From Saprospiraceae bacterium (GTDB lineage: Bacteria; Bacteroidota; Bacteroidia; Chitinophagales; Saprospiraceae), in the NCBI GenBank assembly GCA_019187225.1, contig JABAQQ010000005.1:62001-126000 (forward strand): a DNA stretch of 64,000 nucleotides, given 5' to 3'. The translations under genes and the position numbers were made by a program. The notes beneath the pieces are model-generated. The model searched no databases. It was not told the origin of the DNA and saw only the letters and a list, made by a program, of their open reading frames with translations. Below are positions 1-64,000 of the stretch, piece after piece. Each line of letters begins with the position of its first letter. Positions within the stretch are counted from its first letter, which is position 1.

Positions 1-395
1 TTCATGTCGGCATAACCCACTCCCTGCACGATAGCGGCCTGACCGCTGTCGTAAAGGTCTTTCAAACCCGTCATTACCGGATGCACGCCCACTTTATCGG
101 GATTGGGCAGGGTATTGTCGAGGTCGAGGTATTTGTTCGCCCCGGAATCAGGGATGCGGATAGAGGGTCGCAAAGCGGCGTACAGGGGATACTGTTGCAC
201 CGGTATAAGCATATTCAAACCGTCGTTGCCGCCTTTGAGTTGGATGAGCACCAGTACGCGGTCTTCCACCCCGTCGCAGGTGGCCATGATCTTTGCGATT
301 TTGCTGTTGGCAAATGGCCGCATGGCATGGCCGTTGACTACGAACGATGATACGCCCGCTGCGGGTAATATTTTGAGAAAGTTTCTTCTTTTCAT
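1..395 (-). CDS. DUF1501 domain-containing secreted protein (partial, N-terminus only)
   Basis: This is the first 131 codons of a protein whose remainder lies beyond the window start. It begins MKRRNFLKILPAAG, a twin-arginine (RRNFLK) Tat-type signal, followed by VLVLIQLKGGNDGLNMLIPV, the hallmark N-terminal stretch of the DUF1501 family, whose members look like sulfatase/alkaline-phosphatase-fold proteins. DUF1501 genes are typically found next to DUF1800 genes, and here the DUF1800 gene lies upstream on the same strand. The family is exported and its biochemical role is not established. The unusual point is the 561 bp spacer from the DUF1800 stop, filled by a tandem-word hairpin. The family call is confident; the function is unknown. 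Confidence 0.85.
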   Translation of the reverse strand, partial: MKRRNFLKILPAAGVSSFVVNGHAMRPFANSKIAKIMATCDGVEDRVLVLIQLKGGNDGLNMLIPVQQYPLYAALRPSIRIPDSGANKYLDLDNTLPNPDKVGVHPVMTGLKDLYDSGQAAIVQGVGYADM

Positions 396-400
396 AATCC

Positions 401-956
401 GTGGATTTGTTGAATTGTGGAATTGGTGGATTGGGGAATTGGTGGATTGGTGGATTGGTGGATTGGTGGATTGGGGATTGGTGGATTGGTGGATTGGGGA
501 TTGGTGGATTGGGGATTGGTGGATTGGGGATTGGTGGATTGGGGATTGGTGGATTGGTGGATTGGTGGATTGGTGGATTGGGGATTGGTGGATTGGGGAA
601 TTGGTGGATTGGGGATTGGTGGATTGGGGATTGGTGGATTGGGGATTGGTGGATTGGGGATTGGTGGATTGGGGATTGGTGAACTGGTCAGCCTTGAGGG
701 TGTTCAATTACCTGCAGAATGGTGTGAAGCATACGCGAAGGGCCTCGGGCAACCGCGTCGAGTTTTCTCGAAAATCTGTGTCAAAAATTTTCAAGTCGTT
801 GATTTTCAGCAACAATAATTGTTATTGACACAGATTTTTGAACATCGTCACCGCGCACCAATTCACCAATCCCCCAATCCCCCAATTCACCAATTCACCA
901 ATCACCAATCCCACCAATCACCAATCCCACCAATCACCAATCCCACCAATCCACCA
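401..956. repeat. Long tandem-word inverted repeat (locus A, GGATTGG words)
   Basis: From about 401 to 690 the plus strand is an almost pure array of GGATTGG(T) words of 7-8 bp. From about 857 to 956 the complementary words (CCAATCC, CCAATCACC) appear and run up to the DUF1800 stop codon at 957-959. The two arms could pair into a very long imperfect hairpin. The middle (691-856) holds a second inverted repeat (AATCTGTGTCAA near 772, TTGACACAGATT near 826) and the string GAGGGTGTTCAA near 696, a core also seen at other loci. The apparent Trp/Gly/Ile-rich reading frames here are translation of the repeat, not genes. The element sits between two same-strand genes that normally form a pair. Confidence 0.9.
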
Positions 957-2609
957 TCAGAGCAATTGATATTCTGCTGAATACATGATGGCATTGATCA
1001 ACCTTCCGAGGGGTATTTTCACCTCGGTGTCGTCGCCGGTATTCAGGTAGTTCTGCCACTCATAGGTCCAGTCGGCAGGCGGCAGCTGGTCGAGGAAAAC
1101 CGTGTTGTAGAAATAATTGAAGCGGTCGGTGTCGGTTTCTTCCGGCAGCAGGTACTCCAGCAGGTCCTGCACCAACACGTACGGATCGGTGGCATCGCTG
1201 ATGACGCCGCTGGTTTTTACCCAATTCGCCGCGTCGAACTGCGCGCCTAAGGGGTCGTCGGGCGAACCGCCGGTGCTCAGTTTGCCGCTCAGGAGCATGG
1301 TGGGTATCTTGTACCGCGCCACGATGGTGCTCGCATTGAACCACTGCCGGTGGAAATCGGGTTCCTGGAAATATCCCGGGTATCCGGATACATCGGGTGG
1401 GAAAAAGAGCGGCATATTGGCCTGTTCGAGCATTCTGCCGAGAACGCCGCGGCCAAAGAACTGAAAATATCCTTCGAGATCGGCGTCGGCGGTGGGCACG
1501 GTCAGTTCGAAGAACGAGATGCCCTGCAAGGCCAGCTCGACCGGCGATTTGATGAGGCCGCCGATGATCTCATCCTTGTTGTCGGAGTCGTCGGCGTCGA
1601 AAAAGTGCTGGCTTTGAAAGAGTTGTTCCAGCACGGGTTTGATCTCGAAGTTACCGGCAATGAAGGTATCGGCGAGGGGTGTGATGATGTCGCTTTCGAT
1701 TTCAGGTGTGATGTAGCGGCTCACGAAGAAGCGGTAGAGCCTGCGGCAGAAGTTTTTGGCCGTTTCGGGTTGGGCAAAGGTCATGTTCACGAAGGCATCG
1801 AGTTCGAGCCACATGCCGTCGGCGTCGGTGGCTGCGGCAATGGTCGTTCCCTGGAACTTGTCGCTGAATTTTTTTTCAAACTCGTCGTGCTGCTCGAAGT
1901 TGACGCCGCCGCGCGGAATATTGGTTTCAGTATCGAGCACATTGCGCTGGCCTTTCACACGAAAGCCGGTCAGGACTTTAGCGGCCTGCACGATGTCGTC
2001 TTCGGTGTAGTTGGTATAATCGCCGGGGCCGATCTGCGGTCCTTTGCCGATGGTGAACAATTCAAAAAACTCGCGGGCAAAGTTCTCGTTGGGATTGTCC
2101 TTCGAGTTTTCCGTATTGTTCAGGTATTTCAGCATGGCGTTGTCCACGACCATCTTGGCGATCAATTTTTTAAAATTGCCCAAAGCGGCCCAGCGCAACA
2201 GCGTCAGATAGTCGAAGTAATGAACGGTCATAAAAGCCGTCATCGCTACGGAATTGAACTGATGGAGAAAGAACGTCATGCGATGGCCGATACCCGGATC
2301 GTTCAGGGCTTCGTTGATCCACCAGCAGGAGAGCCAGGGGCGCAGCTTGAAGTCTTCAGTGGGTGGAAGGCTGCCGGGTGGAAGGCACCAGGTTCCTGGG
2401 GAAGCGCTGCCTTGTGCTTCGTTGGTGTCGTAGATCGGCTGGTCTTGTTGCAAGGGATACAATTGGAGGAGCGAAGCCACCGCCTGGGCTGCCGTTTGCC
2501 CGGCCATTTCGTCTACTTTGGCTTTGGTGTAGCGGTAACTGGTGCGGCGCAGCAAATGCGCTGCATACCGATGACCTAAGGCGCCTTGCATGGGTGTAAG
2601 TGATGCCAT
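957..2609 (-). CDS. DUF1800 domain-containing protein
   Basis: A 550-residue protein with the DUF1800 pattern: an N-terminal HLLRRTSYRYTKAKVDEM segment, a central DNAMLKYLNNTENSKDNPNENFAREFFELFTIGKG motif split here as DNAMLKYLNN and NENFAREFFELFTIG, and ADTFIAGNFEIKPVLEQLFQ followed by PEDVSGYPG-like PPDVSGYPGYF near the C-terminus. DUF1800 proteins are usually exported and encoded beside DUF1501 proteins, as here. No obvious signal peptide is visible at this start, so export is uncertain. Length is normal for the family. The stop codon is immediately followed by the locus A repeat. The molecular function of the family is unknown. Confidence 0.88.
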   Translation of the reverse strand: MASLTPMQGALGHRYAAHLLRRTSYRYTKAKVDEMAGQTAAQAVASLLQLYPLQQDQPIYDTNEAQGSASPGTWCLPPGSLPPTEDFKLRPWLSCWWINEALNDPGIGHRMTFFLHQFNSVAMTAFMTVHYFDYLTLLRWAALGNFKKLIAKMVVDNAMLKYLNNTENSKDNPNENFAREFFELFTIGKGPQIGPGDYTNYTEDDIVQAAKVLTGFRVKGQRNVLDTETNIPRGGVNFEQHDEFEKKFSDKFQGTTIAAATDADGMWLELDAFVNMTFAQPETAKNFCRRLYRFFVSRYITPEIESDIITPLADTFIAGNFEIKPVLEQLFQSQHFFDADDSDNKDEIIGGLIKSPVELALQGISFFELTVPTADADLEGYFQFFGRGVLGRMLEQANMPLFFPPDVSGYPGYFQEPDFHRQWFNASTIVARYKIPTMLLSGKLSTGGSPDDPLGAQFDAANWVKTSGVISDATDPYVLVQDLLEYLLPEETDTDRFNYFYNTVFLDQLPPADWTYEWQNYLNTGDDTEVKIPLGRLINAIMYSAEYQLL

Positions 2610-2689
2610 GTTCGGAAAAATTAAGTGGTTAAAAGAAAAGAAAAAATCGGTTCAAAACGCAGTCGCGACGAAGGAGGCTTACAAGTTGG

Positions 2690-2800
2690 AGATTCGTTTA
2701 GATGGTGATTTGTCTATTTGCCAACTACCCTGTCCGTGAGGGTGTGACATCATAACCAAATCTTCAAATCAACAAATCAACAGACTGGTAAAACAGCCTC
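2690..2800. repeat. Inverted word repeat (locus B, GATTTG words)
   Basis: The left arm contains GGTGATTTGTCTATTTG and the right arm CAAATCTTCAAATCAACAAATCAACAG. The centre has ACCCTGTCCGTGAGGGTGTG, where ACCCT and AGGGT can pair. On the minus strand the element begins GAGGCTGTTTTAC, resembling the outer stems of loci E and K. It lies between the end of the gene at 3143-5101 and the start of the DUF1800 gene, both on the minus strand. It belongs to the same family as loci E, F and K. Confidence 0.7.
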
Positions 2801-2946
2801 GAAAGAAACAAGGTGGGCCATTTGAGGGCGGGATGTTCAGCGCTGACGATTGCCGGCGGCGACTGCGTATTGGACATTCGGATTAAACTGGGGCATTAAC
2901 GAGTCGTTCAGGATTTTATTAAGTGGCGTTTAGTTAAATTTTGAAA

Positions 2947-2984
2947 AAATAAAACGGCGCTCCAGAGGGCAGGAACGCCGTTTT
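2947..2984 (-). terminator. Rho-independent terminator for the 3143-5101 gene
   Basis: AAAACGGCG at 2951-2959 pairs with CGCCGTTTT at 2976-2984, with further pairing of TCC and GGA inside. On the minus strand the stem is followed by TTTTATTTTTTC. It lies about 160 bp past the stop codon of the upstream minus-strand gene, with the locus C hairpin in between. Confidence 0.7.
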
Positions 2985-3020
2985 TATAACCCGAAATGGT
3001 TATTATTAAAAAAAATTAGT

Positions 3021-3125
3021 ATGCAGACAAAATAAATTGACATTGGATGTTGGACATTTTGACCTTGACAGCCAGCCAATCATTTAGTCAAACATCCAAT
3101 GTCAAAAAATCCAATGTCTGCCTGC
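3021..3125. repeat. Inverted word repeat (locus C, GACATTGGATGTT words)
   Basis: The left arm TTGACATTGGATGTT (near 3037-3051) is complementary to AACATCCAATGTCAA (near 3090-3104), and outer GCAGACA pairs with TGTCTGC near 3115-3122. The right arm repeats the word (CATCCAATGTC, TCCAATGTC). It begins about 20 bp past the stop codon of the 3143-5101 gene. It has the same architecture as the other word hairpins but its own word. Confidence 0.75.
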
Positions 3126-3142
3126 TTGTTTTTCGCAAAACA

Positions 3143-5101
3143 TCAGATCTTCAGCAACTTGGTAATACCGAAGCGTCCTCCCTGCGTCACCCGGACGGCG
3201 TAAGTACCCGCCTGCAACTGTTGCACCGGGAGGGTCAATGCCTGGCGTCCCGTTCCGTTTTGCGGCAGGCGATACTGCTGCACGAGATTGCCCATGAGGT
3301 CGAACACTTCCACCTGCGCCGGAGCGCTGCCATCGAAGGTAGCGGATAACAGGACAGTGGAAGAAGCGGGATTGGGCGACAGTGCGAGATCGAATGCCGG
3401 ATCGGCAGAGGGCGGGTCGAACGCGCCGACAAAGGCCGGAATGTCGTCGGTCGGCACCTCGAACCAGTTGATGCTGTTTTCGCTGGCGGCGTGGTTCGCG
3501 CCCCAGCGTTCCGTGCCGGGTATGCCGTCCTGTTGATAAAGTACCCACAATTTATCGCCGCTGATGCGCCGCGGGATGGCCGGCCACACCGACTCGATGA
3601 ACGGAATGAATTCCTCCGCAATGTAGGGAGTCGCCGTCAGTTCATAGGGATCGCTCCAGGTTGTGCCATAGTCGGTTGTCTTCATCGCATACAGGTGGCG
3701 GTAGTACTGGTCTTTTTCGGCGCCCCAGTCTGAGCGGTACGATTCGTGGAGGGCGGAATAAACGAGGTAAATCACGCCGTTTTCGTCAATGCCCGTCGTG
3801 GCGAAGCTGGACAAGCTGTTGTAATACGGGCCGATGGCGGCTGCACCGCCGGTGATGGTGAGCGCCGTATCGCCGTTGTAATCCAGGGCGCCGGTAATAA
3901 TGCTGATAGCATCGGGGCCATATGTTTCATTCCAGTAACACAGACCGTTCATGCCCGGGTAGTAGAAGGTGTTGGCTGCCGGGTCGGTATCTATATAGTA
4001 CATCCGGCCAAACCAGATGTGCGCCTGTGCGCCGTCGTCTATGAGCAGGGAACCGAAGCCATCGGAGCTGAAAACAGCCAGGTGAGCTGTGTCGGGAGTA
4101 TTCGGGTCAATATAACCGATGTCGTCAATCGTATAGGAGTCGCCATCCGCGCCGGCGTAATTCTCCAGCGCATCGGGGAAATCAACGACGGTGGTTTGCT
4201 CCCAGGAATCGCCGTTGTCGTACGACTTGAAAAACAACAGATCGTTCCAGTCGGGGAAAATCGCCACGCCGACGGTCTCGCCGTTCACATCAATGGTGTA
4301 GGAATCGGCTGCGAGCGTTTTGATTTTCGAGCTGTCCAATCCGGGGATGACGGTTTGTTTTTTGTCCCAGGTCAGTCCGCCGTCGGTCGAGCGCCAGTAG
4401 AACAACTGTCCGTTGACAACGCCCTGGTAGAGGGCGCCCCCGTTGGCCGTAGGTGTCGAGATGGCGATGACGTGCACGGTCTTTCCATTCTGACCGCCGA
4501 CGGCAACGCGTGGCCAGAGGCAACCCACGCCGGCGGGGTTTTCGAGATCCGATTCCGTCCAGGTCGTTTCGCCCGGACCTTTGCGCGACACGTGGATTTT
4601 ATATGGATGCGATGGTGTGTAGTGCGCCACTGCGATCTCCGTCCCGTCGCTGAGCCGGGCGGCTGCCGGGAAACCCGTGCGTATGGCTTCGATGCGGCTG
4701 CTCACTAAAGGCCAACTGCCACCCTCGCGCACATTATAGCCCGTGCCGCGTTCGGCGAATGTGCCGGCAGCGCCGCCGAGGTCGGTGGCATAGATCCAGG
4801 TCGCCACAGGATTGCCCTCGTCGTTGGCAAAGATGCGGGATGGCATACAGCCGTAACTCTGTGCATCCCAGGTGGTGATGGCCACCACTTCGTCGTCGCG
4901 GTAGGAAACGGCCGGGTTGACGATGGGGCTGGGGTTTTCGGGTTCGGGCAGGTATTGCTCACTGGGGAGCGCAGTCGTTTTCAGGTAAGGGGCGGGTTGC
5001 AGATCTTGCGCCGCCGGGATTTTGCCCGAAAATTTGGTTTGCGCCAACAGAACGCCGGCCCATGCAAAGCAAAGGAGGGTGCATAAGTATTTTGCCTTCA
5101 T
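3143..5101 (-). CDS. T9SS type A cargo protein, sialidase/BNR-propeller-like
   Basis: A secreted protein of about 652 residues. I chose the start MKAKYLCTLLCFAWAGVLLAQ at 5101 because it gives a clean signal peptide; a longer frame exists upstream but begins with a non-signal stretch. The body has repeated blade-like segments with Asp-box-type wording (STDGGLTWDKKQ, SYDNGDSWEQ, TTDYGTTWSDP), suggesting a six-bladed propeller as in sialidase-like exoproteins. The C-terminus is a T9SS type A tail: LALSPNPASS, VEVFDLMGNLVQQ, LQAGTYAVRV, ending GITKLLKI. I see no catalytic RIP motif, so true sialidase activity is not claimed. A terminator lies downstream at 2947-2984. Confidence 0.8.
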   Translation of the reverse strand: MKAKYLCTLLCFAWAGVLLAQTKFSGKIPAAQDLQPAPYLKTTALPSEQYLPEPENPSPIVNPAVSYRDDEVVAITTWDAQSYGCMPSRIFANDEGNPVATWIYATDLGGAAGTFAERGTGYNVREGGSWPLVSSRIEAIRTGFPAAARLSDGTEIAVAHYTPSHPYKIHVSRKGPGETTWTESDLENPAGVGCLWPRVAVGGQNGKTVHVIAISTPTANGGALYQGVVNGQLFYWRSTDGGLTWDKKQTVIPGLDSSKIKTLAADSYTIDVNGETVGVAIFPDWNDLLFFKSYDNGDSWEQTTVVDFPDALENYAGADGDSYTIDDIGYIDPNTPDTAHLAVFSSDGFGSLLIDDGAQAHIWFGRMYYIDTDPAANTFYYPGMNGLCYWNETYGPDAISIITGALDYNGDTALTITGGAAAIGPYYNSLSSFATTGIDENGVIYLVYSALHESYRSDWGAEKDQYYRHLYAMKTTDYGTTWSDPYELTATPYIAEEFIPFIESVWPAIPRRISGDKLWVLYQQDGIPGTERWGANHAASENSINWFEVPTDDIPAFVGAFDPPSADPAFDLALSPNPASSTVLLSATFDGSAPAQVEVFDLMGNLVQQYRLPQNGTGRQALTLPVQQLQAGTYAVRVTQGGRFGITKLLKI

Positions 5102-5325
5102 AAAATGATGATTTTGAAAAAAATTAAAAAAGGAAAAAGAAGTGTTGAAACGGGGCAAAAAAACAGCTGAAAGCTATGAACTTGTTAGTCATGTTGGAAA
5201 AACCTTTTAGCCCGGATGTAAAAATTTGACTGAAATAACTAATCTTCAAAAACAATTTTACTAATAATCAGATATTTAAAGAACCTTTTTGACCTAAATT
5301 GGAGGGCATATTTATGATTTCTTAG
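5102..5325. other. Intergenic region, AT-rich, no gene seen
   Basis: This is the leader of the 3143-5101 gene and the space after the small lipoprotein gene. It is AT-rich with poly-A runs. No reading frame with family features and no clear TAnnTTTG promoter box was found. Confidence 0.5.
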
Positions 5326-5368
5326 AAAAAAAAAGGCCAAACGATGTTTTTATGGTCGCTTAGCCTTG
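5326..5368 (-). terminator. Rho-independent terminator for the 5391-5867 lipoprotein gene
   Basis: Read on the minus strand, AAGGCTAAGCG pairs with CGTTTGGCCTT (11 bp including two G-U pairs) and is followed by a run of nine T. It starts 23 bp after the lipoprotein stop codon. Confidence 0.8.
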
Positions 5369-5390
5369 AAAAACATATATGATCCTATAA

Positions 5391-5867
5391 CTAATCACAT
5401 ATATATTCCCCTAAATTACAATTATTAATGACCAAACTTCTAACTTCTCCAGCTTGTAATGCTATATTCCAAATACGGGGATAGGGAGGGCAGCAGCTCA
5501 ACGAGATGGTTACTTTTATACTATCCGCTGGATTTGTTGCGGTATTGATTATCCCAAAACGATAGGGGAATGAAATCGAAGTATCCGTTCCGGGGTTGCC
5601 TTGTGTGCCAATGAAGTTGCCTCCACAATCGGTACAAATATTTGTTCCTTCCCAACCACAGACCTTCAAAGTTGTAGGCTCTCCTGCAATTTGGCTGATT
5701 GTAATGTCGCATGCCCTTTCAGAAACACTGCCATCACCCACCTCTGAAGCAGGTTCAATTAATACTTCTTTTTTCTGGAATGCAGGTGGTTTTTGGCATG
5801 ACTGAAGATAAATAAAGGTTACAACTATTGCTGCCAAAAGTAGTGGGAAAAGGGAAGATTTTTTCAT
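5391..5867 (-). CDS. Small hypothetical lipoprotein
   Basis: A 158-residue protein starting MKKSSLFPLLLAAIVVTFIYLQSC, a type II signal peptide with lipobox LQSC at residues 21-24. The mature part is cysteine-rich for its size (CDITIS, KVCGWEGTNICTDCGG, SLSCCPPYP, NNCNLGEYICD), so disulfides are likely in the periplasm or outside the outer membrane. I do not recognise a family. It is transcribed away from the T9SS gene at 6120 and has its own terminator at 5326-5368, so it is probably monocistronic. Confidence 0.7.
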   Translation of the reverse strand: MKKSSLFPLLLAAIVVTFIYLQSCQKPPAFQKKEVLIEPASEVGDGSVSERACDITISQIAGEPTTLKVCGWEGTNICTDCGGNFIGTQGNPGTDTSISFPYRFGIINTATNPADSIKVTISLSCCPPYPRIWNIALQAGEVRSLVINNCNLGEYICD

Positions 5868-6071
5868 ATCAAATAATTTTAGTACGTGAATAAATCAGTT
5901 TTTGAGCCAGAAATATGCCTTATCAAAATAAATTTATTGGGGTAAAAGATGAATCATTAGGATTAAATTTGACATCTTACTAATGATTCGATGCGTAATT
6001 TTGAAAACGTACTCATTTTGTAAAAATTTTCCCAACAAACGGTTTTGAGTTTTAAAATTTCTGAATTGTCA

Positions 6072-6079
6072 TACATTTG
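6072..6079 (+). promoter_or_regulatory. Candidate -7 box (TACATTTG) for the 6120 gene
   Basis: TACATTTG matches the Bacteroidota -7 consensus TAnnTTTG and lies 40 bp before the start codon. The nearest TTTG upstream is 24 bp away, longer than usual, so the -33 element is doubtful. Confidence 0.4.
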
Positions 6080-6119
6080 CCCGGCAAACATTTCATGAAA
6101 TTCTAAAATCTTCCGTGTT

Positions 6120-7913
6120 ATGAAAAGAATTTTCCTACTGTCTGAGAAGGCAGCATTACTTTGTTTTTGCTTTTTCTTCATTACTCTTGTTGCGAATGCT
6201 CAGACAGGTACCGAAGATGACGGCTTTACCGTGCGTATTACTTCACCAGCAAGCATTGCGCAAGATATCTCCTATGGTTACTTAGACTGCGGTTGGTTGG
6301 GCACTGCCGGTTTTGGACCTGATGTTACGGAGGATACTTGCGGCGTTGTTGTATGGGCGATGCCGGATTCCCTCGGTTGCGCTCCCTTGCCCGCTGGAAG
6401 TCTCGATGGCAAGATCGCACTGATCCGCCGTGGAAACTGTGGCTTCAGTCTTAAGATCTACCACGCCCAACAGGCTGGCGCAAAGGCTGCGATCATTCTG
6501 AATCACTATACCAATCCGCTCGACGGACCCTGTGAAGCCAGGATTAACGATACTCAATACTTCGGCGGCATGTCGGGCCTCGACAGCGCTTCCGCAGTGA
6601 ACATTCCCGCCATCTTCCTGCAGCGCCAGACCGGCGAGGCCATCGACGGCGCACTGCAGGCCGGCGAAACGGTGGAGGTCTGCTTTATTTTCCCGCGCAT
6701 GCAGAATCAAACGGCGGTGTACCACTATGCCACGCCGCTCAGCCAGGTGGACACCATCGGTACCGGTATCATGAGCGTCCTTTTCACGAACCGCAGCGAC
6801 AATACGCTGACCGACGCCGTGGTGAAGGCCGATATCGAATCGCCGACGGGCAACATTACGACGCTTTCGGTCACGATCCCGTCGCTCGATCCCGATTCTT
6901 CGCAGACCGTTGATTTCGAGGAATTTGTCCCCGAACAAGTGGTCGGCAAGTTCAAAGTCACGTTCAGCAACAGCGTCTTCACTGAGTCACGCGACACGCT
7001 GGTCACCTACTTCGAGCACACCGATTACACTTTCGCTACCGACAACCTGGTGGTTGATCCGCTGGGCGTGGGTGTGAGCAACTCCGACTTTATCACCGGC
7101 AACTTTATTCACCAGAGCGCCGGACTCTGCGTCACGGGCGACAATGGCGGCCTCGCTACCTATGTAACATTCGGCCTGGCCAACGTGGACACCGTCTGGT
7201 CATCCTTGGGCGATGATGCCAATACCGTGAGTATCATTGTGTACGATGCCGATGCGAATGAGGATGGCTTCCTCGATATAGAGAATAACTTTGACGACCT
7301 GCAGGGTCAGGAAATTGGCTTCGGCACCTACATCATGTCGGGCAACGAGCCGGTGGACAGCCTCTTCAGCGTAGCGGTATTCGATGCCAATGACCCGTCG
7401 TTTCCTGTGCCGCTCAAGCCAAACCATGCCTATTATGTATCGTTGTTCTACGACGGCACCAACGCGGGCACCGGCCGCTGCCTGCGCTACAGCAATACGC
7501 TCGATGTGCCCTACGCCATTAATTTGACGACACCGCTTGCCGTGGGGTCGCCCACCGGACTTGGTTTCTTCAGCGGTTATAACGGCGCCAAGATCATCCA
7601 TCGCCTGCAACTGCAAGGTTTCGATCCGCTCAATGCCAAGGAGCAAAAACCGCTCGACGTGGCCAAATACAAAGTCACGCCCAACCCGGCTACCGATGTG
7701 GTTCGCCTCGACCTGAAACTGGCAGAGGTCAACAAATCTGTAACGGTATCTTTGATTGACTGGAACGGCCGTATTGCCCGCTCGCAGACGGTGAAAGAAT
7801 TCCAGAACGGTCAACTGACCTTCCAGGTCAATGACCTGCCTTCCGGATATTACCTCGCCTGGATTCGCACCAGCGAAGGCGCAGCGATCGCGAAAGTGGC
7901 AATTTGCCACTGA
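6120..7913 (+). CDS. T9SS type A cargo protein with protease-associated (PA) domain
   Basis: A 597-residue secreted protein. Residues 1-27 are a signal peptide ending VANAQ. Residues about 40-190 look like a PA domain: GKIALIRRGNCGFSLKIYHA followed by QQAGAKAAIILNHYTNP and VNIPAIFLQRQTGEAI. The middle has beta-rich, CARDB-like segments. The C-terminus is a T9SS type A tail: YKVTPNPATDVVRLDL, VSLIDWNGRIARS, LPSGYYLAWIRT. No protease catalytic motif is present, so it is a PA-containing surface or secreted protein rather than a proven peptidase. It converges on the PrsW gene across hairpin locus E. Confidence 0.85.
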   Translation: MKRIFLLSEKAALLCFCFFFITLVANAQTGTEDDGFTVRITSPASIAQDISYGYLDCGWLGTAGFGPDVTEDTCGVVVWAMPDSLGCAPLPAGSLDGKIALIRRGNCGFSLKIYHAQQAGAKAAIILNHYTNPLDGPCEARINDTQYFGGMSGLDSASAVNIPAIFLQRQTGEAIDGALQAGETVEVCFIFPRMQNQTAVYHYATPLSQVDTIGTGIMSVLFTNRSDNTLTDAVVKADIESPTGNITTLSVTIPSLDPDSSQTVDFEEFVPEQVVGKFKVTFSNSVFTESRDTLVTYFEHTDYTFATDNLVVDPLGVGVSNSDFITGNFIHQSAGLCVTGDNGGLATYVTFGLANVDTVWSSLGDDANTVSIIVYDADANEDGFLDIENNFDDLQGQEIGFGTYIMSGNEPVDSLFSVAVFDANDPSFPVPLKPNHAYYVSLFYDGTNAGTGRCLRYSNTLDVPYAINLTTPLAVGSPTGLGFFSGYNGAKIIHRLQLQGFDPLNAKEQKPLDVAKYKVTPNPATDVVRLDLKLAEVNKSVTVSLIDWNGRIARSQTVKEFQNGQLTFQVNDLPSGYYLAWIRTSEGAAIAKVAICH

Positions 7914-7935
7914 TCCTTGTTGAATTGAAATGACA

Positions 7936-8075
7936 GGAGGCTGTCTCATAAGTCTGTTTATTCGTTTATTCGTGGATTTGTTTATTTGAAAATGACCCTT
8001 ATTATGAGGGTGTTGCAAAACAAACAAATCCACGAATAAACAAATCACCGGCTTGTGAGACGGCCTCTTTTTTTT
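7936..8075. repeat. Long word hairpin / bidirectional terminator (locus E)
   Basis: The outer stem GAGGCTGTCTCATAAG (from about 7938) pairs with CTTGTGAGACGGCCTC (to about 8067), followed by eight T. Inside, GTTTATTCGTGGATTTGTTTATTTG-type words pair with their complement at 8021-8047. The loop region carries GACCCTTATTATGAGGGTGT, whose ACCCT/AGGGT can pair. It sits between convergent genes, so it probably terminates transcription from both sides. The outer stem is nearly identical to that of locus K, 38.6 kb away. Confidence 0.9.
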
Positions 8076-8124
8076 AAGATATTAAGAGTCTGATAAAACA
8101 GAACAATCTTAAAGCAGATTTTAC

Positions 8125-8176
8125 ACCCCTGCCACTGCCACTGCCCACTGCCACTGCCACTGCTACTGCCCACTGC
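8125..8176. repeat. CAGTGG tandem array overlapping the PrsW stop codon
   Basis: A short array of CAGTGG/CAGTGGG words (minus strand sense) covers the last codons of the PrsW gene (Ser-Ser-Gly-Gln-stop) and the bases just after it. There is no complementary arm nearby. Confidence 0.75.
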
Positions 8177-9233
8177 TCAAGGATGCCGCTTTCTCCGCCC
8201 TGATCTGCTTCAGACCGCTTTGGATCAGGGAAAAAATGATCACCCAGGCAGCCGCACCGAGGATGAGGTATTTGAGATAAAAAGGCAGATAAATCGGGCT
8301 GTTCCAGATCATGTGCATCACGACGGCGATCATAAATACCCGGTAAAAACGCGGGTCTTTTAACATGTTGAAATGAAAGGGGCGCCTGCCTTTCACTTTC
8401 CACAGAGCGCCGGCGCACATACCCGTCCATACAATGTGACCAAAGGGAGCCAACATCCCGCGCAGCATGATGCTGTCGAGCATTTCGTCGGCATCGTACA
8501 ATCCGGCATACAGTGCATATCCCGCGCTTTCAAACGCGGCGAAACCCGTCCCTACCGCGGCGCCAAAAAGCAGGCCATTCAGGGTGTAATGATAACGCGA
8601 TGCGTTCACTACGATGGCTAAGGCGAGCAATTTACCGGGCTCTTCCACCAAGCCGGCCAGTGAAGCGCCCAGCCAGTCCAGTTCGAGCGAATCGCTTATC
8701 TGAAAAAAAATCAGCGAGATGGTCATGGAAACAATGCCGCCCAGAAACACCAGCCGGATGATCTGGTAGAGCGATACGTTGTGGCGGGCGTTCATTTCAA
8801 AAAAGAAGATCAGCGCCGCCACCGGCACGGCAAAAGAACCGACAATGATCAATCCGGGCAAAAGATTAATGTTTTCAAATTCTTTCCAGGCCTGAACGAA
8901 GATCACATAAACGAAAGCGGCGCCGAGAAAGGTACGCAGAAACATCCAGGGGCGGGGCCAGCCCGTATTTACTTTTTCAATCGGCGGAGTAGTGGAAGGC
9001 GTGCCGACCGTAAAATACTCTTCTACCTCCTCGCTCGTGTGCCGTTTTAACGCTTCTGAAAACACATCGCCCAAATGGAAACCTTCGAGCCGTTCCACGC
9101 CCGCCCAATCGGTAACATGGTCGGACATCTTGCTCGCAAAATTTTGATTGTCAGCCAGCGGCGGCTTTTCCCCTCCGGTTCCGGATGTATTTTCGTCCAA
9201 AGGTTTGTTCGGGTCTTTATGGCTGTTTTCCAT
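8163..9233 (-). CDS. PrsW-family intramembrane metalloprotease
   Basis: A 356-residue multi-pass membrane protein with a hydrophilic N-terminal region of about 95 residues. The core carries the expected PrsW motifs: LVEEPGK (two adjacent Glu), GTGFAAFESAGYA, APFGHIVWTG and VVMHMIWNSP, which supply Glu and His residues proposed to act in the membrane. PrsW proteins cleave membrane substrates such as anti-sigma factors in Bacillus; the substrate here is unknown. The stop codon and last residues are made of a CAGTGG repeat. A clear Bacteroidota promoter lies at 9280-9312. No anti-sigma factor gene is visible nearby. Confidence 0.87.
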   Translation of the reverse strand: MENSHKDPNKPLDENTSGTGGEKPPLADNQNFASKMSDHVTDWAGVERLEGFHLGDVFSEALKRHTSEEVEEYFTVGTPSTTPPIEKVNTGWPRPWMFLRTFLGAAFVYVIFVQAWKEFENINLLPGLIIVGSFAVPVAALIFFFEMNARHNVSLYQIIRLVFLGGIVSMTISLIFFQISDSLELDWLGASLAGLVEEPGKLLALAIVVNASRYHYTLNGLLFGAAVGTGFAAFESAGYALYAGLYDADEMLDSIMLRGMLAPFGHIVWTGMCAGALWKVKGRRPFHFNMLKDPRFYRVFMIAVVMHMIWNSPIYLPFYLKYLILGAAAWVIIFSLIQSGLKQIRAEKAASLSSGQ

Positions 9234-9279
9234 AATGTTTTCGGATTTTTACCCTGAAAATGGATTTTGAGCAGTTCCG

Positions 9280-9312
9280 CAAAATTAGTTTTCGCAATGG
9301 CTTTCCATCAAA
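9280..9312 (-). promoter_or_regulatory. Promoter of the PrsW gene
   Basis: On the minus strand, TTTG (9309-9312) and TAATTTTG (9280-9287) are separated by 21 bp, matching the Bacteroidota -33 TTTG / -7 TAnnTTTG pattern. The -7 box ends 46 bp before the PrsW start codon. Confidence 0.65.
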
Positions 9313-9376
9313 AAAATTAAGTCATAATGACCCCGATGACGCTCACAACGCTTTTCGTTTTTTCCATCTTTGCCCC

Positions 9377-10171
9377 ATGAATTTGGAACATCTGACAATG
9401 CTCGCCGCCCAGGCGGTTCAGGAAACGGCTTCCTTTATCCGGGACGAGACCGGCCAGGTACAAGCCGGGCAAATTGAAGAAAAATTCCTCAACGGTCTCG
9501 TCAGTTACGTGGACAGGACCGCCGAAGAAATGCTGGTGGCTCGGCTTTCCCGCCTCCTTCCGGAAGCTGCCTTTCTCACGGAAGAGGAAACGGTGGCACA
9601 ACAAAACGCTGAATGGCAATGGATTATTGATCCGTTGGACGGCACTACCAATTTTCTTTACGGCTTACCGCACTTTTCCGTGAGTATCGGATTGAAAGCA
9701 GGCGACGAGCTCGTGCTCGGCATCGTCCACCACGTGCCGCAGGACGAATTGTTCTATGCCTGGAAAAATGGCGGCGCCTGGTGCAATGGTCAGCCCATAC
9801 GGGTCAGCCAACGCGGCGAAATGCGACAGGCATTGATCGCAACGGGGTTTCCCTACCACAATTTCAGCCGGGCGGACGGTTGGTTTGCGGCACTGCGCGA
9901 ATTTATGGCTGAAGGACGGGGTGCGCGGCGCTTCGGCTCGGCAGCACTCGACCTGGCCTGGGTGGCCGCCGGTCGTTTCGACGTTTTCTTCGAATATGGC
10001 CTCAATGCCTGGGACGTCGCTGCAGGGGCCGTATTGGTGCACGAAGCAGGGGGGCATGTAACCGACTTCAGCGGCGACAACGCTTTTATGGAAAAACAGG
10101 AGATGCTCGCCTGCAACACAGCCGTTTTTGAAAAGGCGCTGAAGGTCGTTAGGGAAAAGTTTGGCGTTTGA
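9377..10171 (+). CDS. suhB: Inositol monophosphatase family protein
   Basis: A 264-residue protein of the Mg-dependent, Li-sensitive phosphatase fold. The start MNLEHLTMLAAQAVQ at 9377 matches the family N-terminus; an in-frame extension upstream looks non-coding. Metal-site motifs are intact: EEKFLNGLVSYVDRTAE region, LTEEE, IDPLDGTTNFLYGLPHFSVS (motif 1) and NAWDVAAGAVLVHEAGG (motif 2). It is expected to hydrolyse myo-inositol phosphates or a related sugar phosphate in the cytoplasm. It is divergent from the PrsW gene and converges on the giant HYR gene across hairpin F. The symbol suhB is a family-level assignment. Confidence 0.9.
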   Translation: MNLEHLTMLAAQAVQETASFIRDETGQVQAGQIEEKFLNGLVSYVDRTAEEMLVARLSRLLPEAAFLTEEETVAQQNAEWQWIIDPLDGTTNFLYGLPHFSVSIGLKAGDELVLGIVHHVPQDELFYAWKNGGAWCNGQPIRVSQRGEMRQALIATGFPYHNFSRADGWFAALREFMAEGRGARRFGSAALDLAWVAAGRFDVFFEYGLNAWDVAAGAVLVHEAGGHVTDFSGDNAFMEKQEMLACNTAVFEKALKVVREKFGV

Positions 10172-10184
10172 AGGGAAGCTGCTT

Positions 10185-10330
10185 TACAAGCCGTTTTTTT
10201 GATGATTCGGTGATTCGGCGATTTGTTTATTTGATGATTTGGCGATTTGTTTATTCGTTGCTCCCGCGTGAGCAGGGTGTTCAACAAATAAACAAATCGC
10301 CAAATACACAAATAAACGGTTCACCCAGAC
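10185..10330. repeat. Word hairpin (locus F, GATTTGTTTATT words)
   Basis: The left arm has GGCGATTTGTTTATTTG and GGCGATTTGTTTATTCGTTG; the right arm has CAACAAATAAACAAATCGCC and further CAAATAAAC words. The loop holds CTCCCGCGTGAGCAGGGTGT, a variant of the core in loci B, E and K. It lies between the convergent suhB and giant HYR genes and probably terminates both. Confidence 0.85.
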
Positions 10331-10339
10331 ACTTCCGGC

Positions 10340-13300
10340 TCAATGTTGCAGCATAAACCGCACCGTTTGCCGCTCTCCATTTTCTGTGACAATTTCAAGG
10401 AAATAAAGGCCGCCGGGCAAGTCCTTCGGCAACTGGATTTCCTGTGGGGCGACATCGGCAGTCAAAGCGGTCTGTTGTATACGTCCTCCTCTGCTGTCAA
10501 ACACCTGTACCTGTACCTGTTCGCCCTGCCATTCCGTAAGATCGGCAAAGAGCAAACCGGTGGTCGGATTGGGGAACACTGTAAAATGACCGGGTGAACG
10601 CTCCAACGACTTTTTGAAAATTGTCATATCCGCTTTTTTCGGTCCCGGTTTGGGCTCCGGCTCCACAATACAGTCGGCCGTACTCAGGTAACCTTCCAAA
10701 AATATCTTGGGTTGCAAGCGCACGATGACATGGATAAATGGCGGGTTTGCCAACGAGGGCAGGGTATATTCAAATATATCCGACGCACCGCTGGCTATGC
10801 CGATAATAGCTGAATAGAAACGAATGGAATAGAAAGGTGAGAAATTCGGATTGCGCACACTGTATTCGTTTCCACTGGGAGCAGTATAAATCGAATTGTT
10901 CGGTGGCGCCAGGGCCGTCACACCGGGAGGCAAGGAGAAAGCCACGTACATCAATTTGTTCACGCAGTTATTCGTCACCCGGATCTTATAGGTATTGTTC
11001 CCTGCATTATCTTCGGTGATTTCGATCAATTCAAATTTCACGCAACCGGCAATCACTTCGTCGCAGGGTAATTCGGGCGCTTCCACAACAGTCACGTTGA
11101 AGCAGCAGGTAGCCGTATTGCCGCAGCTGTCCCTGGCAATATAACAAACCGTCGTTGTTCCTAACGGGAAAACGCTGCCCGAAGGCAATCCCTCCGTAAG
11201 TTCTAGTTCAATGCCGGGACACGGACAATCGGTCGTCGCAAGAGGCGGTGTATAAACCACTACAGCCGGATCCGTGTCCACAGTGATGTCACTCGGACAG
11301 GTCAACGTTATAGCGGTCGTCAAGTCGCTGATCTTCAGCGTTTTTTCCGTCTTGTCACAGGAGCAGGATTGGCCGAACGAGATCACGATGGTTTCCGAGC
11401 CTTCGGGCAGCATATCATCCACGATGGTAATGGGAATGATCAACTGGTTTTGTCCTGCCGGGATGGTGTACGAAGCGTTAAGCGGCGAGTAGTCCGCACC
11501 GGAAGTGGCCGTACCACTAATTGTAAGCGTTATGGTGAGGGGTTGGCTTGGGTTGATGCCCGCGCGGTCTAACACCAGATCTACTTCACCGCAGATTTCA
11601 TAGGCTTCCGTTGCATTCGGGACACCGTTGACGATGAAATAAGCCGTCGGTGCAGCTTGATCGTTGACGGCAATCGTCCTGCTGCAAGTGGAAGTGTTCA
11701 GGCAATCGTCCGTCGCCGTCCAGGTCCGTGTCACGCTGTACTCCTGCGCGCAGGCGCCCGGCGTGGTCACATCACTGAAGGTGATCGTGGGCGTGGCGTC
11801 ACAGGCATCGGTGGCAGTAGCGGCAACCCATTGCGGCGTGGCAGGGCATTCGATGGGCGTTGTCTGCGCGGCGCAGGTGATGACCGGCGCAGTGTGGTCT
11901 TCCAAGGCGATGGACCTGCTGCAGGTGGAAGTGTTCAGGCAATCGTCCGTCGCCGTCCAGGTGCGCGTGACGATGCTCACCTGAGGACAGACGCCTGGTG
12001 TGGTCACGTCGCTGAAGGTGACCGTGGGTGTGGCGTCACAGGCATCGGTGGCAGTAGCGGCAACCCATTGCGGCGTGGCAGGGCATTCGATGGGCGTTGT
12101 CTGCGCAGCGCAGGTGATGACCGGTGCGGTATTGTCTTCCACCGTGACGGTCCTGCTGCAGGTGGAAGTGTTCAGGCAATCATCCGTCGCCGTCCAGGTC
12201 CGCGTCACGCTGTACTCCTGCGCGCAGGCGCCCGGCGTGGTCACGTCGCTGAAGGTGACCGTAGGTGTGCCACCGCAGTTGTCGGTGACGGTGGGAGCGA
12301 CCCATTGCGGCGCGGCAGGGCATTCGATGGGCGTTGTCTGCGCAGCGCAGGTGATGACCGGCGCGGTCTGATCGTCAACGGTGATGGTCTGGGTGCATGT
12401 TGCGATATTGCCACATTCGTCTTCTGCCTGATAAGTCCGTATGACTGTATACCTGTTGTCGCAAGTCTGGTTTGTAATTTCATCCGAGACGAAGGTGATC
12501 ACCGTACCACCGCCGCCCGGGCCCGGTTGTTGCTGACATTCATCCCAAAATTCATTTATTGCCGTAGTAGCACTGGCCAAGAGTCCTCCAAATCCACCGG
12601 GATAAATACTCCCGTTGCAAATGCTGGCCAGGTACAGATTTGACAACGCAAGGAGGTCATTTACAGTGGCTTCACTATCGAGATCCAATTCTTCAATTTG
12701 GTCGGGGGTTAATGCGCAGCTAAGCGCAGCGGCGCCAAGGTCTAACCCATCATTGAACTCCAGGTTGTATCGTATATTTAATTGCAAGGCGATGACTTGT
12801 CCTGCCAGGTTATTATCCAACGCTTGGGTGCAATCCAGTGTATAGTTCTGAGGCAATGGATCAGATGGCCCACCGGCAGATAAAATATCCAGGACACACT
12901 GGGTGGTGGCAACCTCAAAACCGCAGTTACCACTCCCGCCTCCGACTACAATCGGCCCTGCCATTAGCAAAATGTCAAGGGTTTCAGACGTGTTCAGACC
13001 ATTCGAATGTATTCCACCCGCATTGCCGTAAGCGCCTTGTGTATAGGTACAAAATGCTTTGCAAGTATTGCACAAAGAGGTGTCTAAAGCAAAAACAAGT
13101 GAGGTATCCGGCGCCGGTATCTCGTCGGCACAATCTACCGTGATTGGGTCCGGGCAGATGATGATCGGTGGAGAATCGTCCAGGACAGAGATGATCTGGT
13201 CACAGGTAGCAGTGTTGCCGCATTCGTCCGTAGCCAGGTAGGTGCGCGTCAGGGTGTAGTTGTCCGGGCAAATTTGGTTGCTGATCACATCGCCAACGTG

Positions 13301-16300
13301 TACAATGATGACCGGACCGCCGCAATTGTCAGTAGCGCCTATGATGGTGGGATCTGCCGAAGGCACTGCGGTTGCACAGGGAACGATGGTACCTGCCGGG
13401 CAAATGATATTTGGTCCGACCTGATCGTTGACGGTGATGATCTGCTCGCAGGTAGCGGTGTTGCCGCACGCGTCCGTGGCCATGTAGGTGCGCGTCAGGG
13501 TGTAGTTGTCAGGGCAGGTCTGGTTGCTGATCACATCGCCGACGTGCGATACAGTGACTGCTCCACCACAGTTATCACTGACCATCAAAGCGTTGGGGTC
13601 TGGTGCCGGCACCTCGCTTGCGCAGGAGACGGTTATTGGCGCGCAGGCAATGTCCGGCGCAGTGTTGTCCTCCACTGCGATGGTCCTGCTACAAGTCGAA
13701 GCGTTCATACAAGCGTCCGTGGCCGTCCAGGTGCGTGTCACGCTGTACTCCTGCGGGCAGGCGCCCGGCGTGGTCACGTCGTTGAAGGTCACCGTAGGCG
13801 CGGCGTCACAGGCGTCGGCGACTGTCGGAGCGACCCATTGCGGTGTGGCAGGACATTCCACGGGCGATATCTGGGCGGCGCAGGTGATGACAGGTGCGGT
13901 GTTGTCCTCTACGACGATAGTCCTGCTACAGGTTGACGCGTTCATACAAGCGTCCGTGGCCGTCCAGGTGCGCGTCACGCTATACTCCTGCGCGCAGGCG
14001 CCCGGCGTGGTCACGTCGCTGAAGGTGACCACTGGCGCGGCGTCGCATGCGTCGGCGACGGATGGAGCGACCCATTGCGGTGTGGCAGGGCATTCCACGG
14101 GTGATACTTGTGCGGCGCAGGTGATGACCGGAGCGGTGTTGTCCTGTACGGCGATGGTCCTGCTACAAGTTGACGCGTTCATACAAGCGTCCGTCGCCGT
14201 CCAGGTGCGCGTCACGCTGTACTCCTGCGGGCAGGCGCCCGGCGTGGTCACGTCACTGAAGGTGACCACTGGCGCGGCGTCGCATGCGTCGGCGACGGAT
14301 GGAGCGACCCATTGGGGTGTGGCAGGGCATTCCACGGGCGACATCTGTGCAGCGCAGGTGATGACCGGAGCGGTGTTGTCCTGTACGACGATGGTCCTGC
14401 TACAGGTTGACGCGTTCATACAAGCATCCGTGGCCGTCCAGGTGCGCGTCACGCTGTATTCCTGCGGACAGGCGCCCGGCGTGGTCACGTCGCTGAAGGT
14501 GACCACCGGCGAGGGGTCGCATGCGTCGGCGGCGGTGGCTGCAACCCATTGGGGTGTGGCAGGGCATTCGATGGGCGAAGTCTGCGTGGCGCAGGTGACG
14601 ACCGGTGCGGTGTTGTCTTCTACAATGATGGTTCTGCTGCATGTCGACGAGTTCATACAATCGTCCGTGGCCGTCCAGGTACGTGTCACACTGTATTCCT
14701 GCGGACAAGCGCCCGGTGTGGTCACGTCATTGAAAGTCACCGTAGGTGTGGCATCACAGGCATCGGTGGCAGTAGCGGCAACCCATTGCGGCATAGCAGG
14801 GCATTCTACGGGCGATGACTGTGAAGCACAGGTGATGACCGGTGCGGTGTTGTCTTCCACTGAGATGGTCCTGCTGCAAGTCGAAGCGTTCATACAAGCG
14901 TCCGTCGCCGTCCAGATGCGCGTCACGCTGTACTCCTGCGAACAGGCGCCCGGCGTGGTCACGTCGCTGAAGGTGATAGTGGGCGCGGCGTCACAGGCGT
15001 CGGTAGCGGTTGGAGCAACCCATTGCGGTGTGGCAGGGCATTCTACGGGTGAAGACTGCGAAGCACAAGTGATGATCGGTGCGGTGTTGTCCTCCACTGA
15101 GATGGTCCTGCTGCAAGTCGATGCGTTCATACAAGCGTCCGTGGCCGTCCAGGTACGCGTCACGCTGTACTCCTGCGGGCAGGCGCCCGGTGTGGTCACG
15201 TCGTTGAAGGTGACCGTGGGCGCGCCGTCACAGGCGTCAGTGACGTTGGGAGCGAACCATTGCGGTGTGGAAGGGCATTCGATGGGCGATATCTGCGTAA
15301 CGCAAGTGACGACCGGTGCGGTGTTGTCTTCCACCGTGATGGTCCTGCTGCAGGTCGAAGCGTTCATACAAGCGTCCGTGGCCGTCCAGGTGCGCGTCAC
15401 ACTGTATTCCTGCGGACAGGCGCCCGGTGTGGTCACGTCATTGAAAGTCACCGTAGGTGTGGCATCACAGGCGTCTGTGACGGTCGGAGCAACCCATTGA
15501 GGCATAGCAGGGCATTCCACGGGTGTTACTTGTGCAGCGCAGGTAACGACCGGAGCGGTGTTGTCTTCCACTGAGATAGTCCTGCTACAGGTTGACGCGT
15601 TCATACAAGCGTCCGTGGCCGTCCAGGTGCGCGTCACGCTGTACTCCTGCGGACAAGCGCCCGGCGTGGTCACATCGTTGAAGGTCACCGTAGGCGCGGC
15701 GTCACAGGCGTCGGCGACTGTCGGAGCGACCCATTGCGGTGTGGCAGGGCATTCCATGGGCGATATCTGGGCAGCGCAGGTGATGACAGGTGCGGTGTTG
15801 TCTTCCACTGAGATAGTCCTGCTACAGGTTGACGCGTTCATACAAGCATCCGTGGCCGTCCAGGTGCGCGTCACGCTGTACTCCTGCGCGCAGGCGCCCG
15901 GCGTGGTCACGTCGTTGAAGGTGACCACTGGCAAGGGGTCACACGCGTCGGCGACGGATGGAGCGACCCATTGCGGTGTGGCAGGGCATTCCACGGGCGA
16001 TATCTGGGCGGCGCAGGTGATGACCGGGGCGGTGTTGTCTTCCACCGCGATGGTCCTGCTACAAGTCGAAGCGTTCATACAAGCATCCGTGGCCGTCCAG
16101 GTGCGCGTCACGCTGTACTCCTGCGCGCAGGCGCCCGGCGTGGTCACGTCGCTGAAGGTGACCACTGGCGAGGGGTCGCATGCGTCGGCGGCGGTGGCTG
16201 CAACCCATTGGGGTGTGGCAGGGCATTCCACGGGCGACATCTGTGCTGCGCAGGTGATGATCGGTGCGGTGTTGTCCTCTACGACGATGGTCCTGCTACA

Positions 16301-18850
16301 GGTTGACGCGTTCATACAAGCATCCGTGGCCGTCCAGGTGCGCGTCACGCTGTACTCCTGCGGACAGGCGCCCGGCGTGGTCACGTCGTTGAAGGTGATA
16401 GTAGGTATGGAGCCACAGGCGTCGGTAGCGGAGGGAGCGATCCATTGCGGTGTGGCAGGGCATTCGACAGGTGATGTCTGCGTAGAGCAGGTGATGACGG
16501 GTCCGGTCTGATCGTTGACGGTGATGACCTGCTCGCAGGTGGCGGTGTTGCCACACGCGTCCGTAGCCATGTAGGTGCGCGTCAGGGTGTAGTTGTCCGG
16601 GCAGGTTTGGTTGCTGATCACATCGCCGACGTGCTCAGTGGTGACCGTGCCGCCGCAGTTGTCGCTGACCACCAGGGCATCGGGGTCGGGCGCGGGTACA
16701 TCAGCCGCGCAGGAGACGCTGGTGTTGGACGGGCAGGTGACAGAGGGAGAAGTTTGGTCAAACACCGTTATTTTCTGCGAACATGTTGTGCTATTCCCGC
16801 ACGCGTCAGTGGCATTGTAAGTACGCACCACCAGAAATTGATTGGCACAAAGCAGGTTAAAGATGGCATCATCAACAAACGAAACAGTGACCGGGCCGCC
16901 ACAATTGTCACTGGCAGTCGGCGCGTTGATGTCCGGTGCAGGCACCTCGATTGCGCAGGAGACGGTGATGTCAGTCGGGCAGGTGATGGCCGGTGGAGTC
17001 TGGTCATTGACGGTGATGATCTGGGTGCAGGTGGCAGTATTTCCGCAAGCGTCCGTGGCCATGTAGGTGCGCGTCAGCGTATAACGATCAGGACAGGTTT
17101 GATCGCTGATCACATCTCCAACGAATGATTTGGTGACTGATCCGCCGCAGTTATCACTGACAATCAAAGCGCTGGGATCTGCCGCCGGCACCTCGTTCGA
17201 ACAGGAAACGGTAATACCGGCCGGGCAGGCGACAGTCGGCGCAGTCTGATCGTTGACAGTAATGGTTTGGGTGCAGATAGCGGTATTGTCGCAAGCATCC
17301 GTGGCCATGTACGTGCGCGTCAGCGTATACCGATCAGCACAGGTCTGGTTGCTGATTACATCACCGACGTGCGATTTGATGACCGGTGCGAGGCAGTTAT
17401 CACTGACCGTCAAAGCATCGAGGTCTGGTGCTGGCACTTCACTTGCACAGGAAACGGTTAAACCGACCGGGCAGGTGATCTCAGGCGGCGTAATATCTTG
17501 TATCAATACCATTTTGGTGCAGGTGGATCCGCAAAGGGCACCACCTACGCTCAACGTAAGTGTATAACTGGAATTGCAGTTATCGGCTGCAGATACATTG
17601 ACACACTCCTGATCAGCTGGGCCAATAATAGAAGCACTGCCGGATATAGACCACGCCCAGGAGGTCCCGCCGGGTGAAGCGCAATGTTGTGTAGTCGCAC
17701 CCGGGCATACAACACTATTTCCGTCTATCATACAAACGCCGATGGGTTCCACAACGACGCTCATACTGCAGTCAACGCAAAAGCCGTCGTTGGTGGACAA
17801 GGAAACCATTACCGAATAGTCACCGTCGCCCGCCTGGATTTCCACACAATTACCCGTATTCGACCCAACGATCACTGCCCCTCCACCACTAACGGTCCAG
17901 TTATAGGTGATACCAGCCTGATTCGTAACGCAATATTGTTGGGTGCTTCCTGCACACACGCTGTCAGGCCCCGTAACAGAGCAGGGAGGTCCGACGGCGC
18001 CTGCGCTCAGCGAGCGGTCCTGGTTGCCGAGGTTGTTCAAATTCCAGTCAATCAACCGCATGTGGTAAGGCGAGCCGGTGATCCCGCCCGCGGAATTGCC
18101 TTCGCCCCAGTCCAGCCTGCTTGCAATGTGTCCGCCCCAGGCCAACGTGGCAGTTGTCTCCGTAACAGTAAAAGTCACATCAATCCTCGTTTCAGCCTGG
18201 TTGGCATTCAGGTCGCCCTGAGTGTTGTATGCAATACCGGTAATGGTTCCGCCATACAAAACCATGAGCCGTTCACTGGCGGGGAGGTTGTTAAAACTGG
18301 CAGTCGGCATACCCGGCACGGGAGAACCCACCGAAGAAGGGGCCGGGATCGGGAAGGTGCTGAAAATCCCCGCCGCCGGTGTCACACATTCAGGCATATT
18401 GTGCGTCTGGTCGCAATAAATATCGTGCGGCGTCATCCGGTGGTAATAGGTCAGGTAGTCCAGCGCATTTTTACCGCTGTGCCGGATGTCGTAGCCCAGG
18501 GTTAAAGTAATGGAAGTATTCAACGGAAGGTCGGTCATCACGCAACGGTAGGGTATGGACCAACCCTCGATGTAGTGGGAGTTTTGCTCGCCTGCATTGC
18601 CGTTTACCCAGTTAAAGCAGGTGTTGATAGGAGCATCGAACGAGCCATTCCGGTATTGATCCAGATTGGCTGCGGGCGCCATCAAAATAAACTGGGGGTT
18701 GTTGTTCCCTCCATTAAGGGATGAAACCACCTGAGCATCAGAGCCCCCCCATGCAAGCGAAGCTTGTTGCTGTCCCGTGCCGATAAAAGGAAATGCAAAA
18801 AAACACCATCCGATAACGAATGATGCGGAAGCATGTATCAGTTTCATCAT
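10340..18850 (-). CDS. Giant multi-HYR-repeat T9SS surface protein
   Basis: About 2836 residues from the start at 18850 (MMKLIHASASFVIGWCFFAFPF, signal peptide). Order: an unnamed N-terminal domain found by eye only (residues about 30-290); two PKD-like cysteine-rich segments; four HYR domains of the SCASEVPAPD...SDNC type; twelve tandem 79-residue HYR-like repeats (ECPATPQWVA...TWTATDAC...EDNTAPVITC); three more SEVPAPD-type units, the third interrupted by a separate cysteine-rich domain (about 12505-13110); three more 79-residue repeats; a Calx-beta segment (GTATSGADYSPL...LPEGSETIVISF); and the C-terminal module shared with the next two genes (GCVKFELIEI..., then a T9SS tail). Likely a cell-surface adhesin. 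The repeats are nearly identical at DNA level (period 237 bp), so copy number may vary. Long reading frames on the opposite strand are composition shadows. Confidence 0.9.
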   Translation of the reverse strand: MMKLIHASASFVIGWCFFAFPFIGTGQQQASLAWGGSDAQVVSSLNGGNNNPQFILMAPAANLDQYRNGSFDAPINTCFNWVNGNAGEQNSHYIEGWSIPYRCVMTDLPLNTSITLTLGYDIRHSGKNALDYLTYYHRMTPHDIYCDQTHNMPECVTPAAGIFSTFPIPAPSSVGSPVPGMPTASFNNLPASERLMVLYGGTITGIAYNTQGDLNANQAETRIDVTFTVTETTATLAWGGHIASRLDWGEGNSAGGITGSPYHMRLIDWNLNNLGNQDRSLSAGAVGPPCSVTGPDSVCAGSTQQYCVTNQAGITYNWTVSGGGAVIVGSNTGNCVEIQAGDGDYSVMVSLSTNDGFCVDCSMSVVVEPIGVCMIDGNSVVCPGATTQHCASPGGTSWAWSISGSASIIGPADQECVNVSAADNCNSSYTLTLSVGGALCGSTCTKMVLIQDITPPEITCPVGLTVSCASEVPAPDLDALTVSDNCLAPVIKSHVGDVISNQTCADRYTLTRTYMATDACDNTAICTQTITVNDQTAPTVACPAGITVSCSNEVPAADPSALIVSDNCGGSVTKSFVGDVISDQTCPDRYTLTRTYMATDACGNTATCTQIITVNDQTPPAITCPTDITVSCAIEVPAPDINAPTASDNCGGPVTVSFVDDAIFNLLCANQFLVVRTYNATDACGNSTTCSQKITVFDQTSPSVTCPSNTSVSCAADVPAPDPDALVVSDNCGGTVTTEHVGDVISNQTCPDNYTLTRTYMATDACGNTATCEQVITVNDQTGPVITCSTQTSPVECPATPQWIAPSATDACGSIPTITFNDVTTPGACPQEYSVTRTWTATDACMNASTCSRTIVVEDNTAPIITCAAQMSPVECPATPQWVAATAADACDPSPVVTFSDVTTPGACAQEYSVTRTWTATDACMNASTCSRTIAVEDNTAPVITCAAQISPVECPATPQWVAPSVADACDPLPVVTFNDVTTPGACAQEYSVTRTWTATDACMNASTCSRTISVEDNTAPVITCAAQISPMECPATPQWVAPTVADACDAAPTVTFNDVTTPGACPQEYSVTRTWTATDACMNASTCSRTISVEDNTAPVVTCAAQVTPVECPAMPQWVAPTVTDACDATPTVTFNDVTTPGACPQEYSVTRTWTATDACMNASTCSRTITVEDNTAPVVTCVTQISPIECPSTPQWFAPNVTDACDGAPTVTFNDVTTPGACPQEYSVTRTWTATDACMNASTCSRTISVEDNTAPIITCASQSSPVECPATPQWVAPTATDACDAAPTITFSDVTTPGACSQEYSVTRIWTATDACMNASTCSRTISVEDNTAPVITCASQSSPVECPAMPQWVAATATDACDATPTVTFNDVTTPGACPQEYSVTRTWTATDDCMNSSTCSRTIIVEDNTAPVVTCATQTSPIECPATPQWVAATAADACDPSPVVTFSDVTTPGACPQEYSVTRTWTATDACMNASTCSRTIVVQDNTAPVITCAAQMSPVECPATPQWVAPSVADACDAAPVVTFSDVTTPGACPQEYSVTRTWTATDACMNASTCSRTIAVQDNTAPVITCAAQVSPVECPATPQWVAPSVADACDAAPVVTFSDVTTPGACAQEYSVTRTWTATDACMNASTCSRTIVVEDNTAPVITCAAQISPVECPATPQWVAPTVADACDAAPTVTFNDVTTPGACPQEYSVTRTWTATDACMNASTCSRTIAVEDNTAPDIACAPITVSCASEVPAPDPNALMVSDNCGGAVTVSHVGDVISNQTCPDNYTLTRTYMATDACGNTATCEQIITVNDQVGPNIICPAGTIVPCATAVPSADPTIIGATDNCGGPVIIVHVGDVISNQICPDNYTLTRTYLATDECGNTATCDQIISVLDDSPPIIICPDPITVDCADEIPAPDTSLVFALDTSLCNTCKAFCTYTQGAYGNAGGIHSNGLNTSETLDILLMAGPIVVGGGSGNCGFEVATTQCVLDILSAGGPSDPLPQNYTLDCTQALDNNLAGQVIALQLNIRYNLEFNDGLDLGAAALSCALTPDQIEELDLDSEATVNDLLALSNLYLASICNGSIYPGGFGGLLASATTAINEFWDECQQQPGPGGGGTVITFVSDEITNQTCDNRYTVIRTYQAEDECGNIATCTQTITVDDQTAPVITCAAQTTPIECPAAPQWVAPTVTDNCGGTPTVTFSDVTTPGACAQEYSVTRTWTATDDCLNTSTCSRTVTVEDNTAPVITCAAQTTPIECPATPQWVAATATDACDATPTVTFSDVTTPGVCPQVSIVTRTWTATDDCLNTSTCSRSIALEDHTAPVITCAAQTTPIECPATPQWVAATATDACDATPTITFSDVTTPGACAQEYSVTRTWTATDDCLNTSTCSRTIAVNDQAAPTAYFIVNGVPNATEAYEICGEVDLVLDRAGINPSQPLTITLTISGTATSGADYSPLNASYTIPAGQNQLIIPITIVDDMLPEGSETIVISFGQSCSCDKTEKTLKISDLTTAITLTCPSDITVDTDPAVVVYTPPLATTDCPCPGIELELTEGLPSGSVFPLGTTTVCYIARDSCGNTATCCFNVTVVEAPELPCDEVIAGCVKFELIEITEDNAGNNTYKIRVTNNCVNKLMYVAFSLPPGVTALAPPNNSIYTAPSGNEYSVRNPNFSPFYSIRFYSAIIGIASGASDIFEYTLPSLANPPFIHVIVRLQPKIFLEGYLSTADCIVEPEPKPGPKKADMTIFKKSLERSPGHFTVFPNPTTGLLFADLTEWQGEQVQVQVFDSRGGRIQQTALTADVAPQEIQLPKDLPGGLYFLEIVTENGERQTVRFMLQH
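11660..12370. repeat. Coding tandem repeat block 2: three 237 bp units
   Basis: Three consecutive copies of the 79-codon HYR-like unit within the giant gene, beginning ECPA(A/T)PQWVA. Divergence between copies is low, mostly at the variable DACDATP / DNCGGTP position. Confidence 0.8.
13660..16505. repeat. Coding tandem repeat block 1: twelve 237 bp units
   Basis: Twelve copies of the 79-codon unit within the giant gene. The 237 bp period was measured between successive GCGCCCGGCGTGGTCACGTC strings, for example near 14001 and 14238. Such an array is prone to expansion, contraction and assembly collapse. Confidence 0.85.
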
Positions 18851-19219
18851 TTTTACACCTTTAAAGTTGAAAAAATTTATGAGCATTCCTGACAGAAGCA
18901 GGGAGGTTTTTTAAATCGCTGAACAGTAAAAAGATTCTGGATTTGCAGTTCTGAAACCCCATATCCACGGATAATCTGTTCGGCAACCGGTATGAAATTA
19001 ATCCGTCACAATGGATGGTAAAACCGGAAGAAAAATGGGCGCGTTCGTTTTTTTCCAGACAAAAATAACATCTGATTCACGCTTTGCACCCTTTTATTTG
19101 AAAAAGATACTTTTTTATTTCAATAATACACCATGCGTGGTACAACTGCGGTGGCAATTGGAGGCATCAACTTTTTTTTAGATGGATTATGCCCCGATGA
19201 GTTGAGTATATTATACGAG
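18851..19219. other. Intergenic leader of the giant HYR gene
   Basis: No gene is seen. A TATTTTTG string on the minus strand (19060-19067) matches a -7 box but has no -33 partner and would give a leader over 200 nt, so I do not call it a promoter. Confidence 0.4.
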
Positions 19220-19256
19220 AAGTGCCACCTCCTGTCGCGTTGGAGATGGCACCTCG
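19219..19256 (-). terminator. Hairpin downstream of the choice-of-anchor L gene
   Basis: GTGCCACCTCC (19222-19232) pairs with GGAGATGGCAC (19242-19252) with one mismatch, extended by CGAG/CTCG. It lies about 40 bp past the stop codon. There is no long T run, so it may be a weak terminator or an RNA-stabilising stem. Confidence 0.45.
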
Positions 19257-19294
19257 TGTTGTTAAGAAATGATTCCGATGCTGTTTTCAAAAAT

Positions 19295-22200
19295 TCAGCG
19301 CTGTACTAAGAAGCGCACCGCCTGCTTTTCACCGGTTTCCAATAAAATCTCGAAGAAATAAAGACCGTTGGGCAACGCTTCCGGCAGTTGTATTTCCTGT
19401 GGTGCAGCATCGGCTGTCAGTTCATTTTGCTGCACACGCTGTCCACGGCTGTCGAATATCTCAACTTTCACCTGAGTACCTTGCCAGTCCGATAAGTCGG
19501 CAAAAAGAGAACCGGAAGTTGGGTTGGGAAATACGGTGAAATGGTTGAGCCATTTATTTTCTGCATTCGTCCAGTCCGTTTGCGGCGCCGGTTTCGATTC
19601 CTGTTCCACCGTACAGCCGGAGGTGTGAAGATAGGTTTCGTAAAATATCTTGGGTTCGACGCGCACAACTCCATGGATATTTACCGGGTTCGACAATGCA
19701 GGCAACTTAAATTCGAACAAATCCGACTCGCCGCCGGCAATACCGGCCATATCCGATTTGAATCGTATGGAATAGAAGGGCGAATAATTCGGATTGCGCA
19801 CGCTGTACTCGCGGCCGCTGGGAGCAGTGTACACCGAGTTGTTTGCCGGCGCCAGGGCAACGACGCCTGCCGGCAGTGAAAAGGCCGCATACATCAGCTT
19901 GTTCGCACAGTTGTTCGTCACGCGGATCCGGTAAGTGTTGTTGCCGGCATCGTCTTCGCTGATGCCGACCAGTTCGTACTTGACACAACCGATCGTCGCC
20001 TCGTCGCAGGGTTCTTCATCGGGCACAGTCACTTCAAAACAACAAGAAGCCGTATTGCCGCAACTATCCTTTGCCACATAACAAACCGAAGTCACGCCCA
20101 CCGGAAAAACGCTGCCCGAAGGCAGTCCTTCTGTCAGTGTCAGCGAGATACCGGGACAGGTACAATCCGTCGTTGCATCCGGTTGATCAAATGCTACCAC
20201 AGGTGGTTCTGCCGTAACGGCAAGGTCGGTGGGACAAACAATTTTCACAAGGGACGGCGCTGGTGTAAGCGACACCAAAACATAGGTGGCCAGGGTGTCG
20301 CACCCCCCACCCGAGCCGGGCAGGGTGTCTTTTACCGTACCTGCGCCGGTGTAGGCCGTGCCGTTGATGATCAGGGTGTCGCCCGGACAAAAAGTGATCG
20401 TATCCGTGAAAGAGACCTGAGGAAGCAACTGCAGAATATAAGTAGCCAGCGTATCGCAGGCGCCGCCCAAACCGGGCAAGGTATCGAGTACTGTTCCGGG
20501 CTGGGTGTAAGTTTCGCCGTTGATCACCACGGAATTTCCGGGGCAAAAGGCAATATTTTCAGTAAAACTGACCTGGGGCTTCCATTCCAAAATGTAAGTC
20601 GCCATTGTGTCGCAGGCGCCGTTCGCACCTGGCAAAACGAGCAACACGGTCGCTGGTTGAGAATAAGCCGAATCGCCCAATACGACCGAACTTCCGGGAC
20701 AAAAAACGATCGTGTCGCTCAAGGTATTTTGCGGAAGCAATTGCAACACATACGTTGCGAGGGTATCGCAACTTCCGTTCATACCAGGCAAGGTAAGCGT
20801 TACGGTACCAGGTTGCGTATAAACCGAGTCGCCGAGTGTGACGGAACCGCCGGGACAAAAAGCGATCGTGTCCGAAAAAATATTCAGGGGCGCTACCTCC
20901 AGCACGTACGTTACAATGGTATCGCAAGCGCCACCCATACCGGGTACCGTATCGGTCACCATACCTGCCTGCGTATATACGACGCCATTGATCTCTACCG
21001 AATCGCCGGAACAAAAGACGATGGTATCGCTCGCGGTATTAAGCGGCAGGAGTGTCAGATTGTACACCAAAACCGTGTCGCAAGCCCCGTTCATACCCGG
21101 CAAAGTATCCGTCACTACAGCCGATTGGGTGTAGGTGGAATCACCGATGACAACCGACCCGCCCGGACAAAACGACACATTTTCCGTGATCTCCGCTATC
21201 GGAAGCACCTGCACGAGAAAGAACTGGACGACCGTATCATTGCAGGCGTCCGTTATTGTGACGGCATAGGAAGTGGTTACCAATGGATTGACAAAAATGG
21301 ATTGCGTGTTATCATTCGTACTCCACAGGTAATTGAATGGCGCATTGCCGCCTCCCGGATTTGCCGTCAGCGTCGCACCGTCGCCCGAATTGCAAATGGT
21401 AACAGTGATGGTCGTATCCGTCATCGGTACGTAGTCGAGAATGGTCAGCGTTTTTTCCGTCACATCGCAGGAGCAGGAATTGTCGAGCGAGAGCACGATG
21501 GTTTCGGCGCCTTCGGGCAACAGGTCGGCGAAAATGCTGATGGGTATGACCAGTTGGTCTTCCCCTGCGGGAATGGTGTAGGAAGTGTCAATCGGGGTAT
21601 AATCTACCCCGGAAGTGGCCGTACCACCGACAGCAAAGGACACGGTGACGGGCTGGCTCAGGTCGGAACCTACCCGGTCAATGCGGAGCGCTACGTCGTC
21701 GCAACCTTCATAGGCCTCCTGCGCATCGGGATTGCCATTGACGACAAAATCCACCGTCGCATCACCGCCGCCGTCGAACGAACCGGCTTTCAGGAACACC
21801 GCCGAATCGTAAAGACCGTCGCCGACGTCCGCAATTTTCAGTTTGATGTGGTAGGTCTGACATGGGATCACATCCGCCACCGCCACCAGGGGCAGGGTGA
21901 AACCGTCGTATTGCACTTCGTTGATGGCCTGGTCGAAAGAGGGGAACTGGCCGCAGAGATTGAAACTGAAAATGGATTGGTTGTTGACGTAATAATCGTC
22001 GTTCAACTGGTGGTTGAGGTTGTTGATCGTGATAGGGATCGGCGGGTTGGTACCGGGCACCAAAGCGATGTTCTTCGTCCCCGGAATGCCGGGACCGGAG
22101 ATAAAAAATCCGAACACGTCATTGTAAGCGGAAAAAACAAATTCGCAGTATTCTTCGGAAGCGAACACAAACTGGAAAGAAACGGGGGTTTCGGTAGGCG

Positions 22201-22978
22201 TAAAATCAAATTCGATGCTCGCCAGGTCGTTCAATTCGCCGAAAGTCAGGTTGCTCAGGTCGCCATCCGGCGTCTCATTGCCATAGCCGTCGTCCGCACT
22301 GTCGGTAAAATTGGGTCCGGGCGCGACGCTGATGTCACCAGTAGCGATAATGATTCCATTGTCAAAACCGATGTTGGTCGCGCCGTTGGAAAATGTGCCG
22401 ATCTGGCCCTCTTCGCCGAAAAAAGTGACGTTTTCCACGTCGAAACACTCGCCGTCAACCAGGGTTCCGGTGATCAGTTCTTCCGCCGACTGGCCGCCCT
22501 GCACATCCAGCACCGCAGCGCCTGTCGCTTTCACCAGGTTGGTTTTCCAGGCATTGGCTTCCGGACAGGACTCGCATTTTACGGAAAGATAGATCGGTAT
22601 GGAAGTGTTCTCCTGCACGTCGCTTGCCTGCAAGCGCAATTCCATACACGTTGCCGTCGCGGTAAAACGCACGGAATTGGGATACGTAGTTTGCTGCGTG
22701 GCCGTGATGTCCGCAGCGTGAAGGGTAAACGAAGCCGTCTGCCCCTGATACCTTCCGGCCGCAATGGCGTAGTACGTATTGCCGGGCACAAGGTCGCACA
22801 GCGCGATGATCGCTCTATTTCCCTGGATATCTACCGGTGCGCGCATTTTTACGCCGGTCATCGGAACGGTCAAAACAGGAAGTTGTGCATTAGAATTAGA
22901 AAGTTGTGCAAAAAGACCAGGTAAAAGGAAGAAAAATGAAGCGAGCAATAGAGCCGGAACAATTGGTTTGGATTTCAT
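19295..22978 (-). CDS. Choice-of-anchor L / Calx-beta T9SS surface protein
   Basis: 1227 residues with a signal peptide (MKSKPIVPALLLASFFFLLPGLFAQ). Residues about 150-405 look like a choice-of-anchor L domain: NGIIIATGDI, ASIEFDFTPT, FVFASEEYCEF, NDVFGFFISGPG and YHIKLKIADVGDG. A Calx-beta segment follows (ATSGVDYTPID, LPEGAETIVLSL), then a PKD-like segment, then six tandem units of about 52 residues with FCPG...GD/NGxxYTQPGTV...LPG...GACDT, each with two cysteines. The end is an HYR-like unit, the GCVKYELVGI module and a T9SS type A tail (HFTVFPNPTSGSLFADLS). The 300-residue C-terminal module is shared with both neighbours. Probable cell-surface adhesin. A hairpin lies downstream at 19219-19256. 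Confidence 0.87.
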   Translation of the reverse strand: MKSKPIVPALLLASFFFLLPGLFAQLSNSNAQLPVLTVPMTGVKMRAPVDIQGNRAIIALCDLVPGNTYYAIAAGRYQGQTASFTLHAADITATQQTTYPNSVRFTATATCMELRLQASDVQENTSIPIYLSVKCESCPEANAWKTNLVKATGAAVLDVQGGQSAEELITGTLVDGECFDVENVTFFGEEGQIGTFSNGATNIGFDNGIIIATGDISVAPGPNFTDSADDGYGNETPDGDLSNLTFGELNDLASIEFDFTPTETPVSFQFVFASEEYCEFVFSAYNDVFGFFISGPGIPGTKNIALVPGTNPPIPITINNLNHQLNDDYYVNNQSIFSFNLCGQFPSFDQAINEVQYDGFTLPLVAVADVIPCQTYHIKLKIADVGDGLYDSAVFLKAGSFDGGGDATVDFVVNGNPDAQEAYEGCDDVALRIDRVGSDLSQPVTVSFAVGGTATSGVDYTPIDTSYTIPAGEDQLVIPISIFADLLPEGAETIVLSLDNSCSCDVTEKTLTILDYVPMTDTTITVTICNSGDGATLTANPGGGNAPFNYLWSTNDNTQSIFVNPLVTTSYAVTITDACNDTVVQFFLVQVLPIAEITENVSFCPGGSVVIGDSTYTQSAVVTDTLPGMNGACDTVLVYNLTLLPLNTASDTIVFCSGDSVEINGVVYTQAGMVTDTVPGMGGACDTIVTYVLEVAPLNIFSDTIAFCPGGSVTLGDSVYTQPGTVTLTLPGMNGSCDTLATYVLQLLPQNTLSDTIVFCPGSSVVLGDSAYSQPATVLLVLPGANGACDTMATYILEWKPQVSFTENIAFCPGNSVVINGETYTQPGTVLDTLPGLGGACDTLATYILQLLPQVSFTDTITFCPGDTLIINGTAYTGAGTVKDTLPGSGGGCDTLATYVLVSLTPAPSLVKIVCPTDLAVTAEPPVVAFDQPDATTDCTCPGISLTLTEGLPSGSVFPVGVTSVCYVAKDSCGNTASCCFEVTVPDEEPCDEATIGCVKYELVGISEDDAGNNTYRIRVTNNCANKLMYAAFSLPAGVVALAPANNSVYTAPSGREYSVRNPNYSPFYSIRFKSDMAGIAGGESDLFEFKLPALSNPVNIHGVVRVEPKIFYETYLHTSGCTVEQESKPAPQTDWTNAENKWLNHFTVFPNPTSGSLFADLSDWQGTQVKVEIFDSRGQRVQQNELTADAAPQEIQLPEALPNGLYFFEILLETGEKQAVRFLVQR
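20262..21200. repeat. Coding tandem repeat: six units of about 156 bp
   Basis: Six copies of a 52-codon unit (core FCPGxSVxxGDxxYTQPGTV then GACDT) inside the choice-of-anchor L gene. Three related units occur in the next gene (23113-26706), two of them about 1 kb away from the third. Confidence 0.8.
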
Positions 22979-23112
22979 AAAGTCTGAAAAAAGGATTGGG
23001 TGAAAAGATGGTTTTGACGAAGGGGAAGGGAGGGGGGATTAAAATCTGGCGCTTGTTTTTAGCCGTTATCCGGGTGTGCCTGAAAATCAGAAATACGACA
23101 AAAGTGCGGGAA

Positions 23113-26100
23113 TCAGCGCTGCATCACAAACCGCGCCGCGCGTTTTTCACCGCTTTCCGTCCGTATTTCGAGAAAATACAAGCCGTTGGGTAATTCCCGC
23201 GGCAAGCGGATCTCCTGCGGCGCTGCTTCCGCCGTCAGCGAAAGGTGCTGCACCCGCTGACCCCGGCTGTCGAACACCTGCCACTGCACTTGCCCGCCCC
23301 GCCAGTCCGACATGTCGGCGTATAGCACACCGCCCGTTGGGTTGGGGAAAAGGCGCAGGGACAGACTTTCCGGATTTTCAAAACCCGGAAAATCTCTGCT
23401 TCCCGGCTTGTCGTCCACGATCTCCACCGGGCAGTTGAACGTGTTCAGGTGCGCTTCGTAAAATATCTGCGGGTACAAACGCGAAGTCACATGGATGTAA
23501 TCCACATCAGCCTGCGCCGGCAGGGTGTACACGAATATGTCAGAATTGCCGCCCGAAAGGCTGTCGTCCGTGGATTTGAACCGGATGGAATAGAACGGCG
23601 AAAAGTTCGGATTCCGCACCTCGTACTCCCGCCCGTCCTCCGACGTGTAAATGCTGTTGTTCGCCGGCGCTTCGGCCACCATCCCGTCGGGTATCTGTAT
23701 GGCCGTGTAGATCATCTTGTTCGCGCAGTAATTCGTCACGCGGATGCGGTACGTCAGGTCGAGCGTCGAAGCGCTGCGCGCGATGTCGAGCAGTTCGTAT
23801 TTCATACAACCGATCGTCTTGATGTCGCAGGGCTGCTCCTCCCTCACCGTCACGTTGAAACAACAGATGGCCGTGTTGCCGCAACTGTCCGCAGCCTGGT
23901 AGCACACTTTCGTCGTCGTCACCGGGAACAAACTGCCCGAGGGCAAACCTTCCGTCAGCGTCAGTTCTATGCCCGGGCAGGGACAATTGCTCGATGTCAC
24001 CGGAAGGTCATAGGCAACCACGATCGGCCCCGTGCCCGGTTGCGTGGCGATGTTGATGTCTTCGATACAATCTATTGTCACCACAGCATTCGGATCATCC
24101 AGGTATTGCAGGGTGTAGGTCGCGACCGTATCGCAGCCGGTCGCTGCCGGAAGCGTAACCACGACCGTCCCCGGTTGGGCATATGCCGTGCCGCCGATAT
24201 ACACCGTGTCGCCTTTGCAAAATACAATCGTCTCTGCCAGTGTGGGTTGCGACAACAACACCAGTGTATAAGTGGTGATCAGGTCGCAGCCGTTCGGTCC
24301 CGTTGTCGTGTCCACCACCGTCCCCGGCTGGTCGTATGTCACGCCTCCGATCGTCACCGATTCGCCCGGACAAAACGCGATCGTCTGCGCTTCGGTTGTA
24401 ACGGGGAGCACCGTCACCGTGAACGTATCCCTCAGAACGCAGCCGTCCGTTGTGGTGGCCAGCAGCGTATAGGTCGTCGTTGCGGCGGGGCTGATGGTCA
24501 CATCGGCGCAATCCGTGCAACTCAGCCCTGCCGCCGGGGCCCAGATGTACGAATCGAAGCCGGGCACCGAGAAAAACAGCGATTCGCCTGCGCAAATGCT
24601 CGTGTCGGGAAACTGCGTGTCGGGCAACAGGCTCAGGGTCAGCAGCACCGAGTCGCGTTGCTTAAAACCGCAGGAATCCGTCACTTCCACCCAGTAAATA
24701 TCCGGTTCACTCGCCGCCAGGGTCTGCCCCGTGGAGCCGTCCGACCACAGGTAACTGAAAAAACCGGCCCCGGCGTCGAATACCACCGTGCTGTCCTCGC
24801 ACAAAACGACGTCGGGACCGAGGTCGGGCGCAGGCGACCCGGGCAGTTGCACGACAAAACTGTCGAGGTTGTTGGTATAATTGCACTCTTCGATATCTGT
24901 CACCGGAAAATCGTCGAAGGAAAACGGGGTGGGAAGAGAGCCGTTGAAATTGACAACTGAATAGACAGTACTATTGTCGTCGAGCGGAAGGCCCGAAACC
25001 GTCCAGGCGCCGTTCAGGCAACTGTCGGCGCCGGCCGTATTGAAATTCAGAATGACTAAAGTAGTAGCGGTATCGGTCGTGGGATTTACAACCGTGAACA
25101 GCACTCTGACTTCAGCCGGCAGGCTGCCGCTACCCTGGTTACAAAGTGAGTATTGCAAATTCAGGGAACCGTTCTGACAAGATACATTTTCGATGTCGAA
25201 TACCAGGTCAACCGGCGAATATTGCAGGTTGTAGGTAATAACCGTATCGCAACCGACTACGCCCGGAATGGTATCCAGCACCGTTCCGGGTTGGTCGTAA
25301 GTGATGCCGTTGATGGTGGCGGAAGAGCCGGGACAGAAGTAGATATTCTCAGCCACCTGAGTTTGGTTTCCAAAGTCTGAAAAGAATCCGAATCGGCACC
25401 CGGTTGATAATCCACCATCCAAAAAGCCCATTTGAAAGAGGCCCAAATTGTTTTCCACGATGGATGAAATGCCGACAGGGATATCAAAAGAAAAAAATGG
25501 AATTACCGCGGCAACAAATTCGCCATTAGAGCCCGGCACAACCTGAAAAGCAGAGGCGGGAATGAGGCTGGTATTTCCATTCAGGGAGAAACCGCTTTGA
25601 TTGCCGCTCCTGGTCACCAGAAAGAGGTAAAACTCCTGATTCGTCGAGCGAATAAACCGGACCTCGGACGAGCCGCTGCAATCCAATGCAGGCAGTATCT
25701 CCCCTGCCACTTCACAGTTGACGCCACTCATTTGTAATACGTAAACAGGAGCGGATGATTCGATAAAATGGCTGCCGGCACCAATACTAAGCTCCATCGT
25801 CTGGCCAGCGTTGATGGTGCCCTGAATGACGCCATCCATACTGACCTGGGTGCCATCTGCAGTCGCCACAACAAATGCATATTCATTGCCGTTTAAAAAT
25901 CCTTTTTGCACCACGTATTTCGTACCTGTTTTTTCTACCGGCACCATTTGGTCGCCCACCACATCGCGGCAAAAGCCGCCATAAAGAGGGGCGCCTTCCA
26001 ACAGGTCGTCTTTCATGGTGACTGCCACCGGTTTATTGGCCACTACCTTCGATCCGCTGGGGTGCCCGTTGGCGCTTTGACTGGTGGCTTGCGCTGAAAA

Positions 26101-26706
26101 GGTCTGGCCCCGGTTCAGCACGACCGACAAGGGAATATTGGCCGGACCGCCGACAATGGCTTGAGTTGGCGTGATGGTGACGGTGGTATTGTTTTCCGTT
26201 GCTACTATATCGAAAGCGGCATGCGGAAGCGGACTATAGGCGGCAGAATTGTCCGTTACATTTTGGAAGGGAACATAAAAGGTTGTGCCAAGCGCATTTT
26301 TCCCCTTCAATGAAAAAATCTCCGGGTTGTTGGGCACTTCGCCGATGATCTCATAATAGGCTGTGATCGGATTCGTGGATTTGATCAAAAAGCCTTTGTT
26401 CAGCACGGTGTTCGGAGGTGTATTCTCCACAAAGTTGAACAAAGGCGGAAATTCCAGTTCGCCGCTGGAGTTGGGCCCTAGCGTAATGGTTTGGATGGGG
26501 AAGGCAGGGTTGGCCGGTTGGGATACGACCACCACCGTGGGGGCGTCATAAGATGAAAAACGAAATACTACGGGGCGGTCCAGGTTATTGCCGCTTTGAG
26601 CGGTTTCCGGCGCGACAAACCAAAACTCGGTGTCTTTTTGGGCGGCGACAAAGGTGAGATTCAATAAAAGAAAGGTCAGGGAAAAAAGCAGTCGGATGTG
26701 TTTCAT
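23113..26706 (-). CDS. IgGFc-binding-like T9SS surface protein
   Basis: 1197 residues from MKHIRLLFSLTFLLLNLTFVAAQ at 26706, chosen because it gives a signal peptide; an upstream in-frame extension overlaps the FkbM gene. The N-terminal 450 residues begin KDTEFWFVAPE and include NPITAYYEI, ALGTTFYVPFQN, AFDIVATENNTTVTITP, GSKVVANKPVAVTMKDD and GFCRDVVGDQMVP, the pattern of the IgGFc-binding N-terminal domain. Then come a FCPG unit, a CARDB-like region, PKD-like segments (LGPDVVLCEDSTVVFDAG), two more FCPG units, an HYR-like unit, the GCMKYELLDI module and a T9SS tail (LRLFPNPTGGVLYADMS). A likely adhesin of the gliding/biofilm surface. It follows the FkbM gene by 31 bp, so the two are probably co-transcribed. 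Confidence 0.85.
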   Translation of the reverse strand: MKHIRLLFSLTFLLLNLTFVAAQKDTEFWFVAPETAQSGNNLDRPVVFRFSSYDAPTVVVVSQPANPAFPIQTITLGPNSSGELEFPPLFNFVENTPPNTVLNKGFLIKSTNPITAYYEIIGEVPNNPEIFSLKGKNALGTTFYVPFQNVTDNSAAYSPLPHAAFDIVATENNTTVTITPTQAIVGGPANIPLSVVLNRGQTFSAQATSQSANGHPSGSKVVANKPVAVTMKDDLLEGAPLYGGFCRDVVGDQMVPVEKTGTKYVVQKGFLNGNEYAFVVATADGTQVSMDGVIQGTINAGQTMELSIGAGSHFIESSAPVYVLQMSGVNCEVAGEILPALDCSGSSEVRFIRSTNQEFYLFLVTRSGNQSGFSLNGNTSLIPASAFQVVPGSNGEFVAAVIPFFSFDIPVGISSIVENNLGLFQMGFLDGGLSTGCRFGFFSDFGNQTQVAENIYFCPGSSATINGITYDQPGTVLDTIPGVVGCDTVITYNLQYSPVDLVFDIENVSCQNGSLNLQYSLCNQGSGSLPAEVRVLFTVVNPTTDTATTLVILNFNTAGADSCLNGAWTVSGLPLDDNSTVYSVVNFNGSLPTPFSFDDFPVTDIEECNYTNNLDSFVVQLPGSPAPDLGPDVVLCEDSTVVFDAGAGFFSYLWSDGSTGQTLAASEPDIYWVEVTDSCGFKQRDSVLLTLSLLPDTQFPDTSICAGESLFFSVPGFDSYIWAPAAGLSCTDCADVTISPAATTTYTLLATTTDGCVLRDTFTVTVLPVTTEAQTIAFCPGESVTIGGVTYDQPGTVVDTTTGPNGCDLITTYTLVLLSQPTLAETIVFCKGDTVYIGGTAYAQPGTVVVTLPAATGCDTVATYTLQYLDDPNAVVTIDCIEDINIATQPGTGPIVVAYDLPVTSSNCPCPGIELTLTEGLPSGSLFPVTTTKVCYQAADSCGNTAICCFNVTVREEQPCDIKTIGCMKYELLDIARSASTLDLTYRIRVTNYCANKMIYTAIQIPDGMVAEAPANNSIYTSEDGREYEVRNPNFSPFYSIRFKSTDDSLSGGNSDIFVYTLPAQADVDYIHVTSRLYPQIFYEAHLNTFNCPVEIVDDKPGSRDFPGFENPESLSLRLFPNPTGGVLYADMSDWRGGQVQWQVFDSRGQRVQHLSLTAEAAPQEIRLPRELPNGLYFLEIRTESGEKRAARFVMQR

Positions 26707-26737
26707 TGTGTCATTTGTTTGTATATAAGTAAGTGTA

Positions 26738-27421
26738 TTACGTTTTTCTCCGGTAGATGATGGTTCGTTTGAGCGAAGCGACCATTTCGTAGTTTTTCCC
26801 CTCCAAAAAATGGTATATGGGCGAATCCGCCGGCTGCCCCGGCCTGAACTCCGGGTCTTCCACCAGCACGAATTCCGGCTTGTATTTCGACCAGTCATTC
26901 GATTGCAGCACTTCTAAGTCGAGCCCTTCCACATCAATGGTAAAAAAATCAATCGCCTGACCAACAGGGAGATACTGATCCAATACCTTTCCCAAGGGCT
27001 CGACCGGTACGCTGACTTTTTTAATGATATGATAGGGTTGCCCCGTATTACGCTGCTTCGCCAACGTTTCATCAAAAGTATTCAGCGCCGGTTCATTGAA
27101 ACAGTAAAAAGTGAGTTGTGTCGGTTGCGCGCCAATTCCGATCTCGAGATTGATATCCCGCCTTCTGAAAAAGCGGAAGGGGCGCATACTTCCCGGTGTC
27201 GGGTCAATATTGATGCCGCGCCAGCCGCGCCGGTAAAACATCCAGGTGTTGGAAAAACGAACCGGGTGGTGGGCCCCCACGTCTACAAAAAAGCCTCTGT
27301 AATTTTTTTTACCGTGGTAATAAGCGGCGAGTACGACGTCCTCTCCGTCCTGAGAATAGGATTTTTGGTGTCGGAAATAGTCAAGTATGGCAATGAGGAA
27401 GCGTTTGAGCGAGCTCAGCAT
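26738..27421 (-). CDS. FkbM family methyltransferase
   Basis: 227 residues from MLSSLKRFLIAILDYFRHQKSYSQDGED at 27421; upstream in-frame sequence contains the terminator of the preceding gene and is not coding. SAM-binding motif I is FVDVGAHHPVRFSNT, followed by GWRGINIDPTP; FFTIDVEGLDLEVLQSNDW is the conserved later motif of FkbM enzymes. Family members O-methylate sugars or polyketides. It is isolated from glycosyltransferases but is immediately upstream of a large surface-protein gene, which suggests (inference) methylation of a glycan on exported proteins. Confidence 0.88.
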   Translation of the reverse strand: MLSSLKRFLIAILDYFRHQKSYSQDGEDVVLAAYYHGKKNYRGFFVDVGAHHPVRFSNTWMFYRRGWRGINIDPTPGSMRPFRFFRRRDINLEIGIGAQPTQLTFYCFNEPALNTFDETLAKQRNTGQPYHIIKKVSVPVEPLGKVLDQYLPVGQAIDFFTIDVEGLDLEVLQSNDWSKYKPEFVLVEDPEFRPGQPADSPIYHFLEGKNYEMVASLKRTIIYRRKT

Positions 27422-27497
27422 AACTAATTTGATTTTCGGTAAATGTACGGTAGTGAATGACACATGATCATCCCAAATTTTTCCTGCGAATCCCACA

Positions 27498-27552
27498 TAA
27501 AAAAACACGCAGGTTCCGGCAGATTTTGATCTCAATCTGCAGGAATCTGCGT
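27498..27552 (-). terminator. Strong rho-independent terminator after the trans-sulfuration gene
   Basis: ACGCAGGTTCCGGCAGATT (27507-27525) pairs with AATCTGCAGGAATCTGCGT (27534-27552), 19 bp with one mismatch and one G-U, loop of 8. On the minus strand it is followed by GTGTTTTTTT. A shorter T run on the plus side (27554-27558) might make it weakly bidirectional. Confidence 0.88.
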
Positions 27553-27597
27553 CGTTTTTCCGCTTTGAAAATATCGGAAGGTTTTGAAACAGGTCTC

Positions 27598-28743
27598 TCA
27601 AACCAGGCGCAACGCTTCCTCCAGGTCCGCCACAAGGTCCTCCACATCCTCCACACCTACACTCAGGCGAATGAGCGAATCAGTAAGTCCGACTTTCAGC
27701 CGCTCATCGCGCGGGATACTGGCGTGCGTCATGCTCGCCGGATGCCCGATGAGCGATTCCACGCCGCCGAGCGATTCGGCCAGCGAAAACAGGTGCGTAC
27801 CGCTCAACACCTTCGTGGCATTCTCCAACGTGTTGTCTTTCAAATCGAAAGAGACCATAGCGCCGAACATCCGCATCTGTCGTTTGGCGATGTCGTGGTT
27901 GCGGTGCGCAGGGAAGCCCGGCCAGACCACCCGGCCTACTTTCGGATGTTTGGCCAGATATTCCGCAATGACGGCGGCGTTCTCGCAGGCGCGCTGGACG
28001 CGCAGGTGCAGGGTTTTGATGCCGCGCAACACTAAGAAACAATCCTGCGGCCCCGGTACTGCGCCGCTGGCATTCTGGAGGAAATGCAGGCGTTCGGATA
28101 ATGTTTTATCTTTGACGATCACGCAGCCGTGCACCACGTCGGAATGACCGCCGATGTATTTGGTGGCCGAATGCAGCACAATGTCGGCGCCAAGATCGAG
28201 CGGGTTTTGCAGATAAGGAGAAGCGAAGGTGTTGTCCACACAGGTAAGGATGCCGCGTTTCCGGGCAATGGAGCACACCGCTTCGATGTCCACGATGTTG
28301 AGCATCGGATTGGTGGGCGTTTCTATCCAGATCAGTTTCGTGTCAGGACCGATCTCCCGCTCCACATTGGTCGCATCGCCCATGTCCACATAACGGCTTT
28401 TCAGCCCCCACTGGCCCCACACGCGCACCATCTGGCGGTAGGAGCCGCCGTATAAATCGTTGACAGACAATACTTCGTCGCCGGTTTTGAGCAATTTCAT
28501 CACCGCATCCTGGGCAGCTAAACCCGAGGAAAAGCAAATGGCGTCCGTGCCATTTTCGAGCGCGGCAAGGTTTTTCTCCAAAACGGAGCGCGTCGGGTTC
28601 TGGGTGCGGGCATATTCGTAACCTTTGTGGTCGCCGGGCGCCGCCTGCACGTAAGTGGAGGTTTGAAAGATCGGGGTCATAATGGCCCCCGTAGAGGGAT
28701 CGGGTTCGATGCCCGCGTGGATGACTTTTGTAGCAAATTTCAT
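27598..28743 (-). CDS. Trans-sulfuration PLP enzyme (cystathionine gamma-synthase/lyase family)
   Basis: 381 residues from MKFATKVIHAGIEPDPSTGA at 28743; the in-frame extension upstream antisense to queG is rejected. Family features: PIFQTSTYVQ, YEYARTQNPTR, CFSSGLAAQDAV, DLYGGSYR, WIETPTNPMLNI, VDNTFASPYLQNPL, and SATKYIGGHSD with the PLP-binding lysine. C-terminal GGVESLIGHPASMTHASIP is typical. The reaction is either cystathionine gamma-synthase (metB), gamma-lyase or beta-lyase; sequence reading cannot separate these. Cytoplasmic, methionine/cysteine metabolism. It is divergent from queG and ends in a strong terminator. Confidence 0.9.
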   Translation of the reverse strand: MKFATKVIHAGIEPDPSTGAIMTPIFQTSTYVQAAPGDHKGYEYARTQNPTRSVLEKNLAALENGTDAICFSSGLAAQDAVMKLLKTGDEVLSVNDLYGGSYRQMVRVWGQWGLKSRYVDMGDATNVEREIGPDTKLIWIETPTNPMLNIVDIEAVCSIARKRGILTCVDNTFASPYLQNPLDLGADIVLHSATKYIGGHSDVVHGCVIVKDKTLSERLHFLQNASGAVPGPQDCFLVLRGIKTLHLRVQRACENAAVIAEYLAKHPKVGRVVWPGFPAHRNHDIAKRQMRMFGAMVSFDLKDNTLENATKVLSGTHLFSLAESLGGVESLIGHPASMTHASIPRDERLKVGLTDSLIRLSVGVEDVEDLVADLEEALRLV

Positions 28744-28774
28744 GTTTGGAATATTTATCCGGAAAAAAGGCGGG

Positions 28775-28782
28775 CAAAGGTA
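28775..28782 (-). promoter_or_regulatory. Candidate -7 box (TACCTTTG) for the trans-sulfuration gene
   Basis: TACCTTTG on the minus strand lies 31 bp before the start codon and matches TAnnTTTG. No clear TTTG is found at -33. Confidence 0.4.
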
Positions 28783-28834
28783 GGCAACTGTTGTTTTTTG
28801 GTTAGAGTTTTGGAAAAATTGCCGCTTCGAAACG

Positions 28835-29773
28835 ATGTCCGCCATACAACGCCATACCGATCTTATCCGCGCCGAAGCCCGGCGACTGGGTTTTGGGTTC
28901 GTCGGCTTCGCCCGCGCCGAACGGCTCGACGAAGCGGCCCGGCGTTTGGAACAATGGCTCCGCGCCGGCGCCCACGGACGAATGGCATACATGGAAAACC
29001 ATTTCGACCTGCGCGTGGACCCTACCCTGCTCGTGCCGGGCGCAAAGACCGTTATTTGCCTGACGTACAATTATTTTACGGAAGAAAAACAACAAGACCC
29101 GGAAGCGCCGAAAATCGCCACCTATGCTTATGGCGAGGATTATCATTTTGTGATAAAAGACAAACTGAAATCTTTGTTGCAATTCATGCAGACTGAGGTC
29201 GGCGAGGTAAGCGGCCGCTGTTTCGTGGACAGCGCCCCGGTGATGGAGCGCGAATGGGCGCAGCGGGCGGGACTTGGCTGGAACGGCCGCAATACCCTGA
29301 CGATCAACCCCCGGCGCGGCTCGTTTTTCTTTCTGGCCGAGATCGTCTGCGATCTGCCGCTGCTCTACGACGATCCCATCCGCGACCACTGCGGCACCTG
29401 CCGGCGCTGCATAGAGGCATGTCCGACGGAAGCCATCAGTCCCGAAGGTTACTTTCTCGACGCATCGAAGTGTATTTCTTACCTGACCATCGAATTGCGC
29501 GACGAAATCCCTCCCGAATTCCGGGGTAAAATGGACAACTGGATGTTCGGCTGCGACATATGCCAGGATGTTTGTCCCTGGAACCGCTTCTCCGAACGCC
29601 ATTCGGAGCCCGCGTTCGAGCCCCACCCCGATCTGCTTGAGTTGACGCGCCGCGACTGGCAGGAATTAACAGAGGAGGTTTTTGGCAAAATATTCAAAAA
29701 ATCGGCAGTGAAAAGAGTGAAATACGCCGGATTAAAGCGGAATATCGGGTTTTTGAGGGAAAGGAATATTTGA
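28835..29773 (+). CDS. queG: Epoxyqueuosine reductase
   Basis: 312 residues, normal length for QueG, which reduces epoxyqueuosine to queuosine in tRNA using cobalamin and two 4Fe-4S clusters. Visible: GFVGFARAERLDEAARRL and GRMAYM near the N-terminus, PGAKTVICLTYNYF, GWNGRNTLTINPRRGSFFFL, EIVCDLPL, then CGTCRRCIEACPTEAI and GCDICQDVCPWN, the two cluster-binding cysteine sets, and the YLTIELRDEIPPEF stretch between them. It is divergent from the trans-sulfuration gene. Its stop codon TGA forms part of the outermost stem of hairpin locus G. Confidence 0.95.
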   Translation: MSAIQRHTDLIRAEARRLGFGFVGFARAERLDEAARRLEQWLRAGAHGRMAYMENHFDLRVDPTLLVPGAKTVICLTYNYFTEEKQQDPEAPKIATYAYGEDYHFVIKDKLKSLLQFMQTEVGEVSGRCFVDSAPVMEREWAQRAGLGWNGRNTLTINPRRGSFFFLAEIVCDLPLLYDDPIRDHCGTCRRCIEACPTEAISPEGYFLDASKCISYLTIELRDEIPPEFRGKMDNWMFGCDICQDVCPWNRFSERHSEPAFEPHPDLLELTRRDWQELTEEVFGKIFKKSAVKRVKYAGLKRNIGFLRERNI

Positions 29774-30067
29774 CGTTGGACTATTGGACGTTGGACTGTT
29801 GGACGTTGGACGTTGGACTGTTGGACGTTGGACTGTTGGACGTTGGACTGTTGGACTGTTGGACTGTTGGACTGTTGGACTGTTGGACGTTGGACATTTA
29901 GACACTGGACTTCGTAACGCAACTTTTGTTATGCAGTCCAACGTCCAATAGTCCAACGTCCAATAGTCCAACGTCCAACAGTCCAATAGTCCAACAGTCC
30001 AACAGTCCAACGTCCAACGTCCAACGTCAAATGTCCAACGTCAAATAGTCCAATAGTCCAACGTCAA
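29770..30067. repeat. Long word hairpin (locus G, GTTGGAC words)
   Basis: From 29770 to about 29905 the plus strand is an array of GTTGGAC(T) words of 7-8 bp; from about 29937 to 30067 the complement GTCCAAC/AGTCCAAT array appears. The outer 20 bp, TTGACGTTGGACTATTGGAC at 29770-29789, pairs exactly with the last 20 bp at 30048-30067. The left arm includes the queG stop codon, and the right arm ends 10 bp from the stop of the M36 peptidase gene. The loop is GGACTTCGTAACGCAACTTTTGTTATG split here as TTCGTAACGCAAC and TTTTGTTATG. No coding content is supported. Confidence 0.93.
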
Positions 30068-30077
30068 CAAGATACAA

Positions 30078-33000
30078 TCAGCGGATCACCACCTTTTTCA
30101 CGCTGCTGCCTGCCGCGTTTTCCATACGCACCATGTACACGCCTGCCGGTACCTGCTGCACGTCGAGCGCAACAGTTTGGCCATTCGCGATGCCGTCGAA
30201 GTTGCGGCTGAGCACGATACGACCATCCGCGCCGACGAGTTGTATCTGTACCGGACCGTTCAATGCCTGACCGGGAGTGAGATACAGGAAGTCGAACGCC
30301 GGGTTGGGTTGTACCTGCATGGGCAATTGGTTGGCGACGGAAGGCTCGTTGGCGTCTAAGAGACCGGGCTGCACGATGACGCCGCGCTCTGGCGCTTTGG
30401 CGCAGACGTGGTCGCTGCCGCTGGTGGCACATGCCTCCGTATCGAAGTTGTACAAGTCCATCACTTCCACTTCATCTACGTACCAGGTACCCACCGGAAG
30501 CGAGCCTTCATCCAGATTCGTACCGAAGCGGAAACGAATGCGTACTTCTTCGCCGGCATAATCGCTCAGATCGAAGTACGACTGCACCCAGCCGCCGGAA
30601 TTGCCGGAGAAACCACTGAGGTATGGCAGCGCGAAGGTGCTGTAGGCTACTTTACGGGGATACGCATTGCGGAATCCTTTATCCGCCAGAATGGGATACC
30701 AAAGCGGATCACCCGCTTTTTGTATCTCGACGATGCCGGCATCCACACCTGTCTCGGTATCATACTGATGCCAGAAGCGCAAGACGGGTTTATTGCCGGT
30801 CACTGTGAAAATGGTAGGAGAAAGCGGTTCCAGCGTAAAATCATTCACTTCGGCCGTGCTTTCGGCCCTCCAGGAAGCGGCTCCTGATTTTGCCACGCTG
30901 TTCTGCAACACAAAATACTGGTCGCCCGCGGGATCCTGGTTGAAGGAATCCCAATCATCATCCGAATCCATCATATCCTGGTAATAGCGGAACGACCCGA
31001 TAGCATCGGTTGATTTGGCGGTATAAGTAAGCACGGTCACCTTGCCGGTGGGCATATCACCGAGGTTCCAGGTGACATAACCGTTGGAATAGGTGCCGCC
31101 GTTGGAAGCGGAGACGAAGGTCAGCCCTAAGGGCAGTTCGTCGGTCACGATGACGTTGGGTGCCGTTTCGTCTTTGTGGTTGGTGACGGTAATTTTGAAC
31201 ACGGCATTTTCTCCCGGCTCGATAAGCGGAGTAGTAGTTTCCTTTTTGATTTTCAACTCCTTGATACAATATGGAATGGGATCGAAGTTTTCCACCCCGT
31301 CGGCGGCGTCGTTGCTGCTGCCCTGGTCGGCGTAATACCCCATACCGCGACGGGCAAAAACGGAACTGATGAGGCAGGTGTCGGCGCCTTCATAGTTGAG
31401 GATGTCGGCCATCATGATGGCATCGCGGCCATCAATGAATCCGGGGCCGCAGGGCTGGTATTTCATGCCGTCCATCACGAGTTGGATGGCGCGGGCATTA
31501 CCGCTATTCAGGTTGGTGAGATCGGGATCGAAGCCGTATTTTTCCACCATCGCCCAGTAAAGGTCCCAGGTAACTGCCGCCCATATTTCGCCCAAGTAGT
31601 GTACTTCGGCATTTTCCGCAACGGTGGCAAATGTGATCGGATTGATGCTCATGTCGGTCGAATAGGGATAGCGGCGAATGCCTTCGCCATTGATATCCTG
31701 ACGCAGCACGTACGTGCCCACGCCGCGGCGTTGCCCGGCCACATCGCCGGGTTTGGCGGTGGTAATCAGGCTGAACCAGTCGCTCCATCCCTCGCCCATT
31801 TGTTCGGCGTTGAAAAGGCAACTGGCAGTATTTGGCCCCCCGGTTAATCGGTTGGAAATACCATGGCCGTATTCATGCGCGATGATGCCGTTGTCGAAGT
31901 CGCCGTCCAGCAGATCGGGGCCGGAAGAGGGGGGCAGGGAAAGCGATACCACCAGACCGTTGCCTGCGTATTGGCGGATCGCGTCGCAAGTGGATTTTTT
32001 CAACATCACGACCGGAATGGTCACCTGGTCGCCCGATGTGCCGGCGCCCATATTGACGAGCCCTTCTTCGTGGTTGCAGATGATGCAACCGATGGCGCCG
32101 GCGTTCTGCGCGTTGAGCGCTTTTACGCCGAACTGGCAGACGGTGCGGTCTACCATCGCAATTTTACCGGTAAGATCATTTATAAGCGGGTTGCAGCCCA
32201 AGGTTGCCTGCACAGTGCCGTCGTCCACGATCTCCACCGCGCCTGTCACCGGAATATCCGTGATGGGCGCACCCCAACCGGATGTAGTGGAACCGGAGTA
32301 AGCGCCCGCGATGGTTGCAGGGGCATCTACCGTGAGCAACTGGCCGCCGGAACGCGTCCACACGAACATTTGCATGCGACCGCTGCCGCCGTCGGCAGGC
32401 GTGGAGAAGTTGGCATTGTTGACCGACTGGCTGGGCAGCGAATAGCCGTCAATGGCATTGGCCTGCACAGGGTCATTTCCCAGACCGCCATTGCCGTAGT
32501 TGTTTTGCTGAAAATTACCTGCCTGTTCGTCGAATCCGAAACGGTACGTGATGTCGTGCATCATATTGTTCATATAGAACAGGTTGGTAATGGCGGCTTT
32601 CAGGTTGCCCAACGGCTCATTGTTGGGATCGAAGGGAAAATCGAAATTGAGCGCGGCGCCACCGTCGGCAGATTCTGCCGCCGAACCGGTATCGTCGTCG
32701 TTGCGGTCATCGTAAGCCCACGTGTTGTTGCCGCGGGTGTAGGTGTATTCGGCGCCTGCAGCGCCGTTGGTGTCGTGCCAACCGTAGGGAGAAGCGACCG
32801 GGTCGGCGGGATTGACCAGGAGCTGGCGGTTGCCGTGGATAGGGCTCTCGGTCGGCAGGGCGAAGACGTTGTACGTGCCGTCGGCCTGCAAATCGGAAGA
32901 TTGGGGATTGGGGGTTGGGGATTCGGGATTGGGGATTCGGGATTGGGCATCTTCGATGGCGCAATCATCTCCGGCGCGGTGCGCGTGGCCCGCTTTACAG

Positions 33001-33644
33001 TACACCGTGTGGTTGTACTTGCTGAGGATCAGGCCGGTCTGTGCGTCCACGCGCATGTTCCAGATATCGGATGAAGCGACCTGTTCGATGACCATCGTCC
33101 ACGCGAGACGAACCGAGCCGTCGTTCTGCAACTCGTAGCAGGCCGACACCGGGATTTCTTTTTTGGAAACGGCGCCGCCTTCGAATACGAAGTTTCGGTC
33201 GTTGATCTTTTGCCGCAGCGAGGGTGCGGGGAACCCGGTGAAGCCGAGGTTGGCAAAGGCCATTTCGACGGCCTTGGCTGCGCTGAGCGAAGGTATGGTG
33301 GTGTTCGCTTTGGTCTGTAGTTCAGGAATAAAGCGATGACCCAGGGTCAGCACCTTGCCGTCGGATTTTACGTGGAGGCCGAACAGACCATTGAAGACCG
33401 GGATGCCCTGATATTGTTGTTGCACCCACACGTGCGTAACGCCGTTGTGCTTGCTCAGGTATTCGTCCGTGACGCGCACGTCGGATACGTCAGCCTTCGA
33501 CAGACCGAATTGAGTGGAATTTTCCTGTAAAAACCGGAGTGCGGTCTCGCGGGGCCCGGAGGCGGTTTGCGCCCCGGCGGCGTTTGCGAACAGCATAAAA
33601 AGGCTTGCCGCAAGCCAAAGGCGCGGTAAACGAAGCAGATTCAT
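30078..33644 (-). CDS. M36 (fungalysin) family metallopeptidase, T9SS cargo
   Basis: About 1188 residues from MNLLRLPRLWLAASLFMLFANAAGAQ at 33644 (a GTG two codons upstream is also possible). Residues 35-200 are a fungalysin/thermolysin propeptide (THVWVQQQYQGIPVFNGLFGLHV). The catalytic domain has the zinc motif HEYGHG near residue 590 and the downstream glutamate in MGEGWSDWFSL; a PA domain (TGKIAMVDRTVCQFGVKALNAQNAGA) is inserted before it. A DUF11-like segment (NAVFKITVTNHKDETAPNVIV) and a T9SS type A tail (VQPNPAFDFLYL...GVYMVRM) follow. Extracellular peptidase. Oddity: near residue 231, between propeptide and catalytic domain, the protein carries Pro/Asn-rich PNPESPTPNPQ encoded by a GGGGATT word repeat. 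A good promoter lies at 33719-33748. Confidence 0.93.
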   Translation of the reverse strand: MNLLRLPRLWLAASLFMLFANAAGAQTASGPRETALRFLQENSTQFGLSKADVSDVRVTDEYLSKHNGVTHVWVQQQYQGIPVFNGLFGLHVKSDGKVLTLGHRFIPELQTKANTTIPSLSAAKAVEMAFANLGFTGFPAPSLRQKINDRNFVFEGGAVSKKEIPVSACYELQNDGSVRLAWTMVIEQVASSDIWNMRVDAQTGLILSKYNHTVYCKAGHAHRAGDDCAIEDAQSRIPNPESPTPNPQSSDLQADGTYNVFALPTESPIHGNRQLLVNPADPVASPYGWHDTNGAAGAEYTYTRGNNTWAYDDRNDDDTGSAAESADGGAALNFDFPFDPNNEPLGNLKAAITNLFYMNNMMHDITYRFGFDEQAGNFQQNNYGNGGLGNDPVQANAIDGYSLPSQSVNNANFSTPADGGSGRMQMFVWTRSGGQLLTVDAPATIAGAYSGSTTSGWGAPITDIPVTGAVEIVDDGTVQATLGCNPLINDLTGKIAMVDRTVCQFGVKALNAQNAGAIGCIICNHEEGLVNMGAGTSGDQVTIPVVMLKKSTCDAIRQYAGNGLVVSLSLPPSSGPDLLDGDFDNGIIAHEYGHGISNRLTGGPNTASCLFNAEQMGEGWSDWFSLITTAKPGDVAGQRRGVGTYVLRQDINGEGIRRYPYSTDMSINPITFATVAENAEVHYLGEIWAAVTWDLYWAMVEKYGFDPDLTNLNSGNARAIQLVMDGMKYQPCGPGFIDGRDAIMMADILNYEGADTCLISSVFARRGMGYYADQGSSNDAADGVENFDPIPYCIKELKIKKETTTPLIEPGENAVFKITVTNHKDETAPNVIVTDELPLGLTFVSASNGGTYSNGYVTWNLGDMPTGKVTVLTYTAKSTDAIGSFRYYQDMMDSDDDWDSFNQDPAGDQYFVLQNSVAKSGAASWRAESTAEVNDFTLEPLSPTIFTVTGNKPVLRFWHQYDTETGVDAGIVEIQKAGDPLWYPILADKGFRNAYPRKVAYSTFALPYLSGFSGNSGGWVQSYFDLSDYAGEEVRIRFRFGTNLDEGSLPVGTWYVDEVEVMDLYNFDTEACATSGSDHVCAKAPERGVIVQPGLLDANEPSVANQLPMQVQPNPAFDFLYLTPGQALNGPVQIQLVGADGRIVLSRNFDGIANGQTVALDVQQVPAGVYMVRMENAAGSSVKKVVIR
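32895..32955. repeat. GGGGATT word array inside the M36 coding sequence
   Basis: The plus strand reads GGGGATTGGGGGTTGGGG then GATTCGGGATTGGGGATTC, a 7-12 bp word array like the G/T arm of locus A. It is in frame with the peptidase gene and flanked by GAAGATT and ATCTTC, a small inverted pair. It encodes a Pro-Asn-Pro-Glu/Gln linker. Confidence 0.8.
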
Positions 33645-33718
33645 ATACACAGAGTTGGATTTGGTGAAGAAACCAAAGTTTGAAATTTTAGCAGCGCGGG
33701 TGCTGCATTTAAGGCGGT

Positions 33719-33748
33719 CAAAGGTAACGATATGATGTTTTTGCCAAA
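33719..33748 (-). promoter_or_regulatory. Promoter of the M36 peptidase gene
   Basis: On the minus strand TTTG (33745-33748) and TACCTTTG (33719-33726) are separated by 18 bp, close to the Bacteroidota consensus. The -7 box is 74 bp upstream of the start codon. Confidence 0.6.
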
Positions 33749-33821
33749 GCGGACGCCGAAAAAAATAAGGGGTTTTGCCAAGAGGCGCTCATTTGGGTGG
33801 CTGCGTTATCCCCGCTAATAC

Positions 33822-33930
33822 CTGTACATTGAAAATTGGTCATTGTACATTGAACATTTTTAAATTTAACATTTATAAATTTATTTATTTTTAAATGACC
33901 AATTTACAATGATCAATGACCAATGTACAA
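33822..33930. repeat. Word hairpin (locus H, GTACATTG/TTGGTCATTG words)
   Basis: The left arm holds TGTACATTGAAAATTGGTCA and TTGTACATTGAAC; the right arm holds AATGACCAATTTACAATG, TCAATGACC and AATGTACA. The interior is a pure A/T stretch. It lies 24 bp past the CocE/NonD gene stop codon (on the minus strand) and upstream of the M36 promoter on the other side, so it could terminate nothing but the M36 upstream side or, more likely, shield the M36 transcription unit from the CocE gene. Confidence 0.75.
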
Positions 33931-33953
33931 GTTATAGTGGGCCGGGCAAGTCC

Positions 33954-36128
33954 CTATTTCAACCGCCACACCTTTACGTGTGAAGGCCGTTCTTTATCGC
34001 AATAAATGCGGTGCGTCGCCTTCTGAAAATCGCTGTCGGAGCATTGGTAGATATCCACGAACTGCTGCGGATTGCGATCTACCAGCGGAAACCAGGAATT
34101 TTGCACCTGTATCATGATGCGGTGGCCGCGTTTGAACGTGTGCGCCACGTCGGGTATTTCAAATTTTACCTCGGCGACTTTTCCGGGAACGAAAGGCTCC
34201 GGTTTTTCAAAACTGTTGCGAAAACGTCCACGCATGACCTCCCCGCGCACGAGCATCTGGTAGCCTTGCATCGGCACCTTTTTTTCGTTCTCCGGATAAT
34301 TGCTCAGCGTATCGGGGAATACATCTATCAGTTTCACCACGTAATCCGCATCGGTGCCGGTGGTACTCACGAACAGGTCGGCGGTCAAAGGGCCGGTCAG
34401 CGTCACGTCTTCCGTCAACACATCGGTTTGATACACTGTCACATCGGGCCGGCGGCCGGCAAAGCGCTGGTCGTCGGTCATGTAAGCGCGGGTGCGCTGA
34501 AGATGCACGTCTTCGGTATAAGGCACGGGTTTCATCGGATCGGCTACATACTCGTCATAACTGCCGTTAGCCGGCGGGGCGGAGAAGGAAAGCCCTCCTG
34601 CCGGCTGGAAGTACAAATTTTGCTGGGTTACGTTGCGGGGCGGCCAGGTATCGAAACTCCGCCATTCGTTGGCGCCCGTGACAAAAATATCCGCCTCCGG
34701 CAAATCAAGAACGCCATCGCCGTGCAGGTAATGGCGGAAAAAGCGCCGTTCCACATCCTTGTAATGCTCGGCAGTGTTGAATCCCCAATGCACGTTGCCC
34801 ATTTTGTCCGCGTCGCCCGCAGTCCATTGGCCATGAAACCAGGGGCCGATGATGAGCCGGTTGGAGTGGGTTGCCGGATTTTGCTTTTCTATCGCCTCGT
34901 AGGTGCGCAAGGCGCCGTAACAATCCTCGGCGTCGAACCAGCCGCCCACCGTCAGCACGGCAGGCGTCAGATTTTTCAAGTGTGGGCGTGTGTCGCGGGC
35001 TTTCCAGAAATTGTCGTAGTTGGGATGCGCCATCAGGTCGTTCCAGAACTGGATGCTGTCGCCGAAGTATTTGGTTTTCACATTCTTCAGCGCGCCGAGT
35101 TCGAGGAAAAAGCGATAGTTGTCCTGCACGGGCCATTTGAACTGCGACGGCCACTGCCGGGTGGGTTGGGGGCGCGGGCGACCGATGACCGAGTAAAAAT
35201 TGAAAGCGTCCATCAGGAAAAATGCCCCGTTGTGGTGCCAGTCGTCGCCGAGGAACCAGTTGGTCACCGGGGCCTGCGGCGACGCTGCCTTGAGTGCAGG
35301 ATGCGCTGCCGGCAGGGCCATCGTCGAGTAGTAGCCGTCGTACGACACTCCGAAGATACCGGCCCGGCCGTTGTTGCCCGGCACGTTTTTCACCAGCCAG
35401 TCAATCGTATCGTATGTATCGCTGTTGTCGTCCGCATCCTGCGGGCCTTTTTTGGCGGGATTGTAAGGCCGCACATCCACAAACCGGCCTTCGCTCATAA
35501 AACGCCCCCGAACGTCCTGCATGACGACGATATAGCCGTCCTGCAACAGGTGCGTCATAAACATAAACCCGAAACTGACGTCGTCTTCGCCACCGGGCTC
35601 GATGTTGTATGGTGTCCGTGTCATGAGCATGGGATACTTCCGCGTGGTGTCTTTGGGCGTATAAACGGATGTGAACAACCGCGTCCCGTCGCGCATCGGG
35701 ATATACACTTCGCGTTTGTCGAACCGCGCCTTCACCCATTCCTTGCTGCCCGGCGGCGCTTCCTGTCTATGGCGAGTGAAATTAAGGGGAAAACTTTCAC
35801 CCTGCGTGAATGTGCCGGTAATGGCCGTGAAACCCGCATCCACCGTGCCTTCGTAACTGAGGTTGAAATTGGGCATTTTGAAGGTCAGTTTGCCTTCCTT
35901 GTAGTTGAATTCGGGGATGGGAAGGTCTGCCTTTTGGTCGGGCACGATAAAATTGGCGGAGTACACGCCGCCCTGTTCCTGAACGCGCAGGGCGATCTGC
36001 ATTTTGACGCCACCCGCGTTGAGCAGGCCGTACCAGTCGCCGGCGAGGCTTTGGGCGGGGAGGGAGTGAACGGCGAGGGCAAAAAAGGAAATGAGGAGAA
36101 GTAGGGCGGGTGTTGGCTTGTTCTTCAT
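33954..36128 (-). CDS. CocE/NonD family alpha/beta hydrolase (S15-like)
   Basis: 724 residues from MKNKPTPALLLLISFFALAVHSLPAQ at 36128, giving a signal peptide. Residues 28-130 are a small beta domain (AGDWYGLLNAGGVKMQIALRV...) common before such hydrolases. The hydrolase part has VYIPMRDGTRLFTSVYTPKD, VVMQDVRGRFMSEG and GIFGVSYDGYYS near residue 261 with the nucleophile serine; LTVGGWFDAEDCYG and IGPWFHGQW carry the likely acid and His region. The C-terminal jelly-roll (DVTLTGPLTADLFVSTTGTDADYVVKLIDVFP) is typical of X-Pro dipeptidyl-peptidase/cocaine esterase relatives. Probably a periplasmic or secreted ester/amide hydrolase; substrate unknown. Confidence 0.92.
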   Translation of the reverse strand: MKNKPTPALLLLISFFALAVHSLPAQSLAGDWYGLLNAGGVKMQIALRVQEQGGVYSANFIVPDQKADLPIPEFNYKEGKLTFKMPNFNLSYEGTVDAGFTAITGTFTQGESFPLNFTRHRQEAPPGSKEWVKARFDKREVYIPMRDGTRLFTSVYTPKDTTRKYPMLMTRTPYNIEPGGEDDVSFGFMFMTHLLQDGYIVVMQDVRGRFMSEGRFVDVRPYNPAKKGPQDADDNSDTYDTIDWLVKNVPGNNGRAGIFGVSYDGYYSTMALPAAHPALKAASPQAPVTNWFLGDDWHHNGAFFLMDAFNFYSVIGRPRPQPTRQWPSQFKWPVQDNYRFFLELGALKNVKTKYFGDSIQFWNDLMAHPNYDNFWKARDTRPHLKNLTPAVLTVGGWFDAEDCYGALRTYEAIEKQNPATHSNRLIIGPWFHGQWTAGDADKMGNVHWGFNTAEHYKDVERRFFRHYLHGDGVLDLPEADIFVTGANEWRSFDTWPPRNVTQQNLYFQPAGGLSFSAPPANGSYDEYVADPMKPVPYTEDVHLQRTRAYMTDDQRFAGRRPDVTVYQTDVLTEDVTLTGPLTADLFVSTTGTDADYVVKLIDVFPDTLSNYPENEKKVPMQGYQMLVRGEVMRGRFRNSFEKPEPFVPGKVAEVKFEIPDVAHTFKRGHRIMIQVQNSWFPLVDRNPQQFVDIYQCSDSDFQKATHRIYCDKERPSHVKVWRLK

Positions 36129-36187
36129 GGAAGATGGTTGACGTCGGTTATAGCGACCGGCTGTCGCCCGGTCGCTGAGCGAATGAT

Positions 36188-36973
36188 CTATTGTTTTCTG
36201 CAACGAATATGCAAAAAATAAGCTACTACCTGAGCATCCTGTAAATAAGGTTGCTTTTTTATCATTTCATCGTCGGGATAGGGCTCATTTATTTGTTCGA
36301 TCACAAAACCGGCATCCTGAATGAAACGGAACCATTGCGTGAGGGTCCAGTTGAAAACCGGGATCTTGAATTTTGGGAACCTGTATTTCAGGTGAAGCGG
36401 GGCGGCTCCGAATATCCATTCTTCAATTCTTCCATTCAGGTTTTCAAAGTAATCGCTCACCTCTATGGCATAGGTTTTCCCGTAAAAGTTTCTCAAATTT
36501 TTCCTGTGCGGCGTATTGAAACAGGGATGCGAAATGGAGAACTGGAAAAAGCCGTTGGGTTTCAATACCCGGTATGCCTCCCGTAAAGCCTGTTCGGGAT
36601 CGGGAATATCCATCAGGCACATAAAGGAGGTAGCAAAGTCAAAGGTAGCGTCTTCAAAGGGCAGATCAGTAGCACTTGCGGCAAAATATTCTATACCTGC
36701 CGGATTTTGTGATTCCACCTCTTGCGCTTTTTCTATAAATCTATCTGAAATATCTATCGCTTTAATTTTCGCCGCTCTTTTCGCCAAAAGGCTGGTGTTC
36801 TACCCCTCGCCGCAACCGATGTCGAGCCCCGATAAACCTTCCACATCCGGCAGAATATCGAAAAACGCCGGGGTATTGAGATGGTCGCGGTAAATGTCAT
36901 ATCCTGCTCTGGCGAGTATCGTCCAGGCTTCGGCGTTTTCGTTCCAGAATTGGGCCGCTTGGCGGTGGGTCAT
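36188..36973 (-). pseudogene. Class I SAM methyltransferase interrupted by an in-frame amber stop
   Basis: From ATG at 36973 the frame reads MTHRQAAQFWNENAEAW and continues for 57 codons to GLDIGCGEG, SAM motif I, then hits TAG at 36800-36802. Past the stop the same frame resumes as NTSLLAKRAAKIKAIDISDRFIEKA and runs to a normal methyltransferase end at 36188 (FAASATDLPFEDATFDFATSF, ALREAYRVLKPNGFFQFSISHP). Together the two parts make a complete methyltransferase of 261 residues. The usual residue at the stop is often Tyr (GCGEGYNTRxLA), so a TAC or TAT to TAG change would explain it. Either a young pseudogene, a sequencing error, or readthrough. It lies 59 bp upstream of the CocE/NonD gene on the same strand. 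Confidence 0.85.
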
Positions 36974-37067
36974 GAGGGGTGGAATGTTAAAGTTAACGGA
37001 CGGTATATATGCAGTAGTCCCGTATAGAGACTATTGGCGCTTTGCACCTTATTCGTCATAATTTTCC

Positions 37068-38207
37068 TTATTCAAATTTCCTGAAACATTTTTTCATCGA
37101 CCACCCTTCAATACCTTCTTCGTTGTAAACATAAATCCAATCACCATATTCTTCAATACAGTAATAAAACTCGTTCTTCTTTGTCTCAAAGTAAGAAGAT
37201 TCATCAATTTCGGGCGTTGGATATATTTTTAATTTTCCTTTTGTTAACACCATGTAATCAACTCTTTGGTCAACACTTCTTCTTGATGTGCTAATTTCAA
37301 TCATCCCGTCATAAACCTTCACGGTCTCTATATTCGACATAAGATAATCTTGAATAATACTCTCATAAGGCATTATGTAGGCATCAAAAAAAACAGATCC
37401 AAATTTAGCAATGAAGTCTTCTTTATCAAATAGTGTTAAATTACCAACAAATTCTGTTATATCATGGTTGTTTATTTTTAACATATTAAATTCATATTTC
37501 AACTCTTCATTTAATTTTTTTTCTACTTTTAATTTAGCTTTAAAACTGTATTTTCCGTCTTTTCCAAAAAGATACACATTGTCTTTATAGAATTTAATTT
37601 CTAATCCCATGTGTTCAGGTATCTTCCATCCTTCACAGTATTCCGCTCTTTGCTCGAATAAATCTTGTAAAGTCTTTATGTCTTTATCAGTAAAAAAATG
37701 TTTCTTGGTTTTAATAGGAGGAAATACATAATCAAATGACAATGCTCCAAGTTTGCTCATCAAATAACCCTCAGGATTCTCCGTAATGCTCGCAATAAAT
37801 TTCGACCTGATCTCTTCTTGCATTTCAACTGATTTTTTGTAAAAATTATGATATAAAGGAGATTTATAGTTAGATTCTTCCGGGTTTTCCCATTTCAATG
37901 AGTCTACAAACTTTTTAATTTTAGAAGTATCGAATTCATAGTAACTTTCAATTTGTTTGCATTTACTATCGTCAGTAAAAGCAGAATTATAAATATATTT
38001 GGATGGTTGATATGTATGAATATCAGTCTTTCTAATTATAAATTCAATTAAAAAATATAAAATTATTATGGTAGAAATTATTATTGCTATAATAGTCCCA
38101 AATATTTTTAGCGTCGTTTCAAACAGCCATTTTAATGGGCTTATTAACCAGTATTGAACTGTCTCTTCAAATTCAGAATTTTCTTTTTTAAAATTATTGT
38201 CTGCCAT
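37068..38207 (-). CDS. Hypothetical membrane-anchored protein with SH3-like C-terminus
   Basis: 379 residues from MADNNFKKENSEFEETVQYW at 38207, chosen because the longer frame upstream is GC-rich and not protein-like. One strong transmembrane segment (IFGTIIAIIISTIIILYFLIEFII, about residues 35-58) with a large soluble part after it. The last 45 residues (FETKKNEFYYCIEEYGDWIYVYNEEGIEGWSMKKCF) resemble a bacterial SH3-like domain. I do not recognise the middle. Base composition and codon use are clearly more A/T-rich than both neighbours, which suggests recent acquisition. No mobile-element hallmarks flank it. Confidence 0.75.
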   Translation of the reverse strand: MADNNFKKENSEFEETVQYWLISPLKWLFETTLKIFGTIIAIIISTIIILYFLIEFIIRKTDIHTYQPSKYIYNSAFTDDSKCKQIESYYEFDTSKIKKFVDSLKWENPEESNYKSPLYHNFYKKSVEMQEEIRSKFIASITENPEGYLMSKLGALSFDYVFPPIKTKKHFFTDKDIKTLQDLFEQRAEYCEGWKIPEHMGLEIKFYKDNVYLFGKDGKYSFKAKLKVEKKLNEELKYEFNMLKINNHDITEFVGNLTLFDKEDFIAKFGSVFFDAYIMPYESIIQDYLMSNIETVKVYDGMIEISTSRRSVDQRVDYMVLTKGKLKIYPTPEIDESSYFETKKNEFYYCIEEYGDWIYVYNEEGIEGWSMKKCFRKFE

Positions 38208-38379
38208 AGTATTTGATTTTAATTTTGGATTGTTGGCGGTTTTGTCCAGTGCGATGGCACATGACGTTTTCGTTGTTGATGCCGTGCAGCGGCAATGGGT
38301 AAAAGACATCTCGGTTTATTAACCAGCATTGCCGCGCCGAAAGTTAACAGTACCCCGAAGAACCGCCAAAGAAAACTGC

Positions 38380-39177
38380 TCAGATTTTCAACATCGCCCC
38401 CGCCCAAACCATCAAAAACTGCCCCACCATCAGCGCATCTATCAACACCTTATGCCAGCCCGACCAGGCCGTTTTTTGGAACAAAAACCACAGCCACCAC
38501 GCGCTGAGTGCCAGTGAAAGCAGCAGGGGAACGGCCAGCCGCCAATCGTAAATGTCCAATGCTACATTCGCTAAACAACACAAAGCGGCAACAGTCAAAG
38601 CGCCGTTGATCAGCACAAAAGTTGTCTTGACGCCCAATTGTGCCGCCAGCGTCGTCAGACCGTGCCGGCGGTCGTAGGCCAGGTCCGCAAGATCATACGC
38701 CAGCGCCAGTGCAAAAATGAACGCAGCCCTGCCGAAAAAAACGACCGCTACCCTACTCCACTCATCGGGCAACACCGGCAGCAAAACCGTCACCCAGGCC
38801 CACGCCAGCGCTACCACGAAGGGCTTGGCCGCCGGAACGCCGCGCAGCCCCGCATTGCCCGGCCGTTGCAAACCGTAGTACAACAACCACAGAATTGCTG
38901 GAAAAAGCACCCCTGTTTGCCACGTTGTTATTGACGGTACTTTCAGCAGCGGAATAAAAAAACACACACCGCCACCGATCCCCGCCAACCAGGCCGCCGT
39001 TTGGTGCAGTCTGTCGCGATGGGTGAAGTTGTACGCGAACACCGCGCCGCCCAGCACAAAGCCGTCGAGCCAACCCGGCACCAGCGAAAACCCCAGCAAC
39101 AGGCGCGTCTGCGCGAGCATGGACAAGGCGCAAATGCCAATCCAGGACATGCGGAAAAAAAGTCGCAGTGCGGTCAT
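38380..39177 (-). CDS. UbiA-like prenyltransferase family protein
   Basis: 265 residues, about eight hydrophobic segments. The second Asp-rich motif is clear: ALAYDLADLAYDRRHGLTTLAAQLG. The first motif region is FAYNFTHRDRLHQ, where UbiA proteins usually have NDxxDxxxD, so it is degenerate with one Asp. UbiA proteins transfer prenyl groups to aromatic or other acceptors in the membrane (quinone, heme or carotenoid-type pathways). No pathway neighbours are present, so the substrate cannot be assigned. It is a single gene, bounded by the word repeat at 39283-39640 upstream. Confidence 0.75.
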   Translation of the reverse strand: MTALRLFFRMSWIGICALSMLAQTRLLLGFSLVPGWLDGFVLGGAVFAYNFTHRDRLHQTAAWLAGIGGGVCFFIPLLKVPSITTWQTGVLFPAILWLLYYGLQRPGNAGLRGVPAAKPFVVALAWAWVTVLLPVLPDEWSRVAVVFFGRAAFIFALALAYDLADLAYDRRHGLTTLAAQLGVKTTFVLINGALTVAALCCLANVALDIYDWRLAVPLLLSLALSAWWLWFLFQKTAWSGWHKVLIDALMVGQFLMVWAGAMLKI

Positions 39178-39282
39178 TTTAAGACGGTCTCGGTTTTCTG
39201 TTAAACCATTACCTTTCGGGGTGTTTTAACGCAATGGTAACATCTGTCGTACAATCATTCAAGTAAGCAAAATGTTAAAAAG

Positions 39283-39640
39283 CGGACGTTGGACGGTTGG
39301 ACACCGGACGGTTGGACACTGGACAATTTACACTGAGCATTGAATGCAATATTAAGATTTGATGTAAAAACTTTGGCAGGGGCAGTGCCCCGAAAGATTT
39401 GTAGTGATTTATAAACAAAATCCACTGTGGAGGGGCAGCGCCCCGAAACATATTCCGGGGCGCTGCCCCTCCACGAAATAATATAGGTCTTTCTGCTACA
39501 AATTTTTCGGGGCGCTGCCCCTGCCTAAGTTTTTACGATTTGATTTACAGACGATTCGCATCCAATATTCAACCGTCCAACGTCCATACATCCAACGTCC
39601 AACGTCCATACATCCAACGTCCAACGTCCAAAAATCCAAA
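39283..39640. repeat. Nested inverted repeat (locus I) with GGGGCAGCGCCCC cores
   Basis: Three nested levels. Outer: GGACGTTGGACGGTTGGAC words at 39283-39325 against CCAACGTCC/CATACATCCAACG words at 39560-39640. Middle: AAAAACTTTGGCAGGGGCAG at 39367 and CCCCGAAAGATTTGTAG pair with CTACAAATTTTTCGGGGCG at 39496 and GCCCCTGCCTAAGTTTTT. Inner: GTGGAGGGGCAGCGCCCCG (39427-39445) pairs exactly with CGGGGCGCTGCCCCTCCAC (39455-39473). Each GGGGCAGCGCCCC is itself nearly palindromic, giving four copies. It lies between the UbiA gene start (minus) and the plus-strand gene at 39733, that is, between divergent genes, so it cannot be a simple terminator for either. Confidence 0.92.
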
Positions 39641-39732
39641 GTCTGAAAATTTTGTTACCCAACATTTAAAGTGCAAATATGGGGACAACCGAAAGCCCCG
39701 GATTGCCTGTCTCCGTGTAAAAATCACATACC

Positions 39733-42700
39733 ATGAAACGCATTGTATTGTTGTCGCTCCTTTTGAGCGCCGTCTCGGCGGGTATTTTGCAGGCCCAATA
39801 CTTCGGCCGCAACAAACCCCGCTACCAGAAACACGATTTCAAAGTGACGCAAACCGAGCACTTTGAGATATACGAGTACATGGACAATCCCGAAAAAGTC
39901 AAAGAACTCGCCGCCGCTTCCGAACTGTGGTATGCCATGCACCAGGCTGCGCTGCACGACACGTTCACGCAGAAAAACCCGATGCTTATTTACAGCGACC
40001 ACGCCGGGTTCCAGCAAACCAACGTGATCCAGGGAGATATCAGCGTGGGTACGGGCGGCGTGACCGAAGGCTTGCGCAACCGCGTCGTGTTCCCCGTCGC
40101 CATGACCAACCAGCAAACGCACCACGTGCTGGGCCACGAAATGGTGCACGCATTCCAGTACAACATGGTGCTGAACGGCGACTCCACCTCCATGCGCAAC
40201 CTTGCCAACCTGCCGCTTTGGATGATAGAAGGCCTGGCCGAATACCTTTCCATTGGACGGGTGGACCCGCACACGGCACTTTGGATGCGCGACGCGGTGC
40301 TGCACAACGACTTGCCCACGATAGACGGTTTGAACAGTTACAAGTACTTCCCCTACCGCTGGGGACAGGCTTTCTGGGCATTTGTTGCGGGTACTTACGG
40401 CGACGAGGTGATCCGACCTTATTTTATGAACACCGCCAAATACGGCCTCGATATCGCTACGAAGATGACGCTCGGTACCACCACCGACGACCTGTCGAGG
40501 GCCTGGCGAACGGCGCTGCGCATTCACTACGGACGCTACGTAGGTCTGGACAAAGAAGCGATTGCCGTGCTGGAAGCTGCCGATGCCGACAAAAAATCGA
40601 AGGAAAAACGCGAAGCCGGCGAAAAACTCGTGGCGCGCTTGTTGAAAGCCGAAAAAACACCCGGCAGAAAACTGTTTGAAGAAGGTGAGGCCGGGCGCAT
40701 GACGATCGCTCCTGTGCTCAGTCCCAATGGCAAATACATCATTTTCCTTTCGGAAAAAAACCTGTTCTCCACCGACCTTTTCCTGGCGGAAGCGTCGTCG
40801 GGGAAGATCATTAAAAAAGTCGCCAGCACTGTTACGGACGGACACATTGATCAGTTCAACTTCATCGAAAGCGCCGGCACCTGGAGCCCCAACAACAAAC
40901 AATTCGCTTTCGACGCCTATGAAAAAGGTCAGAGTATCCTCGTCATCGAGGATATCGCCAAAGGCAAAACGGTGCAAAAGATCAAAATCCCGGGCGTGAC
41001 GGCTTTCAGCAACCCGGCGTGGGGGCCCGACGGCAAAACGATCGTGGTCAGCGGCCTGGTCAACGGCCAGACCGATCTGTATGCCTACGATCTGAAAACC
41101 AAAAAAGTGCGCCGTCTGACCAATGACCCCGCCTCCGAAATCCTGCCGCAATGGAGCCCCGACGGCAAATACCTGACCTATTCGACCGACAAAATCAGCC
41201 TCGAACGCGGCCGTTCCAACGGTGCCTGGACGATGAACCTCGCCGTCATGGATATGGAAACGGACGAGACCGAAAATCTCGACATTTTCCCCGGCGCCGA
41301 CAACATGAACCCACAATTCGACAAAGCAGGTAACCTCGTATTCCTCAGCAACCGCGACGGGTTCCGCAACCTGTACCGCTATGAAATGTCGGAAAAAAAG
41401 GTGTACCAACTGACCAAACTGACGACGGGCATCACGGGCATCACGCCCTACGCCCCGGCGCTGACAGTGGCCGACGACCGCGACCGCATCGTCTACACCT
41501 ACTACTCCAACGGTACCTACCGGCTTTACCAGGCCAAATCCTCGGATTTCGTACCGGAAGAAGTGGACCCGACGAAAGTGGACATGGTGGCTGCCACCCT
41601 CCCACCCTTCGCGCCCGGTCAGAAAGACGTGGTCAACACCAACCTGCGCCTGCTTGACAACAATACCAAAGTAGCGGAAGACACGACTTCCGTAAAATCA
41701 GTGAAATACAAACCGAAATTCTCACTGGACTATATTGGCGGTAGTGCGGGTGTGGGCGTGGCTACGGGCAACCGCAGTTTTGGCAACGTGGCCGGCGGCT
41801 TAGGCGGCGTAGATATGTTGTTCGGCGACATCCTGGGCAACAATCAGTTGTACGTCGGCGCTGCCCTGAACGGTGAACTCCAGGACGCAGCTTTTCAGGC
41901 ATCCTACCTTAACCGGAAGAACCCCATCGGCTGGGGCGTGGGCGTGGGTCACATCCCCTTTATCACCGGTGGAGGGAGTCTGCCGCTGTACCTGGAACCG
42001 CTCGAACCGCCGCTGGGCGATTACAATGTGGCCGTCATTGACGAACTGATCATTCAACGACAGTTTTTGCAACAAATCAATGCCTTCGCCTTCTATCCCT
42101 TCTCTGTCACCAAACGGGTGGAAGTGGGCGTTTCTTCCGAATTTTATTCCCTGCGCAACACCTCATACCGGAATGTTTATGCAGGCATATACGATTCAAT
42201 CACGAATGATTTATTCATTGGCCCGCTCATCGCGCAGGAAAGGGAAAAGGGCAGTAAAATCGGACCGGAAGGCATTTACAGCGTCAATGCAGCCTTCGTG
42301 GGTGACAACTCTTATTTCGGTTTCACGGCGCCCCTGCAAGGCTGGCGATACCGCATCGGCGTGGAGCAGTACATGGGTAATTTCTGGAATTTTACCGGCT
42401 TTCTGCTCGACGGACGCAGGTATTTATATCAAAAACCATTCACCCTTGCCTTGCGGGGCATGGCCTACGGGCGTTTCTGGGGCAACCAGGACGACGGCTA
42501 CGAATCGGGCAATTACCAGGTGCAGCCGCTTTTTGTGGCGCAGCCCTGGTTCGTGCGCGGCTATCCCTACAACCTGCTCTACAACGAAGAACGCGACCTG
42601 ATTGAAGCCAGCGCGGGCAGTAAAATACTTGTGGGGAACATCGAGATACGCCTGCCTTTTACCGGACCGCGCCAATTAGCGGTCATTCCCTCCAACTTTC

Positions 42701-42960
42701 TCCTCACTGACCTGAATATATTTTTCGACGCCGGCCTGGGCTTCTTCAAAGAGAACGATTTGAAAAAGAATCCCGTTGACCCGGATCCCTTCGACGGGCG
42801 CGATCCCATCCGGCATAAACCCCTGCTCTCCACGGGGATTTCCCTGCGGGTCAATCTCTTCGGCGCGCTGGTGCTCGAGCCCTACTTCGCCCTGCCGCTC
42901 ACCGTGCCGAAAGAACGCCGCGAATGGCAATGGGGACTTAATTTTATACCAGGATGGTAA
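39733..42960 (+). CDS. Gluzincin-like peptidase / PD40 propeller / C-terminal barrel protein
   Basis: 1075 residues, signal peptide MKRIVLLSLLLSAVSAGILQAQ. Residues 30-290 are a peptidase MA-like domain with HEMVHAF at 135-141 (HExxH) and MIEGLAEYLS at about 164-173, which supplies the third ligand. Residues 320-640 are tandem TolB/PD40 repeats (LSPNGKYIIFLSE, WSPNNKQFAFDAY, WGPDGKTIVVSG, WSPDGKYLTYSTD). Residues 680-1075 are beta-barrel-like, ending with RREWQWGLNFIPGW, an aromatic C-terminus as in outer-membrane barrels. This three-part layout occurs in Bacteroidota outer-membrane proteins of unknown role. It converges on the Uma2 gene. Confidence 0.82.
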   Translation: MKRIVLLSLLLSAVSAGILQAQYFGRNKPRYQKHDFKVTQTEHFEIYEYMDNPEKVKELAAASELWYAMHQAALHDTFTQKNPMLIYSDHAGFQQTNVIQGDISVGTGGVTEGLRNRVVFPVAMTNQQTHHVLGHEMVHAFQYNMVLNGDSTSMRNLANLPLWMIEGLAEYLSIGRVDPHTALWMRDAVLHNDLPTIDGLNSYKYFPYRWGQAFWAFVAGTYGDEVIRPYFMNTAKYGLDIATKMTLGTTTDDLSRAWRTALRIHYGRYVGLDKEAIAVLEAADADKKSKEKREAGEKLVARLLKAEKTPGRKLFEEGEAGRMTIAPVLSPNGKYIIFLSEKNLFSTDLFLAEASSGKIIKKVASTVTDGHIDQFNFIESAGTWSPNNKQFAFDAYEKGQSILVIEDIAKGKTVQKIKIPGVTAFSNPAWGPDGKTIVVSGLVNGQTDLYAYDLKTKKVRRLTNDPASEILPQWSPDGKYLTYSTDKISLERGRSNGAWTMNLAVMDMETDETENLDIFPGADNMNPQFDKAGNLVFLSNRDGFRNLYRYEMSEKKVYQLTKLTTGITGITPYAPALTVADDRDRIVYTYYSNGTYRLYQAKSSDFVPEEVDPTKVDMVAATLPPFAPGQKDVVNTNLRLLDNNTKVAEDTTSVKSVKYKPKFSLDYIGGSAGVGVATGNRSFGNVAGGLGGVDMLFGDILGNNQLYVGAALNGELQDAAFQASYLNRKNPIGWGVGVGHIPFITGGGSLPLYLEPLEPPLGDYNVAVIDELIIQRQFLQQINAFAFYPFSVTKRVEVGVSSEFYSLRNTSYRNVYAGIYDSITNDLFIGPLIAQEREKGSKIGPEGIYSVNAAFVGDNSYFGFTAPLQGWRYRIGVEQYMGNFWNFTGFLLDGRRYLYQKPFTLALRGMAYGRFWGNQDDGYESGNYQVQPLFVAQPWFVRGYPYNLLYNEERDLIEASAGSKILVGNIEIRLPFTGPRQLAVIPSNFLLTDLNIFFDAGLGFFKENDLKKNPVDPDPFDGRDPIRHKPLLSTGISLRVNLFGALVLEPYFALPLTVPKERREWQWGLNFIPGW

Positions 42961-42996
42961 AATTGGACTGTTGGACGTTGGACTGTTGGACGTTGT
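42961..42996. repeat. Short GTTGGAC word array (locus J)
   Basis: TTGGACTGTTGGACGTTGG then ACTGTTGGACGTTG fills the whole gap between the stop codons of two convergent genes. It is the same word as loci G and I, but with no complementary arm. Confidence 0.85.
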
Positions 42997-43605
42997 TCAA
43001 TCGCTAAATATATCGGCCAGCCGCACCTCAAAGCCCGGCATGACGTCGCCGCCACTTAACGGCGTATCGAAAGGAATGGTCTGAATGTCGCCGTTCGCGT
43101 AATACACCCACGTCTTCCGGTTTTTCGGGTCAATCAACCACGCTAAACGGCAACCGCATTCGATGTATTCCTCCATTTTGCCTTTCAAATAATTCAGGCT
43201 CTGATCGCCGCTGCGGATTTCGGCTACAAAATCGGGAGATATGGGCGCAAATCTTTTTTTCTGGTCTTGCGGTATGGCCTTCCAGCGGTCATGGGCGATC
43301 CAGGCCACATCAGGCGAGCGCTCAGCTCCATTGGGAAGTTTAAAGCCGGTAGAAGAATCAAAACCCTCCCCACTACGGTGTATTTTGTTCCAAACATAGA
43401 GTTCACCGCTCAGGGTAAAATTGCGTTTGCCGGTGTCTGTATTGGTGGGAGGCATAATTTCGATGATTTTATCTGCGGTTCTTTCGATGCGCAGATCCGG
43501 ATTAAGTAAACAAAACTGATAAAACTGCTCATCGGTCATGCCGCCGTTGGGCATTCGGAGGGAAATGCCGGGGAAAATGCTCGGTGCAGTTGCGACATCA
43601 CTCAT
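42997..43605 (-). CDS. Uma2 family endonuclease
   Basis: 202 residues of the Uma2 (formerly DUF820) restriction-endonuclease-like fold. The family signature is visible: MTDEQFYQFCLLNPDLRIERTADKIIEIMPP, ERSPDVAWIAHDRW, PDFVAEIRSGDQSLNYLKGKMEEYIECGCRLAWLIDPKNRKTWVY. The PD...E core is present, but the usual lysine after ExE appears as Arg (AEIRS), which is not rare. These genes are abundant in cyanobacteria and Bacteroidota; proposed roles include mobile or toxin-like nucleases. The stop codon is preceded by locus J. Confidence 0.9.
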   Translation of the reverse strand: MSDVATAPSIFPGISLRMPNGGMTDEQFYQFCLLNPDLRIERTADKIIEIMPPTNTDTGKRNFTLSGELYVWNKIHRSGEGFDSSTGFKLPNGAERSPDVAWIAHDRWKAIPQDQKKRFAPISPDFVAEIRSGDQSLNYLKGKMEEYIECGCRLAWLIDPKNRKTWVYYANGDIQTIPFDTPLSGGDVMPGFEVRLADIFSD

Positions 43606-43635
43606 ATTTTTCTATTTTGCTACAAAAATAGTCAT

Positions 43636-45636
43636 TTATAAAGACTTTTTAGCCTTCGCTTTTTTACCCGCCACTGGTTTATCCTCTTTTTTGCCTTTTG
43701 CTTTTTGTATTTTTTCTTTCACTTTCGGCACATCTTCTCCTTCAAACACCAACACGCACAAGGGCGGCAACTGGAACGTTATGGAGTGTTCGCGCCCATG
43801 CGAAGCTTTTTTGCGCGCTTTCAAAACGCCGTTGACCATACCGCTGCCACCGTATTTTTTGTCGTCGCTGTTGAGCACTTCTTTCCAGGAACCACCGTAG
43901 GGCACTCCAACGGTGTATTCAGCCATCATGTTGGTATTGAAATGACAAATGACGAGCAACACTTTGTCGCCGGGTTCGCCTTTGCGGAGATAGGCCAATA
44001 CGCAGTTCTCTGTGTCGTCTCCGGATATCCATTCGTAGCCTTTGGGCGAAAATGCATTGAACCACAGCGCCCTGCGCGATGTGTAGAGGTGATTCAGGTC
44101 TTTTATCCAGGCTTGTATACCCTTGTGATAATCGTATTGCAGGAGATGCCAGGCCACACCGAGGTCATGGCTCCATTCACTTGTCTGACCGATCTCTCCA
44201 CCCATGAACAGGATTTGCGAGCCGGGATGCGTCCATTGGTGACCGAAAAGCGCCCGCAGATTGGCGAACTTTTGCCACTCGTCGCCGGGCATTTTGTAAA
44301 GCAGGCTGGCTTTCATGTGCACCACCTCGTCGTGACTCAGAGGCAGCATGTATTTTTCGGAATACGCGTACACCATCGAGAAAGTGATCTCATTCTGGTG
44401 CCAGCGGCGAAAAATGGGCGGGCGTTTGAAATAATTCAGGGTGTCGTGCATCCAACCCATCATCCATTTCTGGCCAAAACCGAGGCCGCCGTCGAAAGTA
44501 GGATGTGTTACTCCGGGGAAAGCGGTGCTTTCTTCGGCGATCGTTTCCACGCCGGGGAATTCTTTGGAAACCGCTTCATTGAAGTCTTTTAAAAATGAAA
44601 TGGCCTCTAAGTTTTCCCGTCCGCCGTAGATGTTCGGAATCCATTCGCCTTCCTTGCGCGAATAGTCGTGGTAGAGCATAGAGGCCACGGCATCTACCCT
44701 GAGGCCGTCGGCATGGTAGTGTTCCAGCCAGAACAAAGCGTTGGAGATGAGGAAAGAACGCACTTCGTTGCGCCCGTAGTCGAACACATAACTGTTCCAG
44801 TCGGGATGATAGCCCCGGCGCATATCGGCGTATTCATAAATGTGTGTGCCGTCGAACAGATACAACCCATGAATGTCGCCGGGAAAATGCGACGGCACCC
44901 AGTCGAGCAGGACGCCGATGCCCGCTTCGTGACATTTGTCCATGAAGTACATCAAATCCTCCGGCTGCCCCGAGCGGCTGGTGGGAGCGAAATAACCGGT
45001 GACCTGATACCCCCAGGAAGGAAAATAAGGGTGTTCCATCACCGGCATCAATTCGATGTGGGTAAAGCCCATTTCTTTCACGTACGGCACGAGCTCGTCG
45101 GCCAGTTCGCGGTAGTTGAGGGAGCGGTTGCCGTCTTTGGGGATTTTTTTCCACGATCCCTGGTGCACTTCATAGACCGACCAGGGTTGCGGTTGGCAAT
45201 CGCGTTCGCGCCTGGCTTTCAGCCACTTGTCGTCATTCCATTTGTAGTCGAACTCCCATACCACAGAGGCTGTTTTAGGCGGCACCTCCCACAACAGGGC
45301 GAAGGGGTCGCCTTTATCGAGTCCGAAGCCATCCCATGTTTTGACGTGGTACTTATACACGGTGCCTTTTCCGAGACCGGGGATAAAACCCTCCCAAATA
45401 CCGCTGCTGTCCCAGCGGGGGTTCAGGATGTGGGCATCCGGATTCCAGCTGTTGAAGTCGCCTGTGACGCTGACACGTTTGGCATTGGGCGCCCAAACGG
45501 AAAAACAGACGCCGCGCTGCCCGTCCACTTCCACAATGTGGCTGCCCATTTTGTGGTGCAATTGAAAATGTTTGCCGGCCTGATACAGTGCCACGTCGAA
45601 GTCGGTGAGAAGAGAGAAAAATTTGACTGTTGGCAT
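43636..45636 (-). CDS. glgB: 1,4-alpha-glucan branching enzyme
   Basis: 666 residues. An N-terminal CBM48 domain (VCFSVWAPNAKRVSVTGDFNSWN) precedes the GH13 barrel. Catalytic residues are in ADGLRVDAVASMLYHDY (nucleophile D315), IAEESTAFP (acid/base E368) and LPLSHDEVVH; the GDTENC and C-terminal all-beta domain follow. The enzyme makes alpha-1,6 branches in glycogen in the cytoplasm. The N-terminus is shorter than E. coli GlgB, as in many Bacteroidota. The last 30 residues are a lysine-rich tail (VKEKIQKAKGKKEDKPVAGK) of unknown use. No other glycogen genes are nearby, so it stands alone. Confidence 0.96.
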   Translation of the reverse strand: MPTVKFFSLLTDFDVALYQAGKHFQLHHKMGSHIVEVDGQRGVCFSVWAPNAKRVSVTGDFNSWNPDAHILNPRWDSSGIWEGFIPGLGKGTVYKYHVKTWDGFGLDKGDPFALLWEVPPKTASVVWEFDYKWNDDKWLKARRERDCQPQPWSVYEVHQGSWKKIPKDGNRSLNYRELADELVPYVKEMGFTHIELMPVMEHPYFPSWGYQVTGYFAPTSRSGQPEDLMYFMDKCHEAGIGVLLDWVPSHFPGDIHGLYLFDGTHIYEYADMRRGYHPDWNSYVFDYGRNEVRSFLISNALFWLEHYHADGLRVDAVASMLYHDYSRKEGEWIPNIYGGRENLEAISFLKDFNEAVSKEFPGVETIAEESTAFPGVTHPTFDGGLGFGQKWMMGWMHDTLNYFKRPPIFRRWHQNEITFSMVYAYSEKYMLPLSHDEVVHMKASLLYKMPGDEWQKFANLRALFGHQWTHPGSQILFMGGEIGQTSEWSHDLGVAWHLLQYDYHKGIQAWIKDLNHLYTSRRALWFNAFSPKGYEWISGDDTENCVLAYLRKGEPGDKVLLVICHFNTNMMAEYTVGVPYGGSWKEVLNSDDKKYGGSGMVNGVLKARKKASHGREHSITFQLPPLCVLVFEGEDVPKVKEKIQKAKGKKEDKPVAGKKAKAKKSL

Positions 45637-45880
45637 CGTCTTGTTGTTCGTTGATCGTTTTTTGTTTTTTTGAAGAAAGTCCGGGAAATTCCGGCTCTTG
45701 CGCTTTGCCGGCGCGGCACAGATTGTTCGCGAACGAAAGGTTCAATACACCTAATTGGGTGAAAGGTAGAATAATCCTTCAGGAATGCGCCAAATGACAG
45801 TGGGAAAAAATCGCTTGGCACAGTTTTGGTTTTATAGAATGTCGCCTCCCTGTCACTTGTCAAAACCAAAAGGCAGTCCT
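45637..45880. other. Divergent region between glgB and the Crp/Fnr gene
   Basis: A 244 bp region holding the start signals of both genes. A TACCTTTC near 45765-45772 on the minus strand is one mismatch from TAnnTTTG for glgB, but no -33 partner is seen. No gene is supported. Confidence 0.4.
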
Positions 45881-46561
45881 ATGGATGCTCCAACCTTGCT
45901 CAGCACTTTACAGCGTTTTCCGTTGCTTTCGTCGCTCCCGCAGGCCGACCTGCAACGGCTTGCGCAGATGGGCGAATTGAAAACCACACCCAAACACACC
46001 TTTATTTACTTAGCCGACGAGCCCAGCGAATACATCTGCCTGCTTGCCAGCGGCGCAGTGAAAATCGGCATTTTTTCTCCCGATGGCCGCGAGATCATCA
46101 AGAGCATCCAGCATCCGTTCACCGTTTTCGGCGAACTGGGCCTGACGGGCGAACAACAACGCGCCGAATTCGCTTCCAGCATGAACCAGGACGTGACCTA
46201 TTTCCGGGTGAAGGTGCGGGATTTCAAAGATTTGATGCAGGAGAATTTTCAACTGGCGCAATCCGTCATGTTGTATCTCGGCGAGCGGCTGCGCAAAGCC
46301 GAGCGCCAATGGGAATCGCTGATCCTCAAAGACGTGCGCACCCGCATCGTGGAATTTCTCAAAGAAAGCGCGGGCGAACGCGGGCGCCAGGTCGGTTATG
46401 AAACCCTGGTAAAACATGGCCTCACGCAGCAGGATATCGCCAACCTCGTCGGCGCCAGCCGCCAGACGGTAACGGCCATACTCAACGAATTGCGCAAATC
46501 CAACCTCATCCACTTCAACCGCAATTCCATTTTGATCCGGGATATGGATAAATTAAATTGA
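45881..46561 (+). CDS. Crp/Fnr family transcriptional regulator
   Basis: 226 residues from MDAPTLLSTLQRFPLLSSLPQADLQRLAQMG at 45881. The cyclic-nucleotide-binding-like domain spans residues 8-125 (YLADEPSEYICLLASGAVKIGIFSPDGREIIKSI...PFTVFGELGLTGEQ) and the HTH_Crp domain residues 150-222, with recognition helix in LTQQDIANLVGASRQTVTAILNELRKSNLI. No Fnr-type iron-sulfur cysteine set is visible. It is divergent from glgB; whether it controls glgB is an inference only. Its stop is 26 bp from locus K. Confidence 0.93.
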   Translation: MDAPTLLSTLQRFPLLSSLPQADLQRLAQMGELKTTPKHTFIYLADEPSEYICLLASGAVKIGIFSPDGREIIKSIQHPFTVFGELGLTGEQQRAEFASSMNQDVTYFRVKVRDFKDLMQENFQLAQSVMLYLGERLRKAERQWESLILKDVRTRIVEFLKESAGERGRQVGYETLVKHGLTQQDIANLVGASRQTVTAILNELRKSNLIHFNRNSILIRDMDKLN

Positions 46562-46586
46562 AAAAGCGTGGTATTCCGCTCTAATT

Positions 46587-46725
46587 GAAAGAGGCTGTCT
46601 CGTAAGTCGGTGATTTGTTTATTTGTGGATTTGTTTATTTGAAAACAACCCTGGTTATGAGGGTGTAACGCAATATACAAATCCACAAATAAACGAATAA
46701 ACAGACTTACGAGACAGCCTCTTTT
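46587..46725. repeat. Long word hairpin / bidirectional terminator (locus K)
   Basis: The outer stem AAGAGGCTGTCTCGTAAGTC (46589-46608) pairs exactly with GACTTACGAGACAGCCTCTT (46703-46722), followed by TTTTT. Inside, GATTTGTTTATTTGTGGATT-type words pair with ATATACAAATCCACAAAT and TAAACG words. The loop has ACCCTGGTTATGAGGGTGT. It lies between convergent genes (46561 plus, 46783 minus). Outer stem and loop core match locus E. Confidence 0.92.
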
Positions 46726-46782
46726 TGATGAATAAATACATAGACCCGGCATTGGTATTTCCGGTCAGAAATGAGTCTGTAT

Positions 46783-48042
46783 TTACTTCTCAGAGTTGTA
46801 CATCAACAAAATCTCATCGTCGGTCAACGCTTTGTGGAAGATGCGCACGTCGTCCAACTGGCCTTTGAAGTGGTTGGCCGTGGGGATATCGTAACCGCCC
46901 CAGGGTTCGGTATCCCACAGCGTACCGGCGCGCGACTGGATAAATCCGAAAGCCAGTTCATTCACTACTTCAGGCGCCACGCCACCGTATTTCAAACCGG
47001 TCACATTGCGCTTGGCATCGCCATCAGGCCAGAGGTCGAAGTCGAAGCTTTTCATTTTTTCGCCATTGATGTACATGATACCCTGGCGGGTAGCGCCGTT
47101 GTATACGCACACGATGTGGGCCCATTTGTCTTTGATCAGACCTTCCACGCCGCCGGAAGCGGTGAGGTCTTTACAGAAATCCCAGCCCTGCCAGCCGCCA
47201 TTGGCGAAGGTTTTGCCGTCGCCGGGGAACCACAGGTCTTCAGCTGCCGTGTTGCCATCTCCAAGATCGTAACTGGCGGCCAGTTTGCACCAGGTATAGT
47301 TGGATGTGATCTCGAACTGGAAGCCTTTAAAAGCGCCAAGTCCCATAACGAACTGGCCGGCAGGGTTGCCGCCTGCATCCACGTGGCCATCGGAATTGGT
47401 TTTTACCCAGAAGCTCAGGGTGAAGTTACTGGAGTTCATCAGCTGGTCGCCGTTCGGAATCTCGATGATGCTGACGTCGCCGTCGAAAGTGGCTGCTTTA
47501 CCGGCAGCAGCATTGCGGGAAGCGGTATAGGTCACGCCGACGCTGGCCGAAGCGTCGAAAGAACCGACCTGGTCCTGAGCGTTGTCCTCAAAGGTCCAGT
47601 GCGCGATAGCGCCCGCAGGCGCGAACGTACCGGCTGTCGTGAAGGTGCGTTCAAAAGCTCCGACAGCGGTTCCGTCCGAATATTTGACACCAGCGCCAAA
47701 GGACAATTTATAAAGTGTGCCAGTCCCCAGATCCTCATCCGGATTGATGGTAATGGTTCTACCGGCAGCCGTAATGGTGAGCGGCAGACTCGCGCCGTCA
47801 TAATCCCGCACCAGTGTGATGTTGGAGCTGGTAGCAGTAGCAGCGTCAATTCCCTCGGTAAAAGTAGCCACAATGTCGGCGACAGGATTTACACCCGAAG
47901 CACTGATAGCGCCGTTGAGGTCAACGCTACCTGCCGTCAGAGATTCCAGATCGTAGGTCGGTTTGTCGTCCTTACAACCCTGAAATACTGCAAAGGCAAG
48001 AACTGCCAGCACAAAGGATTTGAACAAAAGAGATTTCTTCAT
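46783..48042 (-). CDS. LamG-domain lipoprotein, probable surface glycan-binding protein
   Basis: 419 residues. The signal is MKKSLLFKSFVLAVLAFAVFQGC with lipobox FQGC. Residues 50-130 look like a Big_5/Ig-like domain (VADIVATFTEGIDAATATSSNITLV...). Residues 145-415 are a LamG/concanavalin A-like domain: AIAHWTFEDNAQDQVG, GKAATFDGDVSIIEIP, NFTLSFWVKTN, KWAHIVCVYNG, GIMYINGEK, GQLDDVRIFHKALTDDEIL. It is the last gene of a susC-susD operon, where surface glycan-binding proteins usually lie, so it probably helps bind polysaccharide at the cell surface. Its gap to susD is 40 bp. Confidence 0.87.
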   Translation of the reverse strand: MKKSLLFKSFVLAVLAFAVFQGCKDDKPTYDLESLTAGSVDLNGAISASGVNPVADIVATFTEGIDAATATSSNITLVRDYDGASLPLTITAAGRTITINPDEDLGTGTLYKLSFGAGVKYSDGTAVGAFERTFTTAGTFAPAGAIAHWTFEDNAQDQVGSFDASASVGVTYTASRNAAAGKAATFDGDVSIIEIPNGDQLMNSSNFTLSFWVKTNSDGHVDAGGNPAGQFVMGLGAFKGFQFEITSNYTWCKLAASYDLGDGNTAAEDLWFPGDGKTFANGGWQGWDFCKDLTASGGVEGLIKDKWAHIVCVYNGATRQGIMYINGEKMKSFDFDLWPDGDAKRNVTGLKYGGVAPEVVNELAFGFIQSRAGTLWDTEPWGGYDIPTANHFKGQLDDVRIFHKALTDDEILLMYNSEK

Positions 48043-48081
48043 AATTGCGAAAAGTTTATGTGAATTAAATATGAGATTCTG

Positions 48082-49578
48082 TTACCACCCCTTGTTTTGA
48101 GTAATAGCCCCTTGAGAAATGTCAATTTCTGTCTGCGGGATGGGTAAATGTTCGTGTTTGTCGGTCTGAAACCCCAGCGGGCCCAGCACCTGGGCCGCTT
48201 TGCCGGTACGGACGAGATCGTAAAAACGGTGGCTTTCGAGGGCTAATTCCGAACGGCGTTCGTCGAGGATTATATCCCGCAAGGCTGCCTTGTCCGTTGT
48301 CGCGATATCGGGCAGCACCGAATTGTTGCCCCCGCGTGCACGCTTCCGCACTTCATTCAGGTACATCAGTGCGTCGCCCGGTTTATCGTTCTCATTCAGG
48401 GCTTCAGCCGCCATGAGCAGCACGTCGGCGTAGCGGATCAGCCTTCGGTTGTGTCCCCATTGTTCGGCGGTAGAAATACCGGGTATCCATACTTTCTGGT
48501 TGTAACATTCAATTTCACTGACAATGGTATTGGCCGGCGGATCGGCATAAGTCACGTCGGGTGTAGAGCCATCGCCGATGATGGGGACGCCGTCGAGCAC
48601 TTCGCCCAGAAAAATAATAGTGGCTTCCTTGCGCGGATCGCCCACCTCAAAATGATCCATCAGGTCGAGTGAAGGACGGTTAAATCCCCATCCGCGGTTG
48701 GGCGTGCCACGCACACCCTGCGTGTTGGCATATTGGTTGCCGCCGTTGTTGGTACCATCGTTGCCCAAAGCGCCGATTTCAAAAATGGACTCGGAATTGA
48801 ACTGGCCTTCCAGGGAAAAGGTGTGGGAAAAACTGGGGTCCAACTGATATTCATTCGACTGGATTACTTCCAATGCATATCGTTCCGCATTGACAAAATC
48901 ACTGCGGTAGAGATAAACCCTGGCCATCAGGGCATTGGCTGCGCCCTTCGTCGCCCGCCCGTATTCGACGGGCGAGAGTGCGCTTTGTTCCGGTAAATGC
49001 TCGATAGCATACTGCAGATCAGCGACAATGACCGCGTACACTTCCTCTTCGGTCGCCTTGCCAAGTGTCAGCGGCGGGTTGGTATCGAGCACCAGCGGTA
49101 CCCCACCCCATGCACGTACCAGGTCAAAATAGAGCAATGCCCGCAGAAAACGCGCCTGCGCGATCAGACCGGCTTTTTTAGTTTCGTCCATTGTAACGTC
49201 CGGTACCTTCTCAATCACAACATTGGTCCGTTTGACTCCTTCGTACAGCGCATTCCACCAGCGATCCAGACCATCCTGACTTGGGGTAAAAGTAAAATCA
49301 TTGAATGGATTGAGGTTGCTGGCCTGGTCGGTCGGATTGGAGCCTTTGTAGCTGTCGTCCGACATAATATCGAGAATAGGATATCCGCCGGAATGATAAT
49401 ACCAGTTCCGCAGGGTATTGTAGCAGGCGTTGGTGGCCAACGTCGCCTCATTTTCATTGGAGGGGAAGAACTCCTGCGTCAGATTGCCTTGCGGCGACTC
49501 GTCGAGGAAATCACTGCAGGCGTTCAAACCCAGGAGCGATAAAATCAGAGTAAATTTGAATACATGAACTCGTTTCAT
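48082..49578 (-). CDS. SusD/RagB family outer-membrane lipoprotein
   Basis: 498 residues, lipobox LNAC at about residues 18-21 (MKRVHVFKFTLILSLLGLNACSDFLDE). SusD hallmarks: SPQGNLTQEFFPSNENEATLATNACYNTLRNW, WWNALYEGVKRTNVVIEKVPDV, ARFLRALLYFDLVRAWGGVPLVLDT, GRATKGAANALMARVYLYRSDF, and RYADVLLMAAEALNENDK near the C-terminus. It caps the SusC channel and binds glycan. Only 28 bp separate it from the upstream susC stop. Same operon as 49607-52594 and 46783-48042. Confidence 0.95.
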   Translation of the reverse strand: MKRVHVFKFTLILSLLGLNACSDFLDESPQGNLTQEFFPSNENEATLATNACYNTLRNWYYHSGGYPILDIMSDDSYKGSNPTDQASNLNPFNDFTFTPSQDGLDRWWNALYEGVKRTNVVIEKVPDVTMDETKKAGLIAQARFLRALLYFDLVRAWGGVPLVLDTNPPLTLGKATEEEVYAVIVADLQYAIEHLPEQSALSPVEYGRATKGAANALMARVYLYRSDFVNAERYALEVIQSNEYQLDPSFSHTFSLEGQFNSESIFEIGALGNDGTNNGGNQYANTQGVRGTPNRGWGFNRPSLDLMDHFEVGDPRKEATIIFLGEVLDGVPIIGDGSTPDVTYADPPANTIVSEIECYNQKVWIPGISTAEQWGHNRRLIRYADVLLMAAEALNENDKPGDALMYLNEVRKRARGGNNSVLPDIATTDKAALRDIILDERRSELALESHRFYDLVRTGKAAQVLGPLGFQTDKHEHLPIPQTEIDISQGAITQNKGW

Positions 49579-49606
49579 TCTTTCGATATTTTAAACCTGA
49601 ATGACT

Positions 49607-52594
49607 TTAAAAAGTGATGTTGGCGCCGACGCTGTAAATGGAAGTGATGGGATACACGCCATAGTCAATGCCGGCAGAGAGTACATCGCCACTTCCGATT
49701 TCAGGAGTATAACCCGTAAATTTGGTCGAAGTCCAGAGGTTGGTGCCGCGGAGATAGAACCTTGCCTGGGTCATTTTCACGCGGTCGAGCCACTTTTCCG
49801 GGAAATTGTACCCGAGGGTGAGCGAGCGCAGGCGCAGAAAGGAGCCGTTCTGAATAAAGCGGTCGGAAGTGATCCAGTTGTAGCCGCCTGAAGTAGCACG
49901 GGGTTCGGTGTTGCTGGTGCCTTCGCCCCGCCAGCGATCCACCACGTGCGATTCGAAGTTGTACAGGTCCGGTCGCACGGCTTCTTTGCCGTTGTAAATT
50001 TTATTGCCGGTTTGCCCCTGAAAATCAATGGCCAGATCGAATTGGCGGAAACTGAGGTCGGTCGAAAATCCGAAAATAAATTTCGGGATGGGAGAACCCA
50101 GGTAAACGCGGTCGGCGCTGTTGATGACGCCGTCGCTGTTTTGGTCGAGGTAGATCAGGTCGCCTACTTCGGCAATGGACAAGTGCGGCGTGGCATCCAG
50201 TTGGGCTTGATTTTGGAAAATACCGCCGGTTTGATAGCCAAAGAAGGCGCCGATGGGGAGCCCTTCTTTGGACAAGGTCACCGACTGCCCGTTGCCAAGA
50301 AAACCGCCCACGAGTGTGGAGTCTACGCCGCTGCTGCCACCGACGCTTTTCACCGTGTTGGTAACGGTAGAGCCCAACGCGCCGATGCGGTATTTGAGGT
50401 CGCCGGCCCGTCCGTTGTATACCAATGTGAATTCCAGCCCTTTATTTTCCACGGCAGCGGCATTGTACCGCACCTTTACTCCCTGGCCGTTGCCGGTGTA
50501 GCCGGGGGTGGACAATTCCACGAGAATATCGTCGGTCTTGCGGTTGTAATAATCGAATTCGGCGGTGATCTTGCTTTCAAAAAGCCCTATTTCCAGGCCA
50601 ACGTCCGTTTGGGTGGTGGCCTCCCAGCGAATATCGGGGTTGCCATTTTTGCCGAATGTCGAACCCGGCACAAGTTCCTCACTCACGCCAAAGACACTAT
50701 TTACTCCGTTGAGGATCAAGGCGTACTGATCCAGGTAACTGATCTTTTCGTTGCCGATCTGTCCCCAGCTGGCGCGCAGTTTCAGGGTATTGAACAAATT
50801 TTGGTTTTCCATAAAACCCTCCTGTGCTAGGTTCCATCCTACGGCAAAGGAGGGGAAATTGCCCCAGCGGTTGTCGCCGATAAATTTCGACGAGCCATCC
50901 CGGCGGAAGGTCGCCGTCAACAGGTATTTGTCATGGTAAGTATAGTTTGCCCGGAACAAATAGGACAACAGCGAATAGTTGTGATTGGGATCCACGCCGT
51001 GGAAAACAGTATTCGGATTGATGTTGTCCGGGTTGATATACCACAGGTCTTCTTTTTCGCTGATGACGTTTTCCGCTCCGACAGACACGATCCGGGAACG
51101 CAGTTGCTGCATCGTATAGCCGGCCAGCAGATCAAAGCGATGCTTTTCACCGGCGTTAAAATTGTAATTCAGCGTATTTTCCCACAACCAGTTCGAATTG
51201 CGGAAATCGCCAATGGAAAGGTCGTTGATCTCGTTGACTTGTTGCGGGGAAACGTAAAACACCGGCGTAAATGACCTGATTTCCGCATAATTGAAATCAA
51301 CCCCGAAAGACGAACGGAGCAGAAGACCTTTCACGATGGTAAGTTCGGCAAATGCGTTCCCTACTGTACGGATGCCCTTGCCGCCATTGTTGGAGTATTC
51401 GATATCGGCGAGGGGATTGCCCACACCGGGCACTTCGGCAAATGAGCCATCGGCATTGTACGGCTCGATCACCGGCTGGGCACGGTAAGCGGCATAGGTG
51501 ACATTGGGCGAATTTTCGAACTTGAGCGGCGCCAGGGTGATGTTGTTGCCGATGCGTATCTTTTCCGACAGTTTATAGGTATTGTTGAGTTTGATCGTCA
51601 GGCGATCGAAACCGGATTTGTCAATAATGCCGTTTTGAGTGAAAAGACCGACGCCCACATAGTATTGCTGCCGCTCGGAAGCGCCCGAGAAAGAGAATTG
51701 GTAATTGCCGAGGGGAGCGTCGCTGAACACCAGGTCCTGCCAATCGGTATTGGGCAAGACGTCGAGGTTGTTATAGGTGCCGGTCACAATGTCGTTGACA
51801 TAAGCGCCGAATTCCCTTCCGTTCAGCAATTCGATCTTTTTGGCGAGGTGTTGGATGGCGTATTCCGCCGAAAACGAAAAAGCGGGCTTGCCGTCGCCGA
51901 TCTTCCCTTGTTTGGTCGTAATGATAATCACGCCGTTGGCGCCGCGCGAGCCGTAAATGGCCGTAGCGGAAGCGTCTTTCAACACCTCCATCGAGGCAAT
52001 ATCCGCCGAATTTAAAAATGAAATATTATCGAGAATAACGCCGTCCACGACAAAGATGGGCGAGGCATTGTTGAAGGTGCCGACTCCCCGAACCCGGATC
52101 ACCGGAACGGCGCCCGGCGCGCCGGAAGGGCTGCTGACCAATACGCCGGCCACCTTCCCCTGTAAAGCCTGTTCCGGCGAAATGGAAGGAATTTTTGTCA
52201 GGTCGCCCCCTCTGACCGAGGAAACGGCGCCGGTCAGGTCACTTTTTTTCTGGGTGCCGTAACCGACCACTACCACCTCTTCCAGGATATCGCTGTCTTC
52301 CGATAGCACCACGTCAATTTCAGTGCGTCCCCCGATTTCAACCGTTTGCGTAACGTACCCCGTGTAAGTGAAGCGCAACTCTTTGTCGTCGGCGCCCACC
52401 ATCAACGTGTATTTGCCGTCGTAATCGGAAATGGCGCCCCTCGGAGTGCCGTGTACATGCACGGATACACCTACAAGGGGTTGTCCGTCTCTTTTGTCCG
52501 TAATGGTGCCGGAAATTTTAATGTCCTGTGCTTGTAGAGTTAGGGCGCACAGCCACATACCGCCTGTAGCCAGGCAGAAGAAGATTTGCTTCAT
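49607..52594 (-). CDS. SusC/RagA family TonB-dependent outer-membrane transporter
   Basis: 995 residues from MKQIFFCLATGGMWLCALTLQAQ at 52594 (signal peptide); a start further upstream would lie ahead of the promoter. Order: CarboxypepD-regulatory-like domain (ISGTITDKRDGQPLVGVSVHV), TonB box and plug (EEVVVVGYGTQKKSDLTGAVSSV, RVRGVGTFNNASPIFVVDGVILD, DASATAIYGSRGANGVIIITTKQGK), then a 22-strand barrel to the C-terminal GANITF. It imports oligosaccharides with SusD. A strong promoter lies at 52658-52690. Part of the likely beta-glucan locus with the GH144-like gene upstream. Confidence 0.96.
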   Translation of the reverse strand: MKQIFFCLATGGMWLCALTLQAQDIKISGTITDKRDGQPLVGVSVHVHGTPRGAISDYDGKYTLMVGADDKELRFTYTGYVTQTVEIGGRTEIDVVLSEDSDILEEVVVVGYGTQKKSDLTGAVSSVRGGDLTKIPSISPEQALQGKVAGVLVSSPSGAPGAVPVIRVRGVGTFNNASPIFVVDGVILDNISFLNSADIASMEVLKDASATAIYGSRGANGVIIITTKQGKIGDGKPAFSFSAEYAIQHLAKKIELLNGREFGAYVNDIVTGTYNNLDVLPNTDWQDLVFSDAPLGNYQFSFSGASERQQYYVGVGLFTQNGIIDKSGFDRLTIKLNNTYKLSEKIRIGNNITLAPLKFENSPNVTYAAYRAQPVIEPYNADGSFAEVPGVGNPLADIEYSNNGGKGIRTVGNAFAELTIVKGLLLRSSFGVDFNYAEIRSFTPVFYVSPQQVNEINDLSIGDFRNSNWLWENTLNYNFNAGEKHRFDLLAGYTMQQLRSRIVSVGAENVISEKEDLWYINPDNINPNTVFHGVDPNHNYSLLSYLFRANYTYHDKYLLTATFRRDGSSKFIGDNRWGNFPSFAVGWNLAQEGFMENQNLFNTLKLRASWGQIGNEKISYLDQYALILNGVNSVFGVSEELVPGSTFGKNGNPDIRWEATTQTDVGLEIGLFESKITAEFDYYNRKTDDILVELSTPGYTGNGQGVKVRYNAAAVENKGLEFTLVYNGRAGDLKYRIGALGSTVTNTVKSVGGSSGVDSTLVGGFLGNGQSVTLSKEGLPIGAFFGYQTGGIFQNQAQLDATPHLSIAEVGDLIYLDQNSDGVINSADRVYLGSPIPKFIFGFSTDLSFRQFDLAIDFQGQTGNKIYNGKEAVRPDLYNFESHVVDRWRGEGTSNTEPRATSGGYNWITSDRFIQNGSFLRLRSLTLGYNFPEKWLDRVKMTQARFYLRGTNLWTSTKFTGYTPEIGSGDVLSAGIDYGVYPITSIYSVGANITF

Positions 52595-52657
52595 ACGAAT
52601 TTGATTTAATGGTCCTCTTTGAGAAAGGGCATTCTCAGGGATTAATACTACGACCGG

Positions 52658-52690
52658 CAAATTTACACGGAATTCATTCCAGTTTTCAAA
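52658..52690 (-). promoter_or_regulatory. Promoter of the susC-susD-LamG operon
   Basis: On the minus strand TTTG (52687-52690) and TAAATTTG (52658-52665) are separated by 21 bp, an excellent match to the Bacteroidota consensus. The -7 box ends 63 bp before the susC start codon. This suggests the susC operon can be transcribed separately from the GH144-like gene. Confidence 0.7.
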
Positions 52691-52753
52691 AGAAAGGGAT
52701 GATATTTATCAACTTCCGACACTTTACAGGTCATCGAAAGGCCGGTCAGGTCA

Positions 52754-54757
52754 TCAATACGTGAAACCAAGGAGAGTGGCCCCCACGGCGACTTCCGGAG
52801 AGGTCATAAAAAGTTGCCACAACCTGCCGCTCCGGTAATTTTCGATCATGACAACAATCGGCCCCTGGTCAATGGCCAAATAGGAATCGGCGTACCAGCC
52901 CTCTGTCGGGTTAAAAGCGTCGTAAAAACCGTACTCTCCCCAGAGCTTATCCCCCAACTGGTAATAAAAGAACTTCAGGGCCTCCATAGATTCATCCGGC
53001 GTATAAGGGAAAGAGCTCAACGCCGCTGTCGGGGAAATCACCCCCAGGTCGTTGGACGGCGAATGGGCGCTATACCCGATTTGATTGTCGCTGGCGGTCA
53101 GCCCCCAACACTGCGCGCTGTAACCAGTTTTGTTCAAAGGATTGGCGATGCAGTACGCCCGGTTGATGAGGGTGTGGTTCGTATTCTGCACCCAGTATTC
53201 GGCGTAGTTGTCTTTCAGGTTGCGCGGGTCCAGCCCCAGGTAGGAATAATGGGCAAAAAACAGCGGTCCACCGTAGGCGAATCCTAAGGGGAGTTGATAG
53301 CCGAAGTAGGTGCCATTGTTGACGATGGCGCCCGACGACGCCCAACCCTGGTGGTACACGTCGGCTGTAATAGGATGGGTAGGCGAACAAGCCGCCAGAA
53401 AATAGGTGATCAGGCATTCGTTGTACCCCCGTATCTGGTGGTTCATTTCCCAGTTGTAGTTGGGCGACCAGTGCCAGTACAGCACCTTCTGCCCGCCTTT
53501 GGTGAACCAATCCCATTCCACCGTCTCCCACAGGTTTTGAATGTCGGCCCGGAGTTGATTTTCAACGGGGTCAGCAGGATCGAGGTATTGGCGGACGGTG
53601 AGCAATCCCTGAACCAGAAAAGAGGTTTCCACCAGGTCGGCGCCGTCGTCTTTCTGGCTGAAAGGAATGGTGGCGCCCGTAGTGCCGTTCAGCCAGTGCG
53701 ACCAGGCGCCGTGATAGCGCTGGGCGTTGTTTTTTAAAAAACCGACTACCTTTTGCCAGCGCGCCACTCCTGCCTGCCTGCTGATAAATCCCCGTTCGAT
53801 ACCCGCAATGATGGCCATGAGGCCGAATCCAGTGCCGCCCGTGGTGACTATATCGCCGGAGCTGTTTCGCTCCCGCGCCATACCGCTGACCGGATGCGCG
53901 AAATCCCAGAAATATTTGAAGGTTTGGGTCTGCACGAGATCCAGGAGCGCATCATCGGAAAGAAGCGGAAATTTGGGCGTTGGGTCCAGAGCGGTGAAAA
54001 AGGAGCGGGAAAAGTCGCTCAGGTAGTAGCCCTCCGGCCCTTCTATACCCGACGACAATAAGAGTGTGTACTTTTCGTAATGGCGCAGTGGCTGCTCCGA
54101 AGTAATGATCAAAGTACTGTCGTGGTTGTCGAACGCCAACTTTACGGAAGCAAACTCACCGGATTTGAACAGCTTGACGCTGGCCGGCGAAACGGAAGCC
54201 GTATTCAGGCGGTTGTCGAAACGGACGCGCGCCGAGAAATTCAGACCGATGTCGCGGGGAGGCGGTGCGGTTAGCAAACTAAGGCCGCCCACCTCAGCAG
54301 TAATTATCTTCAATTCACCTGTTTGGGTTTCAAAAACGATGGTCTGCTGTTTGCATGGCTGCCCCTCCCTGCTTTTCAGGGAGGTCGAGATGCTGAGGGT
54401 GAATTGTTTGAAGTGATCCAGCGCCCCGGCAGGCGTGGCAACGACAGTTTTGTCGGCGTCCTGGAGTTGGAAGGAAAGAGGAATGTTCGCCTGATCCTGG
54501 CTGGATAATACGATGCCACCGGGGAGGCTTCCGCCATCGAGCGGTTGGCTGAAGTACAGTAATAGCGGTTGGTCTACCGGAAGGTCGCGGTTGAGTACCG
54601 GATTGTTCAGGTTCAGCGATTGATCGCCGATTTTCGCGCTGGTCAGGTAGAGTTCGCCGGCGGGCTGCTTTTCTTCTTTTTGGCAGGCAGTAAACTGCAA
54701 AACAGCAGATAAACCGATAAACAGCAGATAAGCCGGTATTTTATGCAAACGCGACAT
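52754..54757 (-). CDS. GH144-like glucoamylase-family lipoprotein (candidate beta-1,2-glucanase)
   Basis: 667 residues from MSRLHKIPAYLLFIGLSAVLQFTAC at 54757 (an ATG two codons earlier is equally possible); lipobox FTAC. Residues 30-255 are two Big_5/Ig-like domains (LLLYFSQPLDGGSLPGGIVL..., NTASVSPASVKLF...). Residues 270-665 match the glucoamylase-like family now classed as GH144: LLDLVQTQTFKYFWDFAHPVSGMARERNS, GTGFGLMAIIAGIERGFISR, HWSPNYNWEMNHQIRGYNECLITYFLAA, GGPLFFAHYSYLGLDPR, DNQIGYSAHSPSNDLGVISPTAALSSFPYTP, GWYADSYLAIDQGPIVVMIENYRSGRLW. GH144 endo-beta-1,2-glucanases are known from Bacteroidota; the precise substrate here is inferred. It lies just upstream of susC on the same strand. 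Confidence 0.88.
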   Translation of the reverse strand: MSRLHKIPAYLLFIGLSAVLQFTACQKEEKQPAGELYLTSAKIGDQSLNLNNPVLNRDLPVDQPLLLYFSQPLDGGSLPGGIVLSSQDQANIPLSFQLQDADKTVVATPAGALDHFKQFTLSISTSLKSREGQPCKQQTIVFETQTGELKIITAEVGGLSLLTAPPPRDIGLNFSARVRFDNRLNTASVSPASVKLFKSGEFASVKLAFDNHDSTLIITSEQPLRHYEKYTLLLSSGIEGPEGYYLSDFSRSFFTALDPTPKFPLLSDDALLDLVQTQTFKYFWDFAHPVSGMARERNSSGDIVTTGGTGFGLMAIIAGIERGFISRQAGVARWQKVVGFLKNNAQRYHGAWSHWLNGTTGATIPFSQKDDGADLVETSFLVQGLLTVRQYLDPADPVENQLRADIQNLWETVEWDWFTKGGQKVLYWHWSPNYNWEMNHQIRGYNECLITYFLAACSPTHPITADVYHQGWASSGAIVNNGTYFGYQLPLGFAYGGPLFFAHYSYLGLDPRNLKDNYAEYWVQNTNHTLINRAYCIANPLNKTGYSAQCWGLTASDNQIGYSAHSPSNDLGVISPTAALSSFPYTPDESMEALKFFYYQLGDKLWGEYGFYDAFNPTEGWYADSYLAIDQGPIVVMIENYRSGRLWQLFMTSPEVAVGATLLGFTY

Positions 54758-54801
54758 AACCATTTCGGAGATAAATGAATTTGTTGCTTCCCAAGGGGGG
54801 A

Positions 54802-54809
54802 CAAAAGTA
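54802..54809 (-). promoter_or_regulatory. Candidate -7 box (TACTTTTG) for the GH144-like gene
   Basis: TACTTTTG on the minus strand lies 44 bp before the start codon; no TTTG is present at -33. Confidence 0.4.
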
Positions 54810-55060
54810 GCAGTTTTGATCCCGGTTAAATACAGCATTGTCCCAATATATCTGAAATTGACGAAAAAAACGCAATACCGCGCCATTCCCGCGGAGTTTT
54901 CAGCAAAATAGTTCCGCATCGACCACACCAGGTTATCCGCCTTTCCCGCATTAACATAAAAGTTACCTTAAACCAACGCTGAATTCACACATCACTTTGA
55001 TAAACAACAATTTAACCATAACTTAAACCTTCCTTTTTCGCTGTCCGCCAAAGGCCCTTC
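54810..55060. other. Divergent intergenic region between the two glycan loci
   Basis: It separates the GH144-like gene (minus) from the second susC (plus). AT-rich; no gene and no sensor or regulator gene were found. Confidence 0.4.
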
Positions 55061-55068
55061 TACTTTTG
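55061..55068 (+). promoter_or_regulatory. Candidate -7 box (TACTTTTG) for the second susC
   Basis: TACTTTTG matches TAnnTTTG. A T-rich stretch lies about 21 bp upstream but reads TTTC rather than TTTG. It would give a leader of about 125 nt. Confidence 0.4.
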
Positions 55069-55199
55069 CCGCCGGATTGATACCGGGAATATGCAGCCCG
55101 GTTCTACGCTCCATTTACCACTTCCCCTGCCCGCCATTTGGGTATTTCCCGTTCAAACGGCCTAATCAGTTATTAACAACACTAAACTTTGTTCCATCT

Positions 55200-58100
55200 A
55201 TGAAGGCTTTGTTCCAAACCTTCAAGGGTGCATTCTGTGCCCTTGCTTTTACCCTTTTGTGTGTCGCAACCGCGGATGCCCAGCGCATCAGCGGTACCGT
55301 GACAGACGCTGAAACCAACGAACCGCTTCCGGGCGCTACCGTGACTGTGCAAAATCAGTCGCGCGGTGCCGTCACTGACGCCGAAGGCAAATTCGCCCTC
55401 GACGCCGTGCCCGGCGATGTGCTGATCATTTCACTCGTCGGTTATGCCCCCCAGACCATAACTGTCAGCAATTCGACCGTGTACGTCGCACTTTCACAGG
55501 GCGAAGCGCTCCAGGAAGTGATCGTAACGGCACTCGGCATCAGCCGCGAAAAAAAATCCCTGGGATATTCCGCCCAGGAAGTGAAAGGCGATGACCTGAA
55601 CAAGGCGCGCGAGACCAACATCATCAACACTTTATCGGGCAAAGTGGCCGGTCTTACGATCGTCGGCAATCCTTCGGGTATCGGTTCTTCCTCGCGCATC
55701 ACGATCCGCGGCGAGCGTTCGCTCAACATCAACCGCAACCAGCCGCTCTTCGTGGTGGACGGCGTGCCCATCAGCAACGAGTTTCGCGGCTCGTCGGGCA
55801 ACAGTTATCAGGATGCAGACTTTGGCAATGGCGCCGGATATGTCAATCCCGACGACGTGGAGTCCATCACGGTGCTGAAAGGCGCGAGCGCGGCGGCCCT
55901 CTATGGCTCGCGGGCCAACAACGGCGTGATCCTGATCACCACCAAATCAGGCAAAAACACCAAAGGTATCGGCGTTTCGGTGAACTCAACGATCACTTTT
56001 GAAAACGTGCTGCGCCTGCCGGAGTATCAAAATGTGTATGGCCAGGGATTGGGCGGCGAATTCGAATTCAAAGACGGCAACGGCGGCGGCAACCGCGACG
56101 GTGTGGACGAAAACTGGGGGCCGAAAATGGAAGGCCAACTCATCAAACAATTCGACTCGCCGACAACCAACGGCTTCCGCGGCGGCGATGTGGGCAACCT
56201 GCTCCCCTCCATTGGCCCCGTTGATCTCGACCAGCAATTGGCCGCCCGCGGCGACATCATCGCTACGCCATACGCAGCCCATCCCGACAACATCCGGGAT
56301 TTTTTTGAAACCGGTATGACCAACACGCACAACGTAGCCGTGTCGGGCAGCAACGACAAAGGCGATTTCCGCCTCTCCTATACCTGGCTGGATCAAACCG
56401 GCACTGTGCCGAATACGGACCTGAAGCGCAACACTGTTGCCTTTGCCGGCGGCCTTAACCTCGGTTCGAAACTCCGCGTCCGCACGGCCATCAATTATCT
56501 GAACGGCGCCAGCGACAACCGTCCGAACCTGAGTTACGGCACAGAAAACCTGATGTACCTGTTCAATTGCTGGTTTGGCCGTCAGATCAACACGGCTTCG
56601 CTGCGCGATTACTGGATGGCCGGGCGCGAAGACCTCAACCAGTTCAACTTCAACTACAATTACCACGACAACCCCTACTTCAACGTATATGAAAACACCA
56701 ACAGCCAGGATATTGACCGGGTGTACGGCAATCTGTCTGTAACTTACGACTTCACGCCCGAACTGAGCCTTATGGTGCGCGCCGGTACGGACGTGAACAG
56801 TGAATTCCGGGCGCGCCGCCGGGCCTACAGCACCCAGCGTTTTCAGCGCGGCTCTTACCGCGAAGAACGCATCAACTTTTCTGAGACCAACACCGACTTT
56901 TTGTTGAATTACAAACGCGCCCTGGGTCAGCGTTTCGACCTCAACCTCGGCGTCGGCGGTAACGCCATGCGCCAGGTGGGCCGCTTTTCCGATGTGATCG
57001 CACCCGAACTGGCCGTACCGGGTATTTTTACCCTCAGCAACTCCCGCGTAGCGCTGCAAAACCTGACCAATACGCCCTACACGGAAAAGCGCATCAACTC
57101 ACTCTACGCTACCGGTCAATTGGGTTTCAACAACTACCTCTACCTCGACCTGTCCGCCCGCAACGACTGGTCGAGTACCTTGCCGACCGATTCCCGCTCA
57201 TATCTTTATTATGCCGCCAACCTCAGCGCTGTGCTGACCGACGCTTTCAACATCACCAACAGCGCTTTGTCCTACGCGAAAGTCCGCTTCGGTGTGGCAC
57301 AGGTAGGCAACGACACAGACCCCTATCAATTGCAGACGATCTTCAATTCGCAGACACCCGTGCAAGGCAGTCCTTCGTACAGTGAATCGAGCGTTTTGGT
57401 CAACCCCGAACTCAAACCCGAGATCAGCACTTCTATCGAAACGGGTTTCGACGTGCGTTTCTTCCGCAACCGCATCGGTCTCGATTTCACCTATTACCAT
57501 ACCGAAAGTAAAAACCAGATCCTGCCGATACAACTTTCCGGCACGACGGGTTACAGCGCGCGCATCATCAACGCCGGTTTGATCCAAAATCAGGGCATAG
57601 AAGTGACGCTGAACGCCACCCCCGTCCGCACGAAAAATTTCTCCTGGGACATCGCGCTCAATTTCTCCCGCAACCGCAGCGAGGTGAAAGAATTGTTCAC
57701 CGACCCCGTGTCCGGCCAGGAAGTGACCAACTACGTGCTGGCCAATCGTTATGTGTCGGTAGAAGCCCGCGTGGGCGAACAAATGGGCAACATGTACGGC
57801 ATCGGTTTCGCCCGCGTCAGCAGCGATCCGAACAGTCCTTACTACGACGCGACCGGACAAAACGTCGGCCAGATCGTTTACAATTCGGAAGGCAAACCCA
57901 TCGCTACCGACAAAACGATCCTGCTCGGCAACTACAACCCCGACTGGCTCGGAGGCATTGGCAACACCTTTACTTTCAAAGGTTTATCCTTAGGCATATT
58001 GTTCGACGTCCGCTCCGGTGGCGAGGTGTATTCGCACACCCAAACCGTTGGTCGCGAAGGCGGTCAGATCATCGAAACGCTCGAAGGCCGCGCCGACGGT

Positions 58101-58502
58101 TACGACCTCAATGTAGAAGGCAATGGCGTGGTTGGTCAGGGCGTGGTGCAAAACGCCGACGGCACTTTCAGCGCCAACACGAAAAAACTCAGCGCCCGCG
58201 AATGGCACACTTCCTACACCCTGGGTCGGCGCCTCATCGAAGGCGTCATCTACGACGCTTCCTTCATCAAACTGCGCGAAGTACGCCTCGGCTATACCCT
58301 GCCGAACAGGTTGTTCGGAGGCAGTTCGCTGCGCGACTTCAACGTCAGCCTCGTAGGCCGCAACCTCGCGCTGTGGACCGATGTGCCGCACATTGACCCG
58401 GAGACTTCCTCTACTTCCGGCGGAACGGTCATCCCCGGCGTGGAATCCGTGGCACTGCCCTCCACCCGGAGTTGGGGCGTGAATGTGAATTTCCGGTTTT
58501 GA
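55200..58502 (+). CDS. SusC/RagA family TonB-dependent transporter (second)
   Basis: 1100 residues from MKALFQTFKGAFCALAFTLLCVATADAQ at 55200. CarboxypepD-like domain (RISGTVTDAETNEPLPGATVTVQ), then QEVIVTALGISREKKSLGYSAQEV, RGERSLNINRNQPLFVVDGVPIS, VESITVLKGASAAALYGSRANNGVILITTKSGK, and a barrel ending RSWGVNVNFRF. The plug matches the larger SusC subgroup that pairs with SusD-like_2 proteins. Substrate unknown; not necessarily a sugar. The stop codon TGA overlaps the start of hairpin locus L. Confidence 0.95.
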   Translation: MKALFQTFKGAFCALAFTLLCVATADAQRISGTVTDAETNEPLPGATVTVQNQSRGAVTDAEGKFALDAVPGDVLIISLVGYAPQTITVSNSTVYVALSQGEALQEVIVTALGISREKKSLGYSAQEVKGDDLNKARETNIINTLSGKVAGLTIVGNPSGIGSSSRITIRGERSLNINRNQPLFVVDGVPISNEFRGSSGNSYQDADFGNGAGYVNPDDVESITVLKGASAAALYGSRANNGVILITTKSGKNTKGIGVSVNSTITFENVLRLPEYQNVYGQGLGGEFEFKDGNGGGNRDGVDENWGPKMEGQLIKQFDSPTTNGFRGGDVGNLLPSIGPVDLDQQLAARGDIIATPYAAHPDNIRDFFETGMTNTHNVAVSGSNDKGDFRLSYTWLDQTGTVPNTDLKRNTVAFAGGLNLGSKLRVRTAINYLNGASDNRPNLSYGTENLMYLFNCWFGRQINTASLRDYWMAGREDLNQFNFNYNYHDNPYFNVYENTNSQDIDRVYGNLSVTYDFTPELSLMVRAGTDVNSEFRARRRAYSTQRFQRGSYREERINFSETNTDFLLNYKRALGQRFDLNLGVGGNAMRQVGRFSDVIAPELAVPGIFTLSNSRVALQNLTNTPYTEKRINSLYATGQLGFNNYLYLDLSARNDWSSTLPTDSRSYLYYAANLSAVLTDAFNITNSALSYAKVRFGVAQVGNDTDPYQLQTIFNSQTPVQGSPSYSESSVLVNPELKPEISTSIETGFDVRFFRNRIGLDFTYYHTESKNQILPIQLSGTTGYSARIINAGLIQNQGIEVTLNATPVRTKNFSWDIALNFSRNRSEVKELFTDPVSGQEVTNYVLANRYVSVEARVGEQMGNMYGIGFARVSSDPNSPYYDATGQNVGQIVYNSEGKPIATDKTILLGNYNPDWLGGIGNTFTFKGLSLGILFDVRSGGEVYSHTQTVGREGGQIIETLEGRADGYDLNVEGNGVVGQGVVQNADGTFSANTKKLSAREWHTSYTLGRRLIEGVIYDASFIKLREVRLGYTLPNRLFGGSSLRDFNVSLVGRNLALWTDVPHIDPETSSTSGGTVIPGVESVALPSTRSWGVNVNFRF

Positions 58503-58612
58503 GTGAGGGAGTGTTTGGGTGTGGGAGTATTTGAGTGTTTGATATCCACTCACCCCTCAACCAATCTCGCACCCAAACACTCAACCACTCAACCACTCAA
58601 ACACTTCTACTT
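58501..58612. repeat. Word hairpin between susC and susD (locus L, GAGTGTTTG words)
   Basis: The left arm GAGTGAGGGAGTGTTTGGGT through TTGAGTGTTTG starts inside the susC stop codon; the right arm CACCCAAACACTCAACCACT through CAACCACTCAAACACTT precedes the susD start by 20 bp. Unlike the first susC-susD pair (28 bp gap), this pair is 129 bp apart and filled by the hairpin. Confidence 0.88.
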
Positions 58613-58631
58613 CATTTCAACAACACACACA

Positions 58632-60101
58632 ATGAAACATATTTTTCTCAAATCATTGACCATCTTCGGTTTGATAGCCCTCTCCTCCGGCTGCACCAAA
58701 GACTTCGACGACATCAACACCACCCCCAACGCTCCCGTTGCCGTCAATTCGGCACTCCTGCTCCCCCAGATCCAGCGCGACATGATGGGCGCCCTGATGG
58801 GCGAAACCTGGGGTATCGGTAACATCGTCATCCAGCATACGGCCAAAAACCAGTTTGTGAACGAAGACCGCTACCTCTGGGGCGAACTCAACAGCATCTG
58901 GGACAATGTGTACAGCAATATGCGCGACGTGAACAACATCATCCGGCAAAGTGAAGCCAACGGTGAGAACAATTACAAAGGCGTGGCGCTCGTGATGAAA
59001 TCCTGGATGTTTTCGCTGGCGACCGACGCCTATGGTGATGTGCCTTATTCCCAGGCCATTCAAGCCAAAGAAGGTCAAAACTACCCTGCTTACGATCCGC
59101 AGGAACAGATATACAACGGCATTCTGGCGGATTTGAAAGAAGCGGGCGGTCTGCTCGGTTCCAGCAGCGAATTGGTCGCCGGCGACATTATTTACAACGG
59201 CGACGTTTCCAAATGGAAAAAACTCGCCAATTCGCTCCGCATCCGCGCCCTGATGCGCATTTCGCGCAAACGCGACGTCAGCGCCGACCTGAAAGCCATT
59301 CTGGACAACCCGGCAGCCAATCCTGTCTTCGAAAGTATCGCCGACAATGCGGTATATACTTATAAATCCACTTCGCCCGACCAGTTCCCGCTTCATACTT
59401 CCCGCACCGGCTCTTTCAATGAGTTCCGAGCCAGCAAAACGCTCATGGATACGCTCCAGACCCTGAATGACCCCCGCATGCCCATTTTCTTCCGCCCCAC
59501 TCCTGCCACCGACGGCACCGCCACCCCCGAATACGTCGGAATACCCAATGGCCTGAACGACGTAGACGCCTTGCAATACAACGGCGGACCGCAAAATCAG
59601 TCCACTGTGGGCAGGCTGTATTTTGAAGAAGCGGTGTCGACACAGGGACTGAGTATTGCCAAAGGCGTGATCATGACTTATGCCGAATTGCAGTTTCTGC
59701 TTGCCGAAGCAGCCGAAAAAGGCTTGATCTCCGGCGACGCCAAAACATATTATGAAAACGGCGTAAACGCTTCGTTCGCATTTTATGGTCTGTCTGCGCC
59801 GGCGGATTACCTCAACCGCCAGGAAACGGCCTACGCGGGTACGCAGCAGGAAAAACTTTCCAAAATCGGTTTCCAAAAGTGGATTTCACTGTTCTTCCAG
59901 GGGTTGGAAGCGTGGTTCGACTGGCGGCGCACCGGCATTCCGGCGCTCCAACCAGGCGTGTCCAACCAAAACAACGACATGATACCCGTGCGTTTCCGCT
60001 ACCCCATCAGCGAACAATCGCTCAACACGGCCAGCTACAACGAAGCCGTGCAGCGCCAGGGGCCGGATGATCTGAACTCCAAAATGTGGCACCTGAAATA
60101 A
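58632..60101 (+). CDS. SusD/RagB family nutrient-binding lipoprotein (SusD-like_2 type)
   Basis: 489 residues from MKHIFLKSLTIFGLIALSSGC at 58632; lipobox SSGC. It begins TKDFDDINTTPNAPVAVNSALLLPQIQRDMMG and has NAIR-like NNIIRQSEANGENNYKGVALVMKSWMFSLATDAYGDVPYSQAIQA, IYNGILADLKEAGGLL, NSLRIRALMRIS, TYAELQFLLAEAAEKGL and GLEAWFDWRRTGIPAL, typical of the SusD-like_2 family that partners the larger SusC subgroup. Its downstream terminator is at 60130-60164. Operon with 55200-58502. Confidence 0.93.
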   Translation: MKHIFLKSLTIFGLIALSSGCTKDFDDINTTPNAPVAVNSALLLPQIQRDMMGALMGETWGIGNIVIQHTAKNQFVNEDRYLWGELNSIWDNVYSNMRDVNNIIRQSEANGENNYKGVALVMKSWMFSLATDAYGDVPYSQAIQAKEGQNYPAYDPQEQIYNGILADLKEAGGLLGSSSELVAGDIIYNGDVSKWKKLANSLRIRALMRISRKRDVSADLKAILDNPAANPVFESIADNAVYTYKSTSPDQFPLHTSRTGSFNEFRASKTLMDTLQTLNDPRMPIFFRPTPATDGTATPEYVGIPNGLNDVDALQYNGGPQNQSTVGRLYFEEAVSTQGLSIAKGVIMTYAELQFLLAEAAEKGLISGDAKTYYENGVNASFAFYGLSAPADYLNRQETAYAGTQQEKLSKIGFQKWISLFFQGLEAWFDWRRTGIPALQPGVSNQNNDMIPVRFRYPISEQSLNTASYNEAVQRQGPDDLNSKMWHLK

Positions 60102-60129
60102 TCACTTCATACAAATAAGGTTGGATACA

Positions 60130-60164
60130 GCGGGAAAACGGCGCAACGCCGTTTTTCCGCTTTT
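60130..60164 (+). terminator. Rho-independent terminator after the second susD
   Basis: GCGGGAAAACGGCG (60130-60143) pairs with CGCCGTTTTTCCGC (60147-60160), loop CAA, then TTTT. It separates the susC-susD operon from the phosphonate-type gene at 60182. Confidence 0.88.
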
Positions 60165-60181
60165 GTCAAAATACCTTTAAT

Positions 60182-60739
60182 ATGACGCAGACAAACAATA
60201 CCATTGATTTCGTCCTTTCCGTATTCCGCGAGCGCGGCCACGAAGCATATCACGGTGAGCCTGTAAGCCAACTCGAACACGCCGTGCAATCGGCTGAGCT
60301 CGCACAAAGAGGCCGTCCCAACGACCCTGAATTTATCCTCGCCGCTTTTTTACACGATTTCGGCCACTTGTGCAACTCGCCTGAAGGCGATATGGATGGC
60401 TATGGCGCCTGGAACCATGAAACTATCGGCGCGCAAGCCTTGCGGGATTTGGGCTTTTCGGAAAAAATCGCCTCCCTCGTCGCCAACCACGTCCAGGCCA
60501 AACGATACCTCGTCAGCACCAACCCGGTCTACTATGCAGCGCTTTCAGAAGCCAGTAAAATTACGTTGGAAAAACAAGGCGGGCTGCTTTCGCCCCAAGA
60601 GCAAAGCGACTTTGAAAAAGACCCGCTTTTCGGGTTGCACATAGCGCTGCGCCGCCTCGACGAGCAGGCCAAAGAGACCGGGAAACCAGCGCCGGATCTG
60701 AATTGGCTGGAAAATCTGATGCGCGAGCACCTGTCCTGA
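60182..60739 (+). CDS. PhnZ-like HD-domain phosphonate oxygenase
   Basis: 185 residues of the HD family tied to phosphonate operons (the Phn-HD/TIGR03276 type that includes PhnZ). PhnZ is a mixed-valent di-iron oxygenase that cleaves 2-amino-1-hydroxyethylphosphonate to glycine and phosphate. The residues recalled for PhnZ metal and substrate binding are all present at almost the same numbers: Y23 and E26 (AYHGEP), H33, H58-D59 (FLHDFGHLC), H79 (WNHE), H103 (VANHVQAK) and D160 (LRRLDEQAK). No PhnY partner is in the window. It converges on the FAD oxidoreductase with 7 bp between stop codons. Confidence 0.85.
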   Translation: MTQTNNTIDFVLSVFRERGHEAYHGEPVSQLEHAVQSAELAQRGRPNDPEFILAAFLHDFGHLCNSPEGDMDGYGAWNHETIGAQALRDLGFSEKIASLVANHVQAKRYLVSTNPVYYAALSEASKITLEKQGGLLSPQEQSDFEKDPLFGLHIALRRLDEQAKETGKPAPDLNWLENLMREHLS

Positions 60740-60746
60740 TTCACCC

Positions 60747-61871
60747 TCAGCCTGCCATTTCCTCCGCCAACCCAAAACTCATCGTCATACCGGCTCCGCT
60801 CAGGCCGTTGACGATCCATACGCCCGGTTCGACTTCCAACACCAACTCCGTTTTGCCGGGAATTTTCGGGTAAACGCCGTGCCAGGTTTCGGCAATGACT
60901 GCGTCAGGAAAATGGGCAAAAGTTTCCAAGTAATTCAATATCAGACCGTTGATTGCCTCGCTATCGAACGGGGACACATCCCAGCCATACTCGTGGCTGT
61001 CGCCGAGAATAACCTCGCCGAAGCGGTTTTGCGACACCAGGACGTGGATGCCGAACCGGTTGAAATCGGGATTTTCCCGTTCATACCGCTCCCGAACAGC
61101 AGCCAGGCTTTCCAAATGCGCGAATGACGAATAATGCAGCAGCGTCAGCCCGGCGCATAACGAGGCGCCCAAATTCCAGTCACCGGGTTGAGCCGCCGTT
61201 CGCAGCATCTGCAATTTGCACCTGGTAATGCCGCTTTCGCGAAATACTTTCGGGTAAAGCGTTTCAAATTCTGCACCGGAACAGACAAATATCCGTTCCG
61301 CCTGCCAGGTGTCGTAAAAATCGGAAAGCACCCGCGATTCCACGTGTGTTACGGCAGAACCGAAGTGAAATTCCACACCCATTTGTTTTTCCAAAAATCC
61401 GGCAATTTGCGGGATGGCCTGCCGGGAAGTCACCGTGCATTCCGTTTCGCTCCACAATGCACCTTTCAGCCCTTCGGTTTTCACGGCGGGCGAATAGGCC
61501 AACACTTCGTTGGGAGTCAACAACTTCAGGCGGTAACCGGATGCTCCTGCACCGCGATAAAAATCGTGCAGCACCGCCATTTCATCGTCGTGGTATGCCA
61601 GTTGCAGCGAGCCGTTCTGTTTGAGCCAAAGGCCGCTCGCGGCAGCGATCTCCAGCCACACTTCGCGGCTCCGCATGGCGCGGTCGAACAATTTACCTGC
61701 CGGCTGGCCAATCGGCCATACAAGACCGAAGTTGCGCACCGAAGCACCTACAGCGCGGGGATTTCTTTCAAAAACCGCCACTTTTTGGCCTTTTTTTGCG
61801 GCGGTATAAGCGATGGCAAGGCCCACAATGCCTGCGCCGACAACGGCCACGTCAAATTGGTTGTCGTTCAT
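60747..61871 (-). CDS. TIGR03364-type FAD-dependent oxidoreductase
   Basis: 374 residues of the DAO-like family. The Rossmann motif is VAVVGAGIVGLAIAYTAAKKG (GxGxxG), followed by VAVFERNPRAVGASVRNFGLVWPIGQPAGK, the signature stretch of the subfamily proposed for phosphonate operons. C-terminal VWIVNGLSGAGMTMSFGLAEE closes the FAD site. Family members are linked to oxidation of 2-aminoethylphosphonate-type amines to the aldehyde; substrate here is inferred. It follows the DUF5690 gene by 12 bp, so the two form an operon. Confidence 0.87.
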   Translation of the reverse strand: MNDNQFDVAVVGAGIVGLAIAYTAAKKGQKVAVFERNPRAVGASVRNFGLVWPIGQPAGKLFDRAMRSREVWLEIAAASGLWLKQNGSLQLAYHDDEMAVLHDFYRGAGASGYRLKLLTPNEVLAYSPAVKTEGLKGALWSETECTVTSRQAIPQIAGFLEKQMGVEFHFGSAVTHVESRVLSDFYDTWQAERIFVCSGAEFETLYPKVFRESGITRCKLQMLRTAAQPGDWNLGASLCAGLTLLHYSSFAHLESLAAVRERYERENPDFNRFGIHVLVSQNRFGEVILGDSHEYGWDVSPFDSEAINGLILNYLETFAHFPDAVIAETWHGVYPKIPGKTELVLEVEPGVWIVNGLSGAGMTMSFGLAEEMAG

Positions 61872-61883
61872 TTTATAAATTTT

Positions 61884-63212
61884 TCATTTTGTTGATAATC
61901 CGCTCAACGCATCTGTGTCTCTGCGGTCGGTTTGAAATTGTTCGCTCCTCTTTTTTAAAAAATAAAAATACGAGCCCGCCGTCAGCACCAGCATCAATCC
62001 CGCACCACCGTAGCACAGCTTGGTGTAATATTCCAGCCAACTTATTTGTCCCGCACCGAAATTGCGCCACAACAACACCGCCACGCTGCCGAGATAACCG
62101 ATGGAATCAGCCATATACATCAGAAAGCCGACGTTGCCGCGTTCGTGAAAACTCGCCAGCAAGCGGTCGAATACCACGCCGTTGAACAGGATATACGGCA
62201 AAAACAAGCCAAACCCCGATACAATCATCCAAAGCAGAGGAGCAATCGCACCACTTTGGTACAACAACGTCCCCACAAGCAACAAACCCGCGCCGAACGC
62301 GGTAAACGCGTGATTGAGCCACAGCGCGCGAAAATTGTTCCTGACAAACATCATGGCACCAACGGTCAGCAGCGACAAAACGGCCACCGGGATCTCGGCG
62401 AGTGTGAGAATGGCCGCCTGACCGCCATAACCGAGTTCGTCCCATAGTTCAACGGCAAAATTGTCGCGCACATCGCGTACTACCGTGAGCGCGAGGTAGA
62501 TTGCTACCAGTAAAACGAGTCCCGGCGCATAACGGAAAAACAGCGCCCGTCTTTCGGCGGGCGTCATACGCTGACGGGGTGTACGTTGCGCTTTATCAGC
62601 TTCGGATGGTGGCGGCAAATGCTCGAGCACCCACAAACAGAGCAACAAACCCGGCAAAAACAACAAACCCGCCACGAACGGCATCCATTGTTCGCCCACG
62701 CCCTGCGCGTCGAGCAGCCATTTCCCCGTCGTTTTTACAAAACCGGATGAGATGATAAAATTGACACAAAGCAAGGCAGCCAGCGCCTCTGTAACCCTCC
62801 GCCCTTCCAAATAACTGAAAATCAAGCCCCACGCCATGCCGAGCGGCAAACCGTTGACAAACATCCAAAGGACGTTCCACGGAAAAGGTGTGAGCGCAAA
62901 ACCCAGCAGCGAAATGGCAGCCACGCCAGTCATGCCCAGCAAAACCGCCACCCGGCGTTGCGCCGTCATACCCGAAATGACCCGGATGCCGATGAATTTG
63001 GAAAGCGCGTAACCGGCCACCTGCGCCATTACCAACACGATCTTGAACTGGACACCCCACAATTCCAAACCCGCATACGTGCCCGCCGTGAACGGCTTGC
63101 GAAAAGCATAAACACAACAGTAGGCCATGAAAGCGACAAGCCCGGCTACGACAACAAACGCTGTGGGAGAAGCAACGGCCATTCGGCGGGAAAAGGATTC
63201 GGAGCGAAACAT
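61884..63212 (-). CDS. DUF5690 family MFS-like membrane protein, candidate phosphonate transporter
   Basis: 442 residues with about twelve hydrophobic segments and an MFS-like arrangement: AFMAYCCVYAFRKPFTAGTY near the N-terminus, LPLGMAWGLIFSYLEGRRVTEALAALLCVNFIISSGFVKTTGKWLL in the middle, and YLALTVVRDVRDNFAVELW and GNVGFLMYMADSIGYLGSVAVLL in the second half. It matches DUF5690 proteins as I know them. Being co-transcribed with the TIGR03364 oxidoreductase and divergent from a PhnX-like hydrolase, it may import or export an organophosphonate; this is inference. Confidence 0.8.
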   Translation of the reverse strand: MFRSESFSRRMAVASPTAFVVVAGLVAFMAYCCVYAFRKPFTAGTYAGLELWGVQFKIVLVMAQVAGYALSKFIGIRVISGMTAQRRVAVLLGMTGVAAISLLGFALTPFPWNVLWMFVNGLPLGMAWGLIFSYLEGRRVTEALAALLCVNFIISSGFVKTTGKWLLDAQGVGEQWMPFVAGLLFLPGLLLCLWVLEHLPPPSEADKAQRTPRQRMTPAERRALFFRYAPGLVLLVAIYLALTVVRDVRDNFAVELWDELGYGGQAAILTLAEIPVAVLSLLTVGAMMFVRNNFRALWLNHAFTAFGAGLLLVGTLLYQSGAIAPLLWMIVSGFGLFLPYILFNGVVFDRLLASFHERGNVGFLMYMADSIGYLGSVAVLLWRNFGAGQISWLEYYTKLCYGGAGLMLVLTAGSYFYFLKKRSEQFQTDRRDTDALSGLSTK

Positions 63213-63404
63213 AACCGTTGCAATCTTACAACTGTTCCCCTCTGAAAATGAACCGTTTGCACAGAAGTTACGGTTATTTAACGCCCGCCCGCCATTTGTT
63301 TTTCTAAGGTAAATTTATCGTAAATTAAAGGTTGCCTTCCTTAACTCTAAACTTAAACCCGGCTTAATAATCCCCCACCTACCTTCGCCCATAAAACAGG
63401 CAAA

Positions 63405-64000
63405 ATGACGAATCATCCTATCCGCCTCGTAATGTTCGACATGGCCGGCACGACGGTGCGCGACAACAACGAAGTGCTTCACTGTTTCGCCGAAGCCTGC
63501 AGGCAGGAAGGCATCGAAGCCGATGACAAACGCCTGAATGCACTCATGGGGGTGTCGAAACTCGAAGTATTCCAACTTCTCTGGTGCGAGCAGTTGGGAG
63601 AAAAGACTCCGGTTGAAGTGATCGCAGAAAAATCACGGCAATCTTTCCAAATCTTCCGCGACATTCTTGAAAATTACTATCACACGCACTCCGTGGAACC
63701 CACCGAAGGAGCGCTTGAAATATTCGACTGGTTGCGCGGACGCGACATCAAAATCGCGCTCAATACGGGCTTTTACCGCGAGGTCACGAATATCATTCTC
63801 AACAAGTTAGGTTGGCTGGCCGGACTGGACGCCAACTATGTGGGCGGCATCGGCGCCACCATCCATTTTTCCGTGACGAGCGACGAGGTGCCGCAAGGCC
63901 GCCCGGCGCCGTTCATGATCCGAAAAGCGATGAGTGCTTTTGGTATAGACAACCCTAAACAAGTGGTCAAAATAGGCGATACGCCGGTAGATTTGGCGGA
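63405..64000 (+). CDS. PhnX-like (phosphonatase-like) HAD hydrolase, partial
   Basis: The first 198 codons are present; the end is beyond the window. HAD motif I is VMFDMAGTTVRDNNEV, the DxAGTTV form of phosphonoacetaldehyde hydrolases. A lysine at residue 52 (MGVSKLEVF) falls where PhnX has the Schiff-base lysine (MGLLK in Bacillus cereus, position 53). ALNTGFYREV is motif II and VVKIGDTPVDLA motif IV. PhnX cleaves phosphonoacetaldehyde to acetaldehyde and phosphate; the TIGR03351 relatives act on similar substrates. Its placement fits with an oxidoreductase making the aldehyde. Divergent from the DUF5690 gene. Confidence 0.87.
   Translation, partial: MTNHPIRLVMFDMAGTTVRDNNEVLHCFAEACRQEGIEADDKRLNALMGVSKLEVFQLLWCEQLGEKTPVEVIAEKSRQSFQIFRDILENYYHTHSVEPTEGALEIFDWLRGRDIKIALNTGFYREVTNIILNKLGWLAGLDANYVGGIGATIHFSVTSDEVPQGRPAPFMIRKAMSAFGIDNPKQVVKIGDTPVDLA

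What the first reader, a model, noticed from the sequence alone, without database searches (positions are those of the whole stretch)
401..60000. A family of stop-codon-linked tandem-word hairpins with variable words but a fixed layout
At about ten places (401-956, 2690-2800, 3021-3125, 7936-8075, 10185-10330, 29770-30067, 33822-33930, 39283-39640, 46587-46725, 58501-58612) a G/T-rich array of short words is followed by its C/A-rich complement. The words differ (GGATTGG, GTTGGAC, GATTTGTTTATT, GAGTGTTTG, GTACATTG), yet the order is always G/T arm first, and several arms start inside or beside a stop codon. This implies a shared process that builds or copies short words into paired arms, not simple descent of one repeat. 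I know of no named element with this behaviour.
Basis: partly seen in the sequence, partly recalled or inferred. Interest (0 to 1): 0.85.

Follow-up and report, generated by a model that had tools for sequence, protein, structure and literature searches.

The report
Fast-changing tandem-word hairpins between genes
Many gaps between genes in this uncultured bacterium hold short DNA words repeated in a row and then mirrored as their complement; the words differ between loci and between species, and two close relatives suggest that many arrays grow in place from short seeds, a many-word form of a pattern already reported for one word in plant-infecting bacteria.

Summary
Eight of the ten loci are strong hairpins, a ninth has significant outer word arms, one is weak. 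In a 464-kb sample of the genome, 43 intergenic word hairpins fall in 19 word clusters. The G/T arm comes first in 37 and last in 3, so "always" is too strong. Stop-codon linkage is weak; depletion between divergent genes is clear.

In two sister genomes about 95% identical, one word (GGTTTGARGG) counts 507 against 12. At six of six compared loci a long array in one faces a short seed in the other, and both arms are larger together in 5 of 7 changed pairs. So many hairpins grow in place; slippage plus template switching between arms is inferred. Two or more of the ten loci are copies of one dispersed MITE-like element.

The layout has a published single-word precedent, GGGAATC inverted pairs in Xanthomonas with the same polarity (PMC4692102). 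New here: many words per genome, lineage-private dialects, lineage-specific expansion. Arrays read G/T outward from the nearest gene boundary even when unpaired (35 of 39). Function is unproven.

The parts
401..956 (.). Word hairpin, GTGGATTG/GGGATTG words 401-688, complement 856-956, with a second palindrome in the loop (about 773-841); between a DUF1800 gene and the next minus-strand gene
   Evidence: score 65; tandem repeats; arm keto 0.70 and -0.70; DUF1800; loop palindrome by eye
2680..2800 (.). Weak, degenerate hairpin; ends and loop resemble the dispersed element (by eye)
   Evidence: score 10.5, 4 of 300 shuffles as good
3037..3105 (.). Short hairpin of GACATTGGA-type words
   Evidence: score 16.5; 0 of 300 shuffles as good
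7937..8067 (.). Copy of the dispersed MITE-like element with ends GAGGCTGTCTC/GAGACGGCCTC and GTTTATTCG/GATTTG word arms; T-run follows
   Evidence: score 29.5; family list
10193..10317 (.). Word hairpin GATTTG/GTTTATTTG, words shared with the dispersed element but without its ends
   Evidence: score 26.5 for 10225-10317; cluster of 7
29763..30067 (.). GTTGGAC(T) word hairpin filling the gap between queG and a convergent M36 peptidase gene; begins at the queG TGA
   Evidence: score 85.5; Pfam; sequence
33811..33941 (.). A/T-rich hairpin of GTACATTG-type words, not G/T first
   Evidence: score 22.5, keto about 0
39283..39643 (.). Outer TTGGAC word arms (39283-39340 and 39574-39643) enclosing an inner palindrome with ends GTAAAAACTT (39364-39536)
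   Evidence: inner score 34; outer arms 17.5, 0 of 300
42963..42995 (+). Unpaired TTGGACTG array beside a stop codon
46588..46724 (.). Copy of the dispersed MITE-like element, flanked by A and T runs
   Evidence: score 39; exact core found five times in the genome
58498..58605 (.). TTTGAGTG word hairpin starting at a TGA stop
   Evidence: score 17 for 58510-58605; 1 of 300 shuffles as good; stop at 58500-58502

Best explanation
These are rapidly evolving intergenic inverted repeats whose arms are tandem arrays of mostly 7-10-nt words. Many arise in place: a short seed word or small hairpin at a gene junction expands, by replication slippage (inferred). The two arms stay complementary because DNA synthesis switches template between them, the quasipalindrome mutation route (inferred), and arrays of the same word probably also exchange sequence across the genome (inferred), which would give each lineage its dialect. 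A minority are MITE-like elements that carry word arms and insert (one apparent insertion with target duplication and one dispersed family were seen). Gaps between divergent genes are depleted, and arrays tend to lie so that the G/T strand reads outward from the nearest gene boundary; I infer tolerance near genes as the cause, since a leader before a start codon is then C/A-rich and little structured. A role in ending or protecting transcripts is possible and not shown.
For: Six of six compared GGTTTGARGG loci with a long array in G009 have a short seed of that word or hairpin at the matching site of G007 (for one, for five). Genome-wide counts 507 against 12 in these sisters. Arm sizes differ in the same direction in both arms in 5 of 7 changed pairs. 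The variant GGTTTCTGG is in both arms of g9 43859 and absent from the G007 seed. Words replaced in place after a TAG: GATTGGTTC against GCGATTT. Own arms share on average 7.5 16-mers against 1.9 with same-word loci, more in 21 loci and fewer in 5 (G000); 18.0 against 2.1 in G009, more in 11 and fewer in 3. Gene context. Outward polarity 35 of 39 unpaired and 38 of 47 paired arrays. Template-switch mutations that extend identity between imperfect inverted-repeat arms are known in yeast (PMC3820800, abstract).
Against: Arms also change singly: at g9 32342 the arms are 150/142 nt in G009 and 623/42 in G007, and at 159194 almost only one arm differs. Against the best other locus, the own arm wins in only 15 of 32 (G000), 7 of 18 (G009) and 2 of 5 (G007) loci at k=16. 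Loci entered this test because their arms pair, which inflates the within-locus value. Word order in the arms is not a simple copy (by eye). Direction (expansion in G009 or loss in G007) was not fixed with an outgroup; 18 of the 23 other same-genus genomes have none of that word. Slippage does not by itself say why one word grows at many loci in one lineage. Tolerance does not explain the order in convergent gaps (12 of 13 against 0).
Confidence: 0.6

Rival explanations
1. The hairpins are one or more families of mobile palindromic elements (MITE or REP-like) that carry word arrays, and differences between loci and species are insertions and losses.
For: Dispersed element with a fixed core and ends in at least eight copies. 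Apparent insertion of a word hairpin in G009 with ends GTAAAATCTTAG and the 8-bp duplication C(G/A)TTCTTT, empty in G007; another element with similar ends and exact duplication AAGTCATT. Word hairpins: 0 in 253 kb of five genomes without Y1 transposase, 15 in 316 kb of eleven genomes with it.
Against: Six of six compared GGTTTGARGG loci have seeds, not empty sites. No target duplications seen by eye at the dispersed-element copies. The Y1 contrast is confounded with genome size and kinship, and 6 of the 11 Y1 genomes also gave no word hairpin.
Confidence: 0.2
2. They are functional bidirectional transcript-end signals kept by selection, words being free to drift as long as the arms pair.
For: More frequent in convergent than in divergent gaps; very stable RNA folds.
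Against: T-runs at 11 of 94 tails against 7.6% at random intergenic places (3 of 40 against 5.6% and 2 of 30 against 5.7% in the sisters). Selection on pairing alone does not give arrays of the same word or the fixed order. No expression data.
Confidence: 0.12
3. A dedicated enzyme writes the words, for example a telomerase-like reverse transcriptase with a short RNA template; a lineage's dialect is its template.
For: Some words are nearly private to a lineage and occur at many loci; G/T-first order.
Against: Five genomes with 36 to 396 hits of one word pattern (G005, G006, G008, G010, G015) have no PF00078 match, though G010 and G015 are 82% and 77% complete. Many unrelated words coexist in one genome. 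No candidate was found.
Confidence: 0.05

Closest known systems
GGGNATC heptamer repeats of Xanthomonas and Nostoc (Rehm et al. 2015, PMC4692102; abstract, introduction, discussion, section 14 and found passages seen)
   Same: Intergenic heptamer arrays; 70 (Xcc) and 75 (Xac) inverted pairs in convergent orientation; G-rich strand before ORFs on the antisense strand and after stops on the sense strand; few between divergent ORFs; array length varies between relatives.
   Different: One word type per genome with a quadruplex motif and a preference for four units; here many words per genome, a GGG quadruplex motif in 3 of 43 and a GG one in 22 of 43, and word turnover between sisters.
TAACTGA heptamer repeats of Beggiatoaceae, cyanobacteria and a few Bacteroidetes (MacGregor 2015, PMC4679880; abstract and two sections seen)
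   Same: Heptamer arrays in gaps; neighbouring relatives can lack them.
   Different: One word, direct repeats (one indirect repeat reported), mostly before starts in the main genome.
Quasipalindrome template-switch mutation (PMC3820800, abstract seen; others as search listing)
   Same: Copies sequence between arms of imperfect inverted repeats.
   Different: The abstract concerns small changes at one palindrome in a yeast assay, not arrays of hundreds of bases.
REP palindromes (PMC3733652, abstract start and found passages seen) and MITEs
   Same: Dispersed intergenic palindromes; the GAGGCTGTCTC family is of this kind.
   Different: REPs are 20-40 bp with a family sequence; most hairpins here have locus- or lineage-specific words and seeds in place.
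Intrinsic terminators
   Same: Stable hairpin after genes.
   Different: T-runs not clearly above background.

Membership tests
GGGNATC repeat class (Xanthomonas/Nostoc) | inverted pairs with the G-rich arm first | tested here: met
   37 of 43 against 3; consecutive arrays 9 of 9 in G000
GGGNATC repeat class (Xanthomonas/Nostoc) | G-rich strand antisense before starts, sense after stops | tested here: met
   keto-rich strand: starts 40 of 43, stops 33 of 43 arrays, paired and unpaired together
GGGNATC repeat class (Xanthomonas/Nostoc) | GGGNATC unit and quadruplex potential | tested here: not met
   GGG motif in 3 of 43, GG motif in 22 of 43; 19 word clusters
Intrinsic terminator | hairpin followed by a U-tract | tested here: not met
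   T-runs at 11 of 94 tails against 7.6% background; single loci such as 7937 and 46588 have one
MITE | terminal inverted repeats and target duplication at insertions | tested here: inconclusive
   met for one word hairpin and one other element; seeds instead of empty sites at six of six compared loci
REP (RAYT-mobilised) | GTAG or CGTC tag and a linked RAYT gene | not tested
   Y1 family hits exist, 3 in G000; tag and linkage were not examined
Telomerase-like word synthesis | reverse transcriptase in word-bearing genomes | tested here: not met
   no PF00078 match in G005, G006, G008, G010, G015, all with tested words
Quasipalindrome template switching | change in one arm copied from the other arm | tested here: inconclusive
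   coupled arm sizes in 5 of 7 pairs; two loci against; events themselves not observed

The most novel reading that the evidence does not exclude
A trans-acting, sequence-specific factor (a nickase, polymerase or recombinase of unknown kind, not a PF00078 reverse transcriptase) extends chosen words at seeds all over a lineage's genome and copies them into both arms, so that a genome's word dialect is set by an enzyme and switches when it changes, as telomere repeats do between yeasts (comparison recalled).
Probability: 0.1. Interest if true: 0.9.

Novelty: new variant of a known kind. Interest (0 to 1): 0.6.

Why it matters
Paired heptamer arrays were reported for one word in Xanthomonas. Here one genus holds many words that change within the divergence of 95%-identical sisters, often in both arms together. 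That offers a natural experiment on how inverted repeats and minisatellites grow in bacteria and why their strand bias points outward from genes. It also warns that intergenic hairpins in such genomes should not be called terminators or noncoding RNAs by structure alone.

Tried and rejected
A first hairpin scan aligned each window to its reverse complement across the loop and gave wrong scores; it was replaced and not used.

Stop triplets as the cause of the G/T bias: the arm as read holds one in 35 of 43, its complement in 18 of 43; base composition alone can give this. Words born from the gene's own end: it looked so at L040, but the same words recur at many loci and in other species, so it was dropped as a general rule.

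R-loops at gene ends as the cause of the polarity: arrays near starts follow the outward rule more strongly than those near stops (unpaired 24 of 24 against 11 of 15), so sense-strand R-loops cannot be the general cause. Quadruplexes as the common feature: not supported. PF00078 reverse transcriptase as a requirement: not supported. Y1 transposase as a requirement: suggestive only.

Results against or weak: own arm against best other locus about even; the nearest-stop count in G000 was 20 to 16; in the sisters consecutive arrays gave 4 G/T-C/A, 4 G/T-G/T, 1 C/A-C/A; in a first 120 kb of G009 two of three clearly skewed hairpins were C/A first; 20 kb of G008 and 40 kb of G026 had no hairpin of score 15.

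Literature: eight searches, open-licence PubMed Central only. None listed a many-word class of this kind.

Limits: genes were called by my own codon-usage script. 'Word hairpin' means score >=15 (13 or 18 in some calls), best internal lag identity >=0.55 (0.6) and arm >=20 nt (other limits or none in some calls), so counts differ between calls. The ten sister loci were picked by eye from 143 mapped of 191 features; three of them (an insertion, one unchanged, one nearly unchanged) are left out of the 5 of 7, and word cover at 353380 overlaps between strands. Of six GGTTTGARGG loci fetched from G009 contig 1, five were mapped; L201 was left out of the query, and L199 is cut by the stretch end, so only its left flank was compared. 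L202-L210 were fetched and not analysed.
Full report
SETTING. The window is contig 7, bases 62001-126000, of a 7.18-Mb genome in 73 contigs.

THE OBSERVATION. A hairpin alignment with Watson-Crick pairs only finds ten hairpins of score 15 or more in the window and one in five dinucleotide shuffles together. At 39283 word arms enclose another palindrome; 2690 is marginal. Rfam has no match at gathering thresholds.

THE GENOME. In 400 kb of other stretches plus the window there are 80 hairpins of score 15 or more. Forty-three are intergenic and made of words, in 19 clusters by shared 8-mers: TTGGAC, GATTTGTTTATTTG, TTTGAGTG, GACGGTGG, GCAGTGG, ATTGGGAT, GTTATTGG, GATGAAT, CACATAG and others. Among 57 intergenic arrays found without regard to pairing (periods 6-17 searched), 44 have period 7, 8, 14 or 15. 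Word hairpins lie in 13 of 41 convergent, 29 of 158 tandem and 6 of 58 divergent gaps of 30-900 nt; with the sisters 21 of 142, 53 of 526 and 8 of 192 (convergent against divergent p=0.001, tandem against divergent p=0.01). T-runs stand at 11 of 94 tails against 7.6% at random intergenic places.

THE ORDER. G/T first in 37 and last in 3 of 43. Independent of hairpin finding, consecutive arrays less than 700 nt apart are G/T then C/A in 9 of 9 pairs in G000; in the sisters 4 are G/T then C/A, 4 G/T then G/T, 1 C/A then C/A, none C/A then G/T. In the sisters word hairpins are 19 to 5 of 27, in sixteen other genus members 11 to 4 of 15, in 80 QueG-centred loci 38 to 8 of 49. The rule holds for single arrays too: read outward from the nearest gene boundary, unpaired arrays are G/T-rich in 35 of 39 (24 of 24 at starts, 11 of 15 at stops), paired ones in 38 of 47. 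Rehm et al. [quoted passage not shown] So 'G/T arm first' may follow from a polarity that each array obeys.

STOP CODONS. 12 of 51 stop-side ends lie within 5 nt of the stop against 14% by random placement; start-side 1 of 35 against 8%. Of 20 same-genus QueG loci whose stop I could place, 4 have a word array at the stop: GTGAGAGA (L029), GACGATGA (L030, and L031 cut by the contig end) and GAATGAGT (L040). The downstream sequences differ, so these are not one orthologous junction.

DIALECTS. Whole-genome counts over 40 genomes, G000 included: GTTGGAC pairs 260 in G000 and at most 5 elsewhere; GGTTGATGARGGTTGATRA 178 in G007, 92 in G006, 85 in G009, 85 in G016, 23 in G000; three GATGAAY in a row 396 in G006, 264 in G005, 232 in G016 and none in G007 or G009; GGTTTGARGGTTTGARGG 507 in G009, 166 in G022, 37 in G000, 12 in G007. 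Reversed control patterns give 0 to 2 per genome, except 10 in G014. Overlapping matches within one array are counted each.

BREADTH. By a looser word test, 25 of 80 QueG-centred loci from Bacteroidota hold at least one word hairpin, 49 in 1.24 Mb; most lie in near relatives, a few in Mucilaginibacter and other Bacteroidota.

SISTER COMPARISON. G007 and G009 are about 95% identical over most collinear blocks. I compared 520 kb of each: 143 of 191 hairpins and arrays could be mapped. At g9 43859 a 677-nt stretch with GGTTTGARGG and GGTTTCTGG words in both arms faces a small hairpin GGTTTGAGGGC-loop-GCCCTCAAAC. Five more GGTTTGARGG arrays of G009 face short seeds in G007: a small hairpin with arms CTTTGAAGGC and GCCTTCAAA, two words, about five words, one or two words on one side, and a two-arm seed. 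Arm sizes differ in the same direction in both arms in 5 of 7 changed pairs; at 32342 they differ in opposite directions and at 159194 almost only one arm differs. An unpaired array after a TAG has GATTGGTTC words in one sister and GCGATTT words in the other: words are replaced in place. Several word hairpins contain further palindromes in loops or arms. One such element and one word hairpin have ends GTAAAA(A/T)CTTAG and 8-bp flanking duplications, AAGTCATT exact and C(G/A)TTCTTT with one mismatch (by eye). Ends and duplication length recall IS66-type elements (recalled, not tested).

ELEMENT FAMILY WITHIN THE SET. The pattern CCCT-4 to 12-GAGGGTGTNNNNCA has five matches in the genome, all one element. 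A looser search of the fetched stretches lists nine frames, of which L014 looks like a chance match in coding sequence. Copies occur in both orientations (by eye). One (L006 9268) keeps the ends but has GTACATTG words inside: a fixed frame with changed words.

MECHANISM. Shown: complementarity beyond chance, seeds in place at the compared sites, coupled arm size in most changed pairs, private dialects, outward polarity. Supported but biased by how loci were chosen: within-locus sharing of word order (mean 7.5 shared 16-mers against 1.9 with same-word loci in G000; about even against the best other locus). Inferred: slippage as the source of growth, quasipalindrome template switching as the copier, exchange between loci as the source of dialects, tolerance near genes as the source of polarity. 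Not explained: why one word grows at many loci in one lineage, and the order in convergent gaps.

NOVELTY. The kind is known through Rehm et al. for one word. The many-word form, its turnover between sisters and coupled arm growth were not in any paper that my eight searches listed; only open-licence papers were searched.

Noticed in passing
window 11678-17475, inside ORF 10340-18886 (-): Long tandem repeats with 237-246-bp units within a 2,848-aa reading frame, a repetitive protein.
   Followed up: no
window 32899-32947: GATTGGG heptamer array (7 units) inside the M36 peptidase gene, close to the GGGGATT unit reported for Nostoc.
   Followed up: no
G001, G002, G011, G013, G019 (L217-L236): The five sampled genus members without Y1 transposase hits gave no word hairpin in 253 kb; eleven with such hits gave 15 in 316 kb.
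   Followed up: partly
G009 C3:873-888k (L056-L057) against G007 C1:560-579k (L062): A block in which the sisters match each other many times at 73-90% identity, as if long repeated genes differ in copy number.
   Followed up: no
L059:820-1000 and L064:470-660: CACAAAG-type word hairpin in both sisters with the C/A-rich arm first, an exception to the order.
   Followed up: no
window 39364-39536; L009 16162; L006 10575: Palindromic element with GGGGCAGCGCCCCGAAA core and ends like GTAAAAACTT, found nested in word arms at 39283.
   Followed up: partly
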